DNA of 64,000 bases, from NCBI GenBank assembly GCA_030272585.1, contig BSYQ01000001.1:9005001-9069000 (forward strand), in the 5' to 3' direction. Made by a program: the position numbers and the translations under genes. The notes beneath the pieces were generated by a model. That model saw only the letters and a list, made by a program, of their open reading frames with translations, was not told where the DNA came from and did not search any database. The DNA comes from Bryopsis sp. KO-2023 (Eukaryota > Chlorophyta > Ulvophyceae > Bryopsidales > Bryopsidaceae). Positions 1 through 64,000 of this stretch are shown here, piece by piece; position 1 is the stretch's first letter; every line of letters starts with the position of its first letter.

Positions 1-3000
1 AATCATCTCTTTGTGTCATTGGCAGAAACGGTATCGATATATTCTTGGGCTGCGATCCACTTGTCCTCTTGCTCAAGCTGTTGGCCCTCATACATCAGCT
101 CATATCAAGCCGGCAGTTCACAAGTCCCTTGAACTGTCGATTTTTCTGACCATTTTCCTTTGTCAACTGGGGTATTCTTGGCCTTGCTGTAGCCACTCCT
201 TTCACCTCCAGTTTATTTGCCACCAGAGGTGTTGCCTTTAGTATAAGCAACCCTCTGCCACTGGTGCAAATACAAATTCGAATCAACTGATTCGCAAGCT
301 TGATATCCTCTTTGTTCTCCAGAAGTCTCACAACATTCTGTCATAAACAACAGCCGGATCGCAATCGTTTCTCCAATCCTCTTTCTCCACCTGATAGACT
401 TTTCTTTTCTATCCCATCCAGATGTGGGGACATGTGCCCTTCATTTTCTTGAAGAGACCTTCCTTTCTTAGGTCAGCCTCAGCCCTCCTTGGCTGGTGCA
501 CAAACTTGATCCTCCTTAATATCATCCACCAACTCATGGTCCTTGACTGGATTTCAATGCACAGCCCATGCATTTTCCAGAGCTGTCATTCAACACAAGC
601 TTTCAGAATTCCTTGACCATTCTCCACCACATCGGACTCCAATATTTCAGTTCCACTATCAACAATATCAAGCCAGAAAACTCCACAAGAGATTTCTGCC
701 TGAAACACCTTTCACATGACCCGAAACCTTCAAAAGAAAATCATTTTCCTCCTGAAATTTCCATCAGTAATCAGATCATTCCTTTTTTTTTTTTTTTTTT
801 CTCATATGAAATAAATGCATGAAAGAGATTAATCCCCTGATCACTTCTTTTCTTCTCAGTTCATCAACCATTCAGAAATTTGTATTTGCTATCCAAATTT
901 TCCAGCAAGTGGTGAAAAGGTGTCTCTTTCTTCCCATTTCTGTGGGTATAATCAAATGCAAAAAGAGAAACAAATACTCTGCCTTGATTTCTACAAATCT
1001 GTCCATTTTCTGCATCGAATTTCGAAAAGACCAATGCATTCATTCAATCTGATGACAATACCACCAAACTCATCTCAAACTCTTGAAGAAGAGGTTCAGC
1101 ATCAGCAAGTCATGTCCTCTGACTCCTACTGCTGGATAAACATGAGTCACTTTGCATCCAATGGGTGCTCTCTTGCTGCAACTCTTGTATTGCAGCAATA
1201 TCCCAGGGAAGATCATTCTTTGCTTTGTAGCACACTCAGAAATATTACTCAACAGCTCCTGTGGCATTTGTTGCATGTCTCCTTGAGTAATAATGATCTC
1301 CTTCCACTTGATGTGCATCCTCTTGTGCAAGTGTAGATGGTATTGACTCAGCATTTCGATGTGATCTTCTCCACATCAGTAATTCTGATATTTGCCTTGG
1401 CATTCGTTGCAATATTTGCCATATCATACACTCCAATGTATGTTGCAGTCAATGTGATACACATTGGCTGTATTGTTTCATGTGTTCATGTAAACAACAC
1501 GTCATGGCTGCGGCATGTTCAACTCAGTTCGAACTGCGAAATCTGCTGGCAGTAGATGCTGCAGTCAATATGAATTCGTTGTGGTATCCCCAGATGCACC
1601 CGAGGTAACATCCATTCTTGATCGCACGCTTGATCCCAGTGGGTATCACACATAGTGCTTCAACAGCATCCTCGTTCAAGAGGTTCTCTCGTGTGTGTCG
1701 GTGCGCTACCTCAACCACAGTCTCATCATTGACTTCATTATCATTCGCACTTGTTCCGTTCACTGTGTTGTCGTCGATGCCAACTTCGATGTATGTCTGC
1801 AACATTAACAATCGAATTGATTGCAACATTCGTTGGGGCGCTCTTGTCTTTGACGCCCTCGTTTGTGCCAGTGGCGGCGATACCTCCCACTGCAGCACTA
1901 TATGACGACTGGGTTCCTTGCAGTCACGCTTCTCATTCTCTCTGAGAATTGTCTCGACAAAACTCTCGCGCTGCTGTCGCTTGGCTTATCAGCCCTGCAT
2001 CACTTGTAGGTGATGCGGCGTGTTTTGCTTGGCGGGTGGTCACACTTTCCCTCAGAGGTCACAATCCAAACTTGCGTAGTCTTTTGCAGTTTGCTTTTGC
2101 GCTTGTGTAACTCCAAACTGGCGCACTTTGATGCAGTTCGCTTTTGCACATGGCTCACTTTCTTTGACGCCATCACTGGTGCGCGTCAGATTCATTTCTC
2201 CACGCACAAGCTGCTCAAGTCTTTGCCAAAAGCGCTCACATAGCGTCAACACAGTCGACTGCACATTCCACCTTCAAGAGGTGTGGCTCAGTTCAGTGAT
2301 CTTCGAAACATAGCACAATAGAAGACTTGTCGATGCCTCTGAGTAGTTGTCTAGTTCGACCAACTATTTTCGACAATCCTTTTGCTCCATCGCCATGCAA
2401 TCAGCGCCTCAGGCTATCAGTAGCAACTGTGGCGTCGCGCTGTAACCGTTCGATCATCATTCGATCGAATTGCCTTTGTCGATTCGTCCTGCACATTGCG
2501 CAGCTACTGCAACATGCTGCTTTCATGTGCTGGAACCTTTCCCAATCATGCGGATGCTTCGCGTGCGTTCTCAGGGCGTTGCACTCTTGTCAGTGCCCAA
2601 ACGCCTTCTGTAACTTCGTCTTTTCGCGTCCGAGGCGAGGCTTGCGCCTGCCACTTTCTTCCGTCGTTGCGCTTCCATCGCAACATCTGCATTTGCTGTA
2701 ATCGCAATGTGCTGCATCATGCATCCTGCATGTAGCTTTCAATGCATCCCCTTCTTTGGGATTGCGTCTGTGTCTCCACAATCGCTTTGTGTTCTTGCAG
2801 CTTCGTCTGCATTCTCCACACCAACGATATCGAACTCACCTCCCAAGGAGGTTTGCCCTGTTTGTACAGTCTCCTCGACTTGTACAATAGAACGACCAGC
2901 CAGTTAGGTGGCTTAAGAGGGTTCGACTCCCTCTCTGGATCTCAAGCAAAGCCTCATGGACCTGGCGCTCGATAGCGACCAGCCAATAGGTGCTTCCAGA

Positions 3001-3302
3001 GGGTCTAACGACCTCTTTAGTCTTTAGGCGAGGCCTGAACAGCCGCTTCTCTTGTTTGCCTTTTCGAGATCCTCAAAGAGGAAAACGTTAGATCTTAGGT
3101 TACCCTAGCAGGGTGTCAGATCTTTCACTGGTCAGCCTTGCGCTGATCCCAGCGCCTGGGTGGACGCTCTCCAGCGACCCACGCGACTTGGGCGAGCTTG
3201 TCTCTTGCAGTCGATTGCTGTCAGAAAGGGGGAGTCGGCACTGACGACTCGTCATGGTACGACCTCAGCCCAAAAACTTCGCAGGCTCCAGTTGTTGCTG
3301 CT
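1..3302. other. No recognisable gene
   Basis: Only short reading frames occur here and none shows a domain I recognise. The first 1.1 kb is fairly AT-rich with a T tract near 783-800; from about 1.9 kb the base composition becomes more mixed. A GAGGG/CCCTC stem around TTCGACT near 2918-2934 looks like a tRNA T-arm but no acceptor or anticodon arm fits around it. It could be intergenic DNA, intron, or a decayed repeat. Confidence 0.5.
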
Positions 3303-3417
3303 GACTCTCTTGCTGGGTCACACTGCGCAGTTGTTCCTCACGATCTGCGACTCTCTTGCTGGGTCACACTGCGCAGTCGTTTCTCACGACCTGCGACTCT
3401 CTTGGAAGGTCACACTG
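3303..3417. repeat. 46-bp tandem repeat, about 2.5 copies
   Basis: The unit starts GACTCTCTTGCTGGGTCACA and recurs at 3303, 3349 and 3395, the last copy being partial and diverged. No gene is associated with it. Confidence 0.8.
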
Positions 3418-3528
3418 TTGGGCTTCCACGAACTTGCTCTGCCATGCTCATTCGTCACTTCCACGTAGTGCAGGCTTGGTCAAGTCTGTTCGTCGTTCAA
3501 GAAACTCGAACCCCGGTAGTCAGAGACA

Positions 3529-3632
3529 GGTTCGGCGACGATACTTCTGTTTCTGGTTCGACGACGACACTTCTGGTCCTGGTTCGACGATGAGAATGCT
3601 GGCCCTGGTTTGACGACGACACTTCTGGCCCT
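3529..3632. repeat. 26-bp tandem repeat, 4 copies
   Basis: Units begin at 3529, 3555, 3581 and 3607 and resemble GGTTCGACGACGACACTTCT plus TTCTGGYCCT-like ends, with a few substitutions between copies. It lies 112 bp right of the 46-bp array, so this stretch is minisatellite-prone. Confidence 0.8.
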
Positions 3633-4262
3633 GGGCCGTCTTCTTTGTCGTCCTCGCTGGCGATCACCTTTTCAAGGCTTCTTCAAAGCACGCTTTCGCT
3701 GGCACCACCATCACCACTGCAGATCGCTTTCCCCACCCTAGTCCAAAGGGTCGACAGTGGTGGGTAACCTCTTTTCTTTGCAACGCTGCTCTTCTCCAGC
3801 GTCTCGGTAGTCCATACTTCCGTAGCTTCCATAGCTGCTCGCGTTCTCTTCTCATACAGGGTCGCACAATAAGTAACACTTATTTGCGCCTTCGCTCCGA
3901 AACCAATGAAACGAGCTACTTTTTTCAAGGTCCCCTCGCCCTCCTAGAGGAGGACGAGTGCCTTCCTCAAGCGTCTCGTTAGATAGAACTTCCTTACAAG
4001 AATAAAGTTATAAAGAAGATACAACGACCTTTTCCTTCCACACTCTTATACCCTAGCGCCACAGCGCATCAAACCCTTGTTCCTGTCGACGTGTCACTAT
4101 TCACTAGGAATTCACACATCTCCTTGCCACCTCAACTGTGAACGTGCCCCTATTCCACGAGAACTCACACGTCCAATTGACAACTCGACTTTGATGGCTG
4201 CCACATCATCATCCATCAAACTCCATCGAGCTTGGTTGTAGTCGTGACTCCAAGGGTGTCGC
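3633..4262. other. No recognisable gene
   Basis: I see no domain, RNA gene or element end here. The minus-strand frames across 3664-3928 are short and lack recognisable motifs. Confidence 0.45.
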
Positions 4263-4500
4263 ACTACTGCACCTCTGCACCTCTGCACCTCTGCACCTCT
4301 GCACCTTTGCACCTCTGCACCTCTGCACCTCTACACCGCTGCACCGCTGCACCTCTGCACTGCTGCACGCTGCATCCACCGCTGCACGCTGCACCGCTGC
4401 ACCTCTGCACTGCTGCACGCTGCATCCACCGCTGCACGCTGCACCGCTGCACTGCTGCACGCTGCACTCCTACACGCCGCACTCTCGCACGCTGCTCCTA
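4263..4500. repeat. CTGCAC-rich compound minisatellite
   Basis: The left part is a 9-bp array of CACCTCTGC. The right part is a roughly 50-bp higher-order unit built from GCTGCACCT, GCTGCACT and GCTGCATCCAC variants, repeated at about 4341 and 4391. All six frames stay open because the array has no stop-forming combinations, so the Cys/Ala/Gln-rich translations are repeat artefacts. It ends about 100 bp left of the inverted LTR piece of element A. Confidence 0.9.
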
Positions 4501-4597
4501 CACGTTGCACTCTTGCAACCTTCCCTCTTTCAGCTGCAGGAAGCATGGCAACTACTCTTGTAGTTCCAGCTCGAGTGCTGCGATAACCAACCGTTAC

Positions 4598-4838
4598 ACT
4601 AAGGACCCAGACTGAAGCTCCTTCCAGTCTGACTCCCGACTCTCTACCCAAACTCTCAGCCATCTGAGACCTGACACTGAATATACTGAACCTGGTTCGA
4701 ACTCTTTTCACTACGTTTCAGCCTCTCATTGAGCATCACGTAACTACCCCATTCCAGTCAGTCCGCGACTACCTGGAACTCTCAGACTGTAACCTCTGTT
4801 TTCCGCCTAGATCTTCGCCTACTAAGTCAGCCGTTTCA
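4598..4838 (-). repeat. Inverted LTR fragment of H family
   Basis: Read on the minus strand from 4838, this is the first 241 bp of the 570-bp H-family LTR, starting at its exact 5' terminus (TGAAACGGCTGACTTAG) and losing similarity after CCTTAGT at 4598. Its terminus abuts the integrase coding sequence of element A, which runs the other way. The left break is inside U3. The arrangement suggests a rearranged or self-integrated copy. Confidence 0.88.
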
Positions 4839-4839
4839 C

Positions 4840-5664
4840 CAGTTTTGGCGAAAACTGTGGGAATTAGCGGGAACTCGTTTAGCCATGTCATCGGGATATC
4901 ACCCTGAAACTGATGGAATGACTGAAAGGGCAAATCGAGTAGTCGGAGACATGTTGCGAATTTATATTTCGACCATAGGGGGTGATTGGGACACTAAATT
5001 AGTGGCGGCTGAGTTTGCTTATAACTCATCCGTTCACTCATCAACAGGTTTTACACCTTTTTATTTGGTTTATGGGCAACATCCCAGATCCCCTCAGGAT
5101 TTGTTAGACTCAGGTCCAGTTTCAGATGAATGGTGGACAGTTTGGGCTAAAAGTTTACAGCTGGCTCGGAAAGCGATTTTGAAAAGCCAACAGCGACAGA
5201 GGGCTGTCGCAAACCGAGGGCGGAGGGATGCAAGTTTTGCATTAAATCAGTATGTCTTTTTATCGACAGCTGATTTACCTTTACCGCCAATGATGGGCCG
5301 GAAGTTGGTATCTAAGTTTTGTGGACCTTTTAGAATTATTGATATTGTGACATCAGTAACTTACAGGTTGGAACTTCCTAATCACTGGAAAATACATGAT
5401 GTTTTTCATGTTTCCAAGCTAAAAGCATTTGAAGATGGATCAGAAGAGTTTCCAGCCAGGGCTATTTCTCCACCTCCAGATCCAGTGGTGTTGGAAGGAG
5501 TCGAGGAATATATCGTCGAAAAGATCAAGACACATCGAACCAAACGGCGGAAAAAGAAGAATGTGACAGAGTACTTGGTTTCCTGGGAAGGATACGGATC
5601 GGAAGAGGACCAGTGGCTCCCGTCACATCACTTGGGTAATGCGCAGCAAGTGCTGCAGGAGTAA
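4840..5664 (+). pseudogene. Integrase C-terminal part with chromodomain, element A
   Basis: This is the 3' remnant of a Ty3/gypsy pol. It opens in the integrase core just before the last catalytic residue (HPETDGMTERANR, E of the DDE triad). It continues through the FAYNSSVHSSTGFTPFYLVYG block and the GPFRI/VFHVSKLK C-terminal segment, and ends in a chromodomain (EEYIVEKI, then YLVSWEGYG and QWLP). Integrase inserts element cDNA into chromosomes; chromodomains guide it to marked chromatin. The HHCC finger, both catalytic Asp residues and all upstream pol are missing, cut exactly at the inverted LTR end at 4838. The first ATG is at 4885, but homology begins at 4840, so that ATG is not a true start. 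ORF3 follows after 115 bp. Confidence 0.9.
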
Positions 5665-5779
5665 TTACGTCAAAAATCTTCCATGGACTAGCTCCTGTTT
5701 TCCTGAGTTCGGGTTGAGTGTGTGCGAGTGCGAGTGTGTGCGAGAGACAGTTTGGAGTTCGAAAAAGAAAGCAGACAAC

Positions 5780-6799
5780 ATGGTTGAGTTTGGTGGAGGA
5801 GTCAAAGCACTGTTGGAGGAGATTAAAAAGAATGCTGGAGCGATCGAGGGAGTGTCGGAAAGGATCAACAAAATGCTGGAGGAGTACCTGAAGGAAGGAA
5901 CCAGACTGGAAAGAATCCAAGAAAGAGATGAGCAGGAGGCCCTGGAAAAAATGGCAAAGCTGGAGGAGGAAAAAGAACAACTCAAGCAAAAGATCGGCGA
6001 GCTGGAAGAAGAAGGGGGATTTCAGGCGGAAAGAGATAGCTGGGAGGCTGAACGCACTCGGTTGCTCGACGACCGGGCGAAATATTTGGCGGAAAATGAG
6101 GACCTCAGCGTAAAATTGGCGATGGCGGAAACTTCAGCGGACGCGGCGAAAAGAGAGGCGGAAAAGCTGCTGATGGAGGGGGCAGATGAGGAAATGCGCC
6201 ACAAGCTCGACGGGGTCGAAGACAAGCTGCGGGAAGAGCAAATGCGGAACCAACAGCTCAAGGGCCAGGTAGACTTGTTGAAGAGTATGGTGGAGTCCAT
6301 GTCGGGAAAACCAAGCGGAGAAGTGAAGCACGAAGAGGGGGAAAAACACACTTGCGTGTTTTGTCGCACCCCAAGCAGCAACTGTCAGCCGACCGGAGAA
6401 GACTGCCAACGGCACTGGGTGTGCTCGAATATCGGGTGTCGGGATCGGGTGTGGCTGAGTATCAGTCTGGAAGTCGATGAGGAAAAACGAGACTGGCGGA
6501 GAATGTGGGTACCAGCTGAAACAGGGCCACCAATGGTGCTACACTCGGAAACCTGCAAACTCTGCGCCTTGGGTTTCAAGTTGGGGTCGGATTATACTCG
6601 GGGAGTGTATTTAAAGGCCAAGCGGACCGTGGGCCCCCTGAGAAAATTCGAGGCAGCCGAAGACGATGCAGAACCAACGGACTACGATGGGGATTGGGTC
6701 GTCAATGAGCCAGGCGGAGACAGTGGACCAGAAGGAAAGAAAAGGAAACCTCCTGGAAGTTCAGGGGGATCCAGAAATGTGAAACTCAGAAAAGCCTGA
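5780..6799 (+). CDS. ORF3, coiled coil plus RING-like zinc module (A/H family)
   Basis: A 339-residue ORF in the env position between pol and the PPT. I chose the ATG at 5780 because it follows the pol stop (5664); an upstream ATG at 5639 lies inside the chromodomain. Residues 1 to about 180 are a charged, heptad-rich coiled coil. Then comes a Cys/His array: C192-x2-C195-x13-C209-x2-H212-x2-C215-x4-C220-x38-C259-x2-C262. The C-terminus is acidic, then basic (KKRKP; KLRKA), possibly a nuclear signal. No signal peptide or membrane segment is visible, so it is not an ordinary envelope protein. The metal-ligand spacing resembles a RING-type cross-brace but the fold is inferred. Function is unknown; similar ORFs sit in elements B, C and G. 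Confidence 0.8.
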   Translation: MVEFGGGVKALLEEIKKNAGAIEGVSERINKMLEEYLKEGTRLERIQERDEQEALEKMAKLEEEKEQLKQKIGELEEEGGFQAERDSWEAERTRLLDDRAKYLAENEDLSVKLAMAETSADAAKREAEKLLMEGADEEMRHKLDGVEDKLREEQMRNQQLKGQVDLLKSMVESMSGKPSGEVKHEEGEKHTCVFCRTPSSNCQPTGEDCQRHWVCSNIGCRDRVWLSISLEVDEEKRDWRRMWVPAETGPPMVLHSETCKLCALGFKLGSDYTRGVYLKAKRTVGPLRKFEAAEDDAEPTDYDGDWVVNEPGGDSGPEGKKRKPPGSSGGSRNVKLRKA

Positions 6800-7302
6800 G
6801 TTGAATATTAAAAAAAATAAAAAATATATATAGGATCAAGAGTGAAATATGATTTTCTGTTGGTAATTGGGTGTTTGAATTTTATTTTGTTTTTGGAAGA
6901 AAAAGGAAAAGAACAGTGAATGGATCAAGTGAGGGTAGAGGGAATTTCTGGAAAACAATTAACATACTGAGTGTGTAAAAACACTTGTGAGAATTACAGT
7001 TTGACTAGAGCTGAGACTGTGTGATTTCCAGTGTGGGCTGTGAAGTCTATTGAACAGGGTTGGGTTTATGTGTGAACGGGCTGGGATGGGATGTCACAGC
7101 GGCAGAAGTAACCATAAGCAGAAACCAACATTCAGCTCAAGTCGCAATCGGGAAGTTGTTACGGAAAACGTCGGAGAATATTGCTTACAGCTATATCAGA
7201 GGTATTCTCAGAATAAGCGAGTTAAGTCACTCGGCAGTTCTGGTGAAGTCGTGCAATACGAACTTAGTGTACAGAACATCGCTGGGTCAGCGATCTCTCT
7301 CT
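6800..7302 (+). other. 3' untranslated part of element A
   Basis: Non-coding DNA between ORF3 and the polypurine tract. It starts with an AT-rich stretch (6806-6835) and holds no frame with recognisable content. Confidence 0.6.
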
Positions 7303-7315
7303 AAGGGGGGAGGAG
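7303..7315 (+). other. Polypurine tract, element A
   Basis: AAGGGGGGAGGAG directly abuts the TG of the following LTR, the expected site for plus-strand DNA priming. This marks 7316-7885 as a 3' LTR rather than a solo LTR. Confidence 0.85.
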
Positions 7316-7885
7316 TGAAACGGCTGACTTAGTAGGCGAAGATCTAGGCGGAAAACAGAGGTTACAGTCTGAGAGTTCCAGGTAGTCGCGGACTGACTGG
7401 AATGGGGTAGTTACGTGATGCTCAATGAGAGGCTGAAACGTAGTGAAAAGAGTTCGAACCAGGTTCAGTATATTCAGTGTCAGGTCTCAGATGGCTGAGA
7501 GTTTGGGTAGAGAGTCGGGAGTCAGACTGGAAGGAGCTTCAGTCTGGGTCCTTAGTCTAGAGGTTATCAAGGGTTATAAAGGGTTAGTCGGAGCTCTGGC
7601 TAGAAGGGCTGAGCTGAGAAATGATAGAGACGTTTTGGGGAGAGCTAGATGATAGCTAGTATTTGTAAGGTTAGGAGATGGGCTGGGAGTTTCTAGAAGC
7701 TCTGGGCTGAGAGTATAAAAGGCTGGGGATCGTTGTAAAGAACAAGCTTGTTGCAATAAGATTCAGTTGTATACTCTCGTGTCTCAGACCTTTCTTACAG
7801 AACTTCTGGTCGTCTCCCAACGTGTGTGAAGAACGGGTTAAGTGGCGGCTGGAAGTATTCAGCCTCAGGAAACAAATCCGTTTCA
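7316..7885 (+). repeat. 3' LTR of element A (H family, 570 bp)
   Basis: It begins TGAAACGG and ends CCGTTTCA, so its termini are inverted repeats. Length and sequence match the LTRs at 46633-47202 and 50203-50773 with only occasional substitutions (for example GTTGCAAT for GTTGAAAT). A TATA box (TATAAAA) lies at 7714-7720. The DNA after 7885 is not element sequence. Confidence 0.93.
7714..7720 (+). promoter_or_regulatory. TATA box in H-family LTR
   Basis: TATAAAA, kept at the same place in the LTRs at 47031 and 50601. It is the likely core promoter for the genomic RNA. Confidence 0.6.
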
Positions 7886-10255
7886 CCTCGAGTGGGGCCA
7901 CTCAAAGCGGCCAAGGCGACTTGAATGAAGACGGGACGAAGACACCAGTCAAAGAGTACCAGTGCTGGTTGAACTATACTGCAAGAGTTTCGCTTGTTTG
8001 AAAAGAGAACGTTTACGTCCAGAGGTCGCCGAGTTGTGTACAAAGTATCTGAGGACATATACAGGAATCTGTGTTATTGGGCGTGAAAATGCCAACACAG
8101 ACCGTCAAGGTTTTGGTTGGTGCTGAACCGCATTGCTGGTAGACTACGTTGTTTTGTAGTGACGAACGTTTGGTTGACGATGGAATTTTCTGTGAGGTCG
8201 CTATGACGAAGAGAAAAGAAAAGAAAAAGTGGTTGGCCGAAAAGAAAGAGTTTTGGCTGAGAAAATGTTGCTCTGCGGAAAAGAACAGAACAGAAGGACG
8301 ATACATCGTTACTCACAGCCTGTGAGGACGTTTTGGTTTTGTCTGGCATTGTCTGTTGCCCTTGTTATTGGAGTAAGGTTTTTCTGGTCGTTTCAACTCG
8401 GCCGTGAAAAAGAAGGCCGATGAGAAAAAAAAAAAAGTTTGTCCAAGGGGAACAAGCCAGTCTACCATAGGAAAAAAAGCCAGCCGAGTCTTATTCTGGA
8501 GGCGCATGGACTATTCAAGCCAAAACAAGGCTCATGTACCACGGACGTGGACAACCCAGGACGAGAACGACCCAGGAGACCTCGTCCAGGCTTCAAGGAC
8601 GTCGATGACCAGCGACACACAGACGTACACGTGACCAGAGGAACGAGGACGGGAATATTTGAACGTCGGACCAATTACCTCGGACCGTGCCTCATGACGA
8701 TTCTCGTTGTAAGCACGAGCAGCCAGGAACCTGTGCGTGCGTTAAGGGGTACAGGTCCACGGCCGGAAACATCAAAACGGCCAGGGCCACTGCAAAAAGA
8801 GGACCGTGTTATGTGCATGCTGACACCACCCCAAGCAAGCGGACGAAGTTGCTCCAGCCATGAACGAAGCGCCGAGGAGTTCTGTATATTTCTTTGCTGT
8901 GCTGCAAACGTCACAGTGGACCACTGTCGATACCACTGGAAATAATGGTCGAGCTATCAAAATGAGCGACGAGACAACGCTGTACAAAGAAGGGTACTTG
9001 TCTCTGAAGCGGACGGACCGCCTGAAGAACTACACTACCTGGCCGCACTGAAGCAGGCACCTCCAAGAAACGATGTCCATGCGACACCATCCTCCATTAA
9101 CGAGCTCATTGCGGCCAAAAGACAAAGGACCATCGACATATCATTACACCAATGAACCATGGCCGCAATAACAAAGCAAAGAACTCAGGGAAGATGAGGT
9201 CGGAACTTGGTGGCGTGGAAGGTAAAAAGAGTTCTCTCAGCAACAAATGGCGGTACACTATGCAACGATGCCTGAAGCTTGAAGAGCCTTGCGTGCAATC
9301 CATGGAACAAGAAATGCGCATGCAAAGAGGACGATGCACAGTGACTGAGAGGACAAAGCAAGGAGGAACGGAGACCGGGAGGACGACAAGGGAAAAACAA
9401 CAAAAAGGTTAGGAGGGTGACCTGGGGAAAGTTATCACGAGAGAGAGTGTTACAGCTCCGTGGGTTATGAGCTGTGTAACGAACTGAGGGTGGGGCGATA
9501 GACACACACGAGCACACTTGAAGGGAAAGATAACTTACAGAATAAACTAACGTTCGAACCTAGCACAGAGCCCTCCTTGTAACCTCTGTAGTACAATCGT
9601 ACTCTGAGGTGACCCCTGTACTATCCCGTACTACCAAGTCAGACATGCAGCTGTCTGTACCACACATGCGCTACAAACGCCGCCTCTTATCTAGTAAATC
9701 GTCCCGACTCTAAATAAGAAGATTGTCTGCTTGGAATGGTCAAATAAATTCAATAAACAATTCAATCATTTCCAAATCATAAAACTGTAATCAAACTAAA
9801 ATCCCCCAACCTTTTGATTCCCCTAGAAAACCCACCCCAGTTCCACTCAACGACCCCGAACACCCATCACTGTCTCTGACGGTCTTGCGCGGCTACCACT
9901 GCGTCCACAGCATACTCTAGCTCCTTGCGCGCTCCAACAGTCCGCCATATCGACGGTGGTGTTTCTGATCCAGTACCTCCAAACTCCTCTGCAGCAGTCC
10001 CCACAGTCGGCTGTTCACGCTAGCGGGATAACCGGTGTCTGCTCAGTCCTTCCCTTTAGCGCTAGGTAAACGTCCACCAAGACTGTCCCATACCAGCCCC
10101 AGTGGCGGTGCTGCCACCGGCCAACTGAAATCAGCGGATATGCTGAGAGTTTGTCGGCTCCTCGTTGAGTTCCACTTATTTCAGAACTGGTTTAAGCTCC
10201 CCTCGCCCACTGTCCGCCACTTGTTCTCGACGACGATAGATGTCCTTCCCAACAT
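7886..10255. other. No recognisable gene
   Basis: This 2.4-kb stretch lies between the 3' LTR of A and integrase fragment J. Reading frames reach about 170 codons (8439-8945) but show no domain. The part from about 9540 to 10255 lies downstream of the J integrase on the minus strand and may include its 3' end. A minus-strand G-rich run (GGTTGGGGGATT) near 9803-9815 could be a degenerate PPT, but I see no matching LTR. Confidence 0.5.
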
Positions 10256-11475
10256 CTACCCCAAGCGTGCGGCAGCGCGGTATTCAGCTACAGCAAGTGG
10301 TGCGTTCTGCAGTTCATCGTCCGGTAACCACAGTGCCTCCTCCATGCCATATCCTCGCCACTTAACCAAGTACTCCAGGATCGTTCGCCGACCCCTTCTC
10401 CTTTCCCGGTGGTCCACAACTCGCTCTACTTCATATTCTTCTTCTCCTTCCACCAAATCCGCCGGTGGAGCTTCCAATTCACGGCGGCCATACTGCTGAG
10501 TGGAATGGAACTCACGCAGTAATGATACGTGGAAGACGTTGTGGATTCGCCACCCTCGAGGAAGTTCAAGACGATATGCAACATCCCCGACTTTCGCCAG
10601 GATGCGGAACGGACCTACATAGCGTGCCTGTAATTTCTTGCTTGGCCCGCTGTGCATCAGCTCAATGTTCTTCGTCCGCAGTAGGACACGTTCTCCCACA
10701 GCAAAGTTTTGATCGCGTCGGCTCTGGTCCGCCAATCGCTTCATTCTTACTCTTGCTGCCCCCAGATAGTTTTGTGCGGTTCTTAAGTCTCTTTGAATCC
10801 GCTGGGTGAACTGTCTTACCCCTTCCGCTCGCGCCTGTAGTGCGCCAGACACAAGTGCAGCGGGATGCTCCGGATGTATCCCATAGTTGAGATAAAATGG
10901 TGTATAGCGGGTAGCAGAGTGAACGCCATTATTATAGACATACTCCACTTGCGCCAACCGAAGATCCCAGTCGTTTTGTCTCTCAGAAACGTACGCCCTC
11001 AGCGTTTCTTGTACAGTTCGGATATCCCGCTCCGTAATTCCATCTGTTTGCGGGTGAAAGGCGGTCGACATGCGGAGCTCTCCGCCCAGCATCGCCCAGA
11101 GTGCTCGCCAAAACTCACTCGTGAACCTTACGTCGCGATCACTGATTATGGAACGTGGAAGTCCGTGGTACTTCCAAACGCCCTCAAAGAACAGTCGCGC
11201 GTATCCTTCAGCGGTCACACGAGTGGTGGTGGGAACAAGATGAATCATTTTGGTTAGGCGGTCAAGGAATACCGCAATGGCATCGAATCCCCGCTCTGTC
11301 TGAGGTAAAGCAACCACCAGATCAGTCGCGATGGATTCCCACTTCCGCCCTGGCACTGGCAATGGTGTTAACAACCCAGCCGGCCGTCGTGATTCCACTT
11401 TAGTCCGTTGACAAGTGGGACACGTGCGGACGTAGTGGTTGACCTCCTTCTTCCAGAACTTCAAGTAGAAGTATC
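10256..11475 (-). pseudogene. Integrase with chromodomain, fragment J
   Basis: Minus-strand Ty3/gypsy integrase missing its start. The sequence enters at the end of the HHCC finger (both Cys present in VRTCPTC, both His lost). It then covers the DDE core: D in ATDLV, D in ISDRDVRF, E in TDGITERD. The GPFRILAK and NVFHVSLLREF segments follow, then a chromodomain (EEEYEVERV, YLVKWRGYG, ALWLP) and a stop at 10256. Homology breaks at about 11475, exactly where a short tandem array begins. No ORF3-like frame follows on the minus strand to the left. It may belong to the same family as E, whose integrase is absent from the window, but no overlapping sequence tests this. Confidence 0.88.
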
Positions 11476-11559
11476 TGGAAGGCCGACAAAAGTAGTGGGA
11501 AGGCCGACAAAAGTTGGTGGAAGGCCGACAAAGGATTGGGTAGCGGACAAAAGTGTTGG
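11476..11559. repeat. Degenerate 20-23-bp tandem repeat at broken edge of J
   Basis: Four imperfect units built around GGAAGGCCGACAAAAG start at about 11476, 11496, 11518 and 11541. The array begins where integrase homology of J stops. In the J frame it is translated as repeated CRPS-rich peptide, which is not normal integrase sequence. Confidence 0.7.
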
Positions 11560-11697
11560 AGCAACACTGAAGAATCAGCAGTGTGCCCAGCGGACTGTGA
11601 ATAGGCGGACTATCACGTGACCACACATAGCGGAAAACTAACTATTCGTTGACAAGGCGGATTGGTCGACACAAGTGTGGGAAGAACGGACTTCAAC
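11560..11697 (+). other. Left leader or 5' LTR part of element E (inferred)
   Basis: With the G insertion removed, this sequence joins 24438 and leads to the gag of E 82 bp later, so it is probably the E leader or 5' LTR. The 3' LTR of E is not in the window, so the boundary cannot be set. A TG start near 11552 (TGTTGGAGCAACAC) is possible but unproven. Confidence 0.4.
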
Positions 11698-11703
11698 ACT
11701 GTG

Positions 11704-12240
11704 TGTAACCACAAATAGGGTACCCTTGACCTCTGGGGTCACCCCTGCAGCCGTACTTAACGGTGGTGATGGCGTTTCTGCAGAACGGGAACGGCGGAAG
11801 TGGGGACAGCCCCTCTTGAAGTTGATCACACGGCCTTTGCAAGGCACCTTACTCAGGACTCTTCACACAAGCTTTCTTACAATAATCAATAAAGGTCCAA
11901 ACTCGAATAAAAACAAAAGCCTCACCCAGAATGTCCAATAACCTAAGATCAGCCATTAAATAGGCTGCCGCCTGACTCACCCTAGTCCCACTGATCACCT
12001 AGGATCCCACCTACTGATGGGGACTACCTAACCTATCAAGCCTAGCTGATCTTCCTAACCTCCCTCAATCCCTTCCCTTAGTCTCTACCCCTAGGACCGT
12101 CCAACCTAGTCATTTCCGCAGCTGGACTGCTACTTCCAGACTGTGGCTGGACTGTCCCAACTACCCCTCCTCTACCCGATAGCACTCTGGCCTTGGCCAG
12201 TGTGACGAAATCGGTGGAGGCGACGTGGTTTGGGGTTACA
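11704..12240 (-). repeat. 3' LTR of element G (537 bp)
   Basis: In plus orientation it runs TGTAACC...GGTTACA, a 7-bp inverted terminus. It matches the other LTR over 530 bp with no difference I could see. The other copy lacks the outer TGTAACC. Confidence 0.92.
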
Positions 12241-13286
12241 GCTGTAACCACTCCCCTCCTCCCTGAACTTTTGTCCCCAAAAGTTTTAACATCCCCTCCC
12301 CTCTTTTCTGAACTGTTTCTGTGTCTAGACTTCCATTTTCAAGATAACTGGGGTCAGAACTGTTGGAGAAGTGGTGAATAGAAAGACCTAACTGCCTATT
12401 CAACCACTAAGTCCACAGATGCAGTGTCCCCAGTACTACAGAACAAGTGCTAAGTGTCAGTATGTTGGGATCCAAAATAAAAGTTTTTTTTTTTTTTTTT
12501 TTCAATTATCACTTTCTACACAACAGGAAAAATGTCTGTTAACCTTGATAACACAAGCACAACACAATCCACAGCTGTTCTGTCAGCTTGTTCACTTCAT
12601 CCCTAGAAATACTGAGCAACCTGCCTTCTCAACCAGTAGGCTTGTTCTATTTTTTTTTTTTTTTTTTTTTTTCAGGTCCAATAACCAGAGGTTTCTGTTT
12701 GTTTATTCCCCCCCCCCCCCCCTTTTTCATGCCTTCCCCCAAAAAGATACCTAACCCATCAGACACCCACTCCTGCCACAGTGTTTTACTGCCTGCCCAC
12801 TTCAGCAGCAGACAGTCTGATCTCTAACCCTCATAGCAACTTGAAATCATGTATCAAAAAGATTTAAGAAAGAACCCTGAACTCTGAACTCTTACTCTCT
12901 CTTCCTCACTTCCTTTTCTTTTCCATTCTTACTGGTCCAATCCAGTTCAGCTACTACTTTTCTTTGAGAAGGCTGTCTCTATAGCCATTCTCATGAAAAC
13001 CAAAAACAAAAACAATAAAAGCAAAAACAAAAAGTCATCAAAAAGAGAGCCCTGAACTCTGAACTCTTACTCTCTCTTTCTCACTTCCTTTTCTTTTCCA
13101 TTCTTACTGATCCAACCCAGTTCAGCTACTACTTTTCTTTGAGAAGGCTGTCTCCATAGCCATTCTCATGAAAACCAATAAAACAAAGACAAATAAAAAC
13201 AATAAAAACAAAAACAAACAGTCACCCCTCCCCCATTTTCCTTCCTTTTTTTTTTTTTTTTTTTTTCTTTTCACCTTCCCCCCTTT
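12241..13286 (-). other. 3' untranslated region of element G with PPT and repeats
   Basis: Non-coding. On the minus strand it carries a PPT (AGGGAGGAGGGGAG, 12251-12264) ten bases from the LTR, long A tracts (plus-strand T tracts at about 12484-12502, 12651-12672 and 13246-13266) and a G run at about 12709-12722. Two copies of a roughly 135-bp unit start at 12875 and 13050. I saw no CpG in this kilobase apart from its ORF3 edge. Confidence 0.75.
12875..13188. repeat. Direct repeat, 175-bp spacing, in G 3' region
   Basis: Two copies beginning CCCTGAACTCTGAACTC start at 12875 and 13050. Each spans about 135 bp and ends in an A-rich CCAAAA/CCAATAAAA run. They differ by a few substitutions (for example ACTGGTCC against ACTGATCC). 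Confidence 0.85.
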
Positions 13287-16200
13287 TTAGGCTGTCGGCG
13301 GCGGCGGTGGTGGTGGTGGTGGCGGTCCTCCCTGACCTCCGCGACAGTGCTCCGGCGGCTCTCCTCCTGCTGCTGGATCGTCTGGACCTTCGTCTTCTCG
13401 GGGCCGCTTGGTTGCGCTGCCTCTCTCCAGGGGGATCTCGTCAGGGAACGGCCGACGGAGCTCGGGGTATCGCCCCCACATCTCCGCCGTCAGCGTGCGC
13501 CAGTATGCCGTCGTTGGGAAGTTTCTGGCTTCCGCTTCGCATCGCCAGCAGCGATTTTGGAAGACTTCGTCGGCGGTGATGCCAGGGCGATACTCCGGGA
13601 TCCATGAAAGGTCCGCCGCCGGGATGTCCCCCAGCGTGAGTTCGCGTCCGCGGCAGAAGAGGTCGGGGCGCCGCAAGGCCACGAGGATGGCCAACACATC
13701 CTTGGCACACGCTTTCCAGGATTTTCCAAAGCGGTCTCGCGAGCAGTGTCGGTGGTGCCCGGGTGTGTTAGCAAACTTACAGGCGGTTGGGATGTACGCG
13801 TTGGAGCCGGGCGGTTTTGAACAACGGCTGCAACGCGTACCCATCCCTGGAGTGCCGCCGCCGCTGCTCTGGCCGTGCTGTCCCTTTCCATCACCCGGTG
13901 CTGTTCCGTCTGGGGGCCCTTCGTCCTCGCCAGTCTCCGTATCCGTTCCTGAAAAATCCATGGCGACCTTCTTGAGCTTCCCTTTTCCTGAGGCGAGTCT
14001 AGTGGTTGGGCCCTTCCTTGGCGCTCCTCCCTTCGATGCTGGAGTCCCGCTTTGGCTTAATCCCGGGGTAGTTCCTGTGGGAGTTCCTGCTCCGAACGCG
14101 AATGGGGCTTGGACATTCTGGAACATCTGGAAGGGGCGTGGTGGCCGAGGTCCCGCCATGGGTGGAGCTGGTGGTCTGATTGGCCCTGGTGGCAGCAAGA
14201 CGAGTTGGGAGGCTGGAGGCACTTCCTCCGTCGTTGGGAGTTCAGCTGGTGGATCCTGGGGTCCTGCTTGCTCCGCTTGGTGGGCAAACGGAACTGGATC
14301 AGGTTCCTCCACACGAGGCTGTGACACCCTCTCCTCCCATCCTCTCCGGTAATGCATCCCAGGCAGCGGCTGGTGTCCCGCCAACGATCGATCTCTTTCC
14401 TCCCTCTGCACCTCCGCCCATTCCTGAGCCGACAGTGGCTGTGGATGTGGTGGGCTTCCTGGGATCACATCAGCTGGAGCTGGGGGTTCATCCTCTGGTG
14501 TTGTTGGCTGCTCCTCCCCCACTTTCTCCCCAGTCCCTGCTTCACTCCCAACCAATCCTGAGCCTTCCCCCACTGTGGTTTCCTCATGCTGCCCTCCTCC
14601 TGTGGCTGCTGTTGCTGCTGTAGCTGCTGTTGCTGCTGTTGATCCCTCCAGACCTCCTTGTCCAGGCTGATGGAGTGGCTGTTCTCCTGTTAATGTTGCT
14701 GTAGCTTCCTCCAAGTCTTCTGGACCCAACTGAGGAGGTGGCTTTCCTCCTTCCCCAATGTCCCCAGCCTTGAGGTTTTTCGCCGTTTTCTTTCGTGGGT
14801 GGCTGCTTCGGGGGTGTAGCGATCCTTTTTCCTTCCCCGTCAGTTCCGCGATTCGATCCTTCTGGCGATCCAAGAGGTCCGCCATCTTCTTCATCCGCCT
14901 CCGTTGTTGCTCCCATTGATTCCACGGCACCATGTCGCAGGTAGCCTGCGACCCCTGATCCCGCTGCTCTTCTTCGTCGGTTTGGGTGGCAACATTCTGG
15001 GTTTCCGGCTGGGTCATATGGCTCGCAAGGATCGCCGCAAAGTACGCGGCCACTGCATCAATTTGCAGCTCCACCGGCAGATTTCGGAAGGTGGCCGGGA
15101 GTTCTACTGGTGGAGGTTGTGATGGCCCGGCTGCTGGAAAGGCGATCTCCACCATGGGCTCGCTGACCAACTCCTCCACTGTCTCCTCCTCCTGCAATCC
15201 ATATTCCGCCTCCAAATCTGCTGTATCGAGGCTGCCGGATTCAGCCATGGGTGTGTCGTCATTTCCTTGCCCTGGTTGATTTCCGCCACCCCTTTGCGAT
15301 GATCCACTGCCCCCTCGCTCTGGCTGATCGCCGCCACCCTCACGTGCGCCACCGATTGGCCCTACTCCGCCTCCGCCACTACTCAACACGCCGCATATGA
15401 TGGCCAGGAAACATACGAATCGGAACATGGTCGCTGGGCTCTCGAAAAGTGCAAATTCGTCTAACAATTCGCCGCCGCTGTCGGGTTTTTCTGCACTTCC
15501 GCCACGAGACTCCTCCACGTCCGTCCTCTCAATGAGGCGACACTGTACCCTGTCCACAGTCCATGCATCCCTTGGGGTCTGACCCACCTTTACCAAATCC
15601 CCACGTAATTCCTGGACCATCCATGGCCCCTGATTGAATTCCATCTCCTTGGGGTGGTAGGGGAACCGAGTTGAGCACAACATCACCATGTCCCCTACTT
15701 TCAGTTCTGCTGGAGCTTTACCCCGCCTGATCGTCTCCCAGAGGTGCCCCAGCTGCTGTTTGACCCTTGCTTTCTGCAAGGCTCTGGCAAGACTCCCCTC
15801 CTGAGCTTTCCTCTCCTCATTCATAAACCTCAGGGTGACCTGGCGCTGCAGCTCCACTGCATCTGCCCGGCGTAACTCCCCTCGCAATTCTGCTAAGCGT
15901 TCATTTCGTTTGGTTTTGGTGGAAAACTCCCGGAAAAACAATGCCTTGGCGGGGCTGAGTCCGGTGGAGGTGTGTTCCCTGGTGTTGATAGCATAAATCA
16001 CCTCCTGCAGTTTCTCCGGCCATTGGGGCGTGATCCCGCCGCCACACTCCCTCCGCAATAGTTGTTGTATCTCCCGGTTCATTCTTTCGACCAGCCCATT
16101 GGTCTCCGGGTGGTATGGGCGTCCTTTCCTCAGCTGGACTCCCCACTGCTGTAGAAGTTCTGCCACCTCTCCTTCGAATTCACTCCCGTTGTCTGTGATG

Positions 16201-16805
16201 ATGGAGGCGGGCGGTCCATATGGATGGAACACCGAGGCCTTCAGCCACGCCGCCACCGCAGAACTCCTCTTACTCGTTAATGCCCCGGCGATCGTCCACT
16301 TGGTGAAGTAGTCTACCATGACTATCACATATTTTTCTCCCGTTCCGGTGGTGGGCAGGGTGATCAAGTCCATACCCAGTCTCTCCCAGGCTCTTAACGG
16401 TATATGCTGCCTTAATGGGTGTCGTTCCTTAGGCGCTTTCTGACTTCTTCTGCAGCTGTGGCACGTCTGCCACACTTGTTCTACCTCTTTCCTTATATAT
16501 GGCCACCAGTATCTCTGCTGCACTTTCTGGCACAATCCTCTGCCGCCGATGTGCGCATTTTCTCTGTGGACTTTTCGGACCACAGTTGGCCTTTGCTCCT
16601 CTTTTGGCACCTCTAGCCATTCTCCTTGTTTACTCAAGCACTTGAGTGGGTGTAGATCTCCTCCCACCCATCGATATCTCTGACCCCTTTTTCGCACCCT
16701 CGCTTTTGCTTGTTTCTCAGCGGGTAATGCCGTTGTTTTCAAGAATTCCATCAGTTCCGCATCCGCCCATGGATCCATTCTCCTTTGACCTCCTCCTTTG
16801 ATCAC
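13287..16805 (-). CDS. Integrase fused to ORF3 (element G)
   Basis: 1172 codons from a GTG at 16805; the first ATG is ten codons on, at 16778. Residues about 60-460 are integrase: an H-H...C-x2-C finger (VHRENAHIGG, CHSCRR), the DDE core (MDLITLP, ITDNGSEFEG, TNGLVERMNRE) and a C-terminal domain without a chromodomain. From residue 460 a hydrophobic stretch (MFRFVCFLAIICGVLSS) begins a 713-residue tail: Gly/Pro/Gln-rich regions, a short coiled coil near 628-660, then C992-x2-C995-x13-C1009, His at 1017, 1018 and 1020, C1021, C1033 and C1086-x2-C1089, followed by KRPRE near the end. Elements A, B and C encode a similar module as a separate ORF. The frame matches that of RT-RNase H but three stops lie between. 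Whether the fusion protein is made or cleaved is unknown. Confidence 0.85.
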   Translation of the reverse strand: MIKGGGQRRMDPWADAELMEFLKTTALPAEKQAKARVRKRGQRYRWVGGDLHPLKCLSKQGEWLEVPKEEQRPTVVRKVHRENAHIGGRGLCQKVQQRYWWPYIRKEVEQVWQTCHSCRRSQKAPKERHPLRQHIPLRAWERLGMDLITLPTTGTGEKYVIVMVDYFTKWTIAGALTSKRSSAVAAWLKASVFHPYGPPASIITDNGSEFEGEVAELLQQWGVQLRKGRPYHPETNGLVERMNREIQQLLRRECGGGITPQWPEKLQEVIYAINTREHTSTGLSPAKALFFREFSTKTKRNERLAELRGELRRADAVELQRQVTLRFMNEERKAQEGSLARALQKARVKQQLGHLWETIRRGKAPAELKVGDMVMLCSTRFPYHPKEMEFNQGPWMVQELRGDLVKVGQTPRDAWTVDRVQCRLIERTDVEESRGGSAEKPDSGGELLDEFALFESPATMFRFVCFLAIICGVLSSGGGGVGPIGGAREGGGDQPERGGSGSSQRGGGNQPGQGNDDTPMAESGSLDTADLEAEYGLQEEETVEELVSEPMVEIAFPAAGPSQPPPVELPATFRNLPVELQIDAVAAYFAAILASHMTQPETQNVATQTDEEEQRDQGSQATCDMVPWNQWEQQRRRMKKMADLLDRQKDRIAELTGKEKGSLHPRSSHPRKKTAKNLKAGDIGEGGKPPPQLGPEDLEEATATLTGEQPLHQPGQGGLEGSTAATAATAATAATGGGQHEETTVGEGSGLVGSEAGTGEKVGEEQPTTPEDEPPAPADVIPGSPPHPQPLSAQEWAEVQREERDRSLAGHQPLPGMHYRRGWEERVSQPRVEEPDPVPFAHQAEQAGPQDPPAELPTTEEVPPASQLVLLPPGPIRPPAPPMAGPRPPRPFQMFQNVQAPFAFGAGTPTGTTPGLSQSGTPASKGGAPRKGPTTRLASGKGKLKKVAMDFSGTDTETGEDEGPPDGTAPGDGKGQHGQSSGGGTPGMGTRCSRCSKPPGSNAYIPTACKFANTPGHHRHCSRDRFGKSWKACAKDVLAILVALRRPDLFCRGRELTLGDIPAADLSWIPEYRPGITADEVFQNRCWRCEAEARNFPTTAYWRTLTAEMWGRYPELRRPFPDEIPLERGSATKRPREDEGPDDPAAGGEPPEHCRGGQGGPPPPPPPPPPTA

Positions 16806-16964
16806 GGCAGCAACTGTGGCAAATCACGAAGTCCGAACGGTCACGGTGTTCCACGCTACTTTTTCGGGGTTCGTGTGGCCTTGCCTTCAGTCTAGAAGTA
16901 CCCCCATTGGACCAACAATGGTTCCCCTTTTTCCAGCCATGATCTTGAGATCCCCGGAAGATCC

Positions 16965-18977
16965 TTATGGACGAAGTGCTGTGGATCCACTGACTATCGG
17001 ATGATCCAGTGGAACTGGAAGCCTGGTCAGTGCATCCGCATTCGCATTGCTTTTTCCAGCGCGGAACTCAATCCTGAAATCAAACTCCTGTAGGCGGAGT
17101 GCCCACCTCATCAGTTTTCCCGTCAGTTTAGTACCTGTCATCAACCACTGTAATGCCCGCTGGTCTGTCTGCAGCACAAATTCTGTGCCATAGATGTATG
17201 GCCTGAATAGGGTGCAAGCCCATACCACTGCCAGGCACTCCCCCTCCACTACCGAATAGTTCTTCTCCGCTGGGTTGAGTCTTTTGCTGGCATAGGCTAC
17301 CACATGCTCTCTCCCTTGCTCATCCTTCTGGCAGAGTACTGCCCCCACAGCCTGGCTGCTCCAGTCTGTCTGCAGAGTGTATGGTAGGTGTGGCTGTGGT
17401 GGAGCCAGGACTGGTTGATCGGTTATGCTTTTCTTCAGCCTCTCAAATGCTTGTTGTTGTCGTTCCCTCCATTCAAATGGCACATCCTTCTTCAACAACT
17501 CCGTCAGAGGTGCAGCGATCCTTGCATAGTCGCGCACAAATCTCCTGTAGTAAGAAGTAAGGCCAAGGAAGGACCTCAGAGTAGACACATCCACCGGTGG
17601 CTCCTGCAGCTCCACTGTGGCTACCTTCTTCGGATTCATCTTGATTTCCCCTTTTCCCACGATGTGGCCCAAGTAGAGTAGCTCCTCAAACCCGAAGTCC
17701 GATTTCCTCGGGCTGATCCTCAGGTTGGCCTCCTTCAGCCGCTGCAGCACCTCTGCCAAGATCTCCTGATGCTTTTCCCAAGTCTCCGCATAGATGATGA
17801 TATCATCCAAATACACGATCACCCCCTTCCACAGCATAGGTCCCAGTACCTCGTTCATCATCCTTTGGAATGTCGCTGGGGCGTTACTGAGCCCGAAGGG
17901 CATCACCACGAACTCATACAGCCCCTCCTGTGTGATGAAGGCCGTTTTCTCCGCGGAGGCAGTGCTCATCCTGACCTGCCAATACCCTGATCTCAAATCC
18001 AAAGCGGTGAAGAACTTGGCCTCCGAGAACTGGTTGATCGCATCCTCAATCCTCGGGAGAGGAAAGCTATCTCGGGTGGTCACCTTGTTAAGCTTGCGAT
18101 AATCAACGCAGAACCGCACCGACCCATCTGGCTTTGGAACCAAGACGATCGGTGAGGCCCACGGGGACTTTGACTTCCGCACCACTCCATCCAGGAGCAT
18201 CCTCGCCACCTCCGATTTGACTACCTGGTTCTCCGCAAAACTGAACCGGTAGGGATTCTGCCTGATGGGGGGATGATCTCCGGTGGGGATCTCGTGGTAT
18301 AAAATGTTGGTTTGCCCGACTTGATCCGAGGACCAAGCACAGGCATCGGGGTACTGCTGCAGAAGCTCCAGCAGCTCTTTTCTTTGGTGGGGGGTAAGAT
18401 GGGGACTAATTTTCAGTTCTTCCAGTTTTTCTCTAAGTGACACCTTTTTCTCTTCCCTTTCCTTTTCTGTGGCAAACGTTTTATTTTCTACATCAGAAGT
18501 CCCAAGGGGAACCACCCCTGCCCAAATCTGATTTTCCTGCAGCTGAACTGCTGCCTGTCCCATTTCCCTCAACCCAAACCTTTCTTTTCTTTCTCCTTTT
18601 TCTTTTCTTTCCTCTTCTTTTTCTGTTTCTTTGGCTTTCCTTTCCCTTGAATTTTCTTTTCCCCTTTTTCCTTTTTCTTCTCCCATTCCCTCCCTCATAA
18701 GGATTTCTGCCTCCACTGTTCTGCTATGGTTTAAGCATTGCATGGCCCATGAGTCCGGCCACAGACTCCTGGCCCTTTCTACTTCTTCCGTTTGGCGTTG
18801 CATTCTCGCTTCCTGCTCCTTGATCCTCCTGCCTGCTCGACGCCATTGTTCTCGTTTACCCGCACGCTTGCCACGCCGCCCTCTTCCCCTTTTCCCTTTA
18901 TTCCCCTTTGTGGGACCGAACCACCTCCGCCACCCCTTCAGGTGTCGCCGAAGAAGGACGTCGGTGGCCGGCCCACT
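16965..18977 (-). CDS. Reverse transcriptase-RNase H (element G)
   Basis: The frame is open from the gag-protease stop at 18977 in the -1 register; the first ATG is at 18803, so expression by -1 frameshifting is likely. After a Glu/Lys-rich linker (about 18450-18720) come RT blocks: NPYRFSFAENQ, then KSPWASPIVLVPKPDGSVRFCVDYR, the catalytic YLDD at about 17805-17820 and LRSFLGLTSYYRRFVRDY. RNase H follows (LQTDWSSQAVGAVL, YSVVEGECLAVVWA, NANADALTR). RT copies element RNA to DNA; RNase H removes the RNA strand. The ORF stops with TAA at 16967-16965 before integrase; in most gypsy elements integrase continues in the same ORF. Confidence 0.92.
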   Translation of the reverse strand, partial: SGPATDVLLRRHLKGWRRWFGPTKGNKGKRGRGRRGKRAGKREQWRRAGRRIKEQEARMQRQTEEVERARSLWPDSWAMQCLNHSRTVEAEILMREGMGEEKGKRGKENSRERKAKETEKEEERKEKGERKERFGLREMGQAAVQLQENQIWAGVVPLGTSDVENKTFATEKEREEKKVSLREKLEELKISPHLTPHQRKELLELLQQYPDACAWSSDQVGQTNILYHEIPTGDHPPIRQNPYRFSFAENQVVKSEVARMLLDGVVRKSKSPWASPIVLVPKPDGSVRFCVDYRKLNKVTTRDSFPLPRIEDAINQFSEAKFFTALDLRSGYWQVRMSTASAEKTAFITQEGLYEFVVMPFGLSNAPATFQRMMNEVLGPMLWKGVIVYLDDIIIYAETWEKHQEILAEVLQRLKEANLRISPRKSDFGFEELLYLGHIVGKGEIKMNPKKVATVELQEPPVDVSTLRSFLGLTSYYRRFVRDYARIAAPLTELLKKDVPFEWRERQQQAFERLKKSITDQPVLAPPQPHLPYTLQTDWSSQAVGAVLCQKDEQGREHVVAYASKRLNPAEKNYSVVEGECLAVVWACTLFRPYIYGTEFVLQTDQRALQWLMTGTKLTGKLMRWALRLQEFDFRIEFRAGKSNANADALTRLPVPLDHPIVSGSTALRP

Positions 18978-21900
18978 TAAAAATCCGAGGAGTCGTAGCT
19001 CACCACCCTTGGTGGCTCACTCCTCCCCTCCCCGCCAGCTGCGGCTGCTGTGGAGGTCCCCCCTCCAGTCTCGCCACCCTCCACTGGCCTCCACCTCTGG
19101 GCCTCCCTGCGGAAGTGCCCCAACATCTCCTCCGACTCCTCCCTCTGTGCGCTCGTCACAGCGTCGCACCTTCGGAAATACTCCCTCGTGATAGCATCCC
19201 TTTTTCTCGGTTCTCCCTCGCATCTCAACCTTTCGTCGTGGATCTTTTTGAACTCCCTCTTTGTCCCTCCGTGGTGCCTCCCCCTGGTGTCCAGTATTTC
19301 TGCCTCTTGGTGATACAGATGTGTGGCCGCCGCCTCACTCATCCCCTTTCCCCGCCGAATAGCGCAGCACTCCTGCAGCACTGCCTTCTGGCGCTTGGTG
19401 ACCCACAGAGGAGGGGGTTGAGGAACGTAGAGGTAGGGCTGGATAAACCCATCTGGTCGGCGTTCCCCCGGTGGCGTCTGGCTCGTCATTGAATCCTGCT
19501 GTGGCTGCTTTCCAGTGGGGGCTGCTGGCGGTTCTGGGGCGGCGCTCGTTTCTTCGATCGATCGGAGGGTTTGGTAAACTGCGACGACTGCAGCACTCTC
19601 AGGCGTCGTTGTGTGAAGGAACTCGATGGGTACGTGACCTACTCGCCGTCCAGCCACACACGGAGTGAGCCGCTTGAAACCAAAGTGGATCTCTGTACCG
19701 GTATCCACCAACCACGGGGTCCCAATGATCAGGGATAGATGTTCGTTCTCCACTACATGGCACGGTACGATCTGTTTGCATTGTCCAAGGGCGATGGGCA
19801 GGGCAGGGATGTACCCCAGAGCTTGCCTAGTCTCGCCATTGCAATCCCTGTACCTCCCCTTCGGTGCCTCCATCAGGTGGGTCAACCCTGTCCGTGCTAG
19901 GAGTTGGGCCGATATCACACAAGCACTCGCCCCCGTATCAATGATGGCCCCTGGTACCTTGGTCTCCATGATCTTGGCTGTGGCGGTAGTGACTGCATAT
20001 GGGCTGGGCTTGCCCACTCCCTCCACAGTAGTGATGGCAGGTACTTTAGCCATGGGCACCCTCAGTGCCTTCAACCATGCATCGATCAACTCCGGGTGGT
20101 GCTGGCACAGACTCGCCACTGGAACCTCCGTCATCAAACCCTCCACAAACTTTTTGGCTTCTGCCGCTGTAAACATTCTCTTCTCTTTTGGCTCCCCCAC
20201 CGTCTTTTTCCCCATTTTCTTTTTCTTGGTCATGGTATTCCGAGGGGACGGTGGCCGCATGGGTGGTGGGAACATCGGTGGTAACATAACTGGTCTCGAT
20301 CCTTGTGGCTCATCTTGTGGCTTCGGCACACCTTCTGGTTCAGGCACAGACTTTGTCTTCTCCTCCTGCTGTGGGGGTTCTGGTTCCTCCTTTGGTTCCT
20401 CCATCACAACTTCCTCCCCAGCATCTGCTCGAGGTTCCGAAGGTATTGGGCTCGTGTCCATGGGGGTTCCTCCACTGCCTCCCTGGTCCCCGTCCAAGCC
20501 TCCGTGGTCAATATCCATTTCAGAGTACCAGATTGGCGCCAGAACCTCCTCGGGTCCTTCCGTGGTGGTTGCCCCAGGGTCCGTTTGCTCAAAGTCCATC
20601 ACCAGGTGGTCCCCCATTTCCGCCTGGAAGAAGTTTAAATGTTCGGGACACTGGCTGGCATAATGGCCAAGGCGCGAGCAGTGCCAACATCTGACTTTGT
20701 TCACATCATAACGCCCTCCTCCCCAGCCTCTTCCTCCATTGCCATTGTTCCGAGTTCCCCGTCCTCTGCCTCCTCCATTTCCCCAGCCATTGCCTCTGTA
20801 GGCCCCTTGCCCTCTGCCTCCATTGATTGGCACTTGGTTTGCTCCGGTACCCCCAGTGTTTCCATAGTTCCCTCCTCCTGGCTCTGGCACATTAGGCTGT
20901 CTCACATCCGCCACCATTCCTGATAGAGTGGAGATCATACTTTTGAGTTCGCCAAACTGCTGCCCAGAGGTTCTCACATGCTGCTCCACTCCTCTGAGTC
21001 GCGAGTCCGTGGTGGTTTGGTGTTCGCGCACCTCCTTCCTCAAATTCTCGATTTGTTCGTTCACCCGCTGATCCATAATATTTACTTCCGCCAGGACTGG
21101 CTCCATCACTGCTTGGTCCTGCAGTTCCTCCAGTGTGTTGATCGTTGTCTTTCGCTTTGGCCCCGGCCGCACTTGTCTCTCTTCGATCTGTCTGGCTCTT
21201 GCCACTGCTTCATCCAGGGTATCTCCTGTAAAACCCAGCAGGATGGGGGCAAGATCCTCCCGCACTCCGTTCTTAAACAATTGCAGTAGAAGTTCGTCGG
21301 CCACGGCGGGACTGCCTGGGGCTCGACTCGCATTGAGTTGTTGCTGCATCTGGGAGAGTGCAGAAGCGTATTCCCCCACAGTTTCGTCATTCTTTTGTTT
21401 CCGTTCCAAGATACGGGCCACCAACGTCGCTGGCGCCACTCCAAACCTTGCCAACATGCCCATTTGTAACTCCTGCCATGTCCTTTCTGGGTTCGGCAGC
21501 CCTCCCACATGTGTAGGGTGTCTGGCCGTCCAATTGTCCACCCATGATCGCGCTTTCCCCGTCGTATACAGGACGAGTCTCTCAATTCTCTGATCCTCAT
21601 GGTCCGGCACCGCTGGTGGTACACTCCACTCTGAGCCTGTGGCGAGAATCTCGTATGACCGTATCCAGGTGGCCACATCTTCCTTCTCTGCCCCAGTGAA
21701 GGCTGTTAACTGACTGTTGATCAGCCTGTTTGGAGGTCCTCTGGGGTGGGCCATGGCACCGACTCCGCCTGGTGGGTGTGGTGGAGGAGGTGGTGGAGGA
21801 GGTGGTGGAGGGACTGGTGGTGGACCAGGTGGTACAGGTGGAACGGGTGGAGGAACAGGTGGGACTGGTGGTTGGAGATAGGGAAGTCCAACCTCAAAGG

Positions 21901-23866
21901 CAAATGGGTTCAGCGGGGGCTGGTCCGGTAACGGTTCTTCTTCAGCACTGGAGGATGATCCACTCTCGCCTTCTCCTTCGTCGTCAAAGGCAAAAAATGG
22001 GTTCAGCGGGGGCTGATCTGGGGGTAACGATCCTTCCCCAGAACTGGAGGTCGACTCTCTTTCGCCTTCTCCTTCGTGGGACTCTTCCTCGTCTGAAGTG
22101 GTACTCGATGGCTCAGAAGGGTCCTCTGGAAACCCTGGCTCGATACGATAGGCTCTTCCTTCCGCCCAACTAGCGGCGCTGTGGTACTCAGTTCCTCCGC
22201 CTGATCCCACTCCGTTGGTCTCTCCGCTACTCCCTGGAACGGCCGCACTTCCTCCTTCCTCAACTGGTTCAACACCGGCTTCCTCGTGATCAAAACTCCC
22301 AACCAGGTCCCTCTCTAGAGCTTCCTCCTCGTCTGGCTCAACACTGATTTCCTCTTCAACAACCTCAGCCTCCTCGTGGTCAGTGGTTCCAACAAGATCT
22401 CCTTCAGAGGCTCCTTCTTCAACAGGTTCGACTCCGACTTCTTCCACAACAACCTCGGCTTCCTCTTGGTCAGTGGTTCCAACAAGATCTCCTTCAGAGG
22501 CTCCTTCTTCAACAGGTTCGACTCCGACTTCTTCCACAACAACCTCGGCTTCCTCTTGGTCAGTGGTTCCAACAAGATCTCCTTCAGAGGCTCCTTCTTC
22601 AACAGGTTCGACTTCGACTTCTTCCACAACAACCTCGGCTTCCTCTTGGTCAGTGGCTCCAACCAGATCTCCTTCGGAGGCTCCTTCTTCAACAGGTTCG
22701 ACTCCGACTTCTTCCACAACAACCTCGGCTTCCTCTTGGTCAGTGGTTCCAGCAAGATCTCCTTCAGAGGCTCCTTCTTCTACAGGTTCGACTCCGACTT
22801 CTTCTACAACAACCTCGACTTCCTCTTGGTCAGTGGCTCCAACAAGATCTCCTTCGGAGGCTCCTTCTTCAACAGGTTCGACTTCGACTTCTTCCACAAC
22901 AACCTCGGCTTCCTCTTGGTCAGTGGCTCCAACAAGATCTCCTTCGGAGGCTCCTTCTTCAACAGGTTCGACTTCGACTTCTTCCACAACAACCTCGGCT
23001 TCCTCTTGGTCAGTGGCTCCAACAAGATCTCCTTCGGAGGCTCCTTCTTCAACAGGTTCGACTTCGACTTCTTCTACAACAACCTCGGCTTCCCAATCAC
23101 GGGGAAAGTCTTCGTGGCTCTCTCTTTCCTCGTCCTCCGACTCAACCCTGGGCTGCTCTCTCGCGCTGCCTTGCTCAGTCTCGTCGTGCACTGTCTCCGC
23201 GCTGCCACCAAGGCTCTCTTCACTGATCTCGCTGTCCGGTTTTTCCTCAGGTTCTCCAACTCCTCCAACTTCTCCTGCGCCGCCACTCAGATCTGGGGAA
23301 TTTCTGCTTGCCGGGCGTGATCCCTCGGCGTCTCCCTCCGTTCTTTGGTGGTACTCGTCTTCAAGACCCTTGAGGAACTTCGTTTTCCACTGCTGCTCGG
23401 CTTTTTGCAGTTCCTCCGATACTCGTTCTTCCACTCGCCCTGTACCCAGCCGTGCTGCCTCGTGCTCTCCCCAGAACAGCCGTGAGACCTCGTGATCACG
23501 CGCTCTGTCTCGGGCTAGCTTGAAAAGACCAGATAAGTCGTTACTGAACAGCTCACGAGTTTGTGAGTCCCCCTCTTCCTTGGTTAACAGGCCTGTGAGT
23601 ACACTCTGATATATCCACCAAAAACTCTTCGCGCGGAAACGATGGCACCACACAGCAACCCACTCGTCCTCAAATATGGCAGGTATGGGTCCGATAAACT
23701 CAGGGTGTATTGTCAGGGGTGGTCTATAAGCTACTTCCTCTGCAACCTGTTCCCGTTCCTGCCAATGGTATAGGCGCAGGCGAAAGCCAGCCGCCTTTAA
23801 CTCCTGATCGTCCAGACTGCCTTCCTGCACGTTTTCCCAGAATGTGTAGCACGCCTGCTGCAGCAC
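18977..23866 (-). CDS. Gag-protease polyprotein (element G)
   Basis: 1629 codons, much longer than a typical gypsy Gag. Residues 1 to about 700 are an acidic N-terminal extension with a 30-residue Glu/Val repeat array and Pro runs. The capsid region begins near residue 705 (MAHPRGPPNRLIN) and includes TWIRSYEILATGSEW and RTWQELQMGMLARFG. A CCHC knuckle (CWHCSRLGHYASQC) sits near residue 1060. The aspartic protease motif IIDTGASACVIS is near residue 1305, with LIIGTPWLV downstream. The ATG is 24 bp from the PBS, so there is almost no leader. Gag packages RNA; protease processes the polyproteins. RT follows in the -1 frame. The long tail after protease (to DSSDF) is unrecognised. Confidence 0.9.
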   Translation of the reverse strand: MLQQACYTFWENVQEGSLDDQELKAAGFRLRLYHWQEREQVAEEVAYRPPLTIHPEFIGPIPAIFEDEWVAVWCHRFRAKSFWWIYQSVLTGLLTKEEGDSQTRELFSNDLSGLFKLARDRARDHEVSRLFWGEHEAARLGTGRVEERVSEELQKAEQQWKTKFLKGLEDEYHQRTEGDAEGSRPASRNSPDLSGGAGEVGGVGEPEEKPDSEISEESLGGSAETVHDETEQGSAREQPRVESEDEERESHEDFPRDWEAEVVVEEVEVEPVEEGASEGDLVGATDQEEAEVVVEEVEVEPVEEGASEGDLVGATDQEEAEVVVEEVEVEPVEEGASEGDLVGATDQEEVEVVVEEVGVEPVEEGASEGDLAGTTDQEEAEVVVEEVGVEPVEEGASEGDLVGATDQEEAEVVVEEVEVEPVEEGASEGDLVGTTDQEEAEVVVEEVGVEPVEEGASEGDLVGTTDQEEAEVVVEEVGVEPVEEGASEGDLVGTTDHEEAEVVEEEISVEPDEEEALERDLVGSFDHEEAGVEPVEEGGSAAVPGSSGETNGVGSGGGTEYHSAASWAEGRAYRIEPGFPEDPSEPSSTTSDEEESHEGEGERESTSSSGEGSLPPDQPPLNPFFAFDDEGEGESGSSSSAEEEPLPDQPPLNPFAFEVGLPYLQPPVPPVPPPVPPVPPGPPPVPPPPPPPPPPPHPPGGVGAMAHPRGPPNRLINSQLTAFTGAEKEDVATWIRSYEILATGSEWSVPPAVPDHEDQRIERLVLYTTGKARSWVDNWTARHPTHVGGLPNPERTWQELQMGMLARFGVAPATLVARILERKQKNDETVGEYASALSQMQQQLNASRAPGSPAVADELLLQLFKNGVREDLAPILLGFTGDTLDEAVARARQIEERQVRPGPKRKTTINTLEELQDQAVMEPVLAEVNIMDQRVNEQIENLRKEVREHQTTTDSRLRGVEQHVRTSGQQFGELKSMISTLSGMVADVRQPNVPEPGGGNYGNTGGTGANQVPINGGRGQGAYRGNGWGNGGGRGRGTRNNGNGGRGWGGGRYDVNKVRCWHCSRLGHYASQCPEHLNFFQAEMGDHLVMDFEQTDPGATTTEGPEEVLAPIWYSEMDIDHGGLDGDQGGSGGTPMDTSPIPSEPRADAGEEVVMEEPKEEPEPPQQEEKTKSVPEPEGVPKPQDEPQGSRPVMLPPMFPPPMRPPSPRNTMTKKKKMGKKTVGEPKEKRMFTAAEAKKFVEGLMTEVPVASLCQHHPELIDAWLKALRVPMAKVPAITTVEGVGKPSPYAVTTATAKIMETKVPGAIIDTGASACVISAQLLARTGLTHLMEAPKGRYRDCNGETRQALGYIPALPIALGQCKQIVPCHVVENEHLSLIIGTPWLVDTGTEIHFGFKRLTPCVAGRRVGHVPIEFLHTTTPESAAVVAVYQTLRSIEETSAAPEPPAAPTGKQPQQDSMTSQTPPGERRPDGFIQPYLYVPQPPPLWVTKRQKAVLQECCAIRRGKGMSEAAATHLYHQEAEILDTRGRHHGGTKREFKKIHDERLRCEGEPRKRDAITREYFRRCDAVTSAQREESEEMLGHFRREAQRWRPVEGGETGGGTSTAAAAGGEGRSEPPRVVSYDSSDF
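22376..23095 (-). repeat. 90-bp in-frame tandem repeats in G gag
   Basis: About eight copies of a 90-bp unit encode a 30-residue acidic repeat (core EEVEVEPVEEGASEGDLVG). Copies differ by one or a few bases, mostly E/G, V/G and A/T swaps, so the array is recent. The plus strand is also open across it, giving spurious Ser/Thr-rich frames. Confidence 0.92.
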
Positions 23867-23889
23867 AGCTCAAAAGTGTGCGCAACCTG

Positions 23890-23901
23890 GCTCCGAAACC
23901 A
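23890..23901 (-). other. Primer-binding site, element G
   Basis: On the minus strand TGGTTTCGGAGC directly follows the 5' LTR. The same 12-mer is used by B, C, F, H and I. Confidence 0.85.
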
Positions 23902-24431
23902 ACAAATAGGGTACCCTTGACCTCTGGGGTCACCCCTGCAGCCGTACTTAACGGTGGTGATGGCGTTTCTGCAGAACGGGAACGGCGGAAGTGGGGACAG
24001 CCCCTCTTGAAGTTGATCACACGGCCTTTGCAAGGCACCTTACTCAGGACTCTTCACACAAGCTTTCTTACAATAATCAATAAAGGTCCAAACTCGAATA
24101 AAAACAAAAGCCTCACCCAGAATGTCCAATAACCTAAGATCAGCCATTAAATAGGCTGCCGCCTGACTCACCCTAGTCCCACTGATCACCTAGGATCCCA
24201 CCTACTGATGGGGACTACCTAACCTATCAAGCCTAGCTGATCTTCCTAACCTCCCTCAATCCCTTCCCTTAGTCTCTACCCCTAGGACCGTCCAACCTAG
24301 TCATTTCCGCAGCTGGACTGCTACTTCCAGACTGTGGCTGGACTGTCCCAACTACCCCTCCTCTACCCGATAGCACTCTGGCCTTGGCCAGTGTGACGAA
24401 ATCGGTGGAGGCGACGTGGTTTGGGGTTACA
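23902..24431 (-). repeat. 5' LTR of element G (530 bp)
   Basis: It matches 11711-12240 but lacks the terminal TGTAACC next to the PBS, so the LTR-PBS junction has lost 7 bp. The outer end (TTACA) is intact and followed by the ACTGTG target duplication. Confidence 0.9.
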
Positions 24432-24437
24432 ACTGTG

Positions 24438-24518
24438 TAGGAAATTGCTAGTCGCCAACTTCTGGTGTGAGAAAGGTTCGGCCTGTAAACATCCCTGCGA
24501 AGTTTTGGCGGACTAACA
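24438..24518 (+). other. Leader of element E gag
   Basis: This 81-bp stretch joins the G insertion site to the gag ATG. The PBS used by the other families is absent; TGGTGTGAGAAAGG at about 24463 could be an alternative but has no support. Confidence 0.4.
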
Positions 24519-26417
24519 ATGTCACGGGAAAGCGTAGCACAATCGCCACATCGCCATGATGATGGTGGTGATGGTGAGCCGATGGAAGCCGACGTTGTCG
24601 GACATGTGTCCGTCAGAGGAGGAACTACACCGCGAGTTGTATCTCCGGGAACAGTTCCCGCTAGCTCTAGCGGAGTTTATGCCCGCTATGCCGACCACAT
24701 GCGGTTGCATACGCGGCACCGAGAGCTACAGCGGGCTATTGATTCGCGGATAGCACATGTGGATCAACAGCTTGAAAATATCCACGGATTAATCGAGCAG
24801 ACCCGCAATGACGGACAAGGCAATGTGCGACGTTTAACCGAGGCAACCCGGCGTTTGGATGGTTTGTATGCAGCACTCGACCGACAAGTTCAAGAGGTTC
24901 GTGAAACTCTCACTCCACTTCGAGCGGAAGTGGCGACATACTCAAATGAACTGCGGACGTTACGAGAGAGCAACAATCAGGCTAACCAGCGCATTGATCA
25001 ATTGACTGCCCAAGTGGGAGAACTCCGACGAGCATTGCAGCATGCAGCGGAGAGTCGACGAAGGGATCGCACCGCAAATCAGCAATTCCGCGAGACCGCA
25101 AACGGACAAATGCAACAGCTATTGCGCCGTTTGGCGGCGGTGGAGCAGCGGGTGGAACAAATTCCTACAGACGCACCACCAGCGGTAAACCCAGCGGAAA
25201 TTGCACGTATGGGAAATGCGGTCCGAGAAATTGGAGAACGTGTAACCCAAGTAACAAACACCTTGGCGGACACGCAACGAACGCAGAGAAATGCGTTCGA
25301 CGCGCGACTGGATGATCTGAGAAGGTCCGCGCGCGGAAGAACGGATGTAGTGGAACAGCAGTTAAATGCACGAGTGGATGAGGTGGTGGCAAAATTGGAG
25401 GAACTCGGCGGCGATGAAGTGGAAGAAGAAGTGGAAGGCGGACAAGCCATTCCGAACTTCTTTGACCCTGACCAACAAGGTCAGCCGCAAGTTGTTCCCC
25501 AACAACCACCTCAGGTGGTGGCACCAGTGGTAGCGGCAGCGGCACGGCCGTTGGCGGTCGCCCCACTAAGGTTGCCCGCACCAGAACGGTTCTATCCAGA
25601 AAATAAGAACCGGGAGTTACCCTCGGAATGGATAGAGGGACTCACCACTCACTTTGATGCATTGAACGTCCACGATCCGGAGCGTGTCCCAATAGCATTG
25701 ACCCTACTCGGAGGCGCAGCGGCGGCTTGGGTAACTTCAACGCCCATGCAAAGAAGATATTTATCGGCGCTGTCGTGGGACGAATTTGTGGAACAATTCG
25801 TTTCGCGTTTTGAGCCTATTAACCGGGAGCGGCACAATCGGGACGAGCTCGGACGTCTAAAGCTTGCTGGCAGCATGAACATTGTGGACTACTGTCAGAA
25901 ATTCCGACTATACCGTTCGCGGTGTCGGGAGTTGAGCGACCAGGAGGCCTACAGAATATTTGAAGCCTCGTTGCCAACTCAATTGCAGTATGATCTTCGA
26001 TTGCGGGCAGAGCTAGACGGAGATTACGAGGGCGCCCTCCAAATGATTCAGAACATTGGGGGAACGCTGTCCCAGATGACGGGCCGTTATAACCCGTTCC
26101 AGCAACAAACCCAAAGGGGCGGACGACGAGGCGGACAAAGAGGAGGTCGTTCCGGAAGAGGTGGCAGACAAACACAATCCGCGCCGCAAGGGTCAACAAC
26201 CGGCGGCGGAAGCGGATATGGATACACCTCAGTTGCTGGAGGTACTGGCGCTGGATCACAAGCAAGTGTTCAGGGCGGAAGAGGTCAGTCAAGAGGGAAC
26301 CGAAGAGGAGGTGGCCGACAAAGCCAACAGGGAACACAAATGTCCCTTGGCACCTGTACCGTTTGCAATAAGACTGGTCATACAGCGGCCAATTGCAGAC
26401 AGAAACAGGGAAACTAG
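24519..26417 (+). CDS. Gag (element E)
   Basis: 632 codons from the first ATG after the leader. Residues about 55-310 are charged and heptad-rich, a likely coiled coil. The capsid follows at about 350-510 (ERFYPENKNRELPSEWIEGL, ALTLLGGAAAAWV, WDEFVEQFVSRFEP, VDYCQKFRLYR). A Gly/Arg/Gln-rich tail leads to one CCHC knuckle (CTVCNKTGHTAANC) just before the stop. Gag forms the particle and binds RNA. The last bases before TAG are G GGA AAC, a classical -1 slippery heptamer at 26408-26414, and protease-pol is open in the -1 frame. Confidence 0.92.
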   Translation: MSRESVAQSPHRHDDGGDGEPMEADVVGHVSVRGGTTPRVVSPGTVPASSSGVYARYADHMRLHTRHRELQRAIDSRIAHVDQQLENIHGLIEQTRNDGQGNVRRLTEATRRLDGLYAALDRQVQEVRETLTPLRAEVATYSNELRTLRESNNQANQRIDQLTAQVGELRRALQHAAESRRRDRTANQQFRETANGQMQQLLRRLAAVEQRVEQIPTDAPPAVNPAEIARMGNAVREIGERVTQVTNTLADTQRTQRNAFDARLDDLRRSARGRTDVVEQQLNARVDEVVAKLEELGGDEVEEEVEGGQAIPNFFDPDQQGQPQVVPQQPPQVVAPVVAAAARPLAVAPLRLPAPERFYPENKNRELPSEWIEGLTTHFDALNVHDPERVPIALTLLGGAAAAWVTSTPMQRRYLSALSWDEFVEQFVSRFEPINRERHNRDELGRLKLAGSMNIVDYCQKFRLYRSRCRELSDQEAYRIFEASLPTQLQYDLRLRAELDGDYEGALQMIQNIGGTLSQMTGRYNPFQQQTQRGGRRGGQRGGRSGRGGRQTQSAPQGSTTGGGSGYGYTSVAGGTGAGSQASVQGGRGQSRGNRRGGGRQSQQGTQMSLGTCTVCNKTGHTAANCRQKQGN

Positions 26418-27246
26418 CCTCCTCCGATCGGGCTGCCGGAGAGGTAAAACGACCTGGCAGGCGGAAAAATCGCCGACTGAAGCAAGCCCACAAGAGGGGA
26501 TCGGCGGCGAGACTGAGCCATGCAGTACCACAAGGGGATAAAAGGAAGAAGCGGGTTAGAAGGGGTGTCCGGGGTGGACAAGGAAGAAAACGTGCAAGTG
26601 TGATAAACAAGTTATTAGCGGCTATGGAAGGATTCTCTAGAGGACGTCAAGCGGATTGTTCCAACGTGCATGATACCCCGGGGGTATCGCTCAGTAGGTA
26701 CATTGGCAACCTGAACATGACCGAATCTGGATGTTTTGGCGGAAACCGGCAGGACCAAAGTCCGGTAAGGGGAGGTGGACAACATCCTACAGTTTGGCAA
26801 GAGTGGAGAGGGAAGACGCAAGCCCCCACGAGAGAGAGCGCGAACCCTCCGGCCAACAAAGCAAACCGCTCTGGAATTAAACCTTGGCGGCGGAGTTTGG
26901 CTATTGAGAGCCGAAGTTGTGACACAAAACAACCACTGCGGATGTCATCAAGTAGCACTGGCTGCCAGACACTTCCTCTGGAACAGTCGGCGCTCTCCGC
27001 AGTAGCCCGTCCTACAGGCCAAGTTCGTTCCACCAAACAAACTTCTAGTACTTCTGAACCTGGAAGGAGGACATTGGTTACCTCTATTAGCGAAGCTGAC
27101 GCTATTGGTACCTTGTTCCGAGTCGAAGTAAAAATCGCCAATCACCCGGTGACGGCGCTTATCGACAGTGGCGCATCGGGCGACTTCATTGCGGAAAATG
27201 TAGTCAAGTTGTTGGACCGCAAGTTGGAGAAGGTGGAATCCCCCAC
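26393..27246 (+). CDS. Pol 5' part with protease (element E), interrupted by B
   Basis: This frame overlaps the gag end by 25 bp in the -1 register. After a long basic, Ser/Thr-rich linker without recognised domains comes the aspartic protease active site LIDSGASGDFIA at about 27160-27195. The reading frame is cut at 27246 by the 5' LTR of element B. The five bases before the LTR (CCCAC, 27242-27246) recur at 44533, where the same frame resumes, so protease and RT belong to one interrupted gene. Confidence 0.88.
26408..26414 (+). promoter_or_regulatory. Putative -1 frameshift heptamer, E gag-pol
   Basis: G GGA AAC in the gag frame, immediately before the TAG at 26415. It fits the X XXY YYZ rule, and the pol frame is -1 to gag. 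Element F has the same heptamer at its gag end. Confidence 0.7.
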
Positions 27247-27634
27247 TGATACGAACGTCCGTCGTATGACACGCGGTTCGGCCCACTCACCCAACACGTG
27301 GTTCGGCCTGACAGTAGTCGGACCGAACCAGCTCACCATCATCATAGTCACACATTAAGGGAGAGGTCCAGGCCGCCTCTGAGGTGGCAACCCTCAGTTC
27401 GGCCTGGAGCCTCACATTCAGCTTAGGGTCCATTAGGACACGGCCAAGGGGCCATTAGAACGCTGAGTTGGATGAAAGGGTTGGACAGGCTGTCGGCCCG
27501 GCCGAATACTTATTCGGCCCGGACCACAGCCTCATTGTAACTTGGACTATTGTAAAGATCCTTGTTTGAGAAAGTCTTTCCGTGCTCTAGACGTAAGTCC
27601 ACTCGACTAGTCTATTTGTTCCACGTTTGTATCA
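27247..27634 (+). repeat. 5' LTR of element B (388 bp)
   Basis: Runs TGATACGAACG...GTTTGTATCA with TGATAC/GTATCA inverted ends. I could see no difference from the copy at 44145-44532. Confidence 0.94.
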
Positions 27635-27636
27635 AC

Positions 27637-27648
27637 TGGTTTCGGAGC
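27637..27648 (+). other. Primer-binding site, element B
   Basis: TGGTTTCGGAGC, two bases after the LTR; shared with the other families here. Confidence 0.88.
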
Positions 27649-27679
27649 CGAAGCCGGAACCAAGACCCATACCACCCGT

Positions 27680-28168
27680 ATGTCGAACAGCCACCCTACC
27701 TCGCCCCAGTCCTCCGCCGGCACACACGAACACCCGACTTCCCGTTATCTCACGGTGCCAGAGGAGCTGGTCGCACCACATTGGAGAAGGTTTTATATCG
27801 ACCAATTGGCCTTTTGCTACGGCGGCCCAAGCGTTATCGAGGGCGTACCTCCCGGACTTGAGGGACCACCTATTCGAAGGCCGAGCCCCGTACCACCACC
27901 TACCGGGCCGAACGACGACGACGACACAGAAAGTGTCGGAAGCTGTGACTCCTGCTTCACCGAAGAGGAAAGGAACGACCCGGAGTTTCTGCGTTTCTAC
28001 GCTGAAGTCCAGGAGCACCTACGCAACCGGCGGGCAAACTCGGCCGAAGAACCCCTTCGCAATCGGGACCCACGACTTGCTCACGGAGTCCAACCATGGA
28101 CCTCGTCCCCTACTATGCCGAACCAGAGGCCGAAGCCATCGCCTATCCCGACGGAGTGGAGGAGATGA
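27680..28168 (+). CDS. Pre-gag ORF of element B
   Basis: 162 codons beginning 31 bp after the PBS and overlapping the gag start by 73 bp in another frame. No known domain. It is Pro-rich early, then acidic (DDDDTESVGSCDSC) followed by a short helical stretch (DPEFLRFYAEVQEHLRN). The small ORFs before gag in element H have a similar DTESTGSS acidic run and a FLKELEEQ helix, which hints at common origin but is weak. It could be translated first from the genomic RNA, or feed gag by -1 frameshifting, since gag lies in its -1 frame. Confidence 0.55.
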   Translation: MSNSHPTSPQSSAGTHEHPTSRYLTVPEELVAPHWRRFYIDQLAFCYGGPSVIEGVPPGLEGPPIRRPSPVPPPTGPNDDDDTESVGSCDSCFTEEERNDPEFLRFYAEVQEHLRNRRANSAEEPLRNRDPRLAHGVQPWTSSPTMPNQRPKPSPIPTEWRR

Positions 28169-30366
28169 GCGCAGGGGACAGCATGAGCCTGGGGACCGAA
28201 GAAGACCCCCCTCCAGTGCAAGGCGTGTTTGTGCAAAACAATATCCAGCACAACGTCCAGAACGTGCACCATGTGGAGGTGAACCAAGACGAGACCTCTA
28301 TCACCGTAGCCCAGCTGGCGGCCAACACCGAAGAATGGGCGGGACGTACTCAGGCCGAACTGTACCAAGCACTCAACGAAGTGCGAGGAGAACTCCACCA
28401 CACCCGCGAGGAAGCCGAAGCTCGACAATGGCAAGTAGCCAACGAGCAAGCCGAAGCCATGAACACGGCCCTCGAGAACCAGAGAGCCGAACTGGAGGAC
28501 CATCACTGGGAGGACCGCGTTCGGTTGGAAGAGGAGTTCATCCGACGGCTCGAGCACCTCAAAGCCGAGAATGGGCACCTCGTGGCCGAAATGGAAGAAC
28601 GTATGCACCTGGCCCAAGAACGGGCGGCCGCCAAGGCAGCTCAAGATTTCCAAGACCTTGGAGCCCGGACCGAAAGGCTCACGTTGCAAGTGGCAGACCA
28701 GCGGGCCGCTGTCGAGACGCTCGGGGTCGAAACAAAGTGTCTACGGGAAGACTACCCATCCGTGGACGAGCTCGTGAAGTTATGGTCCAAGCAAGTTCCA
28801 GCGCAGCCCCAAGTCATTCCTGTGTACATGGCCGGAGCCGGAACCCAAACTGTGACCCAAACTACACAAGCGCCACCCGGACCACCCCCGTCTTCCAGTT
28901 TTCAAGACGTGCCCCTTGTTTCTCCCATCATCAGCAATGCACCCGCGGTACCTATTCTCGCGCCACCCAGTGGAGTGCCCAACCAACGGCGAGCCGGACC
29001 ACCACCAGGACCTGTCATTCGAGAGCCCGGTTCTGCACCAACGGGCGGACCGAGGCCGAGCCGAAGAGACCCAGCGGCCGCCGCAAGGCCACCCAGCGGC
29101 CAGAACCAAGCCACCAATCCTACACCGCCATCCGGCCAAGGACCTTCCATAGCACCACGTCAAGAACCACCCCCTGGACCCAGTCAACCACAGGGAGTTG
29201 GAGCTGTCGGATTCAATTCGGGAACGGACCCGTTTGCGGGCCTGGGTTCCTATGCCTCAGTTGGACAGCAGGACCCCAACTCCGGATTCCGAGACGCTCC
29301 AAGAAGACGGCGGCCAGGAGGAGGAGGCGGGGACGATGGTGATGGAGGTGGTGGGCCGAATGGACCAGGAGGATCCGGTGGGCCGAATGGACCTGGTGGG
29401 CCGAATGGACCGGGAGGAGGAGGACCAAATGGACCTGGCGGCGGGCCGAACGGACCTGGAGGTCCCGGAGGACCTGGCGGACCGGGAGGACCATTTGGAC
29501 CACAATTACCCGGAGGGCCACCAGCAGCCGGAGGCAATGGATTGAGACAAGTCAAGATACCAATGCCACGAGCTTTCAACGGCACCGCGAATGTCACGGA
29601 CTGGCTGATGCGCATGGGCCGGTGGTTTCGCGCCCAGGCCATTCCAGAAGAGCTATGGCTTCAGGTCATCTGTGCCAACACGGAGGGCCCTGCAGCCGAA
29701 TGGATGAATTTAACCGAGCTCAAAGTAATGGAGGGCCGAAGACAGCCATTTGCCGACTGGCGCTCGTGGGCCGAGGAGGCTCGAAAACTGTTCCAACCGA
29801 CGACAACCTCTGAACACGCCCGAGTCGAGTTACGAACCCTGAGGCAGACGACCTCAGTGAAGGACTACATCAAGCGCTATAACAGCGTTTGCTTCAGGAT
29901 CCCGGATATGAGTGAAGCGGAGGCATATAGCGCATTCACCGCAGGCTTGCGTGAACCGATCCGAAGTCAAGTTGTTGGCTTCATTCGTGACGACGTGCAA
30001 GCCGCTATCGAAATGGCCGAACGGCTCGATGGTATCCGTGGACTTCATAACTCGAGTGGAGGCCGTGGTGGAGGAGGTCATCAGCGTTGGAATCGAAGAT
30101 CAAGGGTTAACAGTATTGGCGACAAAGCCGGAGATGATCGTCTCAACTACATTGGTGGAAACCGCGGCCGGGGAGGTTCAAGCCGAGGCCGAGGCCGAGG
30201 CCGTGGCCGCAGTGGGGGAAGAATTGGAGGACGAGGAGGTGGAGGCCGATCTACCACACCAAGTGGAAGAGGAGGCCGGGGTGGTATATCATGCTACTTG
30301 TGCGGAGGAGATCATGGGATCAGGAATTGTCCCAAGCTCTCGGCCGCAAAGCGTTCGATAAACTGA
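28096..30366 (+). CDS. Gag (element B)
   Basis: 756 codons. The N-terminus has a short hydrophobic/Asn motif (NNIQHNVQNVHHVEV, about residues 49-63) also seen in the Gags of C and F. Residues about 80-230 are a coiled coil. A Pro/Gly linker with many GPGG repeats precedes the capsid (VKIPMPRAFNGTANVTDW, about 490; DWRSWAEEARKLFQP; VKDYIKRYNSVCFRIPDM). A Gly/Arg tail and one knuckle (CYLCGGDHGIRNC, with three rather than four residues before His) end the protein. Pol overlaps by up to 76 bp in the -1 frame, but the gag end (TCG ATA AAC TGA) has no classical heptamer. Confidence 0.93.
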   Translation: MDLVPYYAEPEAEAIAYPDGVEEMSAGDSMSLGTEEDPPPVQGVFVQNNIQHNVQNVHHVEVNQDETSITVAQLAANTEEWAGRTQAELYQALNEVRGELHHTREEAEARQWQVANEQAEAMNTALENQRAELEDHHWEDRVRLEEEFIRRLEHLKAENGHLVAEMEERMHLAQERAAAKAAQDFQDLGARTERLTLQVADQRAAVETLGVETKCLREDYPSVDELVKLWSKQVPAQPQVIPVYMAGAGTQTVTQTTQAPPGPPPSSSFQDVPLVSPIISNAPAVPILAPPSGVPNQRRAGPPPGPVIREPGSAPTGGPRPSRRDPAAAARPPSGQNQATNPTPPSGQGPSIAPRQEPPPGPSQPQGVGAVGFNSGTDPFAGLGSYASVGQQDPNSGFRDAPRRRRPGGGGGDDGDGGGGPNGPGGSGGPNGPGGPNGPGGGGPNGPGGGPNGPGGPGGPGGPGGPFGPQLPGGPPAAGGNGLRQVKIPMPRAFNGTANVTDWLMRMGRWFRAQAIPEELWLQVICANTEGPAAEWMNLTELKVMEGRRQPFADWRSWAEEARKLFQPTTTSEHARVELRTLRQTTSVKDYIKRYNSVCFRIPDMSEAEAYSAFTAGLREPIRSQVVGFIRDDVQAAIEMAERLDGIRGLHNSSGGRGGGGHQRWNRRSRVNSIGDKAGDDRLNYIGGNRGRGGSSRGRGRGRGRSGGRIGGRGGGGRSTTPSGRGGRGGISCYLCGGDHGIRNCPKLSAAKRSIN

Positions 30367-33300
30367 AGGTCCGGGGCGCGAGGCCACCTACCCTGGACAC
30401 AAATGCGGGTGGTACCAGGGCCGAGGTTCCGGAAGATTTTGGGGAGGAGCAAGCAGAAGGAATAGATGATAGAAAAATGACCAAGAGAGTTACTTGGCCG
30501 GACAAGGCGGAAGAGCATGAAAAACGGATAGACACTAGCTCCAGCTCGCATAGTTCCAATACTGCAGCGCGAGCCGAGTCCCATGGAACAGGACTCAGTG
30601 AAGGAGCGGATGATACTGGCCACACACGGCCTGGGGTATCATCAGGGGAACCACCATCCACTGTACAGCTCGGCCCGCAAGGCAACCGAGGGATGGATGG
30701 TTCAAATTTTTCTCAAGTGCCGGGGGCACTCAGTCGCGCCGACTCTGCAGTGGCCGACAATTTTTCTTACATCGCCAGGACAGGAAACACCTGTTCCAAA
30801 GGGCGGTTTACTGGCTTCGAGATAGCCATTCAAGTTGGAGACCGACCGGTGAAGGCGTATGTGGATAGCGGAAGTTGGGAAAACTACATCTCAACGGCAA
30901 CTCAAGCACGACTGGAATTGGAGGCAACCGGAGAGCACCGCACCCTGGTCATGGCGGATGGTTCCAAGGGCTCAACCCGGGGCCGAGCCGAACATGTTCG
31001 ATTTCGATCGGGCCGAGCCACTTTTGTCGCGGATTTCCACATCTTTCCCGACATGGCATACGAGATGATTTTGGGCATCCCGTGGCTTGTAGCCGAAAAC
31101 CCCGATCTCTGCTTTCGGACACGGACAATCTCGGTTCAGCGGGGGAAGACAAGGATTTCCCTTCCTCTAGCTATCTCGGGCAAGCCTCGACCCACCGAGA
31201 CTATGAGCGTGGGCGACATGGAACAGACATCCGCGGCCAAGCTTTTAAAGGATGCGCGTGCTGGACAAGGAGACGTTGTGATGGTAGTGGTTACCGAAGC
31301 CGAGGCCGAACAAAACGATGAACATACCAAAGATGATATCAGCAAGTTGGTTCGGCCCGAGCTCTCAAAAGCGATCACCCAGCTCTTAACGGACTACAAG
31401 CGAGTCTTCGCTTCTGACCTTCCTAAAGGACCACCACCGGTCAGGAACGGTCATGAATTCGAGATCGAACTGGAGGAAGGAACTAAGCCGATCTTTCGGC
31501 CTATGTACAAGCTCTCTCCAGCCGAACTCGCGGAGGTCCGAAAACAGCTCGACTACATGTTGGACCGGGAGCTGATTCGGCCCTCAAAGAGTCCGTGGGG
31601 CGCCCCCATCCTTTTCGCCAACAAGAAGGATGGAGGGCTTCGCTTTTGCATTGACTACCGGTGGATCAACCAGCGGACGGTCAAGAACCGCTACCCACTC
31701 CCTCTCCCTGAAGAATTATTGGACCGCCTCCAGGGAGCCAAAATCTTCACTCGGCTGGACTTGCGCTCGGGGTACTGGCAGATGCCCATCCGGGCCGAAG
31801 ATCAGGAGAAGACCGCTTTTCGGACCCGTTATGGGCACTACGAATACAAAGTAGTGCCCTTCGGCCTAACGAATGCACCCCCGCAGTTCATGGCGATGGT
31901 GAACGACCTCTTCCGGGATTTCCACGATAAGTTTCTTGTGGTCTTCCTGGACGACATCATCGTCTACAGTAAAACGGAGGAGGAACACGCGGAGCACCTT
32001 CGGCTCGTGCTGGACAAGCTGGCCGAGCATCAGCTCTACGCGAAGGCGTCAAAGTGTTCCATCGCCGTCGAAGAACTGGATTTCGTGGGGCATTGGATTT
32101 CGGCCGACGGCATCTCCCCTCATCGCAGCAAGACCCAAGCCATTCAAGATTGGAAGCCCCTACAGTCTGTGCCGGAAGTGCGGAGTTTTCTGGGCATGGT
32201 GTCCTACTACCGACGCTTCATCAGGGAGTTTTCAAGGATTGCTGCTCCCATCCAGAAGCTCGTCAAGAAGGACCAAGCCTGGGAATGGGGTCCGGCCCAG
32301 ACAGCAGCGTTTCAAGAGCTCAAGGACCGACTCACTTCGGCCCCAGTACTCTTGATCCCGGACCCGGCCAAGCCGTATGTTGTTGCCACAGATGCATCGG
32401 ACTTCGCATTAGGAGCTACCTTAATGCAGGGCAGCAAGGAGGAAGGTTATCAGCCCATTGCATTTTTGAGCCGTTCCCTGAACTCCGCCGAGCAGAAGTA
32501 TTCGGCCTACGAAAGGGAACTATTGGGCATCTCCTATGCTCTCGCCCAATGGCGTCACTACCTGGAAGGAGCTCCTGGTGGAACTACGGTGTATACGGAT
32601 CACCTCCCAGCTACCCATTTTCTACAGCAACGCGTCCTTTCACGGACTCAAACGCGTTGGTTGAAGTCTGGATCGTTCCAGTCTATCAAGCCGAAGATTT
32701 TATATCTTCCGGGCCGAGCCAATTTTGTGGCCGATGCGCTTTCTCGCAAGCCACAACTCCGGCTCAATGCGATTTTGGGGGCCAAAATCTCGCCCGGGGA
32801 GGCACAAGACTGGCAAGCCGCCATAAAGGAGGACCCTATTCTTCGACCAATCGTGACCAAACTTGAAGAGGGACGAGCAGTGCAGGGGTACACCCTGACC
32901 CCAGATGGACTGCTCATGTATCAAGCCAAGGACGTTGGAGCCGAGCCGAAACTCGTTGTGCCGGTTTCCAAACGCCAGGTGGTATTGCACGACCACCACG
33001 ATGTGCCGATGGCGGGACATCCAGGGAAAGCTCGGACAGCCGAGCTTGTGAGCCGAAGACATTGGTGGAAAGGCTGGCGCCGAGCCGTGAACCACTATGT
33101 CGAATCGTGCCCCACTTGCCAGATGATGAAGACCGAGAATTCCAAGCAGAAAGGGTTGCTACACCCTCTGCCAGTTCCGGCCTACAAGTGGGAGCAGCTG
33201 ACGACCGACCTCGTTACTGACTTACCGAAGTCTAACGGGTACACGGCCGTGGCTGTCTTTGTGGATCGGCTCACGAAGATGTGCAAGTTCGTCCCGTGCA

Positions 33301-34112
33301 CCAAGGAGGTTTCGGCGAAAGGATATGCCGAGCTCTTTCTCTCCAAAGTATTCCCCACCTCAGGGATACCGGAAGTTATCGTGTCTGATCGAGACCCAAG
33401 ATTTACGAGCCAGTTCTACAAGGAGTTGTTTCGGCTCGTGGGCACCGATCTAAGGATGTCGACCGCTCACCATCCGCAATCTGATGGACAGAGCGAAGTT
33501 ACAATCCGAACACTGGAGAACTTTCTTCGACCCTACATTGAAGCGAGGCCGGAGACATGGAGTGAATACCTCAGCACGGCCGAATTTGCTGCAAACAATT
33601 CGGTCAACGCCAGCACCAAATACACCCCTTTCTACCTGATGTATGGGCAACACCCAAGAGGCTTGGAGGCCGACCGGCCGAGTACAAACGTGGAGGCGGC
33701 CGAGGCCATGGTGAGCCGAATGAACCGAGACCTGGAGGAGGCCAAAGCAAACTACGCTTCGGCCCAGGAGACCATGTGTGAGAGCGCCAACAAAAAGAGG
33801 CGACATGTGGAATTCGCAGTGGGACAGGAGGTTTGCCTCCGAAGTGCCCACCTCCCTTTGGCCGTAACCAAGCACATTCCGGCCAAGGTCAGGCGAAGGT
33901 TCATCGGGCCGTTCAAGGTTGAGGCCGTAATATCACCAGTGGCCTATAGGCTCGACCTCCCACCAGGCTGGAGGCTTCACCCTACATTCCACGTCTCCAA
34001 GCTCAAGGAATACAAGCGGTCCGAGGAGTTCGTGCGGGATGCACCTCCCGGCCCGGCTCTCATCGATGAGCTGGATGGAGAAGAGGAATACGAAGTGGAG
34101 GCTATTGTCAGG
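30291..34112 (+). CDS. Pol (element B), 3' end displaced by F
   Basis: About 1270 codons of a complete pol, followed by its last 48 codons at 41901-42044. Order: protease (AYVDSGSWENYIS, about 30855); RT (KSPWGAPILFANKKDGGLRF, catalytic FLDD near 31946, RSFLGMVSYYRRFIREF); RNase H (VVATDASDFALGATL, YSAYERELLGISYA, FVADALSR); integrase finger (HDHHDVPMAGHPG, CPTCQMMK); DDE core (TTDLVTDLP, VSDRDPRFTS, SDGQSEV); GPFKVEAV and TFHVSKLKEY; start of chromodomain (EEEYEVEAIV). At 34112 the F LTR splits the chromodomain. The TCAGG duplication shows the frame was intact before insertion, so this copy became defective only through F. Confidence 0.94.
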
Positions 34113-34625
34113 TGTTATCGCTCGGGAGGACTGACGTCCGCGAGCGACGTCTCCTATCTCGGGAAAGAGTGAGGCGGCGGCGGAACGGTCACACAAAATC
34201 GCACGGGTCACAGACTCGGGGTCACACAAACAGATCACTGAAAAGCAAGGTTACATCCAGCGTCCCATCCTTTAACTCCCAGTTCGACTTTCCCGAGGGT
34301 GACTAACCACCCGTAACACTCCCACTACCCTGACTCACAGCCGCCAGTTCTACTCCTGACTCACTCACACACTCACACACAGGCCCAAACCAAAGCACGT
34401 TCCCACTCAGACTCGAACCCAGGACCTCAGTCTCGCAAGTCCCAATCTGATTGATCGAACCATTGTCTTGACTCTGTGCTCTTGCGATGGTTTCCTTGCT
34501 GTAGTTCAGTAGTACCTCCTTGGGAGGATGCTGTCATTCACCGGGGATGCATCTGACGCTTCACAGACGTCAGATGCATGACGCCTTTGACGTCTGACGT
34601 CCCTGGACGTCAGCAGCTGGTATCA
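34113..34625 (-). repeat. 3' LTR of element F (513 bp)
   Basis: In plus orientation TGTTATCGCTCGGG...GCTGGTATCA. Same length as and apparently identical to 41383-41895. CpG-rich. Contains palindromic GACGTC-type motifs clustered near 34560-34612 (in plus coordinates). Confidence 0.94.
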
Positions 34626-34630
34626 ATTGC

Positions 34631-34639
34631 CTCCCCCCT
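34631..34639 (-). other. Polypurine tract, element F
   Basis: On the minus strand AGGGGGGAG, within a longer purine run, five bases from the 3' LTR. Confidence 0.75.
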
Positions 34640-34881
34640 GGGGGCAGTTGGTGCCCTCACCAAGTATCCATCAAATGCATCCTTCTGATTCTGTAAAAGT
34701 AACTCTGAACTAGGGTGCTGCAAATCCCAAGCTCCCTGCACTTCTGAAAGGATAATTAGATCCCCATAAAATCCTTAACCCACAGAAGTTCAGAAAACAC
34801 TTCACTGCCCTTATGCAACCCATCCCCTAGTCACTGGGATTCCTGATCCTTCAGCCACAGAATCAAAAGTGCATCTAACTT

Positions 34882-37800
34882 CTACCTGATCCCAGCTCTC
34901 CTTTTATAATCAGCCAGGATCTCTGATGCATTCAATAAATTGTCTTGGGGTTCCCAAGTTGCTTCACTAAGTGGATACCCCTTCCAGACTACTAAAAATC
35001 TTCTTTTCCTTCCTGAAAATTTATGTCTTACTACAGCCTCAACTTCAAATTCCTCTTCTCCCTCAGAATCTAATTCTGCTGGAGGTGCCATTACCTCCCT
35101 AGGAAACTTAGCACTTTCTTGAAGTTTTCTTAACTTTGATACATGAAATACAGGATGTAATTTCCATCCATCTGGTAACACCAATCTATATGCCACAGAT
35201 CCCACTGCAGCAGCAATAACAAAAGGTCCTATATATCTTCTTCTGATTTTTACTGGAATATGTTTCAAGACTGATAAATTCAATGTCTTTGTGGAGAGCA
35301 ACACCTTTTCTCCCACTTGAAACTGTACATCCCTTCTCCTTTTATTTGCTTGCTGCCTCATCTTCTCTTGGGCTGTTTTATATCTGTCCTTGGCATCATT
35401 GATGACTTCCTGCATATGAGATATCATCTCTTGTACTGACTCTGCTTCAGCTTGAGCTTTTCCAGCAAGTAAATCCCCTGGCAGTTGTGGATGCACTCCA
35501 TACATCAAGTAGAAGGGGCTGTATCCTGTAGATGTGTGGACAGCATTATTGGCTGCAAATTCAGCCATCCCTAATTCCTGCATCCATGTCTCTGGATGCT
35601 CTTCCACATAGGGTCTAAGGAAATTCTCTAGTGTTCTAATGCTGACTTCACTTTGTCCATCTGTTTGAGGATGGAAGGCTGTGGACATTCTCACTTTAGT
35701 GCCCACACATCTCATTAGCTCCTGCCAAAATTTACTAGCAAATCTAGTGTCCCTATCACTGATTATCACACTGGGAATCCCATGATTCCTAAAGATGTGA
35801 TCAAAGAATATTCTTGCATACCCTGGTGCATCTATTGTTTTGTTGCAGGGTATAAACTTTACCATCTTAGTCAATCTATCAACAAACACTGCAATTGAAT
35901 CAAACCCATCCACAGGGGGTAAATCAGTCACTAGATCAGTAGTGATCTGATCCCATTTCTTATCAGCTACTGGAATAGGTTGCAGCAAGCCTTTCTGAGC
36001 TCTCAACTCAGGCTTCATTTGCTGGCAAACCTCACATGTCCTAACATATTCCTGGACATCCTTTTTCATATCATTCCAGTAGTATTTCCTGGACATCAGC
36101 TCCAGAGTTCTCTCTATCCCTAGATGTCCTGAAATCTGATTATCATGTCCTTCAGTAAGGACTTTCATTCTCAGTTCCTGAGGAACCCATAATTTCATAA
36201 GTCCATCCTGAGTTTGATAAATCAATAACCCTGATTCATTGATTCCATATCCTGGAATTCTTTCCCCATCCAGTATTTGATTGTAGATGTCTTTGATTTC
36301 AACATCTGCCAGTGTTGCTTGCTCCCACAGTGTGATTTCTTCTGTGCTGGGTTGTAAGGAACTCACTACTTTGAGTTCCTGCTCTGCTGGAAGACTCCTT
36401 GATAGTGCATCAGCAACCAGATTCAGTTTCCCCTGGATGTACTGAATCTTTGGTTTGATGCTGAGGAAATGTCCTGCTCTCAGCCACCTGGCCTGAGGCC
36501 TTGACATCATCTTTTGATCCATAAAGTTTGTTAGTGGCTGGTGGTCTGTAAAGACTGTGACTTCTCCTGGGCAGCCCTCTAAATAGTGCCTCCACTGCAT
36601 CAAGCAGTAGGCTATTCCCAGGAGTTCCCTTTCATATACTGAATAGTTCTGTTCTGACTTTGATAATCTCCTACTGCAGAAGGCTATAGGCTGTAATCCA
36701 GAGCCATGATCCTGACAAAGGACTCCTCCAGTTGCTTCCCCAGATGCATCACTAATCACAGTGTAATCTTTCACTGGATTAGGATGGATCAGCACTGGTT
36801 TGCCCATCAATGCAGTTTTCAGTGTTTGGAAGGCTATTTCCTGAGCAGATCCCCACTCCCACATGACATCCTTCTTAGTTAAGTCATGCAGAGGGCCTGC
36901 TATCTTTGCAAAGTCTGGGATGAATCTTCTATAGAAGGAAACCATCCCCAGAAAACTCCTGACATCTGTAACTGTCTTTAAGGGCTTCCATTCCCTGATT
37001 GCCTTAACTTTCACATCCATTGCTGAGATCCCCTTTTCACTTAACCAAAATCCACAGAAATCTGTTTCCTTCACACAGATTTCACTTTTGGTGGCCTTTG
37101 CAAATAGACTATACTTCTGTAGCCTGGCTAAGACTGCTGCCAGATGTTCTACATGCTCAGAGATGCTTCTGGAATAGATCAGAAGGTCATCAATGAAGAT
37201 CAGCACAAATAAATCCAACATATCCTTGAATATGTCATTCACCATGTTCATATATTGTGCTGGAGCATTAGTAAGTCCAAATGAAAGCACTTTGAACTGA
37301 TAGTGTCCAAATCTGCTTCTAAAGGCAGTCTTAGGCCTATCCTCTTCCCTTAGAGGCATCTGCCAGTAGCCTGATCTCAGGTCAATCTTAGTGAAATATC
37401 TAGCCCCATGTACCCTGTCAATCATCTCCTCTGGTAAGGGCAGAGGGTACCTATTTTTGATGGTTTTCTTATTGAGCCATCTGTAATCCAGGCACATCCT
37501 GAGCCCTCCATCTTTCTTAGGGACAAACAGGATGGGTGCCCCAAATGGTGACTGTGATGGTTCTATGAAATCCATCTCCAACAGGTAATCTAACTGTCTT
37601 TTAACCTCATCTAACTCAAGAGGAGACAGTTTGTATAGGGGTCTATACATGGGTTCTGTACCCTCCTCCAGATCAATCCTGAATTCATGACCCAGTCTGA
37701 CAGGAGGTACACCCTTAGGCAAATCCTTTGCAAACACTTTTCTGTACTGAGTCAGTACTTCTTTAATCCTGGGATCCATATCCTCCTGCAGGATTTTCTG

Positions 37801-38751
37801 TAGATCATCCCCTTCCCTTTGTTCTGGGATTGTTTCTACTCCAGTCTTTGATTCATCCTCTGGCCTAATCACCACCATGATGATGTGTTTGATTTCCCCT
37901 TTTTCTATCTGTCTTTTGATTCTGCCACTAGAACAAAAGGAAAGTTCTGTAGCTCCAGTGGGTTTGAGCTGATATTCAGGCATCACTGAGAGTGGTAATT
38001 TTACACTCTTTTTGCCCTTGTTGACTGTGATTATTCCTGACTTAAAATCCACTTTGGGATTGTAGTGTATGAGCCAGGGCAATCCCAGCAGGATTGGGTG
38101 ATTACTGTCTGGAAAGACATCAGCATCAAATGAGAGCTGGATCTTTCCACAGACAAATGGGATGCCAAAACATCTCCCCACTGATTTCCTTTCTGTACCA
38201 TCTAGAAACTTAACAGGAGTTTCTTGTGGTTTGTATTGCAGTCCCAGTTCCTTGACTGCATCCATGCTAATATAATTAGCAGTGGATCCTGTATCAATGT
38301 ATGCTGTAGCTTTCTTTGCACCAATAAATCCTGCCAGTTCATATCCTCTATATGCTGCTGTAGCCTGAGCTACTGCAGTCTGAACTGGTTCCTTTCCCTC
38401 AACATTTCCTTCCACTCTAGTGGGTAAACTCACAGTGGCCTCTGTTTGTTTATCCACTCTCTTTTGAGACTGCTTTTTCTTTTGAATTAACACTCCTGGA
38501 GTGACCCCATCCAGTGTGTTTGCTTCCTGTTCTGTTGCAATAGGGGCTGCAACCACAGGTGTCTCTTGAACACCATCATTTAGTGAGGCTGGTGTTTTTG
38601 TAGTGGGTTCTTTCATTTCAATATCATCTGGAGGCTTAGCTGACCCAACACTAGCCTCCTCTTTTAGTTTCCCTTCTTCAGGGCTTTCTGAGCTTGGGAC
38701 AGTTTGGGACACTGTCTCACCCCATGCTCTGTGCTTCCACATAGAAAACAC
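34882..38751 (-). CDS. Pol (element F)
   Basis: Intact; the first ATG is 38751, but the frame is entered from gag by -1 shifting near 38670. Order: protease (AYIDTGSTANYIS, about 38290); LLGLPWLIHYNP; RT (QSPFGAPILFVPKKDGGLRM, FIDD near 37190, RSFLGMVSFYRRFIPDF); RNase H (VISDASGEATGGVL, YSVYERELLGIAYC, LVADALSR); integrase HHCC finger (EGHDNQISGHLG, CEVCQQMK); DDE core (TTDLVTDLP, ISDRDTRFAS, TDGQSEV); chromodomain (EEFEVEAVV, FLVVWKGYP, ATWEP). Arg is encoded by AGA/AGG, consistent with the near absence of CpG. Nothing is visibly broken, so this copy looks competent. Confidence 0.95.
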   Translation of the reverse strand: MFSMWKHRAWGETVSQTVPSSESPEEGKLKEEASVGSAKPPDDIEMKEPTTKTPASLNDGVQETPVVAAPIATEQEANTLDGVTPGVLIQKKKQSQKRVDKQTEATVSLPTRVEGNVEGKEPVQTAVAQATAAYRGYELAGFIGAKKATAYIDTGSTANYISMDAVKELGLQYKPQETPVKFLDGTERKSVGRCFGIPFVCGKIQLSFDADVFPDSNHPILLGLPWLIHYNPKVDFKSGIITVNKGKKSVKLPLSVMPEYQLKPTGATELSFCSSGRIKRQIEKGEIKHIIMVVIRPEDESKTGVETIPEQREGDDLQKILQEDMDPRIKEVLTQYRKVFAKDLPKGVPPVRLGHEFRIDLEEGTEPMYRPLYKLSPLELDEVKRQLDYLLEMDFIEPSQSPFGAPILFVPKKDGGLRMCLDYRWLNKKTIKNRYPLPLPEEMIDRVHGARYFTKIDLRSGYWQMPLREEDRPKTAFRSRFGHYQFKVLSFGLTNAPAQYMNMVNDIFKDMLDLFVLIFIDDLLIYSRSISEHVEHLAAVLARLQKYSLFAKATKSEICVKETDFCGFWLSEKGISAMDVKVKAIREWKPLKTVTDVRSFLGMVSFYRRFIPDFAKIAGPLHDLTKKDVMWEWGSAQEIAFQTLKTALMGKPVLIHPNPVKDYTVISDASGEATGGVLCQDHGSGLQPIAFCSRRLSKSEQNYSVYERELLGIAYCLMQWRHYLEGCPGEVTVFTDHQPLTNFMDQKMMSRPQARWLRAGHFLSIKPKIQYIQGKLNLVADALSRSLPAEQELKVVSSLQPSTEEITLWEQATLADVEIKDIYNQILDGERIPGYGINESGLLIYQTQDGLMKLWVPQELRMKVLTEGHDNQISGHLGIERTLELMSRKYYWNDMKKDVQEYVRTCEVCQQMKPELRAQKGLLQPIPVADKKWDQITTDLVTDLPPVDGFDSIAVFVDRLTKMVKFIPCNKTIDAPGYARIFFDHIFRNHGIPSVIISDRDTRFASKFWQELMRCVGTKVRMSTAFHPQTDGQSEVSIRTLENFLRPYVEEHPETWMQELGMAEFAANNAVHTSTGYSPFYLMYGVHPQLPGDLLAGKAQAEAESVQEMISHMQEVINDAKDRYKTAQEKMRQQANKRRRDVQFQVGEKVLLSTKTLNLSVLKHIPVKIRRRYIGPFVIAAAVGSVAYRLVLPDGWKLHPVFHVSKLRKLQESAKFPREVMAPPAELDSEGEEEFEVEAVVRHKFSGRKRRFLVVWKGYPLSEATWEPQDNLLNASEILADYKRRAGIR

Positions 38752-40946
38752 TTAAAGGATCCTCCCCTTGAGGGCCTAGATCCCATCTGACCTCTCTGCT
38801 GCACAGCCTTAACTGAATTTGCTGCAGGGGGCAGTTGTGATGTTGCAGCAGCTATCACTGCTGACATCTGTGTATTTCTCTGTCCAAATCTTCCCCTCCC
38901 TCTACCTCTGCCTCTAAAGCTACTAGTAGTGCCACCTCTACTGCCTATAGTTGCAGAGAGTCTTTGGACTGTGAGGATGGCCTTATCCAGATCCCCATCA
39001 CACAGGGTCATAACCTGTGCTTGCATATTTCGATCTGAGAGCCCATCCACAAAGGCTGCATATCTTTCTTCTTGAGGTAGGTTGGGGAGTCTAAACATCA
39101 GCTTTCTGAAGAGTCTGATGTAGCCTAAGGCAGTTCCAGTCTGCCTTAGAGTTCTTAATTGTTTTCTGGCAGTCTCTATTAGGGAGACTGGCTCAAAAAC
39201 ATTCCTTAGTTCTTGAGTGAACTCTTGCCAGCTAGCATACTCTGCTTTTTCCTGATTCATGATCTGTATATCCATCAGGTTTAACCAGCTAAGTGCATCT
39301 CCCTGGAGATGTGACTGAAAACAGGATAACCAGTCCCTCTCTAAGATGTGTTGATTCTGCAACCATCTCTTCATTCCTAGTATCCATTCTGTTGCAGACA
39401 TCCTTTCATCTCCTGTGAATTTCTCTGGGGGAGTGAGCTTAATCTGTTTGCTGTAAGGTCTATCAGGACCTTGTCCTGAACCTCCTGATGTACCACTAGG
39501 ATCTCTATCAGGTGGTCCTCCTCCTGGGGGACCTCCTCCATCACCTCCACCACCATCACCACCATTCCCTGGCCCTGGATGTCCAGAACCAGATGCTCTA
39601 GGCATGCCTGGTCTGTCTGGGCCATTTGGTCCATTTGATCCATTTGGATCCCCTGGATTTCCTCCAGGTGCACCACCACTGGGTGCTCTTTGACTTGTTA
39701 ACTGTTCAAAGGGATTTGGTGGTCTAATTCCCATTCCTGATGGTGCTGGGGTAGTACCTAAAGTAAAGGTAGCTGGAGGTGCTATAGTTACTGCTGGTGG
39801 TTGCAGTATAGGGGGTGGTAAACCCATGGACAGTTGTTGTCCTGAAGTGAGGTCTATTAGACCTAAAGAAGAGGGTCCTGGAGGTACTGCTCCAGTACTT
39901 GTGGCAGGTATAACTTGCTGTACTGGTGGCTGACCAGATGTTGGGATATCCTGAGTTTGTCCCTCAGTTTCTCCTTCCTCTGTATTCTGTACTGTTTGTG
40001 TTGCTTGCATCATATGCACTTGCATCACTTGTGGAGGAATAGGTGTTCTCAGGATTCCATCCTTCATCCAGCCATCAACTGCTTTCTGATATTCTGGATC
40101 AGTTAAAGCCCATCTAGTCTCTTCTAGATCTGCTTTCTGTCCTTCAGCATTGTTATACTTGTCCTCAATAGCTGTGGTGGTTTCATCCACTGCTGTAGCT
40201 ACCATTTTCTGAATGACTGCAGGATAGGAGTCCAATTCTCCTTGCAGTATGCTAGTCATTGTGTTTGTCATACTCTCCCTCTCTTCCATCAGCTGTTTTT
40301 GCATTCTTTGCATGTGCTGAGACACTTCATATAATTGGGCATTAATATCTTCCTGTTGTTTCTTTTGAACCAACATCAGTTGCTCCTGTAGAGCTAACTG
40401 CTTCTTCTGGAATAGTTCCAGCTCTGTTTGGTTCTTATTTTTCCACTGAGCCATGCCCACAGCATGATCTTTTCCTGTACTTCTCAACTGTTCACCAAGG
40501 TCCTTCAGTTGAGTATTTGTATTTGCAGTGAGGCTTTGATAAAAGTCCTTTGCATGTAGCTCCTGAGTCTGCTGTAGTTTTCGACTCTGTTCTTCCAAAC
40601 TGTGCACTAAGGCTGACTGCAACTCTTCCTTTAGAGTTGACTGATGTAGCTCTGTTTGCTCTCTGTGTGTATACAGTTCAACCTGGACTTGTTGAACCTG
40701 ATTCTGCATGGAGGTCAATGATTGCTGGAGGTGGTTGGTTACTGTTCCACCCCAGACCTCAATCTGTCTTTGCATTTCAGTGTGATCAGAACCATTGATC
40801 TGTATATTCTGAATTTGCTGGTGCACCATTGGTTGCACTTCTGACCCTTCCATAACTTCGTCGCTTATCGCGACCATGTCGCTTTCCGTAACAACCGGAA
40901 CCAGAGCCATTCTGGTCGCTTGACTTTCAGTTGACTTTCCAGGCAA
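38664..40946 (-). CDS. Gag (element F)
   Basis: 760 codons; ATG at 40946, with a second candidate ATG at 40910 (MALVPVV). An N-terminal QQIQNIQINGSDH motif resembles those in the Gags of B and C. A long Gln/Glu-rich coiled coil spans about 60-270. A Pro/Gly linker precedes the capsid (IKLTPPEKFTGDERMSATEW, about 500; EFTQELRNVFEP). A Gly/Arg tail (RGRGRGRGRFG) and a CCHC knuckle (CFLCGSTEHGVRQC) end it. CpG is nearly absent from the coding sequence until the first 30 codons, where it rises sharply into the leader. Confidence 0.93.
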   Translation of the reverse strand: MPGKSTESQATRMALVPVVTESDMVAISDEVMEGSEVQPMVHQQIQNIQINGSDHTEMQRQIEVWGGTVTNHLQQSLTSMQNQVQQVQVELYTHREQTELHQSTLKEELQSALVHSLEEQSRKLQQTQELHAKDFYQSLTANTNTQLKDLGEQLRSTGKDHAVGMAQWKNKNQTELELFQKKQLALQEQLMLVQKKQQEDINAQLYEVSQHMQRMQKQLMEERESMTNTMTSILQGELDSYPAVIQKMVATAVDETTTAIEDKYNNAEGQKADLEETRWALTDPEYQKAVDGWMKDGILRTPIPPQVMQVHMMQATQTVQNTEEGETEGQTQDIPTSGQPPVQQVIPATSTGAVPPGPSSLGLIDLTSGQQLSMGLPPPILQPPAVTIAPPATFTLGTTPAPSGMGIRPPNPFEQLTSQRAPSGGAPGGNPGDPNGSNGPNGPDRPGMPRASGSGHPGPGNGGDGGGGDGGGPPGGGPPDRDPSGTSGGSGQGPDRPYSKQIKLTPPEKFTGDERMSATEWILGMKRWLQNQHILERDWLSCFQSHLQGDALSWLNLMDIQIMNQEKAEYASWQEFTQELRNVFEPVSLIETARKQLRTLRQTGTALGYIRLFRKLMFRLPNLPQEERYAAFVDGLSDRNMQAQVMTLCDGDLDKAILTVQRLSATIGSRGGTTSSFRGRGRGRGRFGQRNTQMSAVIAAATSQLPPAANSVKAVQQRGQMGSRPSRGGSFKCFLCGSTEHGVRQCPKLSQAQKALKKGN
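38667..38673 (-). promoter_or_regulatory. Putative -1 frameshift heptamer, F gag-pol
   Basis: On the minus strand G GGA AAC directly before the gag stop TAA (38666-38664); pol is in the -1 frame. Same heptamer and stop spacing as in element E. Confidence 0.75.
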
Positions 40947-41366
40947 CGGTTACTGTCAACTGTAGACCGTTGACTTTCGCGCCACGACCTGTCCTTGCCG
41001 AACTGTGAACGGATAACCCACGTGCCCTTGCCGTGAGAGTTACTATACGTAATACTACTATACCCCTTCACGTCCGACTCTAACCCTTCGAACCTGAGTA
41101 CTACAGTTCGCTGACAGCGACGCAGGTTACAGGGTAACCTTTTTCCCAAACGTCCTGTCACACGACTGAACGTTGGCACCCTCTTTTCTCTCTTTTTATG
41201 GGTGTGATTCTTTTCCAACGTTGCTACCACACGTTTTCCTTTTTTCCCGTTCACTGCGTTTGCCTTTTTTTTCCGTTTTCCCACGACCTTACGACTGGCG
41301 TTAAGCGCCTCGAACAAACCTGCTGGTCAAACCAGCGGAGAGCTCCAGTCCAGTCGGTTCCTTCGG
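40947..41366 (-). other. Leader of element F
   Basis: Non-coding leader between PBS and gag on the minus strand, rich in CpG in contrast to the gag-pol body. Confidence 0.7.
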
Positions 41367-41378
41367 GCTCCGAAACCA
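41367..41378 (-). other. Primer-binding site, element F
   Basis: On the minus strand TGGTTTCGGAGC, four bases from the 5' LTR end. Confidence 0.88.
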
Positions 41379-41382
41379 AAAA

Positions 41383-41895
41383 TGTTATCGCTCGGGAGGA
41401 CTGACGTCCGCGAGCGACGTCTCCTATCTCGGGAAAGAGTGAGGCGGCGGCGGAACGGTCACACAAAATCGCACGGGTCACAGACTCGGGGTCACACAAA
41501 CAGATCACTGAAAAGCAAGGTTACATCCAGCGTCCCATCCTTTAACTCCCAGTTCGACTTTCCCGAGGGTGACTAACCACCCGTAACACTCCCACTACCC
41601 TGACTCACAGCCGCCAGTTCTACTCCTGACTCACTCACACACTCACACACAGGCCCAAACCAAAGCACGTTCCCACTCAGACTCGAACCCAGGACCTCAG
41701 TCTCGCAAGTCCCAATCTGATTGATCGAACCATTGTCTTGACTCTGTGCTCTTGCGATGGTTTCCTTGCTGTAGTTCAGTAGTACCTCCTTGGGAGGATG
41801 CTGTCATTCACCGGGGATGCATCTGACGCTTCACAGACGTCAGATGCATGACGCCTTTGACGTCTGACGTCCCTGGACGTCAGCAGCTGGTATCA
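41383..41895 (-). repeat. 5' LTR of element F (513 bp)
   Basis: Apparently identical to 34113-34625; its outer end is followed by the TCAGG target duplication, after which the B chromodomain resumes. Confidence 0.94.
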
Positions 41896-41900
41896 TCAGG

Positions 41901-42044
41901 GAGAAAGGAAAGGGAAGAGGAAAACGTTATTTGGTTTGCTGGAAAGGATACCAACCCCATGAGGCAACATGGGAGCCGAAGGAGAGTCTGACACATTGTT
42001 CAGATCTGCTGGCCGAGTTCGTTGCACGAACGGGCCGAGCATGA
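41901..42044 (+). CDS. Pol C-terminal end, chromodomain (element B)
   Basis: The last 47 residues of B pol after the F insertion, including YLVCWKGYQPHEATWEPK, the core of the chromodomain, and ending at TGA 42042-42044. The reading frame is in register with 34112 once F and one TCAGG copy are removed. Confidence 0.88.
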   Translation, partial: EKGKGRGKRYLVCWKGYQPHEATWEPKESLTHCSDLLAEFVARTGRA

Positions 42045-42370
42045 CTGGAGGAAGCTTCTGATGCAACTGACGAGGGTGATGGGGGAGTTGGAAGTCATGA
42101 TGACGAACTGATGAGGTCAACCTCGGCCGGAATGGGACGGTACCTCAAACGGGGCGGTACCTCGGAAGTTCGGAGGGAATTCCCATCCCTCGTCACATCA
42201 GAGTGTACCTTTCAGTTGCGCACTGTGTCTGACCAGTACCTCATCGGCGAATTTAAGGAGAAGTAACGAAGGCGCTACAGAAAGCCTTTGTTTGATTGAG
42301 TCAGAGAAAAAAAAAAAAAAAGAGAGAGAGCCCACACGGCCGAACACAGAAAAGAAAGGAAAGGGGAGCC
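42045..42370 (+). other. Pol-ORF3 spacer of element B
   Basis: 326 bp without a supported ORF. It holds an A/GA-rich run (about 42305-42330) just before ORF3. I see no clear TATA box or splice site. Confidence 0.5.
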
Positions 42371-43594
42371 ATGGATCTGACAGCGGCCAACTTGGAGCGA
42401 TTTCTGCAAGACGCGCGACAGTCCACTGAGCAGAAGAACAAGCTCGAGGCCGAACTCGCCGAATGGCAAAATAGGGCCAACGAGGCGGAGAAGCGGGCAA
42501 AAGCCGCTGAGGAGAAAGTGGCTCAGTTGGAGGAACAGCTGAAAACGCAGCGCTTGGATGCGTTTCGACAAGCAGCAGTGTGGGGGCAGGAAAGGGAAAG
42601 GCTGGCGAAAACAGCCATGACCGAGGCTATCGACACCCTGAACCGTGGACTGCAGCGTATGGAAATGGACCAACCTCTGGCCGAGGAAAAAGAAAAAGAA
42701 AAAGAGCACGTGGAAACCGAAACGGTGGAAGACTCGGTACAAGAAGAAGTCGCTGCGGAAAGGCCACCAGAGGGACCATCGTCAACCCCACTGAAGGTGG
42801 TGGTCCCGCGACGAAAAAGGTCGAGGAAGCTCAAAGGCCGAGGGGTGGGGAGGTTCATCCTGGACGAGGCCATGGAGGTGGACCAGGCTGAGGCCGAGGG
42901 GGAAGACGAGCAGCAGCTCTGGGATTACACGGAAGATCCCTACGCAGATTTGGAGGACGCCCTTCCCCCGAGGCCGAAGCCTGGTCCCGTCCTGCTCTCA
43001 GGGAGTGAGGATGACCCCATCTCGGAGGAGCCTCCGAAAGCGTCGTCCCTACCTCCACCACCACCTCCAGCGACCGTTCCGACCACCTTCACATGCGCAG
43101 CTTGCGCATATCCGAGGGAAGCTCCCCGTCCAGGATTGGATCGCGTGCTCTGCGAAAAAGGGCATCTTTTGTGCAAGAAGCACAATGTGGGGTTGAGGAT
43201 CGCGGCCAGGGCGGGAGCCCTCATCTCGGCCGACGAAGCAGGAGGACCTTACCTCCCGCGCATACAGGACCTCATCGGCGAGGGAACCCAAGGCGTCAAG
43301 CCGATCCTCCCCTTCGACGCCCCACTCCCGGATTGTCCAAGCTGTACCAAGGCAGCGCTGAAGGGTCGTTGGCCTGGCAAGCTTAAGGAACAGGTCGGAA
43401 CCTGGAACGACCAGTATTTCCAGGCTCTCGGCTTGGAACTCCCAGGAGCAGCAAGATCGCATCGTCAGCCGAGCCACCCACCACCATCACCGGACCAACC
43501 ATCAGCACCTTCCTCGGCGACTCGCCTTCCGCTCCCTCCACACAGCCCAGCAACGTCCAAGAGGCATGGGCCGAGAACCAGGTCGCAGAAATAG
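42371..43594 (+). CDS. ORF3, coiled coil plus RING-like zinc module (element B)
   Basis: 407 codons from the ATG at 42371 (MDLTAANLERFLQ). Residues about 5-110 are a coiled coil. A basic run (PRRKRSRKLKGRG, near 140) may be a nuclear signal. After acidic and Pro-rich segments comes C242-x2-C245-x15-C261-x3-H265-x2-C268-x2-H271-x50-C322-x2-C325. These eight ligands fall in the order expected for a RING-type cross-brace, with His at the sixth position. The tail is Pro/Ser-rich and ends in basic residues. There is no signal peptide or membrane segment. It occupies the env position; function unknown. Confidence 0.82.
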   Translation: MDLTAANLERFLQDARQSTEQKNKLEAELAEWQNRANEAEKRAKAAEEKVAQLEEQLKTQRLDAFRQAAVWGQERERLAKTAMTEAIDTLNRGLQRMEMDQPLAEEKEKEKEHVETETVEDSVQEEVAAERPPEGPSSTPLKVVVPRRKRSRKLKGRGVGRFILDEAMEVDQAEAEGEDEQQLWDYTEDPYADLEDALPPRPKPGPVLLSGSEDDPISEEPPKASSLPPPPPPATVPTTFTCAACAYPREAPRPGLDRVLCEKGHLLCKKHNVGLRIAARAGALISADEAGGPYLPRIQDLIGEGTQGVKPILPFDAPLPDCPSCTKAALKGRWPGKLKEQVGTWNDQYFQALGLELPGAARSHRQPSHPPPSPDQPSAPSSATRLPLPPHSPATSKRHGPRTRSQK

Positions 43595-44130
43595 GCAAAC
43601 TGGTATCGGGAACGAAAGAGAGAAGGGCAAGGGATGTTTGGGTGTTTTACAGTGTGATGGTGGGAGACTGGGATTGGGCTGAGTTTCTGTTGATTTTACT
43701 TTTCTGGATAAGGGACATTCAGATCCAGAACTGGGTTATTTTGTTTTGAGTTCTGACCCAATGGTTTTTTTTTTATACAATGGTTTTTATACAGTGGATT
43801 GGCCAGGCTGGGTCAATCACCTGCTTTCTGGATACTTATAAGGGAATCTGAATTTGGACCTTATGGATTGCTTTGTGCAAACAGTTAGCTGGTTACAGTA
43901 CATGATTCGGCCTGCAGGTGGCAGCCTTATCATTTGGTTGATTTTTGTTGATAATTCGCTTAGAGTTTTTGAACACTCTTTTAATTCAGCGAAGGTTAAA
44001 CATTATTTGACTCCCTTAAAAGCTAAAGGCTTGTGGGATGCCTTGAAAGTGTTTTGTGTGTGTCTATGCGTATGTGTGAGTGTAACCCCCAAATTTCGGT
44101 TACTTGGGTACGCGAGGCGCGTACTTGCGT
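43595..44130 (+). other. 3' untranslated region of element B
   Basis: Non-coding between ORF3 and PPT; AT-rich in the middle with a T tract near 43766-43775. Confidence 0.6.
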
Positions 44131-44140
44131 GGGGGGGGAG
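44131..44140 (+). other. Polypurine tract, element B
   Basis: GGGGGGGGAG, four bases before the 3' LTR. Confidence 0.8.
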
Positions 44141-44144
44141 TGGT

Positions 44145-44532
44145 TGATACGAACGTCCGTCGTATGACACGCGGTTCGGCCCACTCACCCAACACGTGGT
44201 TCGGCCTGACAGTAGTCGGACCGAACCAGCTCACCATCATCATAGTCACACATTAAGGGAGAGGTCCAGGCCGCCTCTGAGGTGGCAACCCTCAGTTCGG
44301 CCTGGAGCCTCACATTCAGCTTAGGGTCCATTAGGACACGGCCAAGGGGCCATTAGAACGCTGAGTTGGATGAAAGGGTTGGACAGGCTGTCGGCCCGGC
44401 CGAATACTTATTCGGCCCGGACCACAGCCTCATTGTAACTTGGACTATTGTAAAGATCCTTGTTTGAGAAAGTCTTTCCGTGCTCTAGACGTAAGTCCAC
44501 TCGACTAGTCTATTTGTTCCACGTTTGTATCA
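44145..44532 (+). repeat. 3' LTR of element B (388 bp)
   Basis: Matches 27247-27634 without visible differences and is followed by CCCAC at 44533-44537, after which the E pol frame resumes. Confidence 0.94.
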
Positions 44533-46632
44533 CCCACCGAAGTCTCACTAGCGGATGGAACAAAAGTGGAGGTTAAGCATCAAGTCCGAACAGTAGTGCG
44601 GATTGGCCCCACAACGTCCACCACAACTTTGTACGTGTTACCGAAGACAAGTCATTCAATCATCTTGGGGAAACCATGGCTAGCAAGAGTTAACCCACAG
44701 ATAGATTGGAGGGAACACGAAATGCACATCTCTAGGCGGAACCAACCAGATGCTCTTGTAAAGGGTATCCCGCCAGGAGTGGTGCCGACTATATCTGAGG
44801 AGAAACCGTTAAAAGGAGAGTTCATGACCGCTAAAGCAGCAGCTAAAGCGCTCAGACAAAGGAGAAAGCGTTCGTGTCTTGTTCTCGTGAGACAAGCGCG
44901 AAGGAATCCGACAGAAACAGATGGGAAGAGGAAGTTGGAGTTACTGTTAATACATCCTACAACGGGCAAAGTATCAGCATTTCCAGAGGCCGACAAACCT
45001 TTGGAGGAACCAACCGAACTACCGAAGGAAGTGGATCCACGGTTTGGGGACGCTCTCAAGAAGATACCTGAGAAGGTTATCAGAGACGCGTTTAAGAGGA
45101 ATGCTGACATGTTTCCGGCAGATTTACCTGGAATAGCGCCTTTGCGGCCCAAATACGATATGAGGATCGATTTGGAACCAGGGACAAAGCCTGCTTGGCG
45201 GCCGTTGTACAAGTACAGTCCCGCAGAGTTGGACGAGATGAAGACCCAAATCGATTTCCTACTCGAGAAGGGGTTTATCCGGCCATCGCATTCCCCATAC
45301 GGAGCACCGATATTGTTCGTGCCCAAGAAGGAGGGAACAATGCGAATGTGCATTGATTACCGCGTTTTGAACCGCCACACGGTCAAAACCAGGTATCCTC
45401 TGCCGCGGACTGAGGAATTGTTCGACCGACTTGGGGGAAGTCGTTACTTCACCAAGATCGACTTGCGAACAGGATATTGGCAGCAGCGTCTAGACCCGGC
45501 GGACGTGCACAAGAGCGCGTTCAGAAGCAGATACGGCCACTATGAGTTTTTAGTGGTACCGTTCGGGCTAACGGGAGCCCCAGGATACTTCATGTCGATG
45601 CTCAACGACATCCTGCGGGAGCACCTAGACGACTTCGTCGTTGTATTCCTCGATGACATCTTGGTATTTTCGCGGACAGCTAAAGACCATGCCCGTCATG
45701 TGGAGGCAGTTCTGGCGAAACTTCGGGAGCAGAAGCTATACTGCAAACTGCCGAAGTGCGAGCTGGCGCGGACAGGAGTAGAATATCTCGGACATTGGAT
45801 ATCAGCGGCCGGCGTTATGCCTATGGACGACAAGGTGGCGAAGCTTAAGAAGTGGCCACGTCCTACAAACATCACTGAAGTACGTTCCTTCTTAGGAATG
45901 GCGAGCTATTACCGCAAGTTTATCTTCCGGTTTAGTGAAATAGCCGCCCCACTTCATGAATTGACCAAGGCAAACGTGGTATTCCGCTGGACTGAGGCGT
46001 GCCAGAAGGCATTCAAGACATTGCGGACATGTCTCAGTGAGAGTCCGGTCCTACTATTCCCTGACTTACGGAAACCGTTCACGGTTTTCACGGATTCCAG
46101 CAACCATGCTGTAGGAGGTGTGTTATGCCAAGAGGGAGCTGGCGGACAACTGCAACCAATCGCATATGAGAGTCACAAACTCATACCCGCTGAGCGGAAC
46201 TACCCTGTACACGAACAGGAGTTGTTGGCGGTGGTGCATTGTCTCCGCACCTGGCGACACTACCTTGAGGGACGGAAATTTGAGCTCCGGACGGATAATG
46301 CGAGCCTTTTGTATCTCCGGACACAACCCACGTTAACACGGCGACAAGCACGTTGGGTGGAGCTACTAAGTGCCTTTGATTTTGACATTGTGCATCTTAA
46401 AGGGACCGCCAACATTGTGGCGGACGCATTATCCCGAAGACCTTTACGTGAGGACACGGAAGTGCCTTGCGGCGGCGGACAAAAACACCCCCCAGGACGA
46501 CAAAAGCCTGGGGTGGGATCCCGTAAGACAGATGAAGACTTAAGCGGACAGGCCACTAGACCTGACCGCCCGGGGAAAGGACAATTGGGGGACTGGGCAT
46601 CGGACCAGTCGGAGGTAGCTTTTGATGAGCCC
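44533..46632 (+). pseudogene. Pol 3' part: RT and RNase H (element E), truncated by H1
   Basis: Continuation of the E pol after the B insertion, in register with 27246. It begins in the C-terminal half of protease (TLYVLPKTSHSIILGKPWLA). RT follows (RPLYKYSPAELDEMKTQ, YGAPILFVPKKEGTMRM, catalytic FLDD near 45650, RSFLGMASYYRKFIFRF), then RNase H (VFTDSSNHAVGGVL, YPVHEQELLAVVHC, IVADALSRR). A Gly/Pro/Lys-rich linker leads to the break at 46632, where the H1 LTR begins; the apparent TGA stop at 46633 lies in that LTR. Integrase is missing from the window. The GTG at 44566 is not a real start. Confidence 0.9.
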
Positions 46633-47202
46633 TGAAACGGCTGACTTAGTAGGCGAAGATCTAGGCGGAAAACAGAGGTTACAGTCTGAGAGTTCCAGGT
46701 AGTCGCGGACTGACTGGAATGGGGTAGTTACGTGATGCTCAATGAGAGGCTGAAACGTAGTGAAAAGAGTTCGAACCAGGTTCAGTATATTCAGTGTCAG
46801 GTCTCAGATGGCTGAGAGTTTGGGTAGAGAGTCGGGAGTCAGACTGGAAGGAGCTTCAGTCTGGGTCCTTAGTCTAGAGGTTATCAAGGGTTATAAAGGG
46901 TTAGTCGGAGCTCTGGCTAGAAGGGCTGAGCTGAGAAATGATAGAGACGTTTTGGGGAGAGCTAGATGATAGCTAGTATTTGTAAGGTTAGGAGATGGGC
47001 TGGGAGTTTCTAGAAGCTCTGGGCTGAGAGTATAAAAGGCTGGGGATCGTTGTAAAGAACAAGCTTGTTGAAATAAGATTCAGTTGTATACTCTCGTGTC
47101 TCAGACCTTTCTTACAGAACTTCTGGTCGTCTCCCAACGTGTGTGAAGAACGGGTTAAGTGGCGGCTGGAAGTATTCAGCCTCAGGAAACAAATCCGTTT
47201 CA
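46633..47202 (+). repeat. 5' LTR of H1 (570 bp)
   Basis: TGAAACGG...CCGTTTCA, TATAAAA at 47031-47037. Nearly identical to 7316-7885 and 50203-50773. Confidence 0.94.
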
Positions 47203-47203
47203 C

Positions 47204-47215
47204 TGGTTTCGGAGC
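47204..47215 (+). other. Primer-binding site, H1
   Basis: TGGTTTCGGAGC one base after the LTR. Confidence 0.88.
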
Positions 47216-47223
47216 GAGTTTCT

Positions 47224-47454
47224 ATGCCTATAATCAGAGAAGAAGAATACTGGTTTGGCGAAGAAGGAGATCCTAGGTTACTGCTTGTAGACCTCTGGCT
47301 GGAAGAGAACCCGTTGGAAGTTCTGCACATAGGCGAAGACAATAGTGATACTGAAAGCACAGGATCAAGCGAATCGAGAACTGAGACGGAGGCGACAGTT
47401 GATCTTCCGCTTACCCCTGAAACCCCAACTCAGGAGGAACCCCAACATCAGTGA
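47224..47454 (+). CDS. Pre-gag ORF 1 (H1)
   Basis: 76 codons starting eight bases after the PBS. No known domain; acidic (EEEYWFGEEGDPRLLLVDLW, then DNSDTESTGSSES). A TGA at 47452-47454 ends it 12 bp before the next ATG. The copy in H2 (50795-51025) has the same length and protein sequence. Confidence 0.55.
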   Translation: MPIIREEEYWFGEEGDPRLLLVDLWLEENPLEVLHIGEDNSDTESTGSSESRTETEATVDLPLTPETPTQEEPQHQ

Positions 47455-47466
47455 GTTTTGTTGTCT

Positions 47467-47766
47467 ATGGACCCTTGGCTGGCTCACCTTCTCGATCTTT
47501 ATTACAGAGTAGAGTGGCAGTATCCCGACGAGGAGCTGGGATTACCGATTGTGCGGAGGGAAGCTAGGAGGAACGAGGTTCAGTTGAACTACGAAGAACT
47601 CGACCTACTCTGCTTTCTGAAAGAGCTGGAAGAACAGGCTGACAAGGAGAATCAGCCAACCCCAACTACCGAGTCACCTCTCGACTTTCCCACTACATCA
47701 AGGTTTTACCGCTACGACGAGGAGGAACGGAACTCCTTGGCCCTGACATCGCTTTTTCACCAATGA
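47467..47766 (+). CDS. Pre-gag ORF 2 (H1)
   Basis: 99 codons, MDPWLAHLLDLYYRVEW onward, acidic with a helical stretch LDLLCFLKELEEQADKENQ. No known domain. Its stop overlaps the start of the next ORF as ATGA (47763-47766), the layout used for termination-reinitiation in some viral and retroelement RNAs. The H2 copy differs by two silent changes. Confidence 0.6.
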   Translation: MDPWLAHLLDLYYRVEWQYPDEELGLPIVRREARRNEVQLNYEELDLLCFLKELEEQADKENQPTPTTESPLDFPTTSRFYRYDEEERNSLALTSLFHQ

Positions 47767-48122
47767 AAGAGGAGAGGATCCACGAACTAAACGACACCTA
47801 CCAAGTAAAGTGGACGCTCGCGCAGCCAGGAGTACATAACGTACGGGGGCACGAGCAAGAGCCGGTCGTAAACTCAGAGGGTCTGGAAATCCCAACTATC
47901 AGACCTCTGGGTTTGTTTGGCGACAAGTTTCTGCAGCTGACCCAAGAGGAGCGGCAGATCGTGAGGACGTGCACCGGAGATCCAGAGAGGAAGAGGGTTC
48001 CAGACACCCTCGTAAATCAGGAAGGAGAGTCAGTGGAGCTCCTTGATCGGAAAAGGCAGTCGAAGAAAGTTAGGGTATCCGAATTTACCTATCCGCGGAA
48101 TACCCTAACCGAGGATTTTTGA
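47763..48122 (+). CDS. Pre-gag ORF 3 (H1)
   Basis: 119 codons beginning at the ATGA overlap with the previous ORF. Mixed charge, no known domain. The stop at 48120-48122 lies seven bases before the gag ATG, so the four frames form a tight chain. The H2 copy has silent changes plus one D/Y difference. Confidence 0.6.
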   Translation: MKEERIHELNDTYQVKWTLAQPGVHNVRGHEQEPVVNSEGLEIPTIRPLGLFGDKFLQLTQEERQIVRTCTGDPERKRVPDTLVNQEGESVELLDRKRQSKKVRVSEFTYPRNTLTEDF

Positions 48123-48129
48123 GGCTGAG

Positions 48130-49125
48130 ATGGAGCAACAGGTGGCTGAGTTGAGGGCGGCGTATGAGGAGGTAATGGGAAGGTTGAACCGAGTGCAAGG
48201 CGTGGTCGAAGAAGTACCGGGAATGCTGAGCACGGCGGTCAATGAGGCTGTGGGAAGCTCCATTTTGGAGCAACTAACCGACAAAGTGGGAACAGCAATC
48301 GGGGCGGCAACTGCAGCACAGGCTGGAACGGCGGCTGGAAGTGGTGGTCGAGGTAATGACCTGAGAAGCAAGCCAGCCCGACCTGATCTGTGGGGAGGCA
48401 GGCAGAATGACCCTCCTATCCAGGACTGGTTGTTCAGCCTCCGAGTGCATTTTGACGCCACCCACGTCGAAGATGGAGTCTCGAAACTCCGCCTGGCAGG
48501 ATCTCTACTGAGAGGGCCAGCCGCGACATGGTGGAGGACAAGAGTGGAGGAGTCGGAGACTGATGGAGGCCGACCTTTGCCGACGTATGAGGACTTCTGT
48601 GAGGAGCTGAAAAACCAGTTCGGAGAACCACATTTTTTGCGCCGCACACGGACAGAATGGGCGAATTTACGCCAAGGCGGAATGTCTGTGCGGGAATACA
48701 CGCATCGCTTTAGGCAGCTGATGTTGTATATTTCCGACGCATCGGAGGGCGAAAAAATACACAGGTTCGTCGATGGTTTGCGAGGGAGGGTTGGTATCGA
48801 GACCGACCTCCAAAACCCCAAGACCTTGGATGAAGCTATTCGAGTGGCGGAAAGGTGGGGAGGAGCTCAATCTGGGAGTTCGATCTTGAATCGAGATCGC
48901 GGCGGCGGCGGCAGCAGCGGCGGCGGCGGAAATCGCAGATCGGATCACATGGAATTGGACTACGTCGGAAGAAGGCGACAACAGAGACAGCAGAAACAGC
49001 GAGGTGATAAAGAGAGAGAAAGAAATAAGCCAGTCTGGAAGAAAGAAAAAGCAGACGGAGAGGTGAAGTGTTACAAGTGTGGGCGTCGAGGGCATTACGC
49101 TCGAGACTGCCCCTCGCGAAAATGA
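48130..49125 (+). CDS. Gag (H1)
   Basis: 331 codons, short for this window. A coiled-coil N-terminus ([19 protein letters not shown]) is followed by the capsid ([63 protein letters not shown]). A Gly/Ser run and a basic stretch lead to one CCHC knuckle ([14 protein letters not shown]) at the very end. Pol overlaps the last 58 bp in the -1 frame; no classical slippery heptamer is evident before the TGA. Confidence 0.92.
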
Positions 49126-50202
49126 GTATGTTAGGTAAACTCGCAGGGTGTGAAGTTAAGGGGAAGCCTGCGAGTTCGAGGAATTCTAGGAGTTCGAGGG
49201 ATTTTTCGTTGGAAGAAACGTCCAAGGAACCGACTAGACCTGATAACCAAGATAACCTAGAAGTCCATTCATTTGATGGGACAGATTTAGACATGACTAA
49301 GTTCGGATTTCTAGCAGTGGCTGAAACTGATAACCGAACTAGACAACTGATTACTGTGAAAGGGGAAATCTCAGGTTTTGCAGCTGAGATATTAATAGAC
49401 TGTGGAGCAACTGATTGCTTTTTGGCTCGGAAATTTTGCGAGAAAAATAAGCTGGAATTAGAAGCACAAGAAGAAAAAGTTAGCCTGGCTGGGGGAAGTA
49501 CCTTAGAATCTAAAGGGAAGATCAGGGCTACTCTCAGATTTGGAGATTTTGCTAGTAGGGAGATTTTTCATGAAATGTCTCTTGCTAAGTATGATGCTAT
49601 ATTGGGAAAAACTTGGCTGGCTAAGCATAATCCCCGGGTTGATTTTCGAACGAATGAGGTAGTGGTTTCAGACGGGCTGAAAGAACATTTGATTCCTCCG
49701 GCAAACCCCGGAGAGGAGGAAGAGGAACAGTGTGTGCTGATGGTGTTTGAAACATGTTTGAACAGAACTGACTCTGAACAAAATGTTTCCAGACAAGCTG
49801 AACTTACAGCAGAAATCAGACAGGAATTTCCTAACACTTTTGTGGAAGAATTACCCAGTGAGATACCCCCTTCCAGAGGTATCGAACACACGATCCAGTT
49901 GGAACCAGGCACGGTTCCACAAAGTAAAGCACCTTATCGACTAGGCATCAAGGAAATGGCAGAACTGAAAACTCAGATTGCAGCCATGTCGGAAAAAGGG
50001 TTTATTCGACCGAGTAGATCACCTTGGGGAGCACCGGTAATTTTTGTACCGAAGAAGAACGGGAAACTACGCATGTGTGTAGATTATCGGGCATTGAATA
50101 AGGTGACGGTGAAAAACGCTTATCCGATTCCGAGGATAGATGAACTGATAGATCAGCTTCATGGCGCAAAATACTTCTCGAAAATAGATTTGTGTTCGGG
50201 AT
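49068..50202 (+). pseudogene. Pol 5' part: protease and RT start (H1), cut by H2
   Basis: In the -1 frame to gag. Protease active site [13 protein letters not shown] at about 49390-49430 (Cys in place of the usual Thr/Ser), with [16 protein letters not shown] downstream. RT fingers follow ([55 protein letters not shown]). The frame is cut in KIDLCSG at 50202 by the H2 LTR, well before the catalytic Asp pair. Integrase and ORF3 of this family are seen only in copy A (4840-6799). Confidence 0.9.
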
Positions 50203-50773
50203 TGAAACGGCTGACTTAGTAGGCGAAGATCTAGGCGGAAAACAGAGGTTACAGTCTGAGAGTTCCAGGTAGTCGCGGACTGACTGGAATGGGGTAGTTA
50301 CGTGATGCTCAATGAGAGGCTGAAACGTAGTGAAAAGAGTTCGAACCAGGTTCAGTATATTCAGTGTCAGGTCTCAGATGGCTGAGAGTTTGGGTAGAGA
50401 GTCGGGAGTCAGACTGAAAGGAGCTTCAGTCTGGGTCCTTAGTCTAGAGGTTATCAAGGGTTATAAAGGGTTAGTCGGAGCTCTGGCTAGAAGGGCTGAG
50501 CTGAGAAATGATAGAGACGTTTTGGGGAGAGCTAGATGATAGCTAGTATTTGTAAGGTTAGGAGATGGGCTGGGAGTTTCTAGAAGCTCTGGGCTGAGAG
50601 TATAAAAGGCTGGGGATCGTTGTAAAGAACAAGCTTGTTGAAATAAGATTCAGTTGTATACTCTCGTGTCTCAGACCTTTCTTACAGAACTTCTGGTCGT
50701 CTCCCAACGTGTTGTGAAGAACGGGTTAAGTGGCGGCTGGAAGTATTCAGCCTCAGGAGACAAATCCGTTTCA
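50203..50773 (+). repeat. 5' LTR of H2 (571 bp)
   Basis: Same family as 46633-47202, with few differences: GACTGAAAGG, one extra T in CGTGTTGTGAAG, and AGACAAATCC near the end. TATAAAA at 50601-50607. It abuts RT sequence on the left with no PPT, so it is a 5' LTR of a separate insertion. Confidence 0.93.
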
Positions 50774-50774
50774 C

Positions 50775-50786
50775 TGGTTTCGGAGC
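50775..50786 (+). other. Primer-binding site, H2
   Basis: TGGTTTCGGAGC one base after the LTR. Confidence 0.88.
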
Positions 50787-50794
50787 GAGTTTCT

Positions 50795-51025
50795 ATGCCT
50801 ATAATCAGAGAAGAAGAATACTGGTTTGGCGAAGAAGGAGATCCTAGGTTACTGCTTGTAGACCTCTGGCTGGAAGAGAACCCGTTGGAAGTTCTGCACA
50901 TAGGCGAAGACAATAGTGATACTGAAAGCACAGGATCAAGCGAATCGAGAACTGAGACGGAGGCGACAGTTGATCTTCCGCTTACCCCTGAAACCCCAAC
51001 TCAGGAGGAACCCCAACATCAGTGA
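50795..51025 (+). CDS. Pre-gag ORF 1 (H2)
   Basis: Second copy of the 76-codon ORF at 47224; protein identical by eye. The spacer to the next ORF is one base shorter than in H1, so the relative frame of the two ORFs differs between copies while both frames stay open. Confidence 0.55.
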   Translation: MPIIREEEYWFGEEGDPRLLLVDLWLEENPLEVLHIGEDNSDTESTGSSESRTETEATVDLPLTPETPTQEEPQHQ

Positions 51026-51036
51026 GTTCGTTGTCT

Positions 51037-51336
51037 ATGGACCCTTGGCTGGCTCACCTTCTCGATCTTTATTACAGAGTAGAGTGGCAGTATCCCGACG
51101 AGGAGCTGGGATTACCGATTGTGCGGAGGGAAGCTAGGAGGAACGAGGTCCAGTTGAACTACGAAGAACTCGACCTACTCTGCTTCCTGAAAGAGCTGGA
51201 AGAACAGGCTGACAAGGAGAATCAGCCAACCCCAACTACCGAGTCACCTCTCGACTTTCCCACTACATCAAGGTTTTACCGCTACGACGAGGAGGAACGG
51301 AACTCCTTGGCCCTGACATCGCTTTTTCACCAATGA
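51037..51336 (+). CDS. Pre-gag ORF 2 (H2)
   Basis: Copy of 47467-47766, 99 codons. Differences I saw (GTT/GTC, TTT/TTC) are silent. The ATGA overlap with the next ORF is kept at 51333-51336. Confidence 0.6.
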   Translation: MDPWLAHLLDLYYRVEWQYPDEELGLPIVRREARRNEVQLNYEELDLLCFLKELEEQADKENQPTPTTESPLDFPTTSRFYRYDEEERNSLALTSLFHQ

Positions 51337-51692
51337 AAGAGGAGAGGATCCACGAACTAAACGACACCTACCAAGTAAAGTGGACGCTCGCGCAGCCAGG
51401 AGTACATAACGTACGGGGGCACGAGCAAGAGCCGGTTGTGAACTCAGAGGGTCTGGAAATCCCAACTATCAGACCTCTGGGTTTGTTTGGCGACAAGTTT
51501 CTGCAGCTGACCCAAGAGGAGCGGCAGATCGTGAGGACGTGCACCGGAGATCCAGAGAGGAAGAGGGTTCCATACACCCTCGTAAATCAGGAAGGAGAGT
51601 CAGTGGAGCTCCTTGATCGGAAAAGGCAGTCGAAGAAAGTTAGGGTATCCGAATTTACCTATCCGCGGAATACCCTAACCGAGGATTTTTGA
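51333..51692 (+). CDS. Pre-gag ORF 3 (H2)
   Basis: Copy of 47763-48122, 119 codons. GTC/GTT and GTA/GTG differences are silent; GAC/TAC changes one residue. Confidence 0.6.
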   Translation: MKEERIHELNDTYQVKWTLAQPGVHNVRGHEQEPVVNSEGLEIPTIRPLGLFGDKFLQLTQEERQIVRTCTGDPERKRVPYTLVNQEGESVELLDRKRQSKKVRVSEFTYPRNTLTEDF

Positions 51693-51699
51693 GGCTGAG

Positions 51700-52134
51700 A
51701 TGGAGCAACAGGTGGCTGAGTTGAGGGCGGCGTATGAGGAGGTAATGGGAAGGTTGAACCGAGTGCAAGGCGTGGTCGAAGAAGTACCGGGAATGCTGAG
51801 CACGGCGGTCAATGAGGCTGTGGGAAGCTCCATTTTGGAGCAACTAACCGACAAAGTGGGAACAGCAATCGGGGCGGCAACTGCAGCACAGGCTGGAACG
51901 GCGGCTGGAAGTGGTGGTCGAGGTAATGACCTGAGAAGCAAGCCAGCCCGACCTGATCTGTGGGGAGGCAGGCAGAATGACCCTCCTATCCAGGACTGGT
52001 TGTTCAGCCTCCGAGTGCATTTTGACGCCACCCACGTCGAAGATGGAGTCTCGAAACTCCGCCTGGCAGGATCTCTACTGAGAGGGCCAGCCGCGACATG
52101 GTGGAGGACAAGAGTGGAGGAGTCGGAGACTGAT
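51700..52134 (+). pseudogene. Gag 5' part (H2), interrupted by C
   Basis: First 145 codons of the same Gag as H1, identical by eye, cut at 52134 by the 5' LTR of element C. The gene resumes at 62255 after the CTGAT duplication and is cut again at 62371 by element I. Confidence 0.9.
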
Positions 52135-52563
52135 TGTTAGTCTTTTAGCGCTATACGAGGTAGTTTGGGATAGAGCCGAGGGTGGCTGACGCATGTGGGT
52201 TCGCGAGTAAGACAGATTAGACCCAGAGTTTGGGGCATGCGTCAGCGTACTACACTTAGGGGTACTTAAGAGGCCCACTCGTTGTTTTGACATTCTTATT
52301 TCACTTTACTTTGTAAGAACTCGGGATTCGTGGGATTGGTGTGTTCCCGCTTGTGTGTGTGTTTGTGTGTGTGTGTGTGTTAAGTGTTTGCCTGACGCAA
52401 TCACTTCCCAACCCAAGTGCTCTAGCAGCGTTCACAACCGCGCTAGCTAGAGAGTTGTCTAAACCAACAAACCCCACAAGTATACTTGCGTTAGCCAGCA
52501 AGTTATCACGAATCCAATCAACACAGCCGACCACTATTGCGTCACCCACAAGCTTCACTATCA
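52135..52563 (+). repeat. 5' LTR of element C (429 bp)
   Basis: TGTTAGTC...CACTATCA. Contains a GTGTGT run. Identical by eye to 61821-62249. Confidence 0.95.
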
Positions 52564-52565
52564 AT

Positions 52566-52577
52566 TGGTTTCGGAGC
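52566..52577 (+). other. Primer-binding site, element C
   Basis: TGGTTTCGGAGC two bases after the LTR. Confidence 0.88.
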
Positions 52578-52708
52578 AGGGCAAGAACTTTAAGTTCTTG
52601 AGATCGAAACTTGTGAACGTGGCGCAACAAACGTTTTTGTTTGTTTGTTTGGTAGAGAGAAACTCCAACCGTGGTTGTTGAGTACTCCCAAATAGTGGCT
52701 GAGAGACC

Positions 52709-55363
52709 ATGGCTGACCGTGAACACGCATTGGCAGTGCGCGAGCCTCAAGTTGAAGAGCCAGGAATTGAACCTGAGTTCGATGAGGAATTGCCTGACGC
52801 ACCCAATGTTGTGTATCAACAAATAAACGTCCAGAACATCCACAATGTCCAGCAAGCAGCTGTCGACATAGACATGGGAGCTGATGCGGAAGCCTTAAGA
52901 GAGGATGTGGATGCGGTCCATGACCGTGTGGACGATTTAGCCCACGGGCTAAGGGGTCACCTGCAGCAAGTTGACCAGACACTGGGGCAGAGGCTAGCCC
53001 ATGCTGAGGCCTCTGTGTCGAACCAACTGGCTGGCGCATCAGAGGTGATCGGGCAGGCGCTGGAAACACAGCACCAGCATGCGCAACAGGTTGAGGCCAC
53101 ACAGCATGCGGTGGTGTCGCAACAGCAGAAGCTGGATTCAGTAGCGGCTCAACATAGTCGATACGAGCAGAGGCTATTACGCCAAGATATCGACCATAGG
53201 AAAGAAAGAGCCGAGATCAAAGCTTCTGTGGACGCAATAACGAGGAGAATGGATGCCGCAGACATTCTAGCGGACTCTCGTTTTGCTGACCTAAAAGAAG
53301 CAACTGAAGCATCAGCACTTCAGTTAAAACAACTCTCCGAGTTATCCCTTGTTCAAGGGCGGAGAATTGAAGGCTTATTAGGAACTGTTGCGGATTCCAA
53401 CGAAAAAGTCGAACGGACTCTAGAATTGTTTCGGGAGTCCTTGCATAAGCAAGGTGCGGAGGTGAAGCGTTTGCAGAGCTCCAGAGTAGCAATTCAAAAA
53501 GATTTGATTGCCTTGGAGAAAAAGGCATCCAAAACCTGGGATCAGCAGCAAGATGCAGCTGATGTAGTTGCCTTAAGATTATCTGGCCTGGAACGAAGCA
53601 TGGAGGATGTGAGTGGCGGAAGTCAGAGTGCCCAAAGTGGAAGTGATGCTCGTGCAGTATCACCAGAGCGAGAAGAATCAACTTCTCCTGAGCCTGAGGA
53701 CTCAGCCTTTGGGATGCCGCTGCCGAAGAAATCAGTAAAGCAGTTGGCTGCGTCATGGCCGCCACTAGACCAGAGCTTCGCGGTAGGAATGGTTGGGGCA
53801 GGAACCTCAACAATACCGGCTCCTCCAGCAGTACAGGTCGAGGAGGGTGAAATTGTTGCTGCAGAAGCACCACCATGCACTGCAGTGGACAGCGCACCAG
53901 ACGCTGATTTCACATTCCCTCAGTTGATACCTCCAAGTACAAGAGCTCAGCCTGGAGTACGCATCTCAGAACCCGACTCTGCCGATGGATCACGTAGACC
54001 CACACGAACTAACCCAAGAGTTCTCTCCTCAGCAGAAGTGTTATATCAAATTGACCTTGAGCGTGCTAAGGCACAGGTCAGAGAAGAGAAAGGAAAAGAA
54101 CCCATGCAGATCCCCACACGTACTGGAAGATTGGGACTTGGGTTAAGTGCATTGGGAGCAAGGGTAGAAAATAATCCCTTTGCTGCACTTGGTTCATATG
54201 AGTCTACTGGTGGACCCAGTCGAGTTCCTCGCATTCGAGGTAACTTTGGAGACCCTGGTGATGACGATCCAGATGATGATGGCGGTGATGATTACCGCGA
54301 CAGGCGAAACCGCCCACCTTCCCGCATTCCAGGTGCGCCTGATGGCGGAGGAGGTGGTGGCGGCGGTGGAGATGGTGGAGGCGGTGGACCTCCCGGTGGA
54401 CCTCCTGATGGAGGTGGAGGTGGAGGTGGCGCTGGACCAGCAGGCCCAGGACCTCCTAGGCAAGGACAGTGGTTGCCTAGCACCGTCAAGTTGCAAATGC
54501 CTCGCGCATTTAACGGAAGTGGAGAACCAAAAGCCCGTAAATGGCAAGTGCTCATGACGCGGTACTTGAGAACCTGCGGAGTGCATGAAGCACAGTGGCA
54601 ATCGATTATGGCCACTAACCTTTATGGGGCTGCCTCGGATTGGTTAACGATGCAAGAGTTGAAAATTCACCGAGGTGAAAGACCACCCTTCCGTGACTGG
54701 ATGGACTTCATGGATGGCTTAGCTACAGCTTTCGAATTCTCTAGTGATCGAGATGAAGCGTGGCGTGACCTCCATAAACTCAAGCAGACTGGAACCGTGA
54801 AACAGTTCGTTAAAGAGTTTCAGCGGTTAGTTTTGAGGATTCCAGACCTCGAAGAGGATCACCAGTATTTGCTCTTCGTGGATGGACTTAAAAGTGAAGT
54901 TCAGAAGTTAGTCGCTGCAACGGTACCTCGAGATGTCGAGGCCGCCATCATATCCGCCGAACGATTGGAAGCCCTTGGAGTTGGAACACAAGGCCAAGGA
55001 GGGCAAACCAATCAGAAAAAGAAAGGAGTCTGGCGTGGTGGAAGAAAGAAGAAAGGCCAGAATCAGGGTCAGCAGCAGCAGAACCCCACACCACCAGCCC
55101 AAGCACCACCACAAGCTGCCGCAGGAGTGCAACAGCAGCAGCAACAGCAACAAGGACGAGGAGGAGGACGTGGTGGTGGTGGTGGACGTGGACGCGGTGG
55201 TGGTAACCGTGGAAGAGGACAAGCCAATCAGGGAAGACAGAACCCCCAGGGGGGAGGGGGATATCATTGTTATCTTTGTGGAAAGAAGGGTCACCCTGTG
55301 AGGCAATGTCCTAGATTGGAGGAGGTGAAAAACCTCCCCGATGTAAAAAAAATGTTAAACTGA
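52709..55363 (+). CDS. Gag (element C)
   Basis: 884 codons from the first ATG after a 131-bp leader. Near residue 34 is QQINVQNIHNVQ, matching a motif in the B and F Gags. Residues about 55-300 are coiled coil. An acidic, Pro-rich region and Gly runs precede the capsid (VKLQMPRAFNGSGEPKARKW, about 592; DWMDFMDGLATAFEF; VKQFVKEFQRLVLRIPDL). A Gln/Gly/Arg-rich tail leads to a CCHC knuckle (CYLCGKKGHPVRQC). The coding end carries an A run suitable for -1 slippage, and the pol frame is open through the gag stop. Confidence 0.94.
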   Translation: MADREHALAVREPQVEEPGIEPEFDEELPDAPNVVYQQINVQNIHNVQQAAVDIDMGADAEALREDVDAVHDRVDDLAHGLRGHLQQVDQTLGQRLAHAEASVSNQLAGASEVIGQALETQHQHAQQVEATQHAVVSQQQKLDSVAAQHSRYEQRLLRQDIDHRKERAEIKASVDAITRRMDAADILADSRFADLKEATEASALQLKQLSELSLVQGRRIEGLLGTVADSNEKVERTLELFRESLHKQGAEVKRLQSSRVAIQKDLIALEKKASKTWDQQQDAADVVALRLSGLERSMEDVSGGSQSAQSGSDARAVSPEREESTSPEPEDSAFGMPLPKKSVKQLAASWPPLDQSFAVGMVGAGTSTIPAPPAVQVEEGEIVAAEAPPCTAVDSAPDADFTFPQLIPPSTRAQPGVRISEPDSADGSRRPTRTNPRVLSSAEVLYQIDLERAKAQVREEKGKEPMQIPTRTGRLGLGLSALGARVENNPFAALGSYESTGGPSRVPRIRGNFGDPGDDDPDDDGGDDYRDRRNRPPSRIPGAPDGGGGGGGGGDGGGGGPPGGPPDGGGGGGGAGPAGPGPPRQGQWLPSTVKLQMPRAFNGSGEPKARKWQVLMTRYLRTCGVHEAQWQSIMATNLYGAASDWLTMQELKIHRGERPPFRDWMDFMDGLATAFEFSSDRDEAWRDLHKLKQTGTVKQFVKEFQRLVLRIPDLEEDHQYLLFVDGLKSEVQKLVAATVPRDVEAAIISAERLEALGVGTQGQGGQTNQKKKGVWRGGRKKKGQNQGQQQQNPTPPAQAPPQAAAGVQQQQQQQQGRGGGRGGGGGRGRGGGNRGRGQANQGRQNPQGGGGYHCYLCGKKGHPVRQCPRLEEVKNLPDVKKMLN
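55345..55351 (+). promoter_or_regulatory. Putative -1 frameshift heptamer, C gag-pol
   Basis: A AAA AAA in the gag frame, part of an eight-A run (55345-55352), ten bases before the gag TGA at 55361. Pol is in the -1 frame and open from here. Confidence 0.65.
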
Positions 55364-58300
55364 CCGCCAGGCAGGAAACTGCTTCGTCTGAGCCTGGCCG
55401 ACGCAAACGTCGTAAGCGAAACAGAGTTCGTAGGCGGCGTAGGAAGCTAAGATCAAAAGTAGGTGCCTCGAAAAAGGTTAAAAGTACTCACAGCGGAAAA
55501 CCTGAGGAGCGGACTAGTACACCGCGTGAAGAGAGAACAGAGACACTCTCCACATCTACCCAATCGGCACATGACAACTGCGATTGGAAAAATGAACAGA
55601 AGGAAAGCACACCGGATGAGGTGGACGCGCCTCATGCGTCATCTGCATCTCTTCCCTCTGTTAGTGAATCTGTGGGCTCATTGGAGTCGCAGAGTAGTCT
55701 ACAGGAGTCCCTGCCTGCAGACGTAGACGATAGTGGGTCAGAAACAACCCAGCGGTCTACCACAGAGCGAGTTAATGTGTCAGAAGTTCGATCAACTTCG
55801 TCAACCAAGGGTGACACATGCCCTCTGTTAAAAATTCAAGAAGTGCCTGTGAGAGGGTACGAAGTAAAAGCACGGATCAAGACCACGGACCTTTATGCAT
55901 TCATTGATTGTGGAAGTACTGCAAACTATATCAATGATAAGGTAGCGCGTGATCTCGGGTTGTCGATTACACCAAGCTCAAAGAGAGCAATGTTGGCAAA
56001 CGGAGATATTAAAGAACTGGCTGGCAGCTGTAACAACCTCCGGGTAAAGATAGGAGGGCTGAAGTGCAAAATGAAAGCGGATCTGTTCCCAGACCTTGGT
56101 TATGACCTAATATTGGGCATGCCTTGGTTGCAGAAAGAAAACCCCCGCATAGACTTTCAGCAGAATGAGATTTCAGTTTGCAAAAACAGCCAAGTGTTTC
56201 ATCTCCCGTTGCGTCATCCAACCCAAGAGAGTATTGAACCTGAACGAAAAGTACAGTCGATACTGCAAGAAGTGCCAGTGACTGAGTGTTCAGCTAAGAG
56301 AATGATGCGTCATCTCAAAACAGAGACAGCATTCATGGTTATAGTGCAAGAATCTGAAGAGAAAGCTTTAGGCCAACATGAATTGCCTGACGCAATAGAG
56401 CGAACACAGCCATTCAACACTGAGGATGAGATTGGTAAACTTATTCGTTCTGACACCCCTGCCGAAGTTAAAAAGGTGGTAGAAACACACCGTGGTGTGT
56501 TCCCTCGTGATTTACCCCCAGGGATCCCTCCGAAGAGAAAAGGTCATGAGTTTAAGATAGACCTGGAGGATCCAACACCTATCCATCGTCCAATATACAA
56601 GCTTTCACCAGCAGAGCTGGATGAAGTGAAAGCACAAGTGGACTACCTTCTGGAACAGAAGAAAATCAAACCATCCGAGTCCCCTTGGGGCGCGCCAATC
56701 CTATTTGTACCGAAAAAGGATGGAGGCTTAAGGATGTGTGTGGATTACAGGTGGATCAATAAGGTGACGGTGAAAAACCGGTATCCTTTACCCCTGCCAG
56801 AAGAATTGATGGATAGAGTGTTCAAAGCCAAAGTGTTCTCGAAGTTAGATCTGCGATCAGGCTATTGGCAATTTCCAGTAAGGCCATCTGATACAGATAA
56901 AACAGCGTTCCGCACGAGATACGGTCACTTTGAGTTTTTGGTAGCGCCTTTTGGGCTAACCAATTGCCCAGCGCAATTCCAAACTCTAGTGCAAGACCTA
57001 CTCGCAGAGTTTTTAGATGATTTTGTTGTTGTCTTTATTGATGACATACTCATCTTCTCTGAAAACATGGAACAGCATGCCGAACACTTAGAGAAAGTCC
57101 TGTCGCGACTAGCAGAATATCAGCTTTTTGCTAAGGCAAGTAAAAGTGAGCTGGCTGTCGCAACAGTAGACTATCTTGGCTACCGCATTAGCGGAAGTGG
57201 GTTAAAACCACAGGAACAAAAAGTGAAGGCAGTGAAGGAGTGGAAGGAACTACAGAGTGTTAGTGATGTACGTAGTTTCCTTGGAATGGTTTCATACTAC
57301 AGGAAATTCATTCCCCAGTTTGCACATGTTGCTGGACCACTCCATGACTTAGTGAAAAAAGACCATCCCTGGAGATGGGGACAGGTTGAGCGTGGCGCAT
57401 TCAATGAACTGAAAAAGCGTTTAAGTCAAGCTCCCGTCCTTATTTTTCCAGATGCGTCACTGCCTTACACTGTGATCACTGATGCGTCGAATGAGGCCAT
57501 CGGTGCCGTGTTAACACAGGATCACGGAGAGGGGCTACAGCCAATAGCTTACCTCTCACGTAGATTCAAGCCTGCCGAGCTTAACTATGCACCATACGAC
57601 AAAGAGTTGTGTGCAATATGTTATGCGATGGTGCAGTGGAGACATTATCTAGAAGGTTGTGCGGGTGGAGTAACAGTGTTCACTGACCACCAACCTCTGA
57701 CACATATTCTGTCGCAGAGGAACCTTTCTAGAACCCAAGCAAGATGGCTTGAGGCGGGGTACCTGACTTCGATCAACCCCAAGATCTCCTATATCAAAGG
57801 CAAGGCTAATGTGTTAGCAGATGCTCTCTCCCGCAGTGTTCCTAAGCCCGTGGAAACTGCGATGAACATTTCCACTTGGCAAGTGCATCAAGCAAGCCAA
57901 GACGAGTGGAAACAAGCCCTCCAAGCTGATAACTCCTTGGTGAAGATATTACGGAAGCTTGAGAGTGGCGAGGAAGTTGAGGGATATTTCCTCAGAGAGG
58001 GAATACTCTGGACGGTCCCAAAGAGAGGATTAGTCGAGAAAGTGGTGGTTCCTAAAGGCCAGCGCAATAAGATTATGAAGGAGTGCCATGAGACACCTTC
58101 AGCCGGCCATACAGGACCAGCGCGAACAGGAGAAATCCTAGCGCGGCGATATTGGTGGAAGGGGTGGATGAATGAGTTGAAGGCATTTGTTCGCGAATGC
58201 CCTGTGTGCCAACAAATAAAGGCTGACACACAGAAGCCTATGGGCTTACTTCAACCCCTGCCAATACCTGAGCGGAAGTGGGAGCAGATTACCACTGACT

Positions 58301-59361
58301 TGGTGACAGATCTACCAGCATCCAATGGGTTTAGTGCTGTAGCTGTTTTTGTCGATAGACTTACCAAGTTTGTGCATTTCGCCCCATGTACTAAAGAGAT
58401 TACCGCTGCAGGATACGCCCAACTTTTTATCGAACATGTTTACCGCAACCATGGCCTACCTAAAGTGATTGTGTCTGATAGAGACCCTCGCTTTACCAGC
58501 AAGTTCTGGCAGACGCTTTTTAAAGCTCTGGGTACAGAGATTCGTATGAGTACAGCTTACCACCCTCAGACGGATGGGCAGAGTGAGGTTACCATACGTA
58601 CTCTGGAAAATTTCTTAAGGCCATATGCTGAGAGGTATCCCCATAAGTGGGTTGAGTATTTACCTACAGCAGAGTTTGCAGCAAACAATGCAGTGAATGC
58701 GAGTACAGGGTTCGCACCTGCATACTTGATGTATGGGTACCATCCAGAAACACCAAACATTGGTGGGACGGCAACGCAATTTCAAGTGGAAGCAGTTAAG
58801 ACTATGGTAGCACGGATGGCACAGGACTTAGATACCGCAAAAGCATATTACTCTAGAGCACAACACAGAATGTGTGTGAGTGCAAACAAGAAGAGGAAAG
58901 ATATTGCTTTTGAGAAAGGGGATAAAGTCCTGATAAAAAGCCGTTTTATTCCGTTGGCTGCTTTGAACAAAGTGAGTCCCAAACTGCGCCGTCGATTTGT
59001 GGGTCCCTTTGAAATTGTGGAGAAAATATCAAAGGTGGCGTACAGAGTTCAACTTCCGGAAACATGGCTTATTCACCCAGTGTTTCATGTTTCTAAGTTC
59101 AAGCGTTATCACGCCTCGAGTGATAACAGCAGGCAGATACAACCTCCAGAAGGAGAGTTGATTGGTAGCGAAGTAGAGTATGAGGTCGAAAATATCCTAA
59201 GGGCTAGAGGTAAACGCAATCGTGAATACCTAGTGCTGTGGAAAGGATACGATCTACTTGACGCTACTTGGGAACCTGAAGCTAATCTGGTTAACGCACC
59301 AGATATACTTCGCGCATTTAAAGAGAAAGAAAGAAAAGAGTTGCAGAAAGGAAGAGAATAG
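55352..59361 (+). CDS. Pol (element C)
   Basis: Open in the -1 frame from the slippery A run; the first ATG is at 55621. A basic linker (RRKRRKRNRVRRRR-like) precedes protease (AFIDCGSTANYIN, near 55900, Cys in the DTG position). RT: ESPWGAPILFVPKKDGGLRM, catalytic FIDD at 57037-57045, RSFLGMVSYYRKFIPQF. RNase H: VITDASNEAIGAVL, YAPYDKELCAICYA, VLADALSR. Integrase: finger CHETPSAGHTG and CPVCQQIK; core TTDLVTDLP, VSDRDPRFTS, TDGQSEV. Then PFEIVEKISKVAYRV, VFHVSKFKRY and a chromodomain (VEYEVENIL, YLVLWKGYD, ATWEP). No break is visible. Confidence 0.95.
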
Positions 59362-59810
59362 GGAAACAGAGTGTTTGATGGCTAAGGTGGAACTCCTTAT
59401 AGCAAGGGGGCGCGAAAAAGGATACCTTAGAAAAACTCTGTCGACTTCCAAACCAACTCTTTAACTTTAATGCGTTAGGTGCCTAAGTTATTTGGCTGGC
59501 GCAGTAAGTGTAGCTTCAGTAGTACTTTAGAAACCGGGCAAACGATGTCACATTCGAGATAGTGTGGTTGTTCCGAGAAAACCCCTATCAAGTGACGTGT
59601 TGAGGTGGTCTTGACGAGACTCCAACCGAGCAAAACGTTGGTGTCTCACCCCAATAACCCAACGAGGAAAGTGTACGAGTCACCCAGCCTTATAAGCGCA
59701 GCCCTCGAACCATTTTGCCCTAGTGTTTGTGTAAACGGAGCGAGCTCCTGAGTGAAAAAGAGTCTAAAGACGCACAAACCGTTGTTATTTCTTTCTTTCC
59801 GACAAACATA
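59362..59810 (+). other. Pol-ORF3 spacer of element C
   Basis: 449 bp without a supported ORF. It contains TATAAG at 59691-59696, about 115 bp before the ORF3 ATG, a possible internal promoter. The alternative is a spliced subgenomic RNA. Confidence 0.5.
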
Positions 59811-61625
59811 ATGGCTGCCGACACACCCGCCGCAATTATTGCGAGGTTGGAAGCGGAGGTAGCTCAAAAAGAAGAGGAGCTGCAGCACTTTGTTACGACC
59901 GCAGAGGAGGTGCTGCAGAACAATGAGGCCTTAACCCGGCAGCTCACAGAGTTGAGTGACCGGACGAAAGCAGCTGAGGCTGCGAAGGAGGCAGCGGAGA
60001 AAGCCAAGGATAAGGCGGAGGCGGAAAAGAAAGAAGCGGAGGACAAGACTAAGGTCTTGGAGGAAAAATTGGAAGCCATGAAACTGAAGAAACAGCGGCT
60101 CCAATCTCACATGATGGCTAACCATCGTGAGAATGACCTCCGCAAGCAAGCTCTCGGGGGAATAGTGGATCGATTTACCGCGGTAGAGGAAACGCTGCAG
60201 CGAGCTGTAGCAACCGCGTGGAGTGCAGCAGCCAACAACCTTAAGAAGGAATTGGCAGAACAAGAGCTGCAGATCGATTTGCTGGGAGAGTCCCTCAGAG
60301 ACGGCTCTGAAAAACTTCAAGTGCAGAGCGAAACAACGGACAAGATGCTGCGTTTGAACCCGGCGGTACCAGCACCACGGGTACGCGAAGAACTGGATCG
60401 CCAAGTCCAAGTTCTGTTGTCAAACGCAACACTTGATCTGGAACCGTCCAAGGACGATGATGCGGGAGGCTCAAGCAAGGGCAAGGGGAAAGGGAAAAAC
60501 AAACGTCCAAGCTCGCCGTGTAGGGATGAAGATCCACACGGAAAGAGAAGGCGAGAGGACGGTGACGATGAAGGTGGTGAGCCACCGAGGGATCGTATGC
60601 CTGGAGATGCAGCAAGAGCCAACTTGTTACTCAAGTTAAAGGCTGCCGCATTAAAAACTCCAGCACCCTCACAACCAGCACCAACAGTTCAGACTCCCGG
60701 AGATGAGGCTACCGCAATAGCACCGGGGGAGGACTTATTCGACATGAGAGAGGAGGAGCTTTTGGACTTGGATTTTAACGAAGAAATTGACTTCGGCAGT
60801 CCACCTCCTAGGCTCGAAGGTCCTAGTTCTGAACTGGAGGACGGGGAAATAAGGAATGATGAAAGGCCAAGCCAGGTGACAGAGGTTCAGCGTGCGGTCC
60901 ATCCACCGTTGGAGTTAGCTCCAACAGAAGCAGCACTTCGGGCTTTCCGAGAAAAGGTTAAGCTCAGAAGACTAAAGGCGGCTGCTCAAGACAAAGTGGA
61001 TGCTGCACCCAGCGAAGTGAACCTGTCACGGGAGGATATCGAGGAGGCTTGCAACCCCATCACTGCGTCAGAGAAATGGCCGAAGGTCCAATATACTAAC
61101 CCCAGGGACCGAGCCTTGCAAAATTACCGCGGCAACCGGCACTTTCACGAGTTGCCCATGTGCATTTGGTGTGGGAGAAGCCCAATGCAAGCAAGTGCTC
61201 AGCGGCTGACGCAGAAGAAGTATTCCGTCCTTCCTTGTGGGTATCACCTTGTGTGTGATGCTCATTGGTTGGCATACTCGATGCTGGGGCGCATCGTCAC
61301 GGCGGTCCAAAAAGTCGCAGAAGTGGACAACAAGTCCATCGCCACCGTCTCCCCATTCTCTCTACCTGCCCATATGTTGAAGCTGACACGCTCGACGTTC
61401 GAAGAAATCCCTCCGTTCCCGGCTGAGCACGAGAAGTTGCCACACTGCAACATGTGTGTGAAGCGGCAGCTCAAGGTGTCCGGCATCACAAGGGATCTGC
61501 CATTCCTTAAGTCCAAGAGGGTGGCTGCCGCATTTGATCCCTGTGTCCGGTATCGTGCCGTGCAGCAAGCGCATGCGCAAGAGCAGCGTGCTATTCAGCA
61601 AGCGCAAGCGCAGGAACAGCGTTAA
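59811..61625 (+). CDS. ORF3, coiled coil plus RING-like zinc module (element C)
   Basis: 604 codons from ATG 59811 (MAADTPAAIIARLEAEVAQK); an earlier in-frame ATG at 59727 is less likely because the coiled coil starts at the later one. Residues about 8-190 are coiled coil. A basic/acidic stretch (KGKGKNKRPSS, GKRRRED, near 225-250) may be a nuclear signal. Acidic segments follow (EEELLDLDFNEEIDF). Near the C-terminus: C451-x2-C454-x21-C476-x2-H479-x2-C482-x2-H485-x60-C546-x2-C549. That is the order of ligands in a RING-type fold, with His at position six and a long last loop. The protein ends in Gln/Ala-rich repeats (QQAQAQEQR). No signal peptide or membrane span. The ORF is intact in a copy with identical LTRs. 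Confidence 0.85.
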   Translation: MAADTPAAIIARLEAEVAQKEEELQHFVTTAEEVLQNNEALTRQLTELSDRTKAAEAAKEAAEKAKDKAEAEKKEAEDKTKVLEEKLEAMKLKKQRLQSHMMANHRENDLRKQALGGIVDRFTAVEETLQRAVATAWSAAANNLKKELAEQELQIDLLGESLRDGSEKLQVQSETTDKMLRLNPAVPAPRVREELDRQVQVLLSNATLDLEPSKDDDAGGSSKGKGKGKNKRPSSPCRDEDPHGKRRREDGDDEGGEPPRDRMPGDAARANLLLKLKAAALKTPAPSQPAPTVQTPGDEATAIAPGEDLFDMREEELLDLDFNEEIDFGSPPPRLEGPSSELEDGEIRNDERPSQVTEVQRAVHPPLELAPTEAALRAFREKVKLRRLKAAAQDKVDAAPSEVNLSREDIEEACNPITASEKWPKVQYTNPRDRALQNYRGNRHFHELPMCIWCGRSPMQASAQRLTQKKYSVLPCGYHLVCDAHWLAYSMLGRIVTAVQKVAEVDNKSIATVSPFSLPAHMLKLTRSTFEEIPPFPAEHEKLPHCNMCVKRQLKVSGITRDLPFLKSKRVAAAFDPCVRYRAVQQAHAQEQRAIQQAQAQEQR

Positions 61626-61808
61626 GGAGGAGGGAAAAGGAGTTATCGTCGACCAAGTGTGTGCGTGCAGCAGCTGTCAGAGACGTCAGAGCAAGAGACA
61701 GGTCCAAGACAGTTACGTGTGGGTATGGGAGTGGGTGAGTTTTGTGTTTGTATTTTTGTGTTTTTGTTTTTCTTTGTGTTTTGGTGTGCGTGGGCGCCCA
61801 CTTTTTGC
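61626..61808 (+). other. 3' untranslated region of element C
   Basis: Short non-coding stretch with a T/G-rich segment (about 61736-61790) before the PPT. Confidence 0.6.
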
Positions 61809-61816
61809 GGGGGGGG
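61809..61816 (+). other. Polypurine tract, element C
   Basis: A run of eight G (after TTTTTGC) four bases before the 3' LTR. A T-rich stretch precedes it, as often seen upstream of PPTs. Confidence 0.75.
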
Positions 61817-61820
61817 CGTA

Positions 61821-62249
61821 TGTTAGTCTTTTAGCGCTATACGAGGTAGTTTGGGATAGAGCCGAGGGTGGCTGACGCATGTGGGTTCGCGAGTAAGACA
61901 GATTAGACCCAGAGTTTGGGGCATGCGTCAGCGTACTACACTTAGGGGTACTTAAGAGGCCCACTCGTTGTTTTGACATTCTTATTTCACTTTACTTTGT
62001 AAGAACTCGGGATTCGTGGGATTGGTGTGTTCCCGCTTGTGTGTGTGTTTGTGTGTGTGTGTGTGTTAAGTGTTTGCCTGACGCAATCACTTCCCAACCC
62101 AAGTGCTCTAGCAGCGTTCACAACCGCGCTAGCTAGAGAGTTGTCTAAACCAACAAACCCCACAAGTATACTTGCGTTAGCCAGCAAGTTATCACGAATC
62201 CAATCAACACAGCCGACCACTATTGCGTCACCCACAAGCTTCACTATCA
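61821..62249 (+). repeat. 3' LTR of element C (429 bp)
   Basis: Identical by eye to 52135-52563; followed by CTGAT, after which H2 gag resumes. Confidence 0.95.
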
Positions 62250-62371
62250 CTGATGGAGGCCGACCTTTGCCGACGTATGAGGACTTCTGTGAGGAGCTGA
62301 AAAACCAGTTCGGAGAACCACATTTTTTGCGCCGCACACGGACAGAATGGGCGAATTTACGCCAAGGCGGA
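62250..62371 (+). pseudogene. Gag middle part (H2), cut by element I
   Basis: Matches H1 gag from about 48546 to 48673 (capsid segment [15 protein letters not shown]). It stops at GGCGGA, where the LTR of element I starts. Confidence 0.9.
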
Positions 62372-62552
62372 TGTAGTCGGACTGGGGAACTTAGGTGTAT
62401 GACCGACTAGGTGAACCCGGATGTGGGTATTTCTACTGGAACTGTGTATTTTTGGGAGGCCGATTTTTGACTTGACAACAACGTTGTAAGAAACTTGACC
62501 TCCACTCACTGACTCACACCACCAAACCTCGCGCCCAGAACGACCCGTCACA
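62372..62552 (+). repeat. 5' LTR of element I (181 bp, inferred)
   Basis: Starts TGTAGTCGG at the point where H2 gag breaks and ends CGTCACA just before a PBS. Only one copy is in the window, so the boundaries rest on the gag break and the PBS. The expected target duplication is GCGGA (62367-62371). Confidence 0.7.
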
Positions 62553-62553
62553 A

Positions 62554-62565
62554 TGGTTTCGGAGC
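62554..62565 (+). other. Primer-binding site, element I
   Basis: TGGTTTCGGAGC one base after the LTR end. Confidence 0.8.
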
Positions 62566-63744
62566 AGGCACCTCACACGAGGTAGCGATCACTGGGAAGG
62601 AAACGGGTCGAGGGGCACGTCAAAGTCTTTCCTCGGAACAGGAACTATGACGACAAGACAATACAAACAAAAAGCGCAGTCAGGTGACGCGCGATCTGGA
62701 TCAGCAAAGGAAAGTTACAATAGTCCCAATACAAGCCCTTTAAGTACTCGAATCCAATAGGAACTATGCGCCAGCTAGATGAAGTTCCACTGTGAACTGC
62801 ACCTAGAAGGAAACTGACACACTGTGAACTCTTTCTACACGTGTTGGAACTCCTGCTGGCGCCCTGGAGCTACCCAGAAGCCAACCACGTGTCCCCATAA
62901 CGTTCCTAATCAAGCATACAAAAGTGACACGTAACAATTCCCTTCTCTTATAGAAATTTGTCCTCAAATTTCTAAGGCTTCCTGCCAATCCTTTCACCAA
63001 AATATAATAAAACCATCACTTTTCTTTCACAACCACTCTACTCTCTCTCTCATAGTTCAAACCAAATCAAGGAAACAATCGAACAAGAGAAATATTACCA
63101 GTTAGAAAAAACCATAGAAAACCATGAAAAACCACTCAGTTACAGGCCTTCTTTTTGATCAGGTCCCGCCGTAGGACCTACCAAGTCGGTTCTCATCATC
63201 CTCCACTCAATTCACATAGTAACAGGGATCCGTGGTTCCGACTATACACCGTAGCATGTCACCAAACCTTCCATCCCTTCGTAGCACTGTATGATAACCA
63301 ACCCACTCAATCTCTCCTTGGGATTCCGTTGCACTTGTAGTGCTTACCACTTCTCTCTTTAGGTTCATTCCTTGCACGTATCTCTCACAGATCAAAACAA
63401 TCAAAACTTCGCATGTTCGTCCCGGCTTATTTATCCATCGTCGCCCCAGGTCCACGACTACAACAATATCAAACAACCACTCGTCTTACTGCGCTTCTCG
63501 CGTCTTACTGCGTCAAATACAACCAACCGTCTTCGCACATACGGCTTCTTCCCGATTTCTTTAATGTCGCTCTAGGCCCACGACCACAATAACATCAAAC
63601 ATCCAAACAACCAAACAACCAAACAACCAAAACAACCAATAATGTTTCGCCTCACTGCACTACACAGCATGCGCACACACTGTACCATACACTGCTCTTT
63701 TCCCAATTTCTTTTCTTCTGTTGTCCAAAGCCCACGACACAAAC
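62566..63744 (+). other. Internal region of element I, no coding capacity seen
   Basis: About 1.2 kb after the PBS without a supported ORF. The right part has imperfect repeats of a GCCCACGACCACAATAACAT-like unit (around 63446, 63564 and 63726) and a CCAAACAA microsatellite (about 63600-63640). Either a long untranslated leader or a non-autonomous element. Confidence 0.5.
63600..63640. repeat. CCAAACAA microsatellite
   Basis: About five tandem copies of an eight-base CCAAACAA-type unit within element I. Confidence 0.8.
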
Positions 63745-64000
63745 TGATACGAACGTCCGTCGTATGACACGCGGTTCGGCCCACTCACCCAACACGTGGT
63801 TCGGCCTGACAGTAGTCGGACCGAACCAGCTCACCATCATCATAGCCACACATTAAGGGAGAGGGCCAGGCCGCCTCTGAGGTGGCAACCCTCAGTTCGG
63901 CCTGGAGCCTCACATTCAGCTTAGGGTCCATTAGGACACGGCCAAGGGGCCATTAGGACGCTGAGTTGGATGAAAGGGTTGGACAGGCTGTCGGCCCGGC
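63745..64000 (+). repeat. LTR of a second B-family element (B2), partial
   Basis: First 256 bp of the 388-bp B LTR, running off the window. It differs from the B LTR at about three positions (for example CATAGCCACA for CATAGTCACA, GAGAGGGCC for GAGAGGTCC). No PPT precedes it, so it is probably a 5' LTR inserted in element I. Confidence 0.9.

What the first reader, a model, noticed from the sequence alone, without database searches (positions are those of the whole stretch)
5780..61625. A recurrent env-position ORF3 with coiled coil and RING-like zinc array in four gypsy families
Families H/A (5780-6799), B (42371-43594), C (59811-61625) and G (tail of 13287-16805) carry the same architecture after pol: a coiled coil, acidic and basic low-complexity segments, then C-x2-C, C-x(2-8)-H-x2-C and C-x2-C. 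Outside the Cys/His positions I see little similarity, so the module is old and kept or was gained repeatedly. The order fits a RING-type cross-brace. If so, these elements would encode their own ubiquitin or SUMO ligase, or an adaptor, in place of an envelope gene. Chromoviruses usually lack any gene there.
Basis: partly seen in the sequence, partly recalled or inferred. Interest (0 to 1): 0.88.

Follow-up and report, generated by a model that had tools for sequence, protein, structure and literature searches.

The report
Shared zinc protein in algal transposons
Several kinds of jumping gene in a green seaweed carry an extra, selectively maintained gene for a coiled-coil, zinc-type protein; because unrelated kinds of jumping gene share it, it probably helps them deal with their host rather than acting as a virus envelope, but what it does has not been tested.

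Summary
The observation largely holds. ORFs after pol in families A/H, B and C encode a predicted coiled coil, basic patches and a C-terminal Cys/His array; G (minus strand, fused to integrase) has an array with other spacing and a weak coil signal. The genome is inferred to be Bryopsis sp. KO-2023, a green alga. They are not one uniform module: A-type and B-type are separate sequence families, C is a weak candidate relative of B, G its own type. Both main types also occur outside gypsy: A-type genes lie on both sides of a Helitron Rep-helicase in 5 of 5 copies, and a B-type and an A-type gene accompany a KDZ-like ORF in 6 of 6 copies, without detectable gypsy gag, pol or LTR debris in the sampled loci. 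Ligand order resembles RING, but Pfam and profile comparison with host RINGs do not support it; models were inconclusive. A, B and C have no transmembrane segment. Best reading: a nuclear zinc accessory protein exchanged between transposon classes, perhaps anti-silencing. The module is well supported; its function is inferred.

The parts
4885..5664 (+). Family A/H: integrase C-terminal end with SH3-like domain and chromodomain, 116 bp before ORF3
   Evidence: Pfam SH3_Tf2-1 5e-16, Chromo 3e-9
5780..6799 (+). Family A/H ORF3, 339 aa (A-type): coiled coil, KKRK patch, C-terminal array
   Evidence: 52 of 120 matches full-length without stop; omega 0.19 and 0.33
6353..6565 (+). A-type Cys/His array: C192-x2-C195, C209-x2-H212-x2-C215-x4-C220-x-D222-x2-W225, C259-x2-C262
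   Evidence: these positions invariant in alignments of five A-type proteins; omega 0.04 and 0.23
7312..7886 (+). Family A/H 3' LTR
27247..27634 (+). Family B 5' LTR
   Evidence: 100% identical to 44145-44532; TSD CCCAC
28096..34172 (+). Family B gag and pol, pol cut near its end by nested element D
34113..41895 (-). Element D, complete chromovirus nested in B, without ORF3 (negative comparison)
   Evidence: LTR 100%, TSD TCAGG, 257 bp between pol end and LTR
42371..43594 (+). Family B ORF3, 407 aa (B-type)
   Evidence: 27 of 99 matches full-length without stop; omega 0.12 and 0.11
43094..43345 (+). B-type array: C242-x2-C245, C-x3-H265-x2-C268-x2-H271, C322-P-x-C325
   Evidence: RING-like spacing; positions invariant in nine proteins except the third Cys, which is shifted by one in part of them; omega 0.087 and 0.075
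44145..44532 (+). Family B 3' LTR
52135..52563 (+). Family C 5' LTR
   Evidence: 100% identical to 61821-62249; TSD CTGAT
52709..55363 (+). Family C gag
55621..59361 (+). Family C pol with chromodomain
59811..61625 (+). Family C ORF3, 604 aa
   Evidence: 73 of 73 scored copies span 1-603 or 1-604, one with a stop; 299 candidates; omega 0.20
61161..61457 (+). C array: CIWC, C-x2-H-x2-C-x2-H, CNMC followed by VKRQL much as in B-type
   Evidence: 7 synonymous and 0 nonsynonymous changes against L045 in this region
61821..62249 (+). Family C 3' LTR
13287..16805 (-). Family G integrase fused to an ORF3-like tail
   Evidence: tail: 38 of 56 matches full-length without stop
15363..15419 (-). Hydrophobic segment between integrase and the G tail, also present in the G relative L038
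   Evidence: Kyte-Doolittle 2.00 (G) and 1.83 (L038) over 19 residues
13539..13832 (-). G-type Cys/His array, spacing unlike RING
   Evidence: relative L038 at 27% identity, E 1.5e-6; omega 0.026 and 0.052

Best explanation
ORF3 is a transposon-borne accessory protein: an N-terminal coiled coil (self-association), basic patches that look like nuclear localisation signals, and a C-terminal zinc-type domain. It comes in at least two main sequence families (A-type; B-type, perhaps with C) plus a separate G-type. Both main types are shared between Ty3/gypsy retrotransposons and DNA transposons of the same genome: A-type with a Helitron and a KDZ-like element, B-type with that KDZ-like element. Shown: presence, purifying selection, the sharing, divergence faster than RT. 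Inferred: a protein useful to retrotransposons, rolling-circle and cut-and-paste elements alike acts on a host process common to all of them, most likely nuclear silencing. I propose that it oligomerises in the nucleus, binds its own family's DNA or a host silencing factor through the zinc domain, and keeps the family expressed, in the manner of VANC.
For: Helitron Rep-Pif1 ORF (Pfam 1e-42 and 2e-51) with an A-type match on each side in 5 of 5 copies, at nearly constant spacing. KDZ-like ORF with a B-type gene on the opposite strand and an A-type gene on its own strand in 6 of 6 copies. No match of gypsy gag, pol or LTR queries in the sampled stretches L022, L023, L024, L059. Homology: KDZ-borne B-type against gypsy L032 E 4e-37, 38% over 200 aa; A-type gypsy, Helitron and KDZ profiles 94.5-96.9% by hhalign, their reversed controls at most 4.5%. 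Selection: omega 0.08-0.33 in the four window families; 0.28 overall and 0.13 in the array between the two Helitron-borne paralogues at dS 1.1. Speed: ORF3 dN 0.48-0.91 where RT dN is 0.03-0.15 in five B-clade pairs. Basic patches by a loose pattern in 14 of 15 tails or ORF3s scanned (in L038 only in its integrase part), no membrane segment in the 13 that are not G-type. Non-coding tandem arrays in the Helitron and KDZ loci and in G; VANC targets are reported often to form tandem repeats (PMC5735166, abstract).
Against: No function, expression, zinc binding or localisation was measured. Elements B and C and the window part of A/H show no such non-coding array (in C only a 32-bp pair and a TG run), and I recall that such repeats are common in large DNA transposons anyway. 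No sequence similarity to VANC was tested. The KDZ assignment rests on matches below Pfam cut-offs (KDZ 4e-4, CxC5 1.2e-3). A- and B-types show no similarity to each other (hhalign 0.1-0.7%), so 'one module' may be two or three convergent ones. Ends of the Helitron and KDZ units were not determined. In the Helitron copy on C13 Rep is split and the upstream gene is found in pieces; in the KDZ copy on C9 the A-type gene is in two pieces.
Confidence: 0.4

Rival explanations
1. RING-type E3 ligase or adaptor: the array folds as a cross-brace and the protein marks a host restriction or silencing factor for degradation.
For: Ligand order C,C,C,H,C,[CH],C,C; B-type has RING-like spacing and ends in C-P-x-C; weak Pfam hits for B-type members, Prok-RING_4 0.019 (2 of 8), zf-RING_5 0.17 (1 of 8), Sina_RING 5 (2 of 8); the B model has a hairpin then a helix.
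Confidence: 0.17
2. Retroelement RNA factor: a nuclear oligomer with zinc finger that exports or packages genomic RNA, as CERV of Cer1 does.
For: CERV has a potential leucine zipper, a candidate KRKK signal and a Cys-rich region, and is highly divergent between species (PMC10309623, passages), much like ORF3.
Against: The same genes accompany Helitron and KDZ-like genes, elements without genomic RNA to package; D manages without.
Confidence: 0.12
3. Transposition cofactor: a DNA-binding zinc protein that directs integration or transposase to sites or ends.
For: G-type is fused to integrase; repeats near zinc genes in the DNA elements.
Against: Enzymes of the three classes are unrelated (established knowledge); chromodomains, present in A, C and D, already serve targeting in chromoviruses (PMC9289625 passage).
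Confidence: 0.15
4. Envelope-like gene, or a passenger gene without function.
For: Position after pol; G and L038 have one hydrophobic segment.
Against: No membrane segment in A, B, C; purifying selection.
Confidence: 0.04

Closest known systems
VANC anti-silencing proteins of Arabidopsis VANDAL (MULE) transposons
   Same: TE-borne accessory gene, related proteins with different target spectra, targets often in tandem repeats (PMC5735166 abstract; PMC13317346 passage)
   Different: In what I read VANC belongs to one DNA-transposon group; ORF3 types are shared by two or three TE classes; no sequence relation tested; no silencing data here
CERV of the C. elegans Cer1 retrotransposon
   Same: LTR-element protein with potential zipper, basic signal and Cys-rich region, highly divergent (PMC10309623 passages)
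   Different: possible C4-type finger rather than eight ligands; an LTR element only, in the passages read; RNA export role shown there, not here
RING finger domains
   Same: order and, in B-type, spacing of the eight candidate ligands
   Different: no Pfam, profile or structural support
Additional ORFs of plant Ty3/gypsy elements; plant mobile domain in both gypsy and MULE elements
   Same: precedent for accessory domains in gypsy, and for one domain in two TE classes (PMC9289625 passages)
   Different: other domains; [quoted passage not shown]
Giant KDZ and Sola transposons with accessory genes in algae
   Same: KDZ elements with extra genes (PMC12477816 passages)
   Different: zinc genes shared with LTR retrotransposons are not mentioned in the passages read; that paper also reports nested unrelated TEs in such elements, hence my debris check

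Membership tests
RING finger (E3 ligase) | eight ligands C-x2-C-x(9-39)-C-x(1-3)-H-x(2-3)-[CH]-x2-[CH]-x(4-48)-C-x2-C (recalled pattern) | tested here: inconclusive
   a slightly wider form is met by 7 of 7 B-type proteins tested and by 0 of 7 others including A, C and G (first gap 8-40, last gap up to 55)
RING finger (E3 ligase) | profile similarity to RING families | tested here: not met
   no Pfam match over cut-off; host RING profile at most 4.1%, positive control 96.7-99.0%
RING finger (E3 ligase) | cross-brace fold | tested here: inconclusive
   B model pLDDT 60, no PDB match; C model pLDDT 41; A and G not modelled
RING finger (E3 ligase) | E2 binding, ubiquitin transfer | not testable with these tools
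   needs protein work
Retroviral envelope | membrane segment(s) | tested here: not met
   A, B, C maximum hydropathy 0.70, 0.72, 1.01, none above 1.42 in the 13 non-G proteins scanned; G and L038 have one segment, 2.00 and 1.83
VANC-like anti-silencing factor | binding to own non-coding motifs and loss of methylation | not testable with these tools
   only indirect: non-coding arrays in Helitron and KDZ loci and G, not in B, C or the window part of A/H
VANC family by sequence | sequence homology | not tested
   no VANC sequence was compared; Pfam gave no ORF3 hit over cut-off
CERV-like RNA export factor | restricted to retroelements with genomic RNA (my criterion) | tested here: not met
   A- and B-types also with DNA transposon genes
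Ty3/gypsy chromovirus hosts (A, B, C) | PR-RT-RH-INT order, chromodomain, 5-bp TSD | tested here: met
   all met for C; A has the chromodomain end in the window and PR-RT in L046; B has order and TSD, its pol is cut before the chromodomain by D; relative L026 has one by Pfam, L060 by reading
Helitron (L022) | Rep-like N domain plus Pif1 helicase in one ORF | tested here: met
   PF14214 1e-42, PF05970 2e-51; ends not mapped
KDZ transposon (L023, L024) | KDZ domain and associated Cys cluster | tested here: inconclusive
   KDZ E 4e-4 and CxC5 E 1.2e-3, both below cut-off

The most novel reading that the evidence does not exclude
A shared counter-defence gene pool: in one algal lineage, LTR retrotransposons, a Helitron and a KDZ-like transposon have repeatedly exchanged the same fast-evolving coiled-coil zinc proteins that disarm host silencing, so that accessory genes move between TE classes as counter-defence genes move between phages.
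Probability: 0.35. Interest if true: 0.9.

Novelty: new variant of a known kind. Interest (0 to 1): 0.7.

Why it matters
Accessory genes of transposons are usually tied to one superfamily (general knowledge; plant mobile domain is an exception). A selectively kept protein family shared by retrotransposons, a rolling-circle and a probable cut-and-paste element in one genome points to a common host target, and gives a direct way to find how siphonous green algae silence transposons and how transposons answer. Intact copies are numerous and the window copies of B and C look young (LTRs 100% identical), so the test is practical in a cultured alga.

Tried and rejected
RING by profile: not supported, kept as possible. 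PDB by sequence: A3 0 hits, A4 three chance-level hits. Structures: B model pLDDT 60 with no match, C model pLDDT 41 unusable; A and G were not modelled. Relatives from other species: three searches of 5.8 billion proteins gave two proteins each, five of the six named Bryopsis sp. KO-2023 and one on a 1153-base 'Parasphingorhabdus' contig, presumably algal DNA; these searches need shared 5-residue words, scored about 8000 candidates each, and TE genes are often not annotated, so absence elsewhere is not shown. ORF3 swapped among B-clade elements: not shown, RT synonymous sites are as saturated as ORF3 in most pairs. L033/L034 'same ORF3, different pol' was a D-like pol beside L034, RT 98% to D. 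Nested gypsy debris as source of the zinc genes in Helitron and KDZ loci: no match at E 1e-3 (pol of B, C, D, G and L015, gag of B, C, D, LTRs of A, B, C, D, G; pol and gag end of A/H, gag of G, RT of E; only the fetched stretches L022, L023, L024, L059). Literature: in ten searches, of which I saw listings and, for five papers, outline or passages, nothing describes these ORFs; the library lacks most subscription papers and no nuclear-genome paper of this alga was listed. NCBIfam gave weak matches under cut-off, mostly to long coiled-coil proteins. Rfam 0.

Results against a uniformly low omega, or void: L033/L034 pol comparison is void for the reason above; L026/L029 omega not computable, L028/L029 is 0.48 overall (0.06 in the array), L023/L024 0.60 on 6 changes; L030/L031 pol 0.32 on 23 changes, higher than their ORF3 0.21. 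A C-to-KDZ-A-type profile match of 37% covers 18 columns only; I did not use it.


Full report
WHAT IS THERE. The four ORFs exist as stated, with G on the minus strand. B and C are complete Ty3/gypsy elements: LTRs 388 bp and 429 bp, each pair 100% identical, 5-bp duplications CCCAC and CTGAT, ORF3 between pol and the 3' LTR in the sense orientation. C has a chromodomain; the pol of B is cut near its end by a nested element D. D (34113-41895, minus strand) is a complete chromovirus without ORF3. Of the window copy of A/H only the part from the integrase C-end to the 3' LTR was found; a copy elsewhere (L046) gives its RT, 49-50% identical to those of B, C, D, 54% to E and 47% to G. In G, integrase and the ORF3-like tail are one ORF.

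THE GENOME. The window lies in a 91-Mb, 28-contig assembly. Five of six homologous proteins in the public database are named Bryopsis sp. KO-2023 and sit on contigs of 7414136, 1602149, 6213746, 7048199 and 3628164 bases, the lengths of contigs C4, C15, C7, C5 and C12 here. I infer that this is that siphonous green alga. The sixth lies on a 1153-base contig labelled Parasphingorhabdus sp. and is 93% identical to B; bacteria living with this alga have been sequenced as metagenome bins (PMC12509668, search listing with start of abstract only), so I take it as algal DNA.

COPIES. Full-length ORF3 copies without a stop: A 52 of 120 matches, B 27 of 99, G tail 38 of 56. For C, 73 of 73 scored copies (299 candidates) span residues 1-603 or 1-604 at 98-100% identity, one with a stop. 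The matches include distant families. Counts are lower bounds, as the tool states.

SELECTION. Nei-Gojobori omega of ORF3 against diverged copies: A 0.19 and 0.33, B 0.12 and 0.11, C 0.20, G 0.08 and 0.14; array region alone: A 0.04 and 0.23, B 0.087 and 0.075, C 7 synonymous and 0 nonsynonymous changes, G 0.026 and 0.052. Other families: of 11 pairs, 8 have overall omega 0.13-0.27 (one of them on nine changes); L028/L029 is 0.48 (0.06 in the array), L023/L024 is 0.60 on six changes, L026/L029 is saturated. In L015/L017 pol is 0.12 and 0.16 against 0.27 for ORF3; in L030/L031 pol is 0.32, on 23 changes, against 0.21.

HOW MANY FAMILIES. With relatives from the same genome, A-type (P0001, L015, L021, L022, L023) share eight invariant Cys/His plus D222, W225, P245 and G304 (a few more depend on the alignment). 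B-type (P0002, L025, L026, L027, L029, L030, L032, L033 and the minus-strand gene of L023) share C242, C245, R253, D257, H265, C268, H271, G274, R276, A278, R280, A281, C322, P323, C325, K327, W334, G336, K339. Profile comparisons of the array region: A with its Helitron and KDZ relatives 96.4% and 96.9%, these two with each other 94.5%, B with the L032/L023 group 99.8%, reversed controls at most 4.5%; A with B 0.1%. C with the L032/L023 group 40% (E 2.9e-4), with the rest of B-type 11% and with all B-type 22%, reversed controls under 0.3%; a similar K-x2-L after the last C-x2-C helps, but this is a candidate relation only. G matches no other type (under 1%) and has its own distant relative L038, again fused to integrase, E 1.5e-6 at 27%.

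BEYOND GYPSY. L022, found by its A-type gene, has upstream a 1386-aa ORF with Helitron N-domain (1e-42) and Pif1 helicase (2e-51). That ORF occurs nearly identical in five places, one of them in two pieces. In 5 of 5 an A-type gene lies downstream (1.8 kb in the four unsplit copies, 2.1 kb in the split one) and a second one upstream (7.0-7.4 kb; in the split copy this gene is found in pieces). The two genes differ at dS 1.1 with omega 0.28, 0.13 in the array and 0.39 outside it, so both were kept for a long time. L023 and L024 have a KDZ-like ORF (KDZ 4e-4 with Chromo 6e-4; the neighbouring ORF CxC5, 'associated with KDZ transposases', 1.2e-3; all below cut-off). One search gave seven matches: six places and one 29-residue fragment beside one of them. 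In 6 of 6 places there is a B-type gene on the opposite strand and an A-type gene on the same strand, the A-type gene in two pieces on C9; a seventh A-type copy, C8:4407038, has no KDZ-like match. The KDZ-borne B-type gene matches the gypsy-borne one of L032 at E 4e-37 and B at 2.8e-16. The A-type of the window matches the KDZ-borne and Helitron-borne ones at E 3e-4 and 1.5e-4, the Helitron-borne one matches the L015 group of gypsy copies at 8e-7, and the KDZ-borne one matches the Helitron-borne one at 9e-6; E-values are for one genome. No gypsy gag, pol or LTR query matched the four stretches checked. L015, L017 and L021 are gypsy elements whose RT is only 34-41% identical to the window RTs, yet carry A-type; they form their own clade, 100/100, in a midpoint-rooted RT tree of 15 rows. 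The occurrence beside three kinds of transposition gene means that A-type, and likewise B-type, has moved between elements (inference; direction unknown, the ORF3 trees are poorly supported).

SPEED. In five B-clade pairs RT is 82-95% identical while ORF3 is 32-49%, dN 0.03-0.15 against 0.48-0.91. L015/L021 differ less, 0.08 against 0.17.

IS IT A RING? The ligand order is RING-like in A, B and C, the spacing only in B-type. Pfam: best B-type hits Prok-RING_4 0.019 and zf-RING_5 0.17, under cut-off; no RING hit for A-type. Zf-C3HC4_3 finds 56 places in the genome (E up to 1), none at an ORF3 place listed (compared by eye). hhalign against 12 host RINGs gives 0.3-4.1%, although each of those 12 matches the other 11 at 96.7-99.0%; integrase H2C2, a non-RING control, gave 22%. 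The B model (three sequences, pLDDT 60) has strands 34-36 and 42-44, then a helix from 45, roughly where a RING would have them (recalled), but no match in the PDB. An ordinary RING is unlikely; a divergent one stays open; ligase activity is not supported.

MECHANISM. Inferred steps: coil-mediated assembly; nuclear entry through basic patches (a loose pattern finds one in all 15 scanned proteins, in L038 only in the integrase part, so this is weak); zinc domain binding DNA or a host factor; relief of silencing. The main argument is the sharing between TE classes that have no replication step in common. A supporting but weak hint is that the Helitron and KDZ loci and G carry non-coding tandem arrays, as VANC targets often do (PMC5735166, abstract); B, C and the window part of A/H do not.

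LIMITS. One genome; ends of the DNA elements unmapped; KDZ label tentative; heptad score home-made; no experiment.

Noticed in passing
G000 contig C2, many places between about 0.2 and 6.5 Mb: Many of the short or stop-riddled relics of these elements lie on contig C2, as if one chromosome keeps old debris (low recombination or weak purging). Not counted.
   Followed up: no
22180-23199 (minus-strand gag of G): About eight 90-bp tandem repeats encode a 30-residue acidic repeat in the G gag-protease ORF.
   Followed up: no
46633-48564 and 50203-52134: A 1.9-kb direct repeat (LTR plus start of gag of family A/H, 99.5%) flanks an apparently internally deleted A/H element, and element C is inserted at the end of the second copy with TSD CTGAT.
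   Followed up: partly
15363-15419 and L038: G-type integrase-ORF3 fusions have one hydrophobic, signal- or anchor-like segment between integrase and tail, unlike A, B and C.
   Followed up: partly
L023 3634-5235 (-), L024: In the KDZ-like element the B-type zinc gene lies antisense between the transposase-like ORF and the A-type zinc gene.
   Followed up: partly
L060, L061: A further chromovirus family, by reading of the B clade, with its own B-type ORF3.
   Followed up: partly
L016 and L034, just upstream of ORF3: Nearly the same short upstream sequence precedes an A-type and a B-type ORF3, perhaps the edge of an inserted element in both; RT next to L034 is 98% D.
   Followed up: partly
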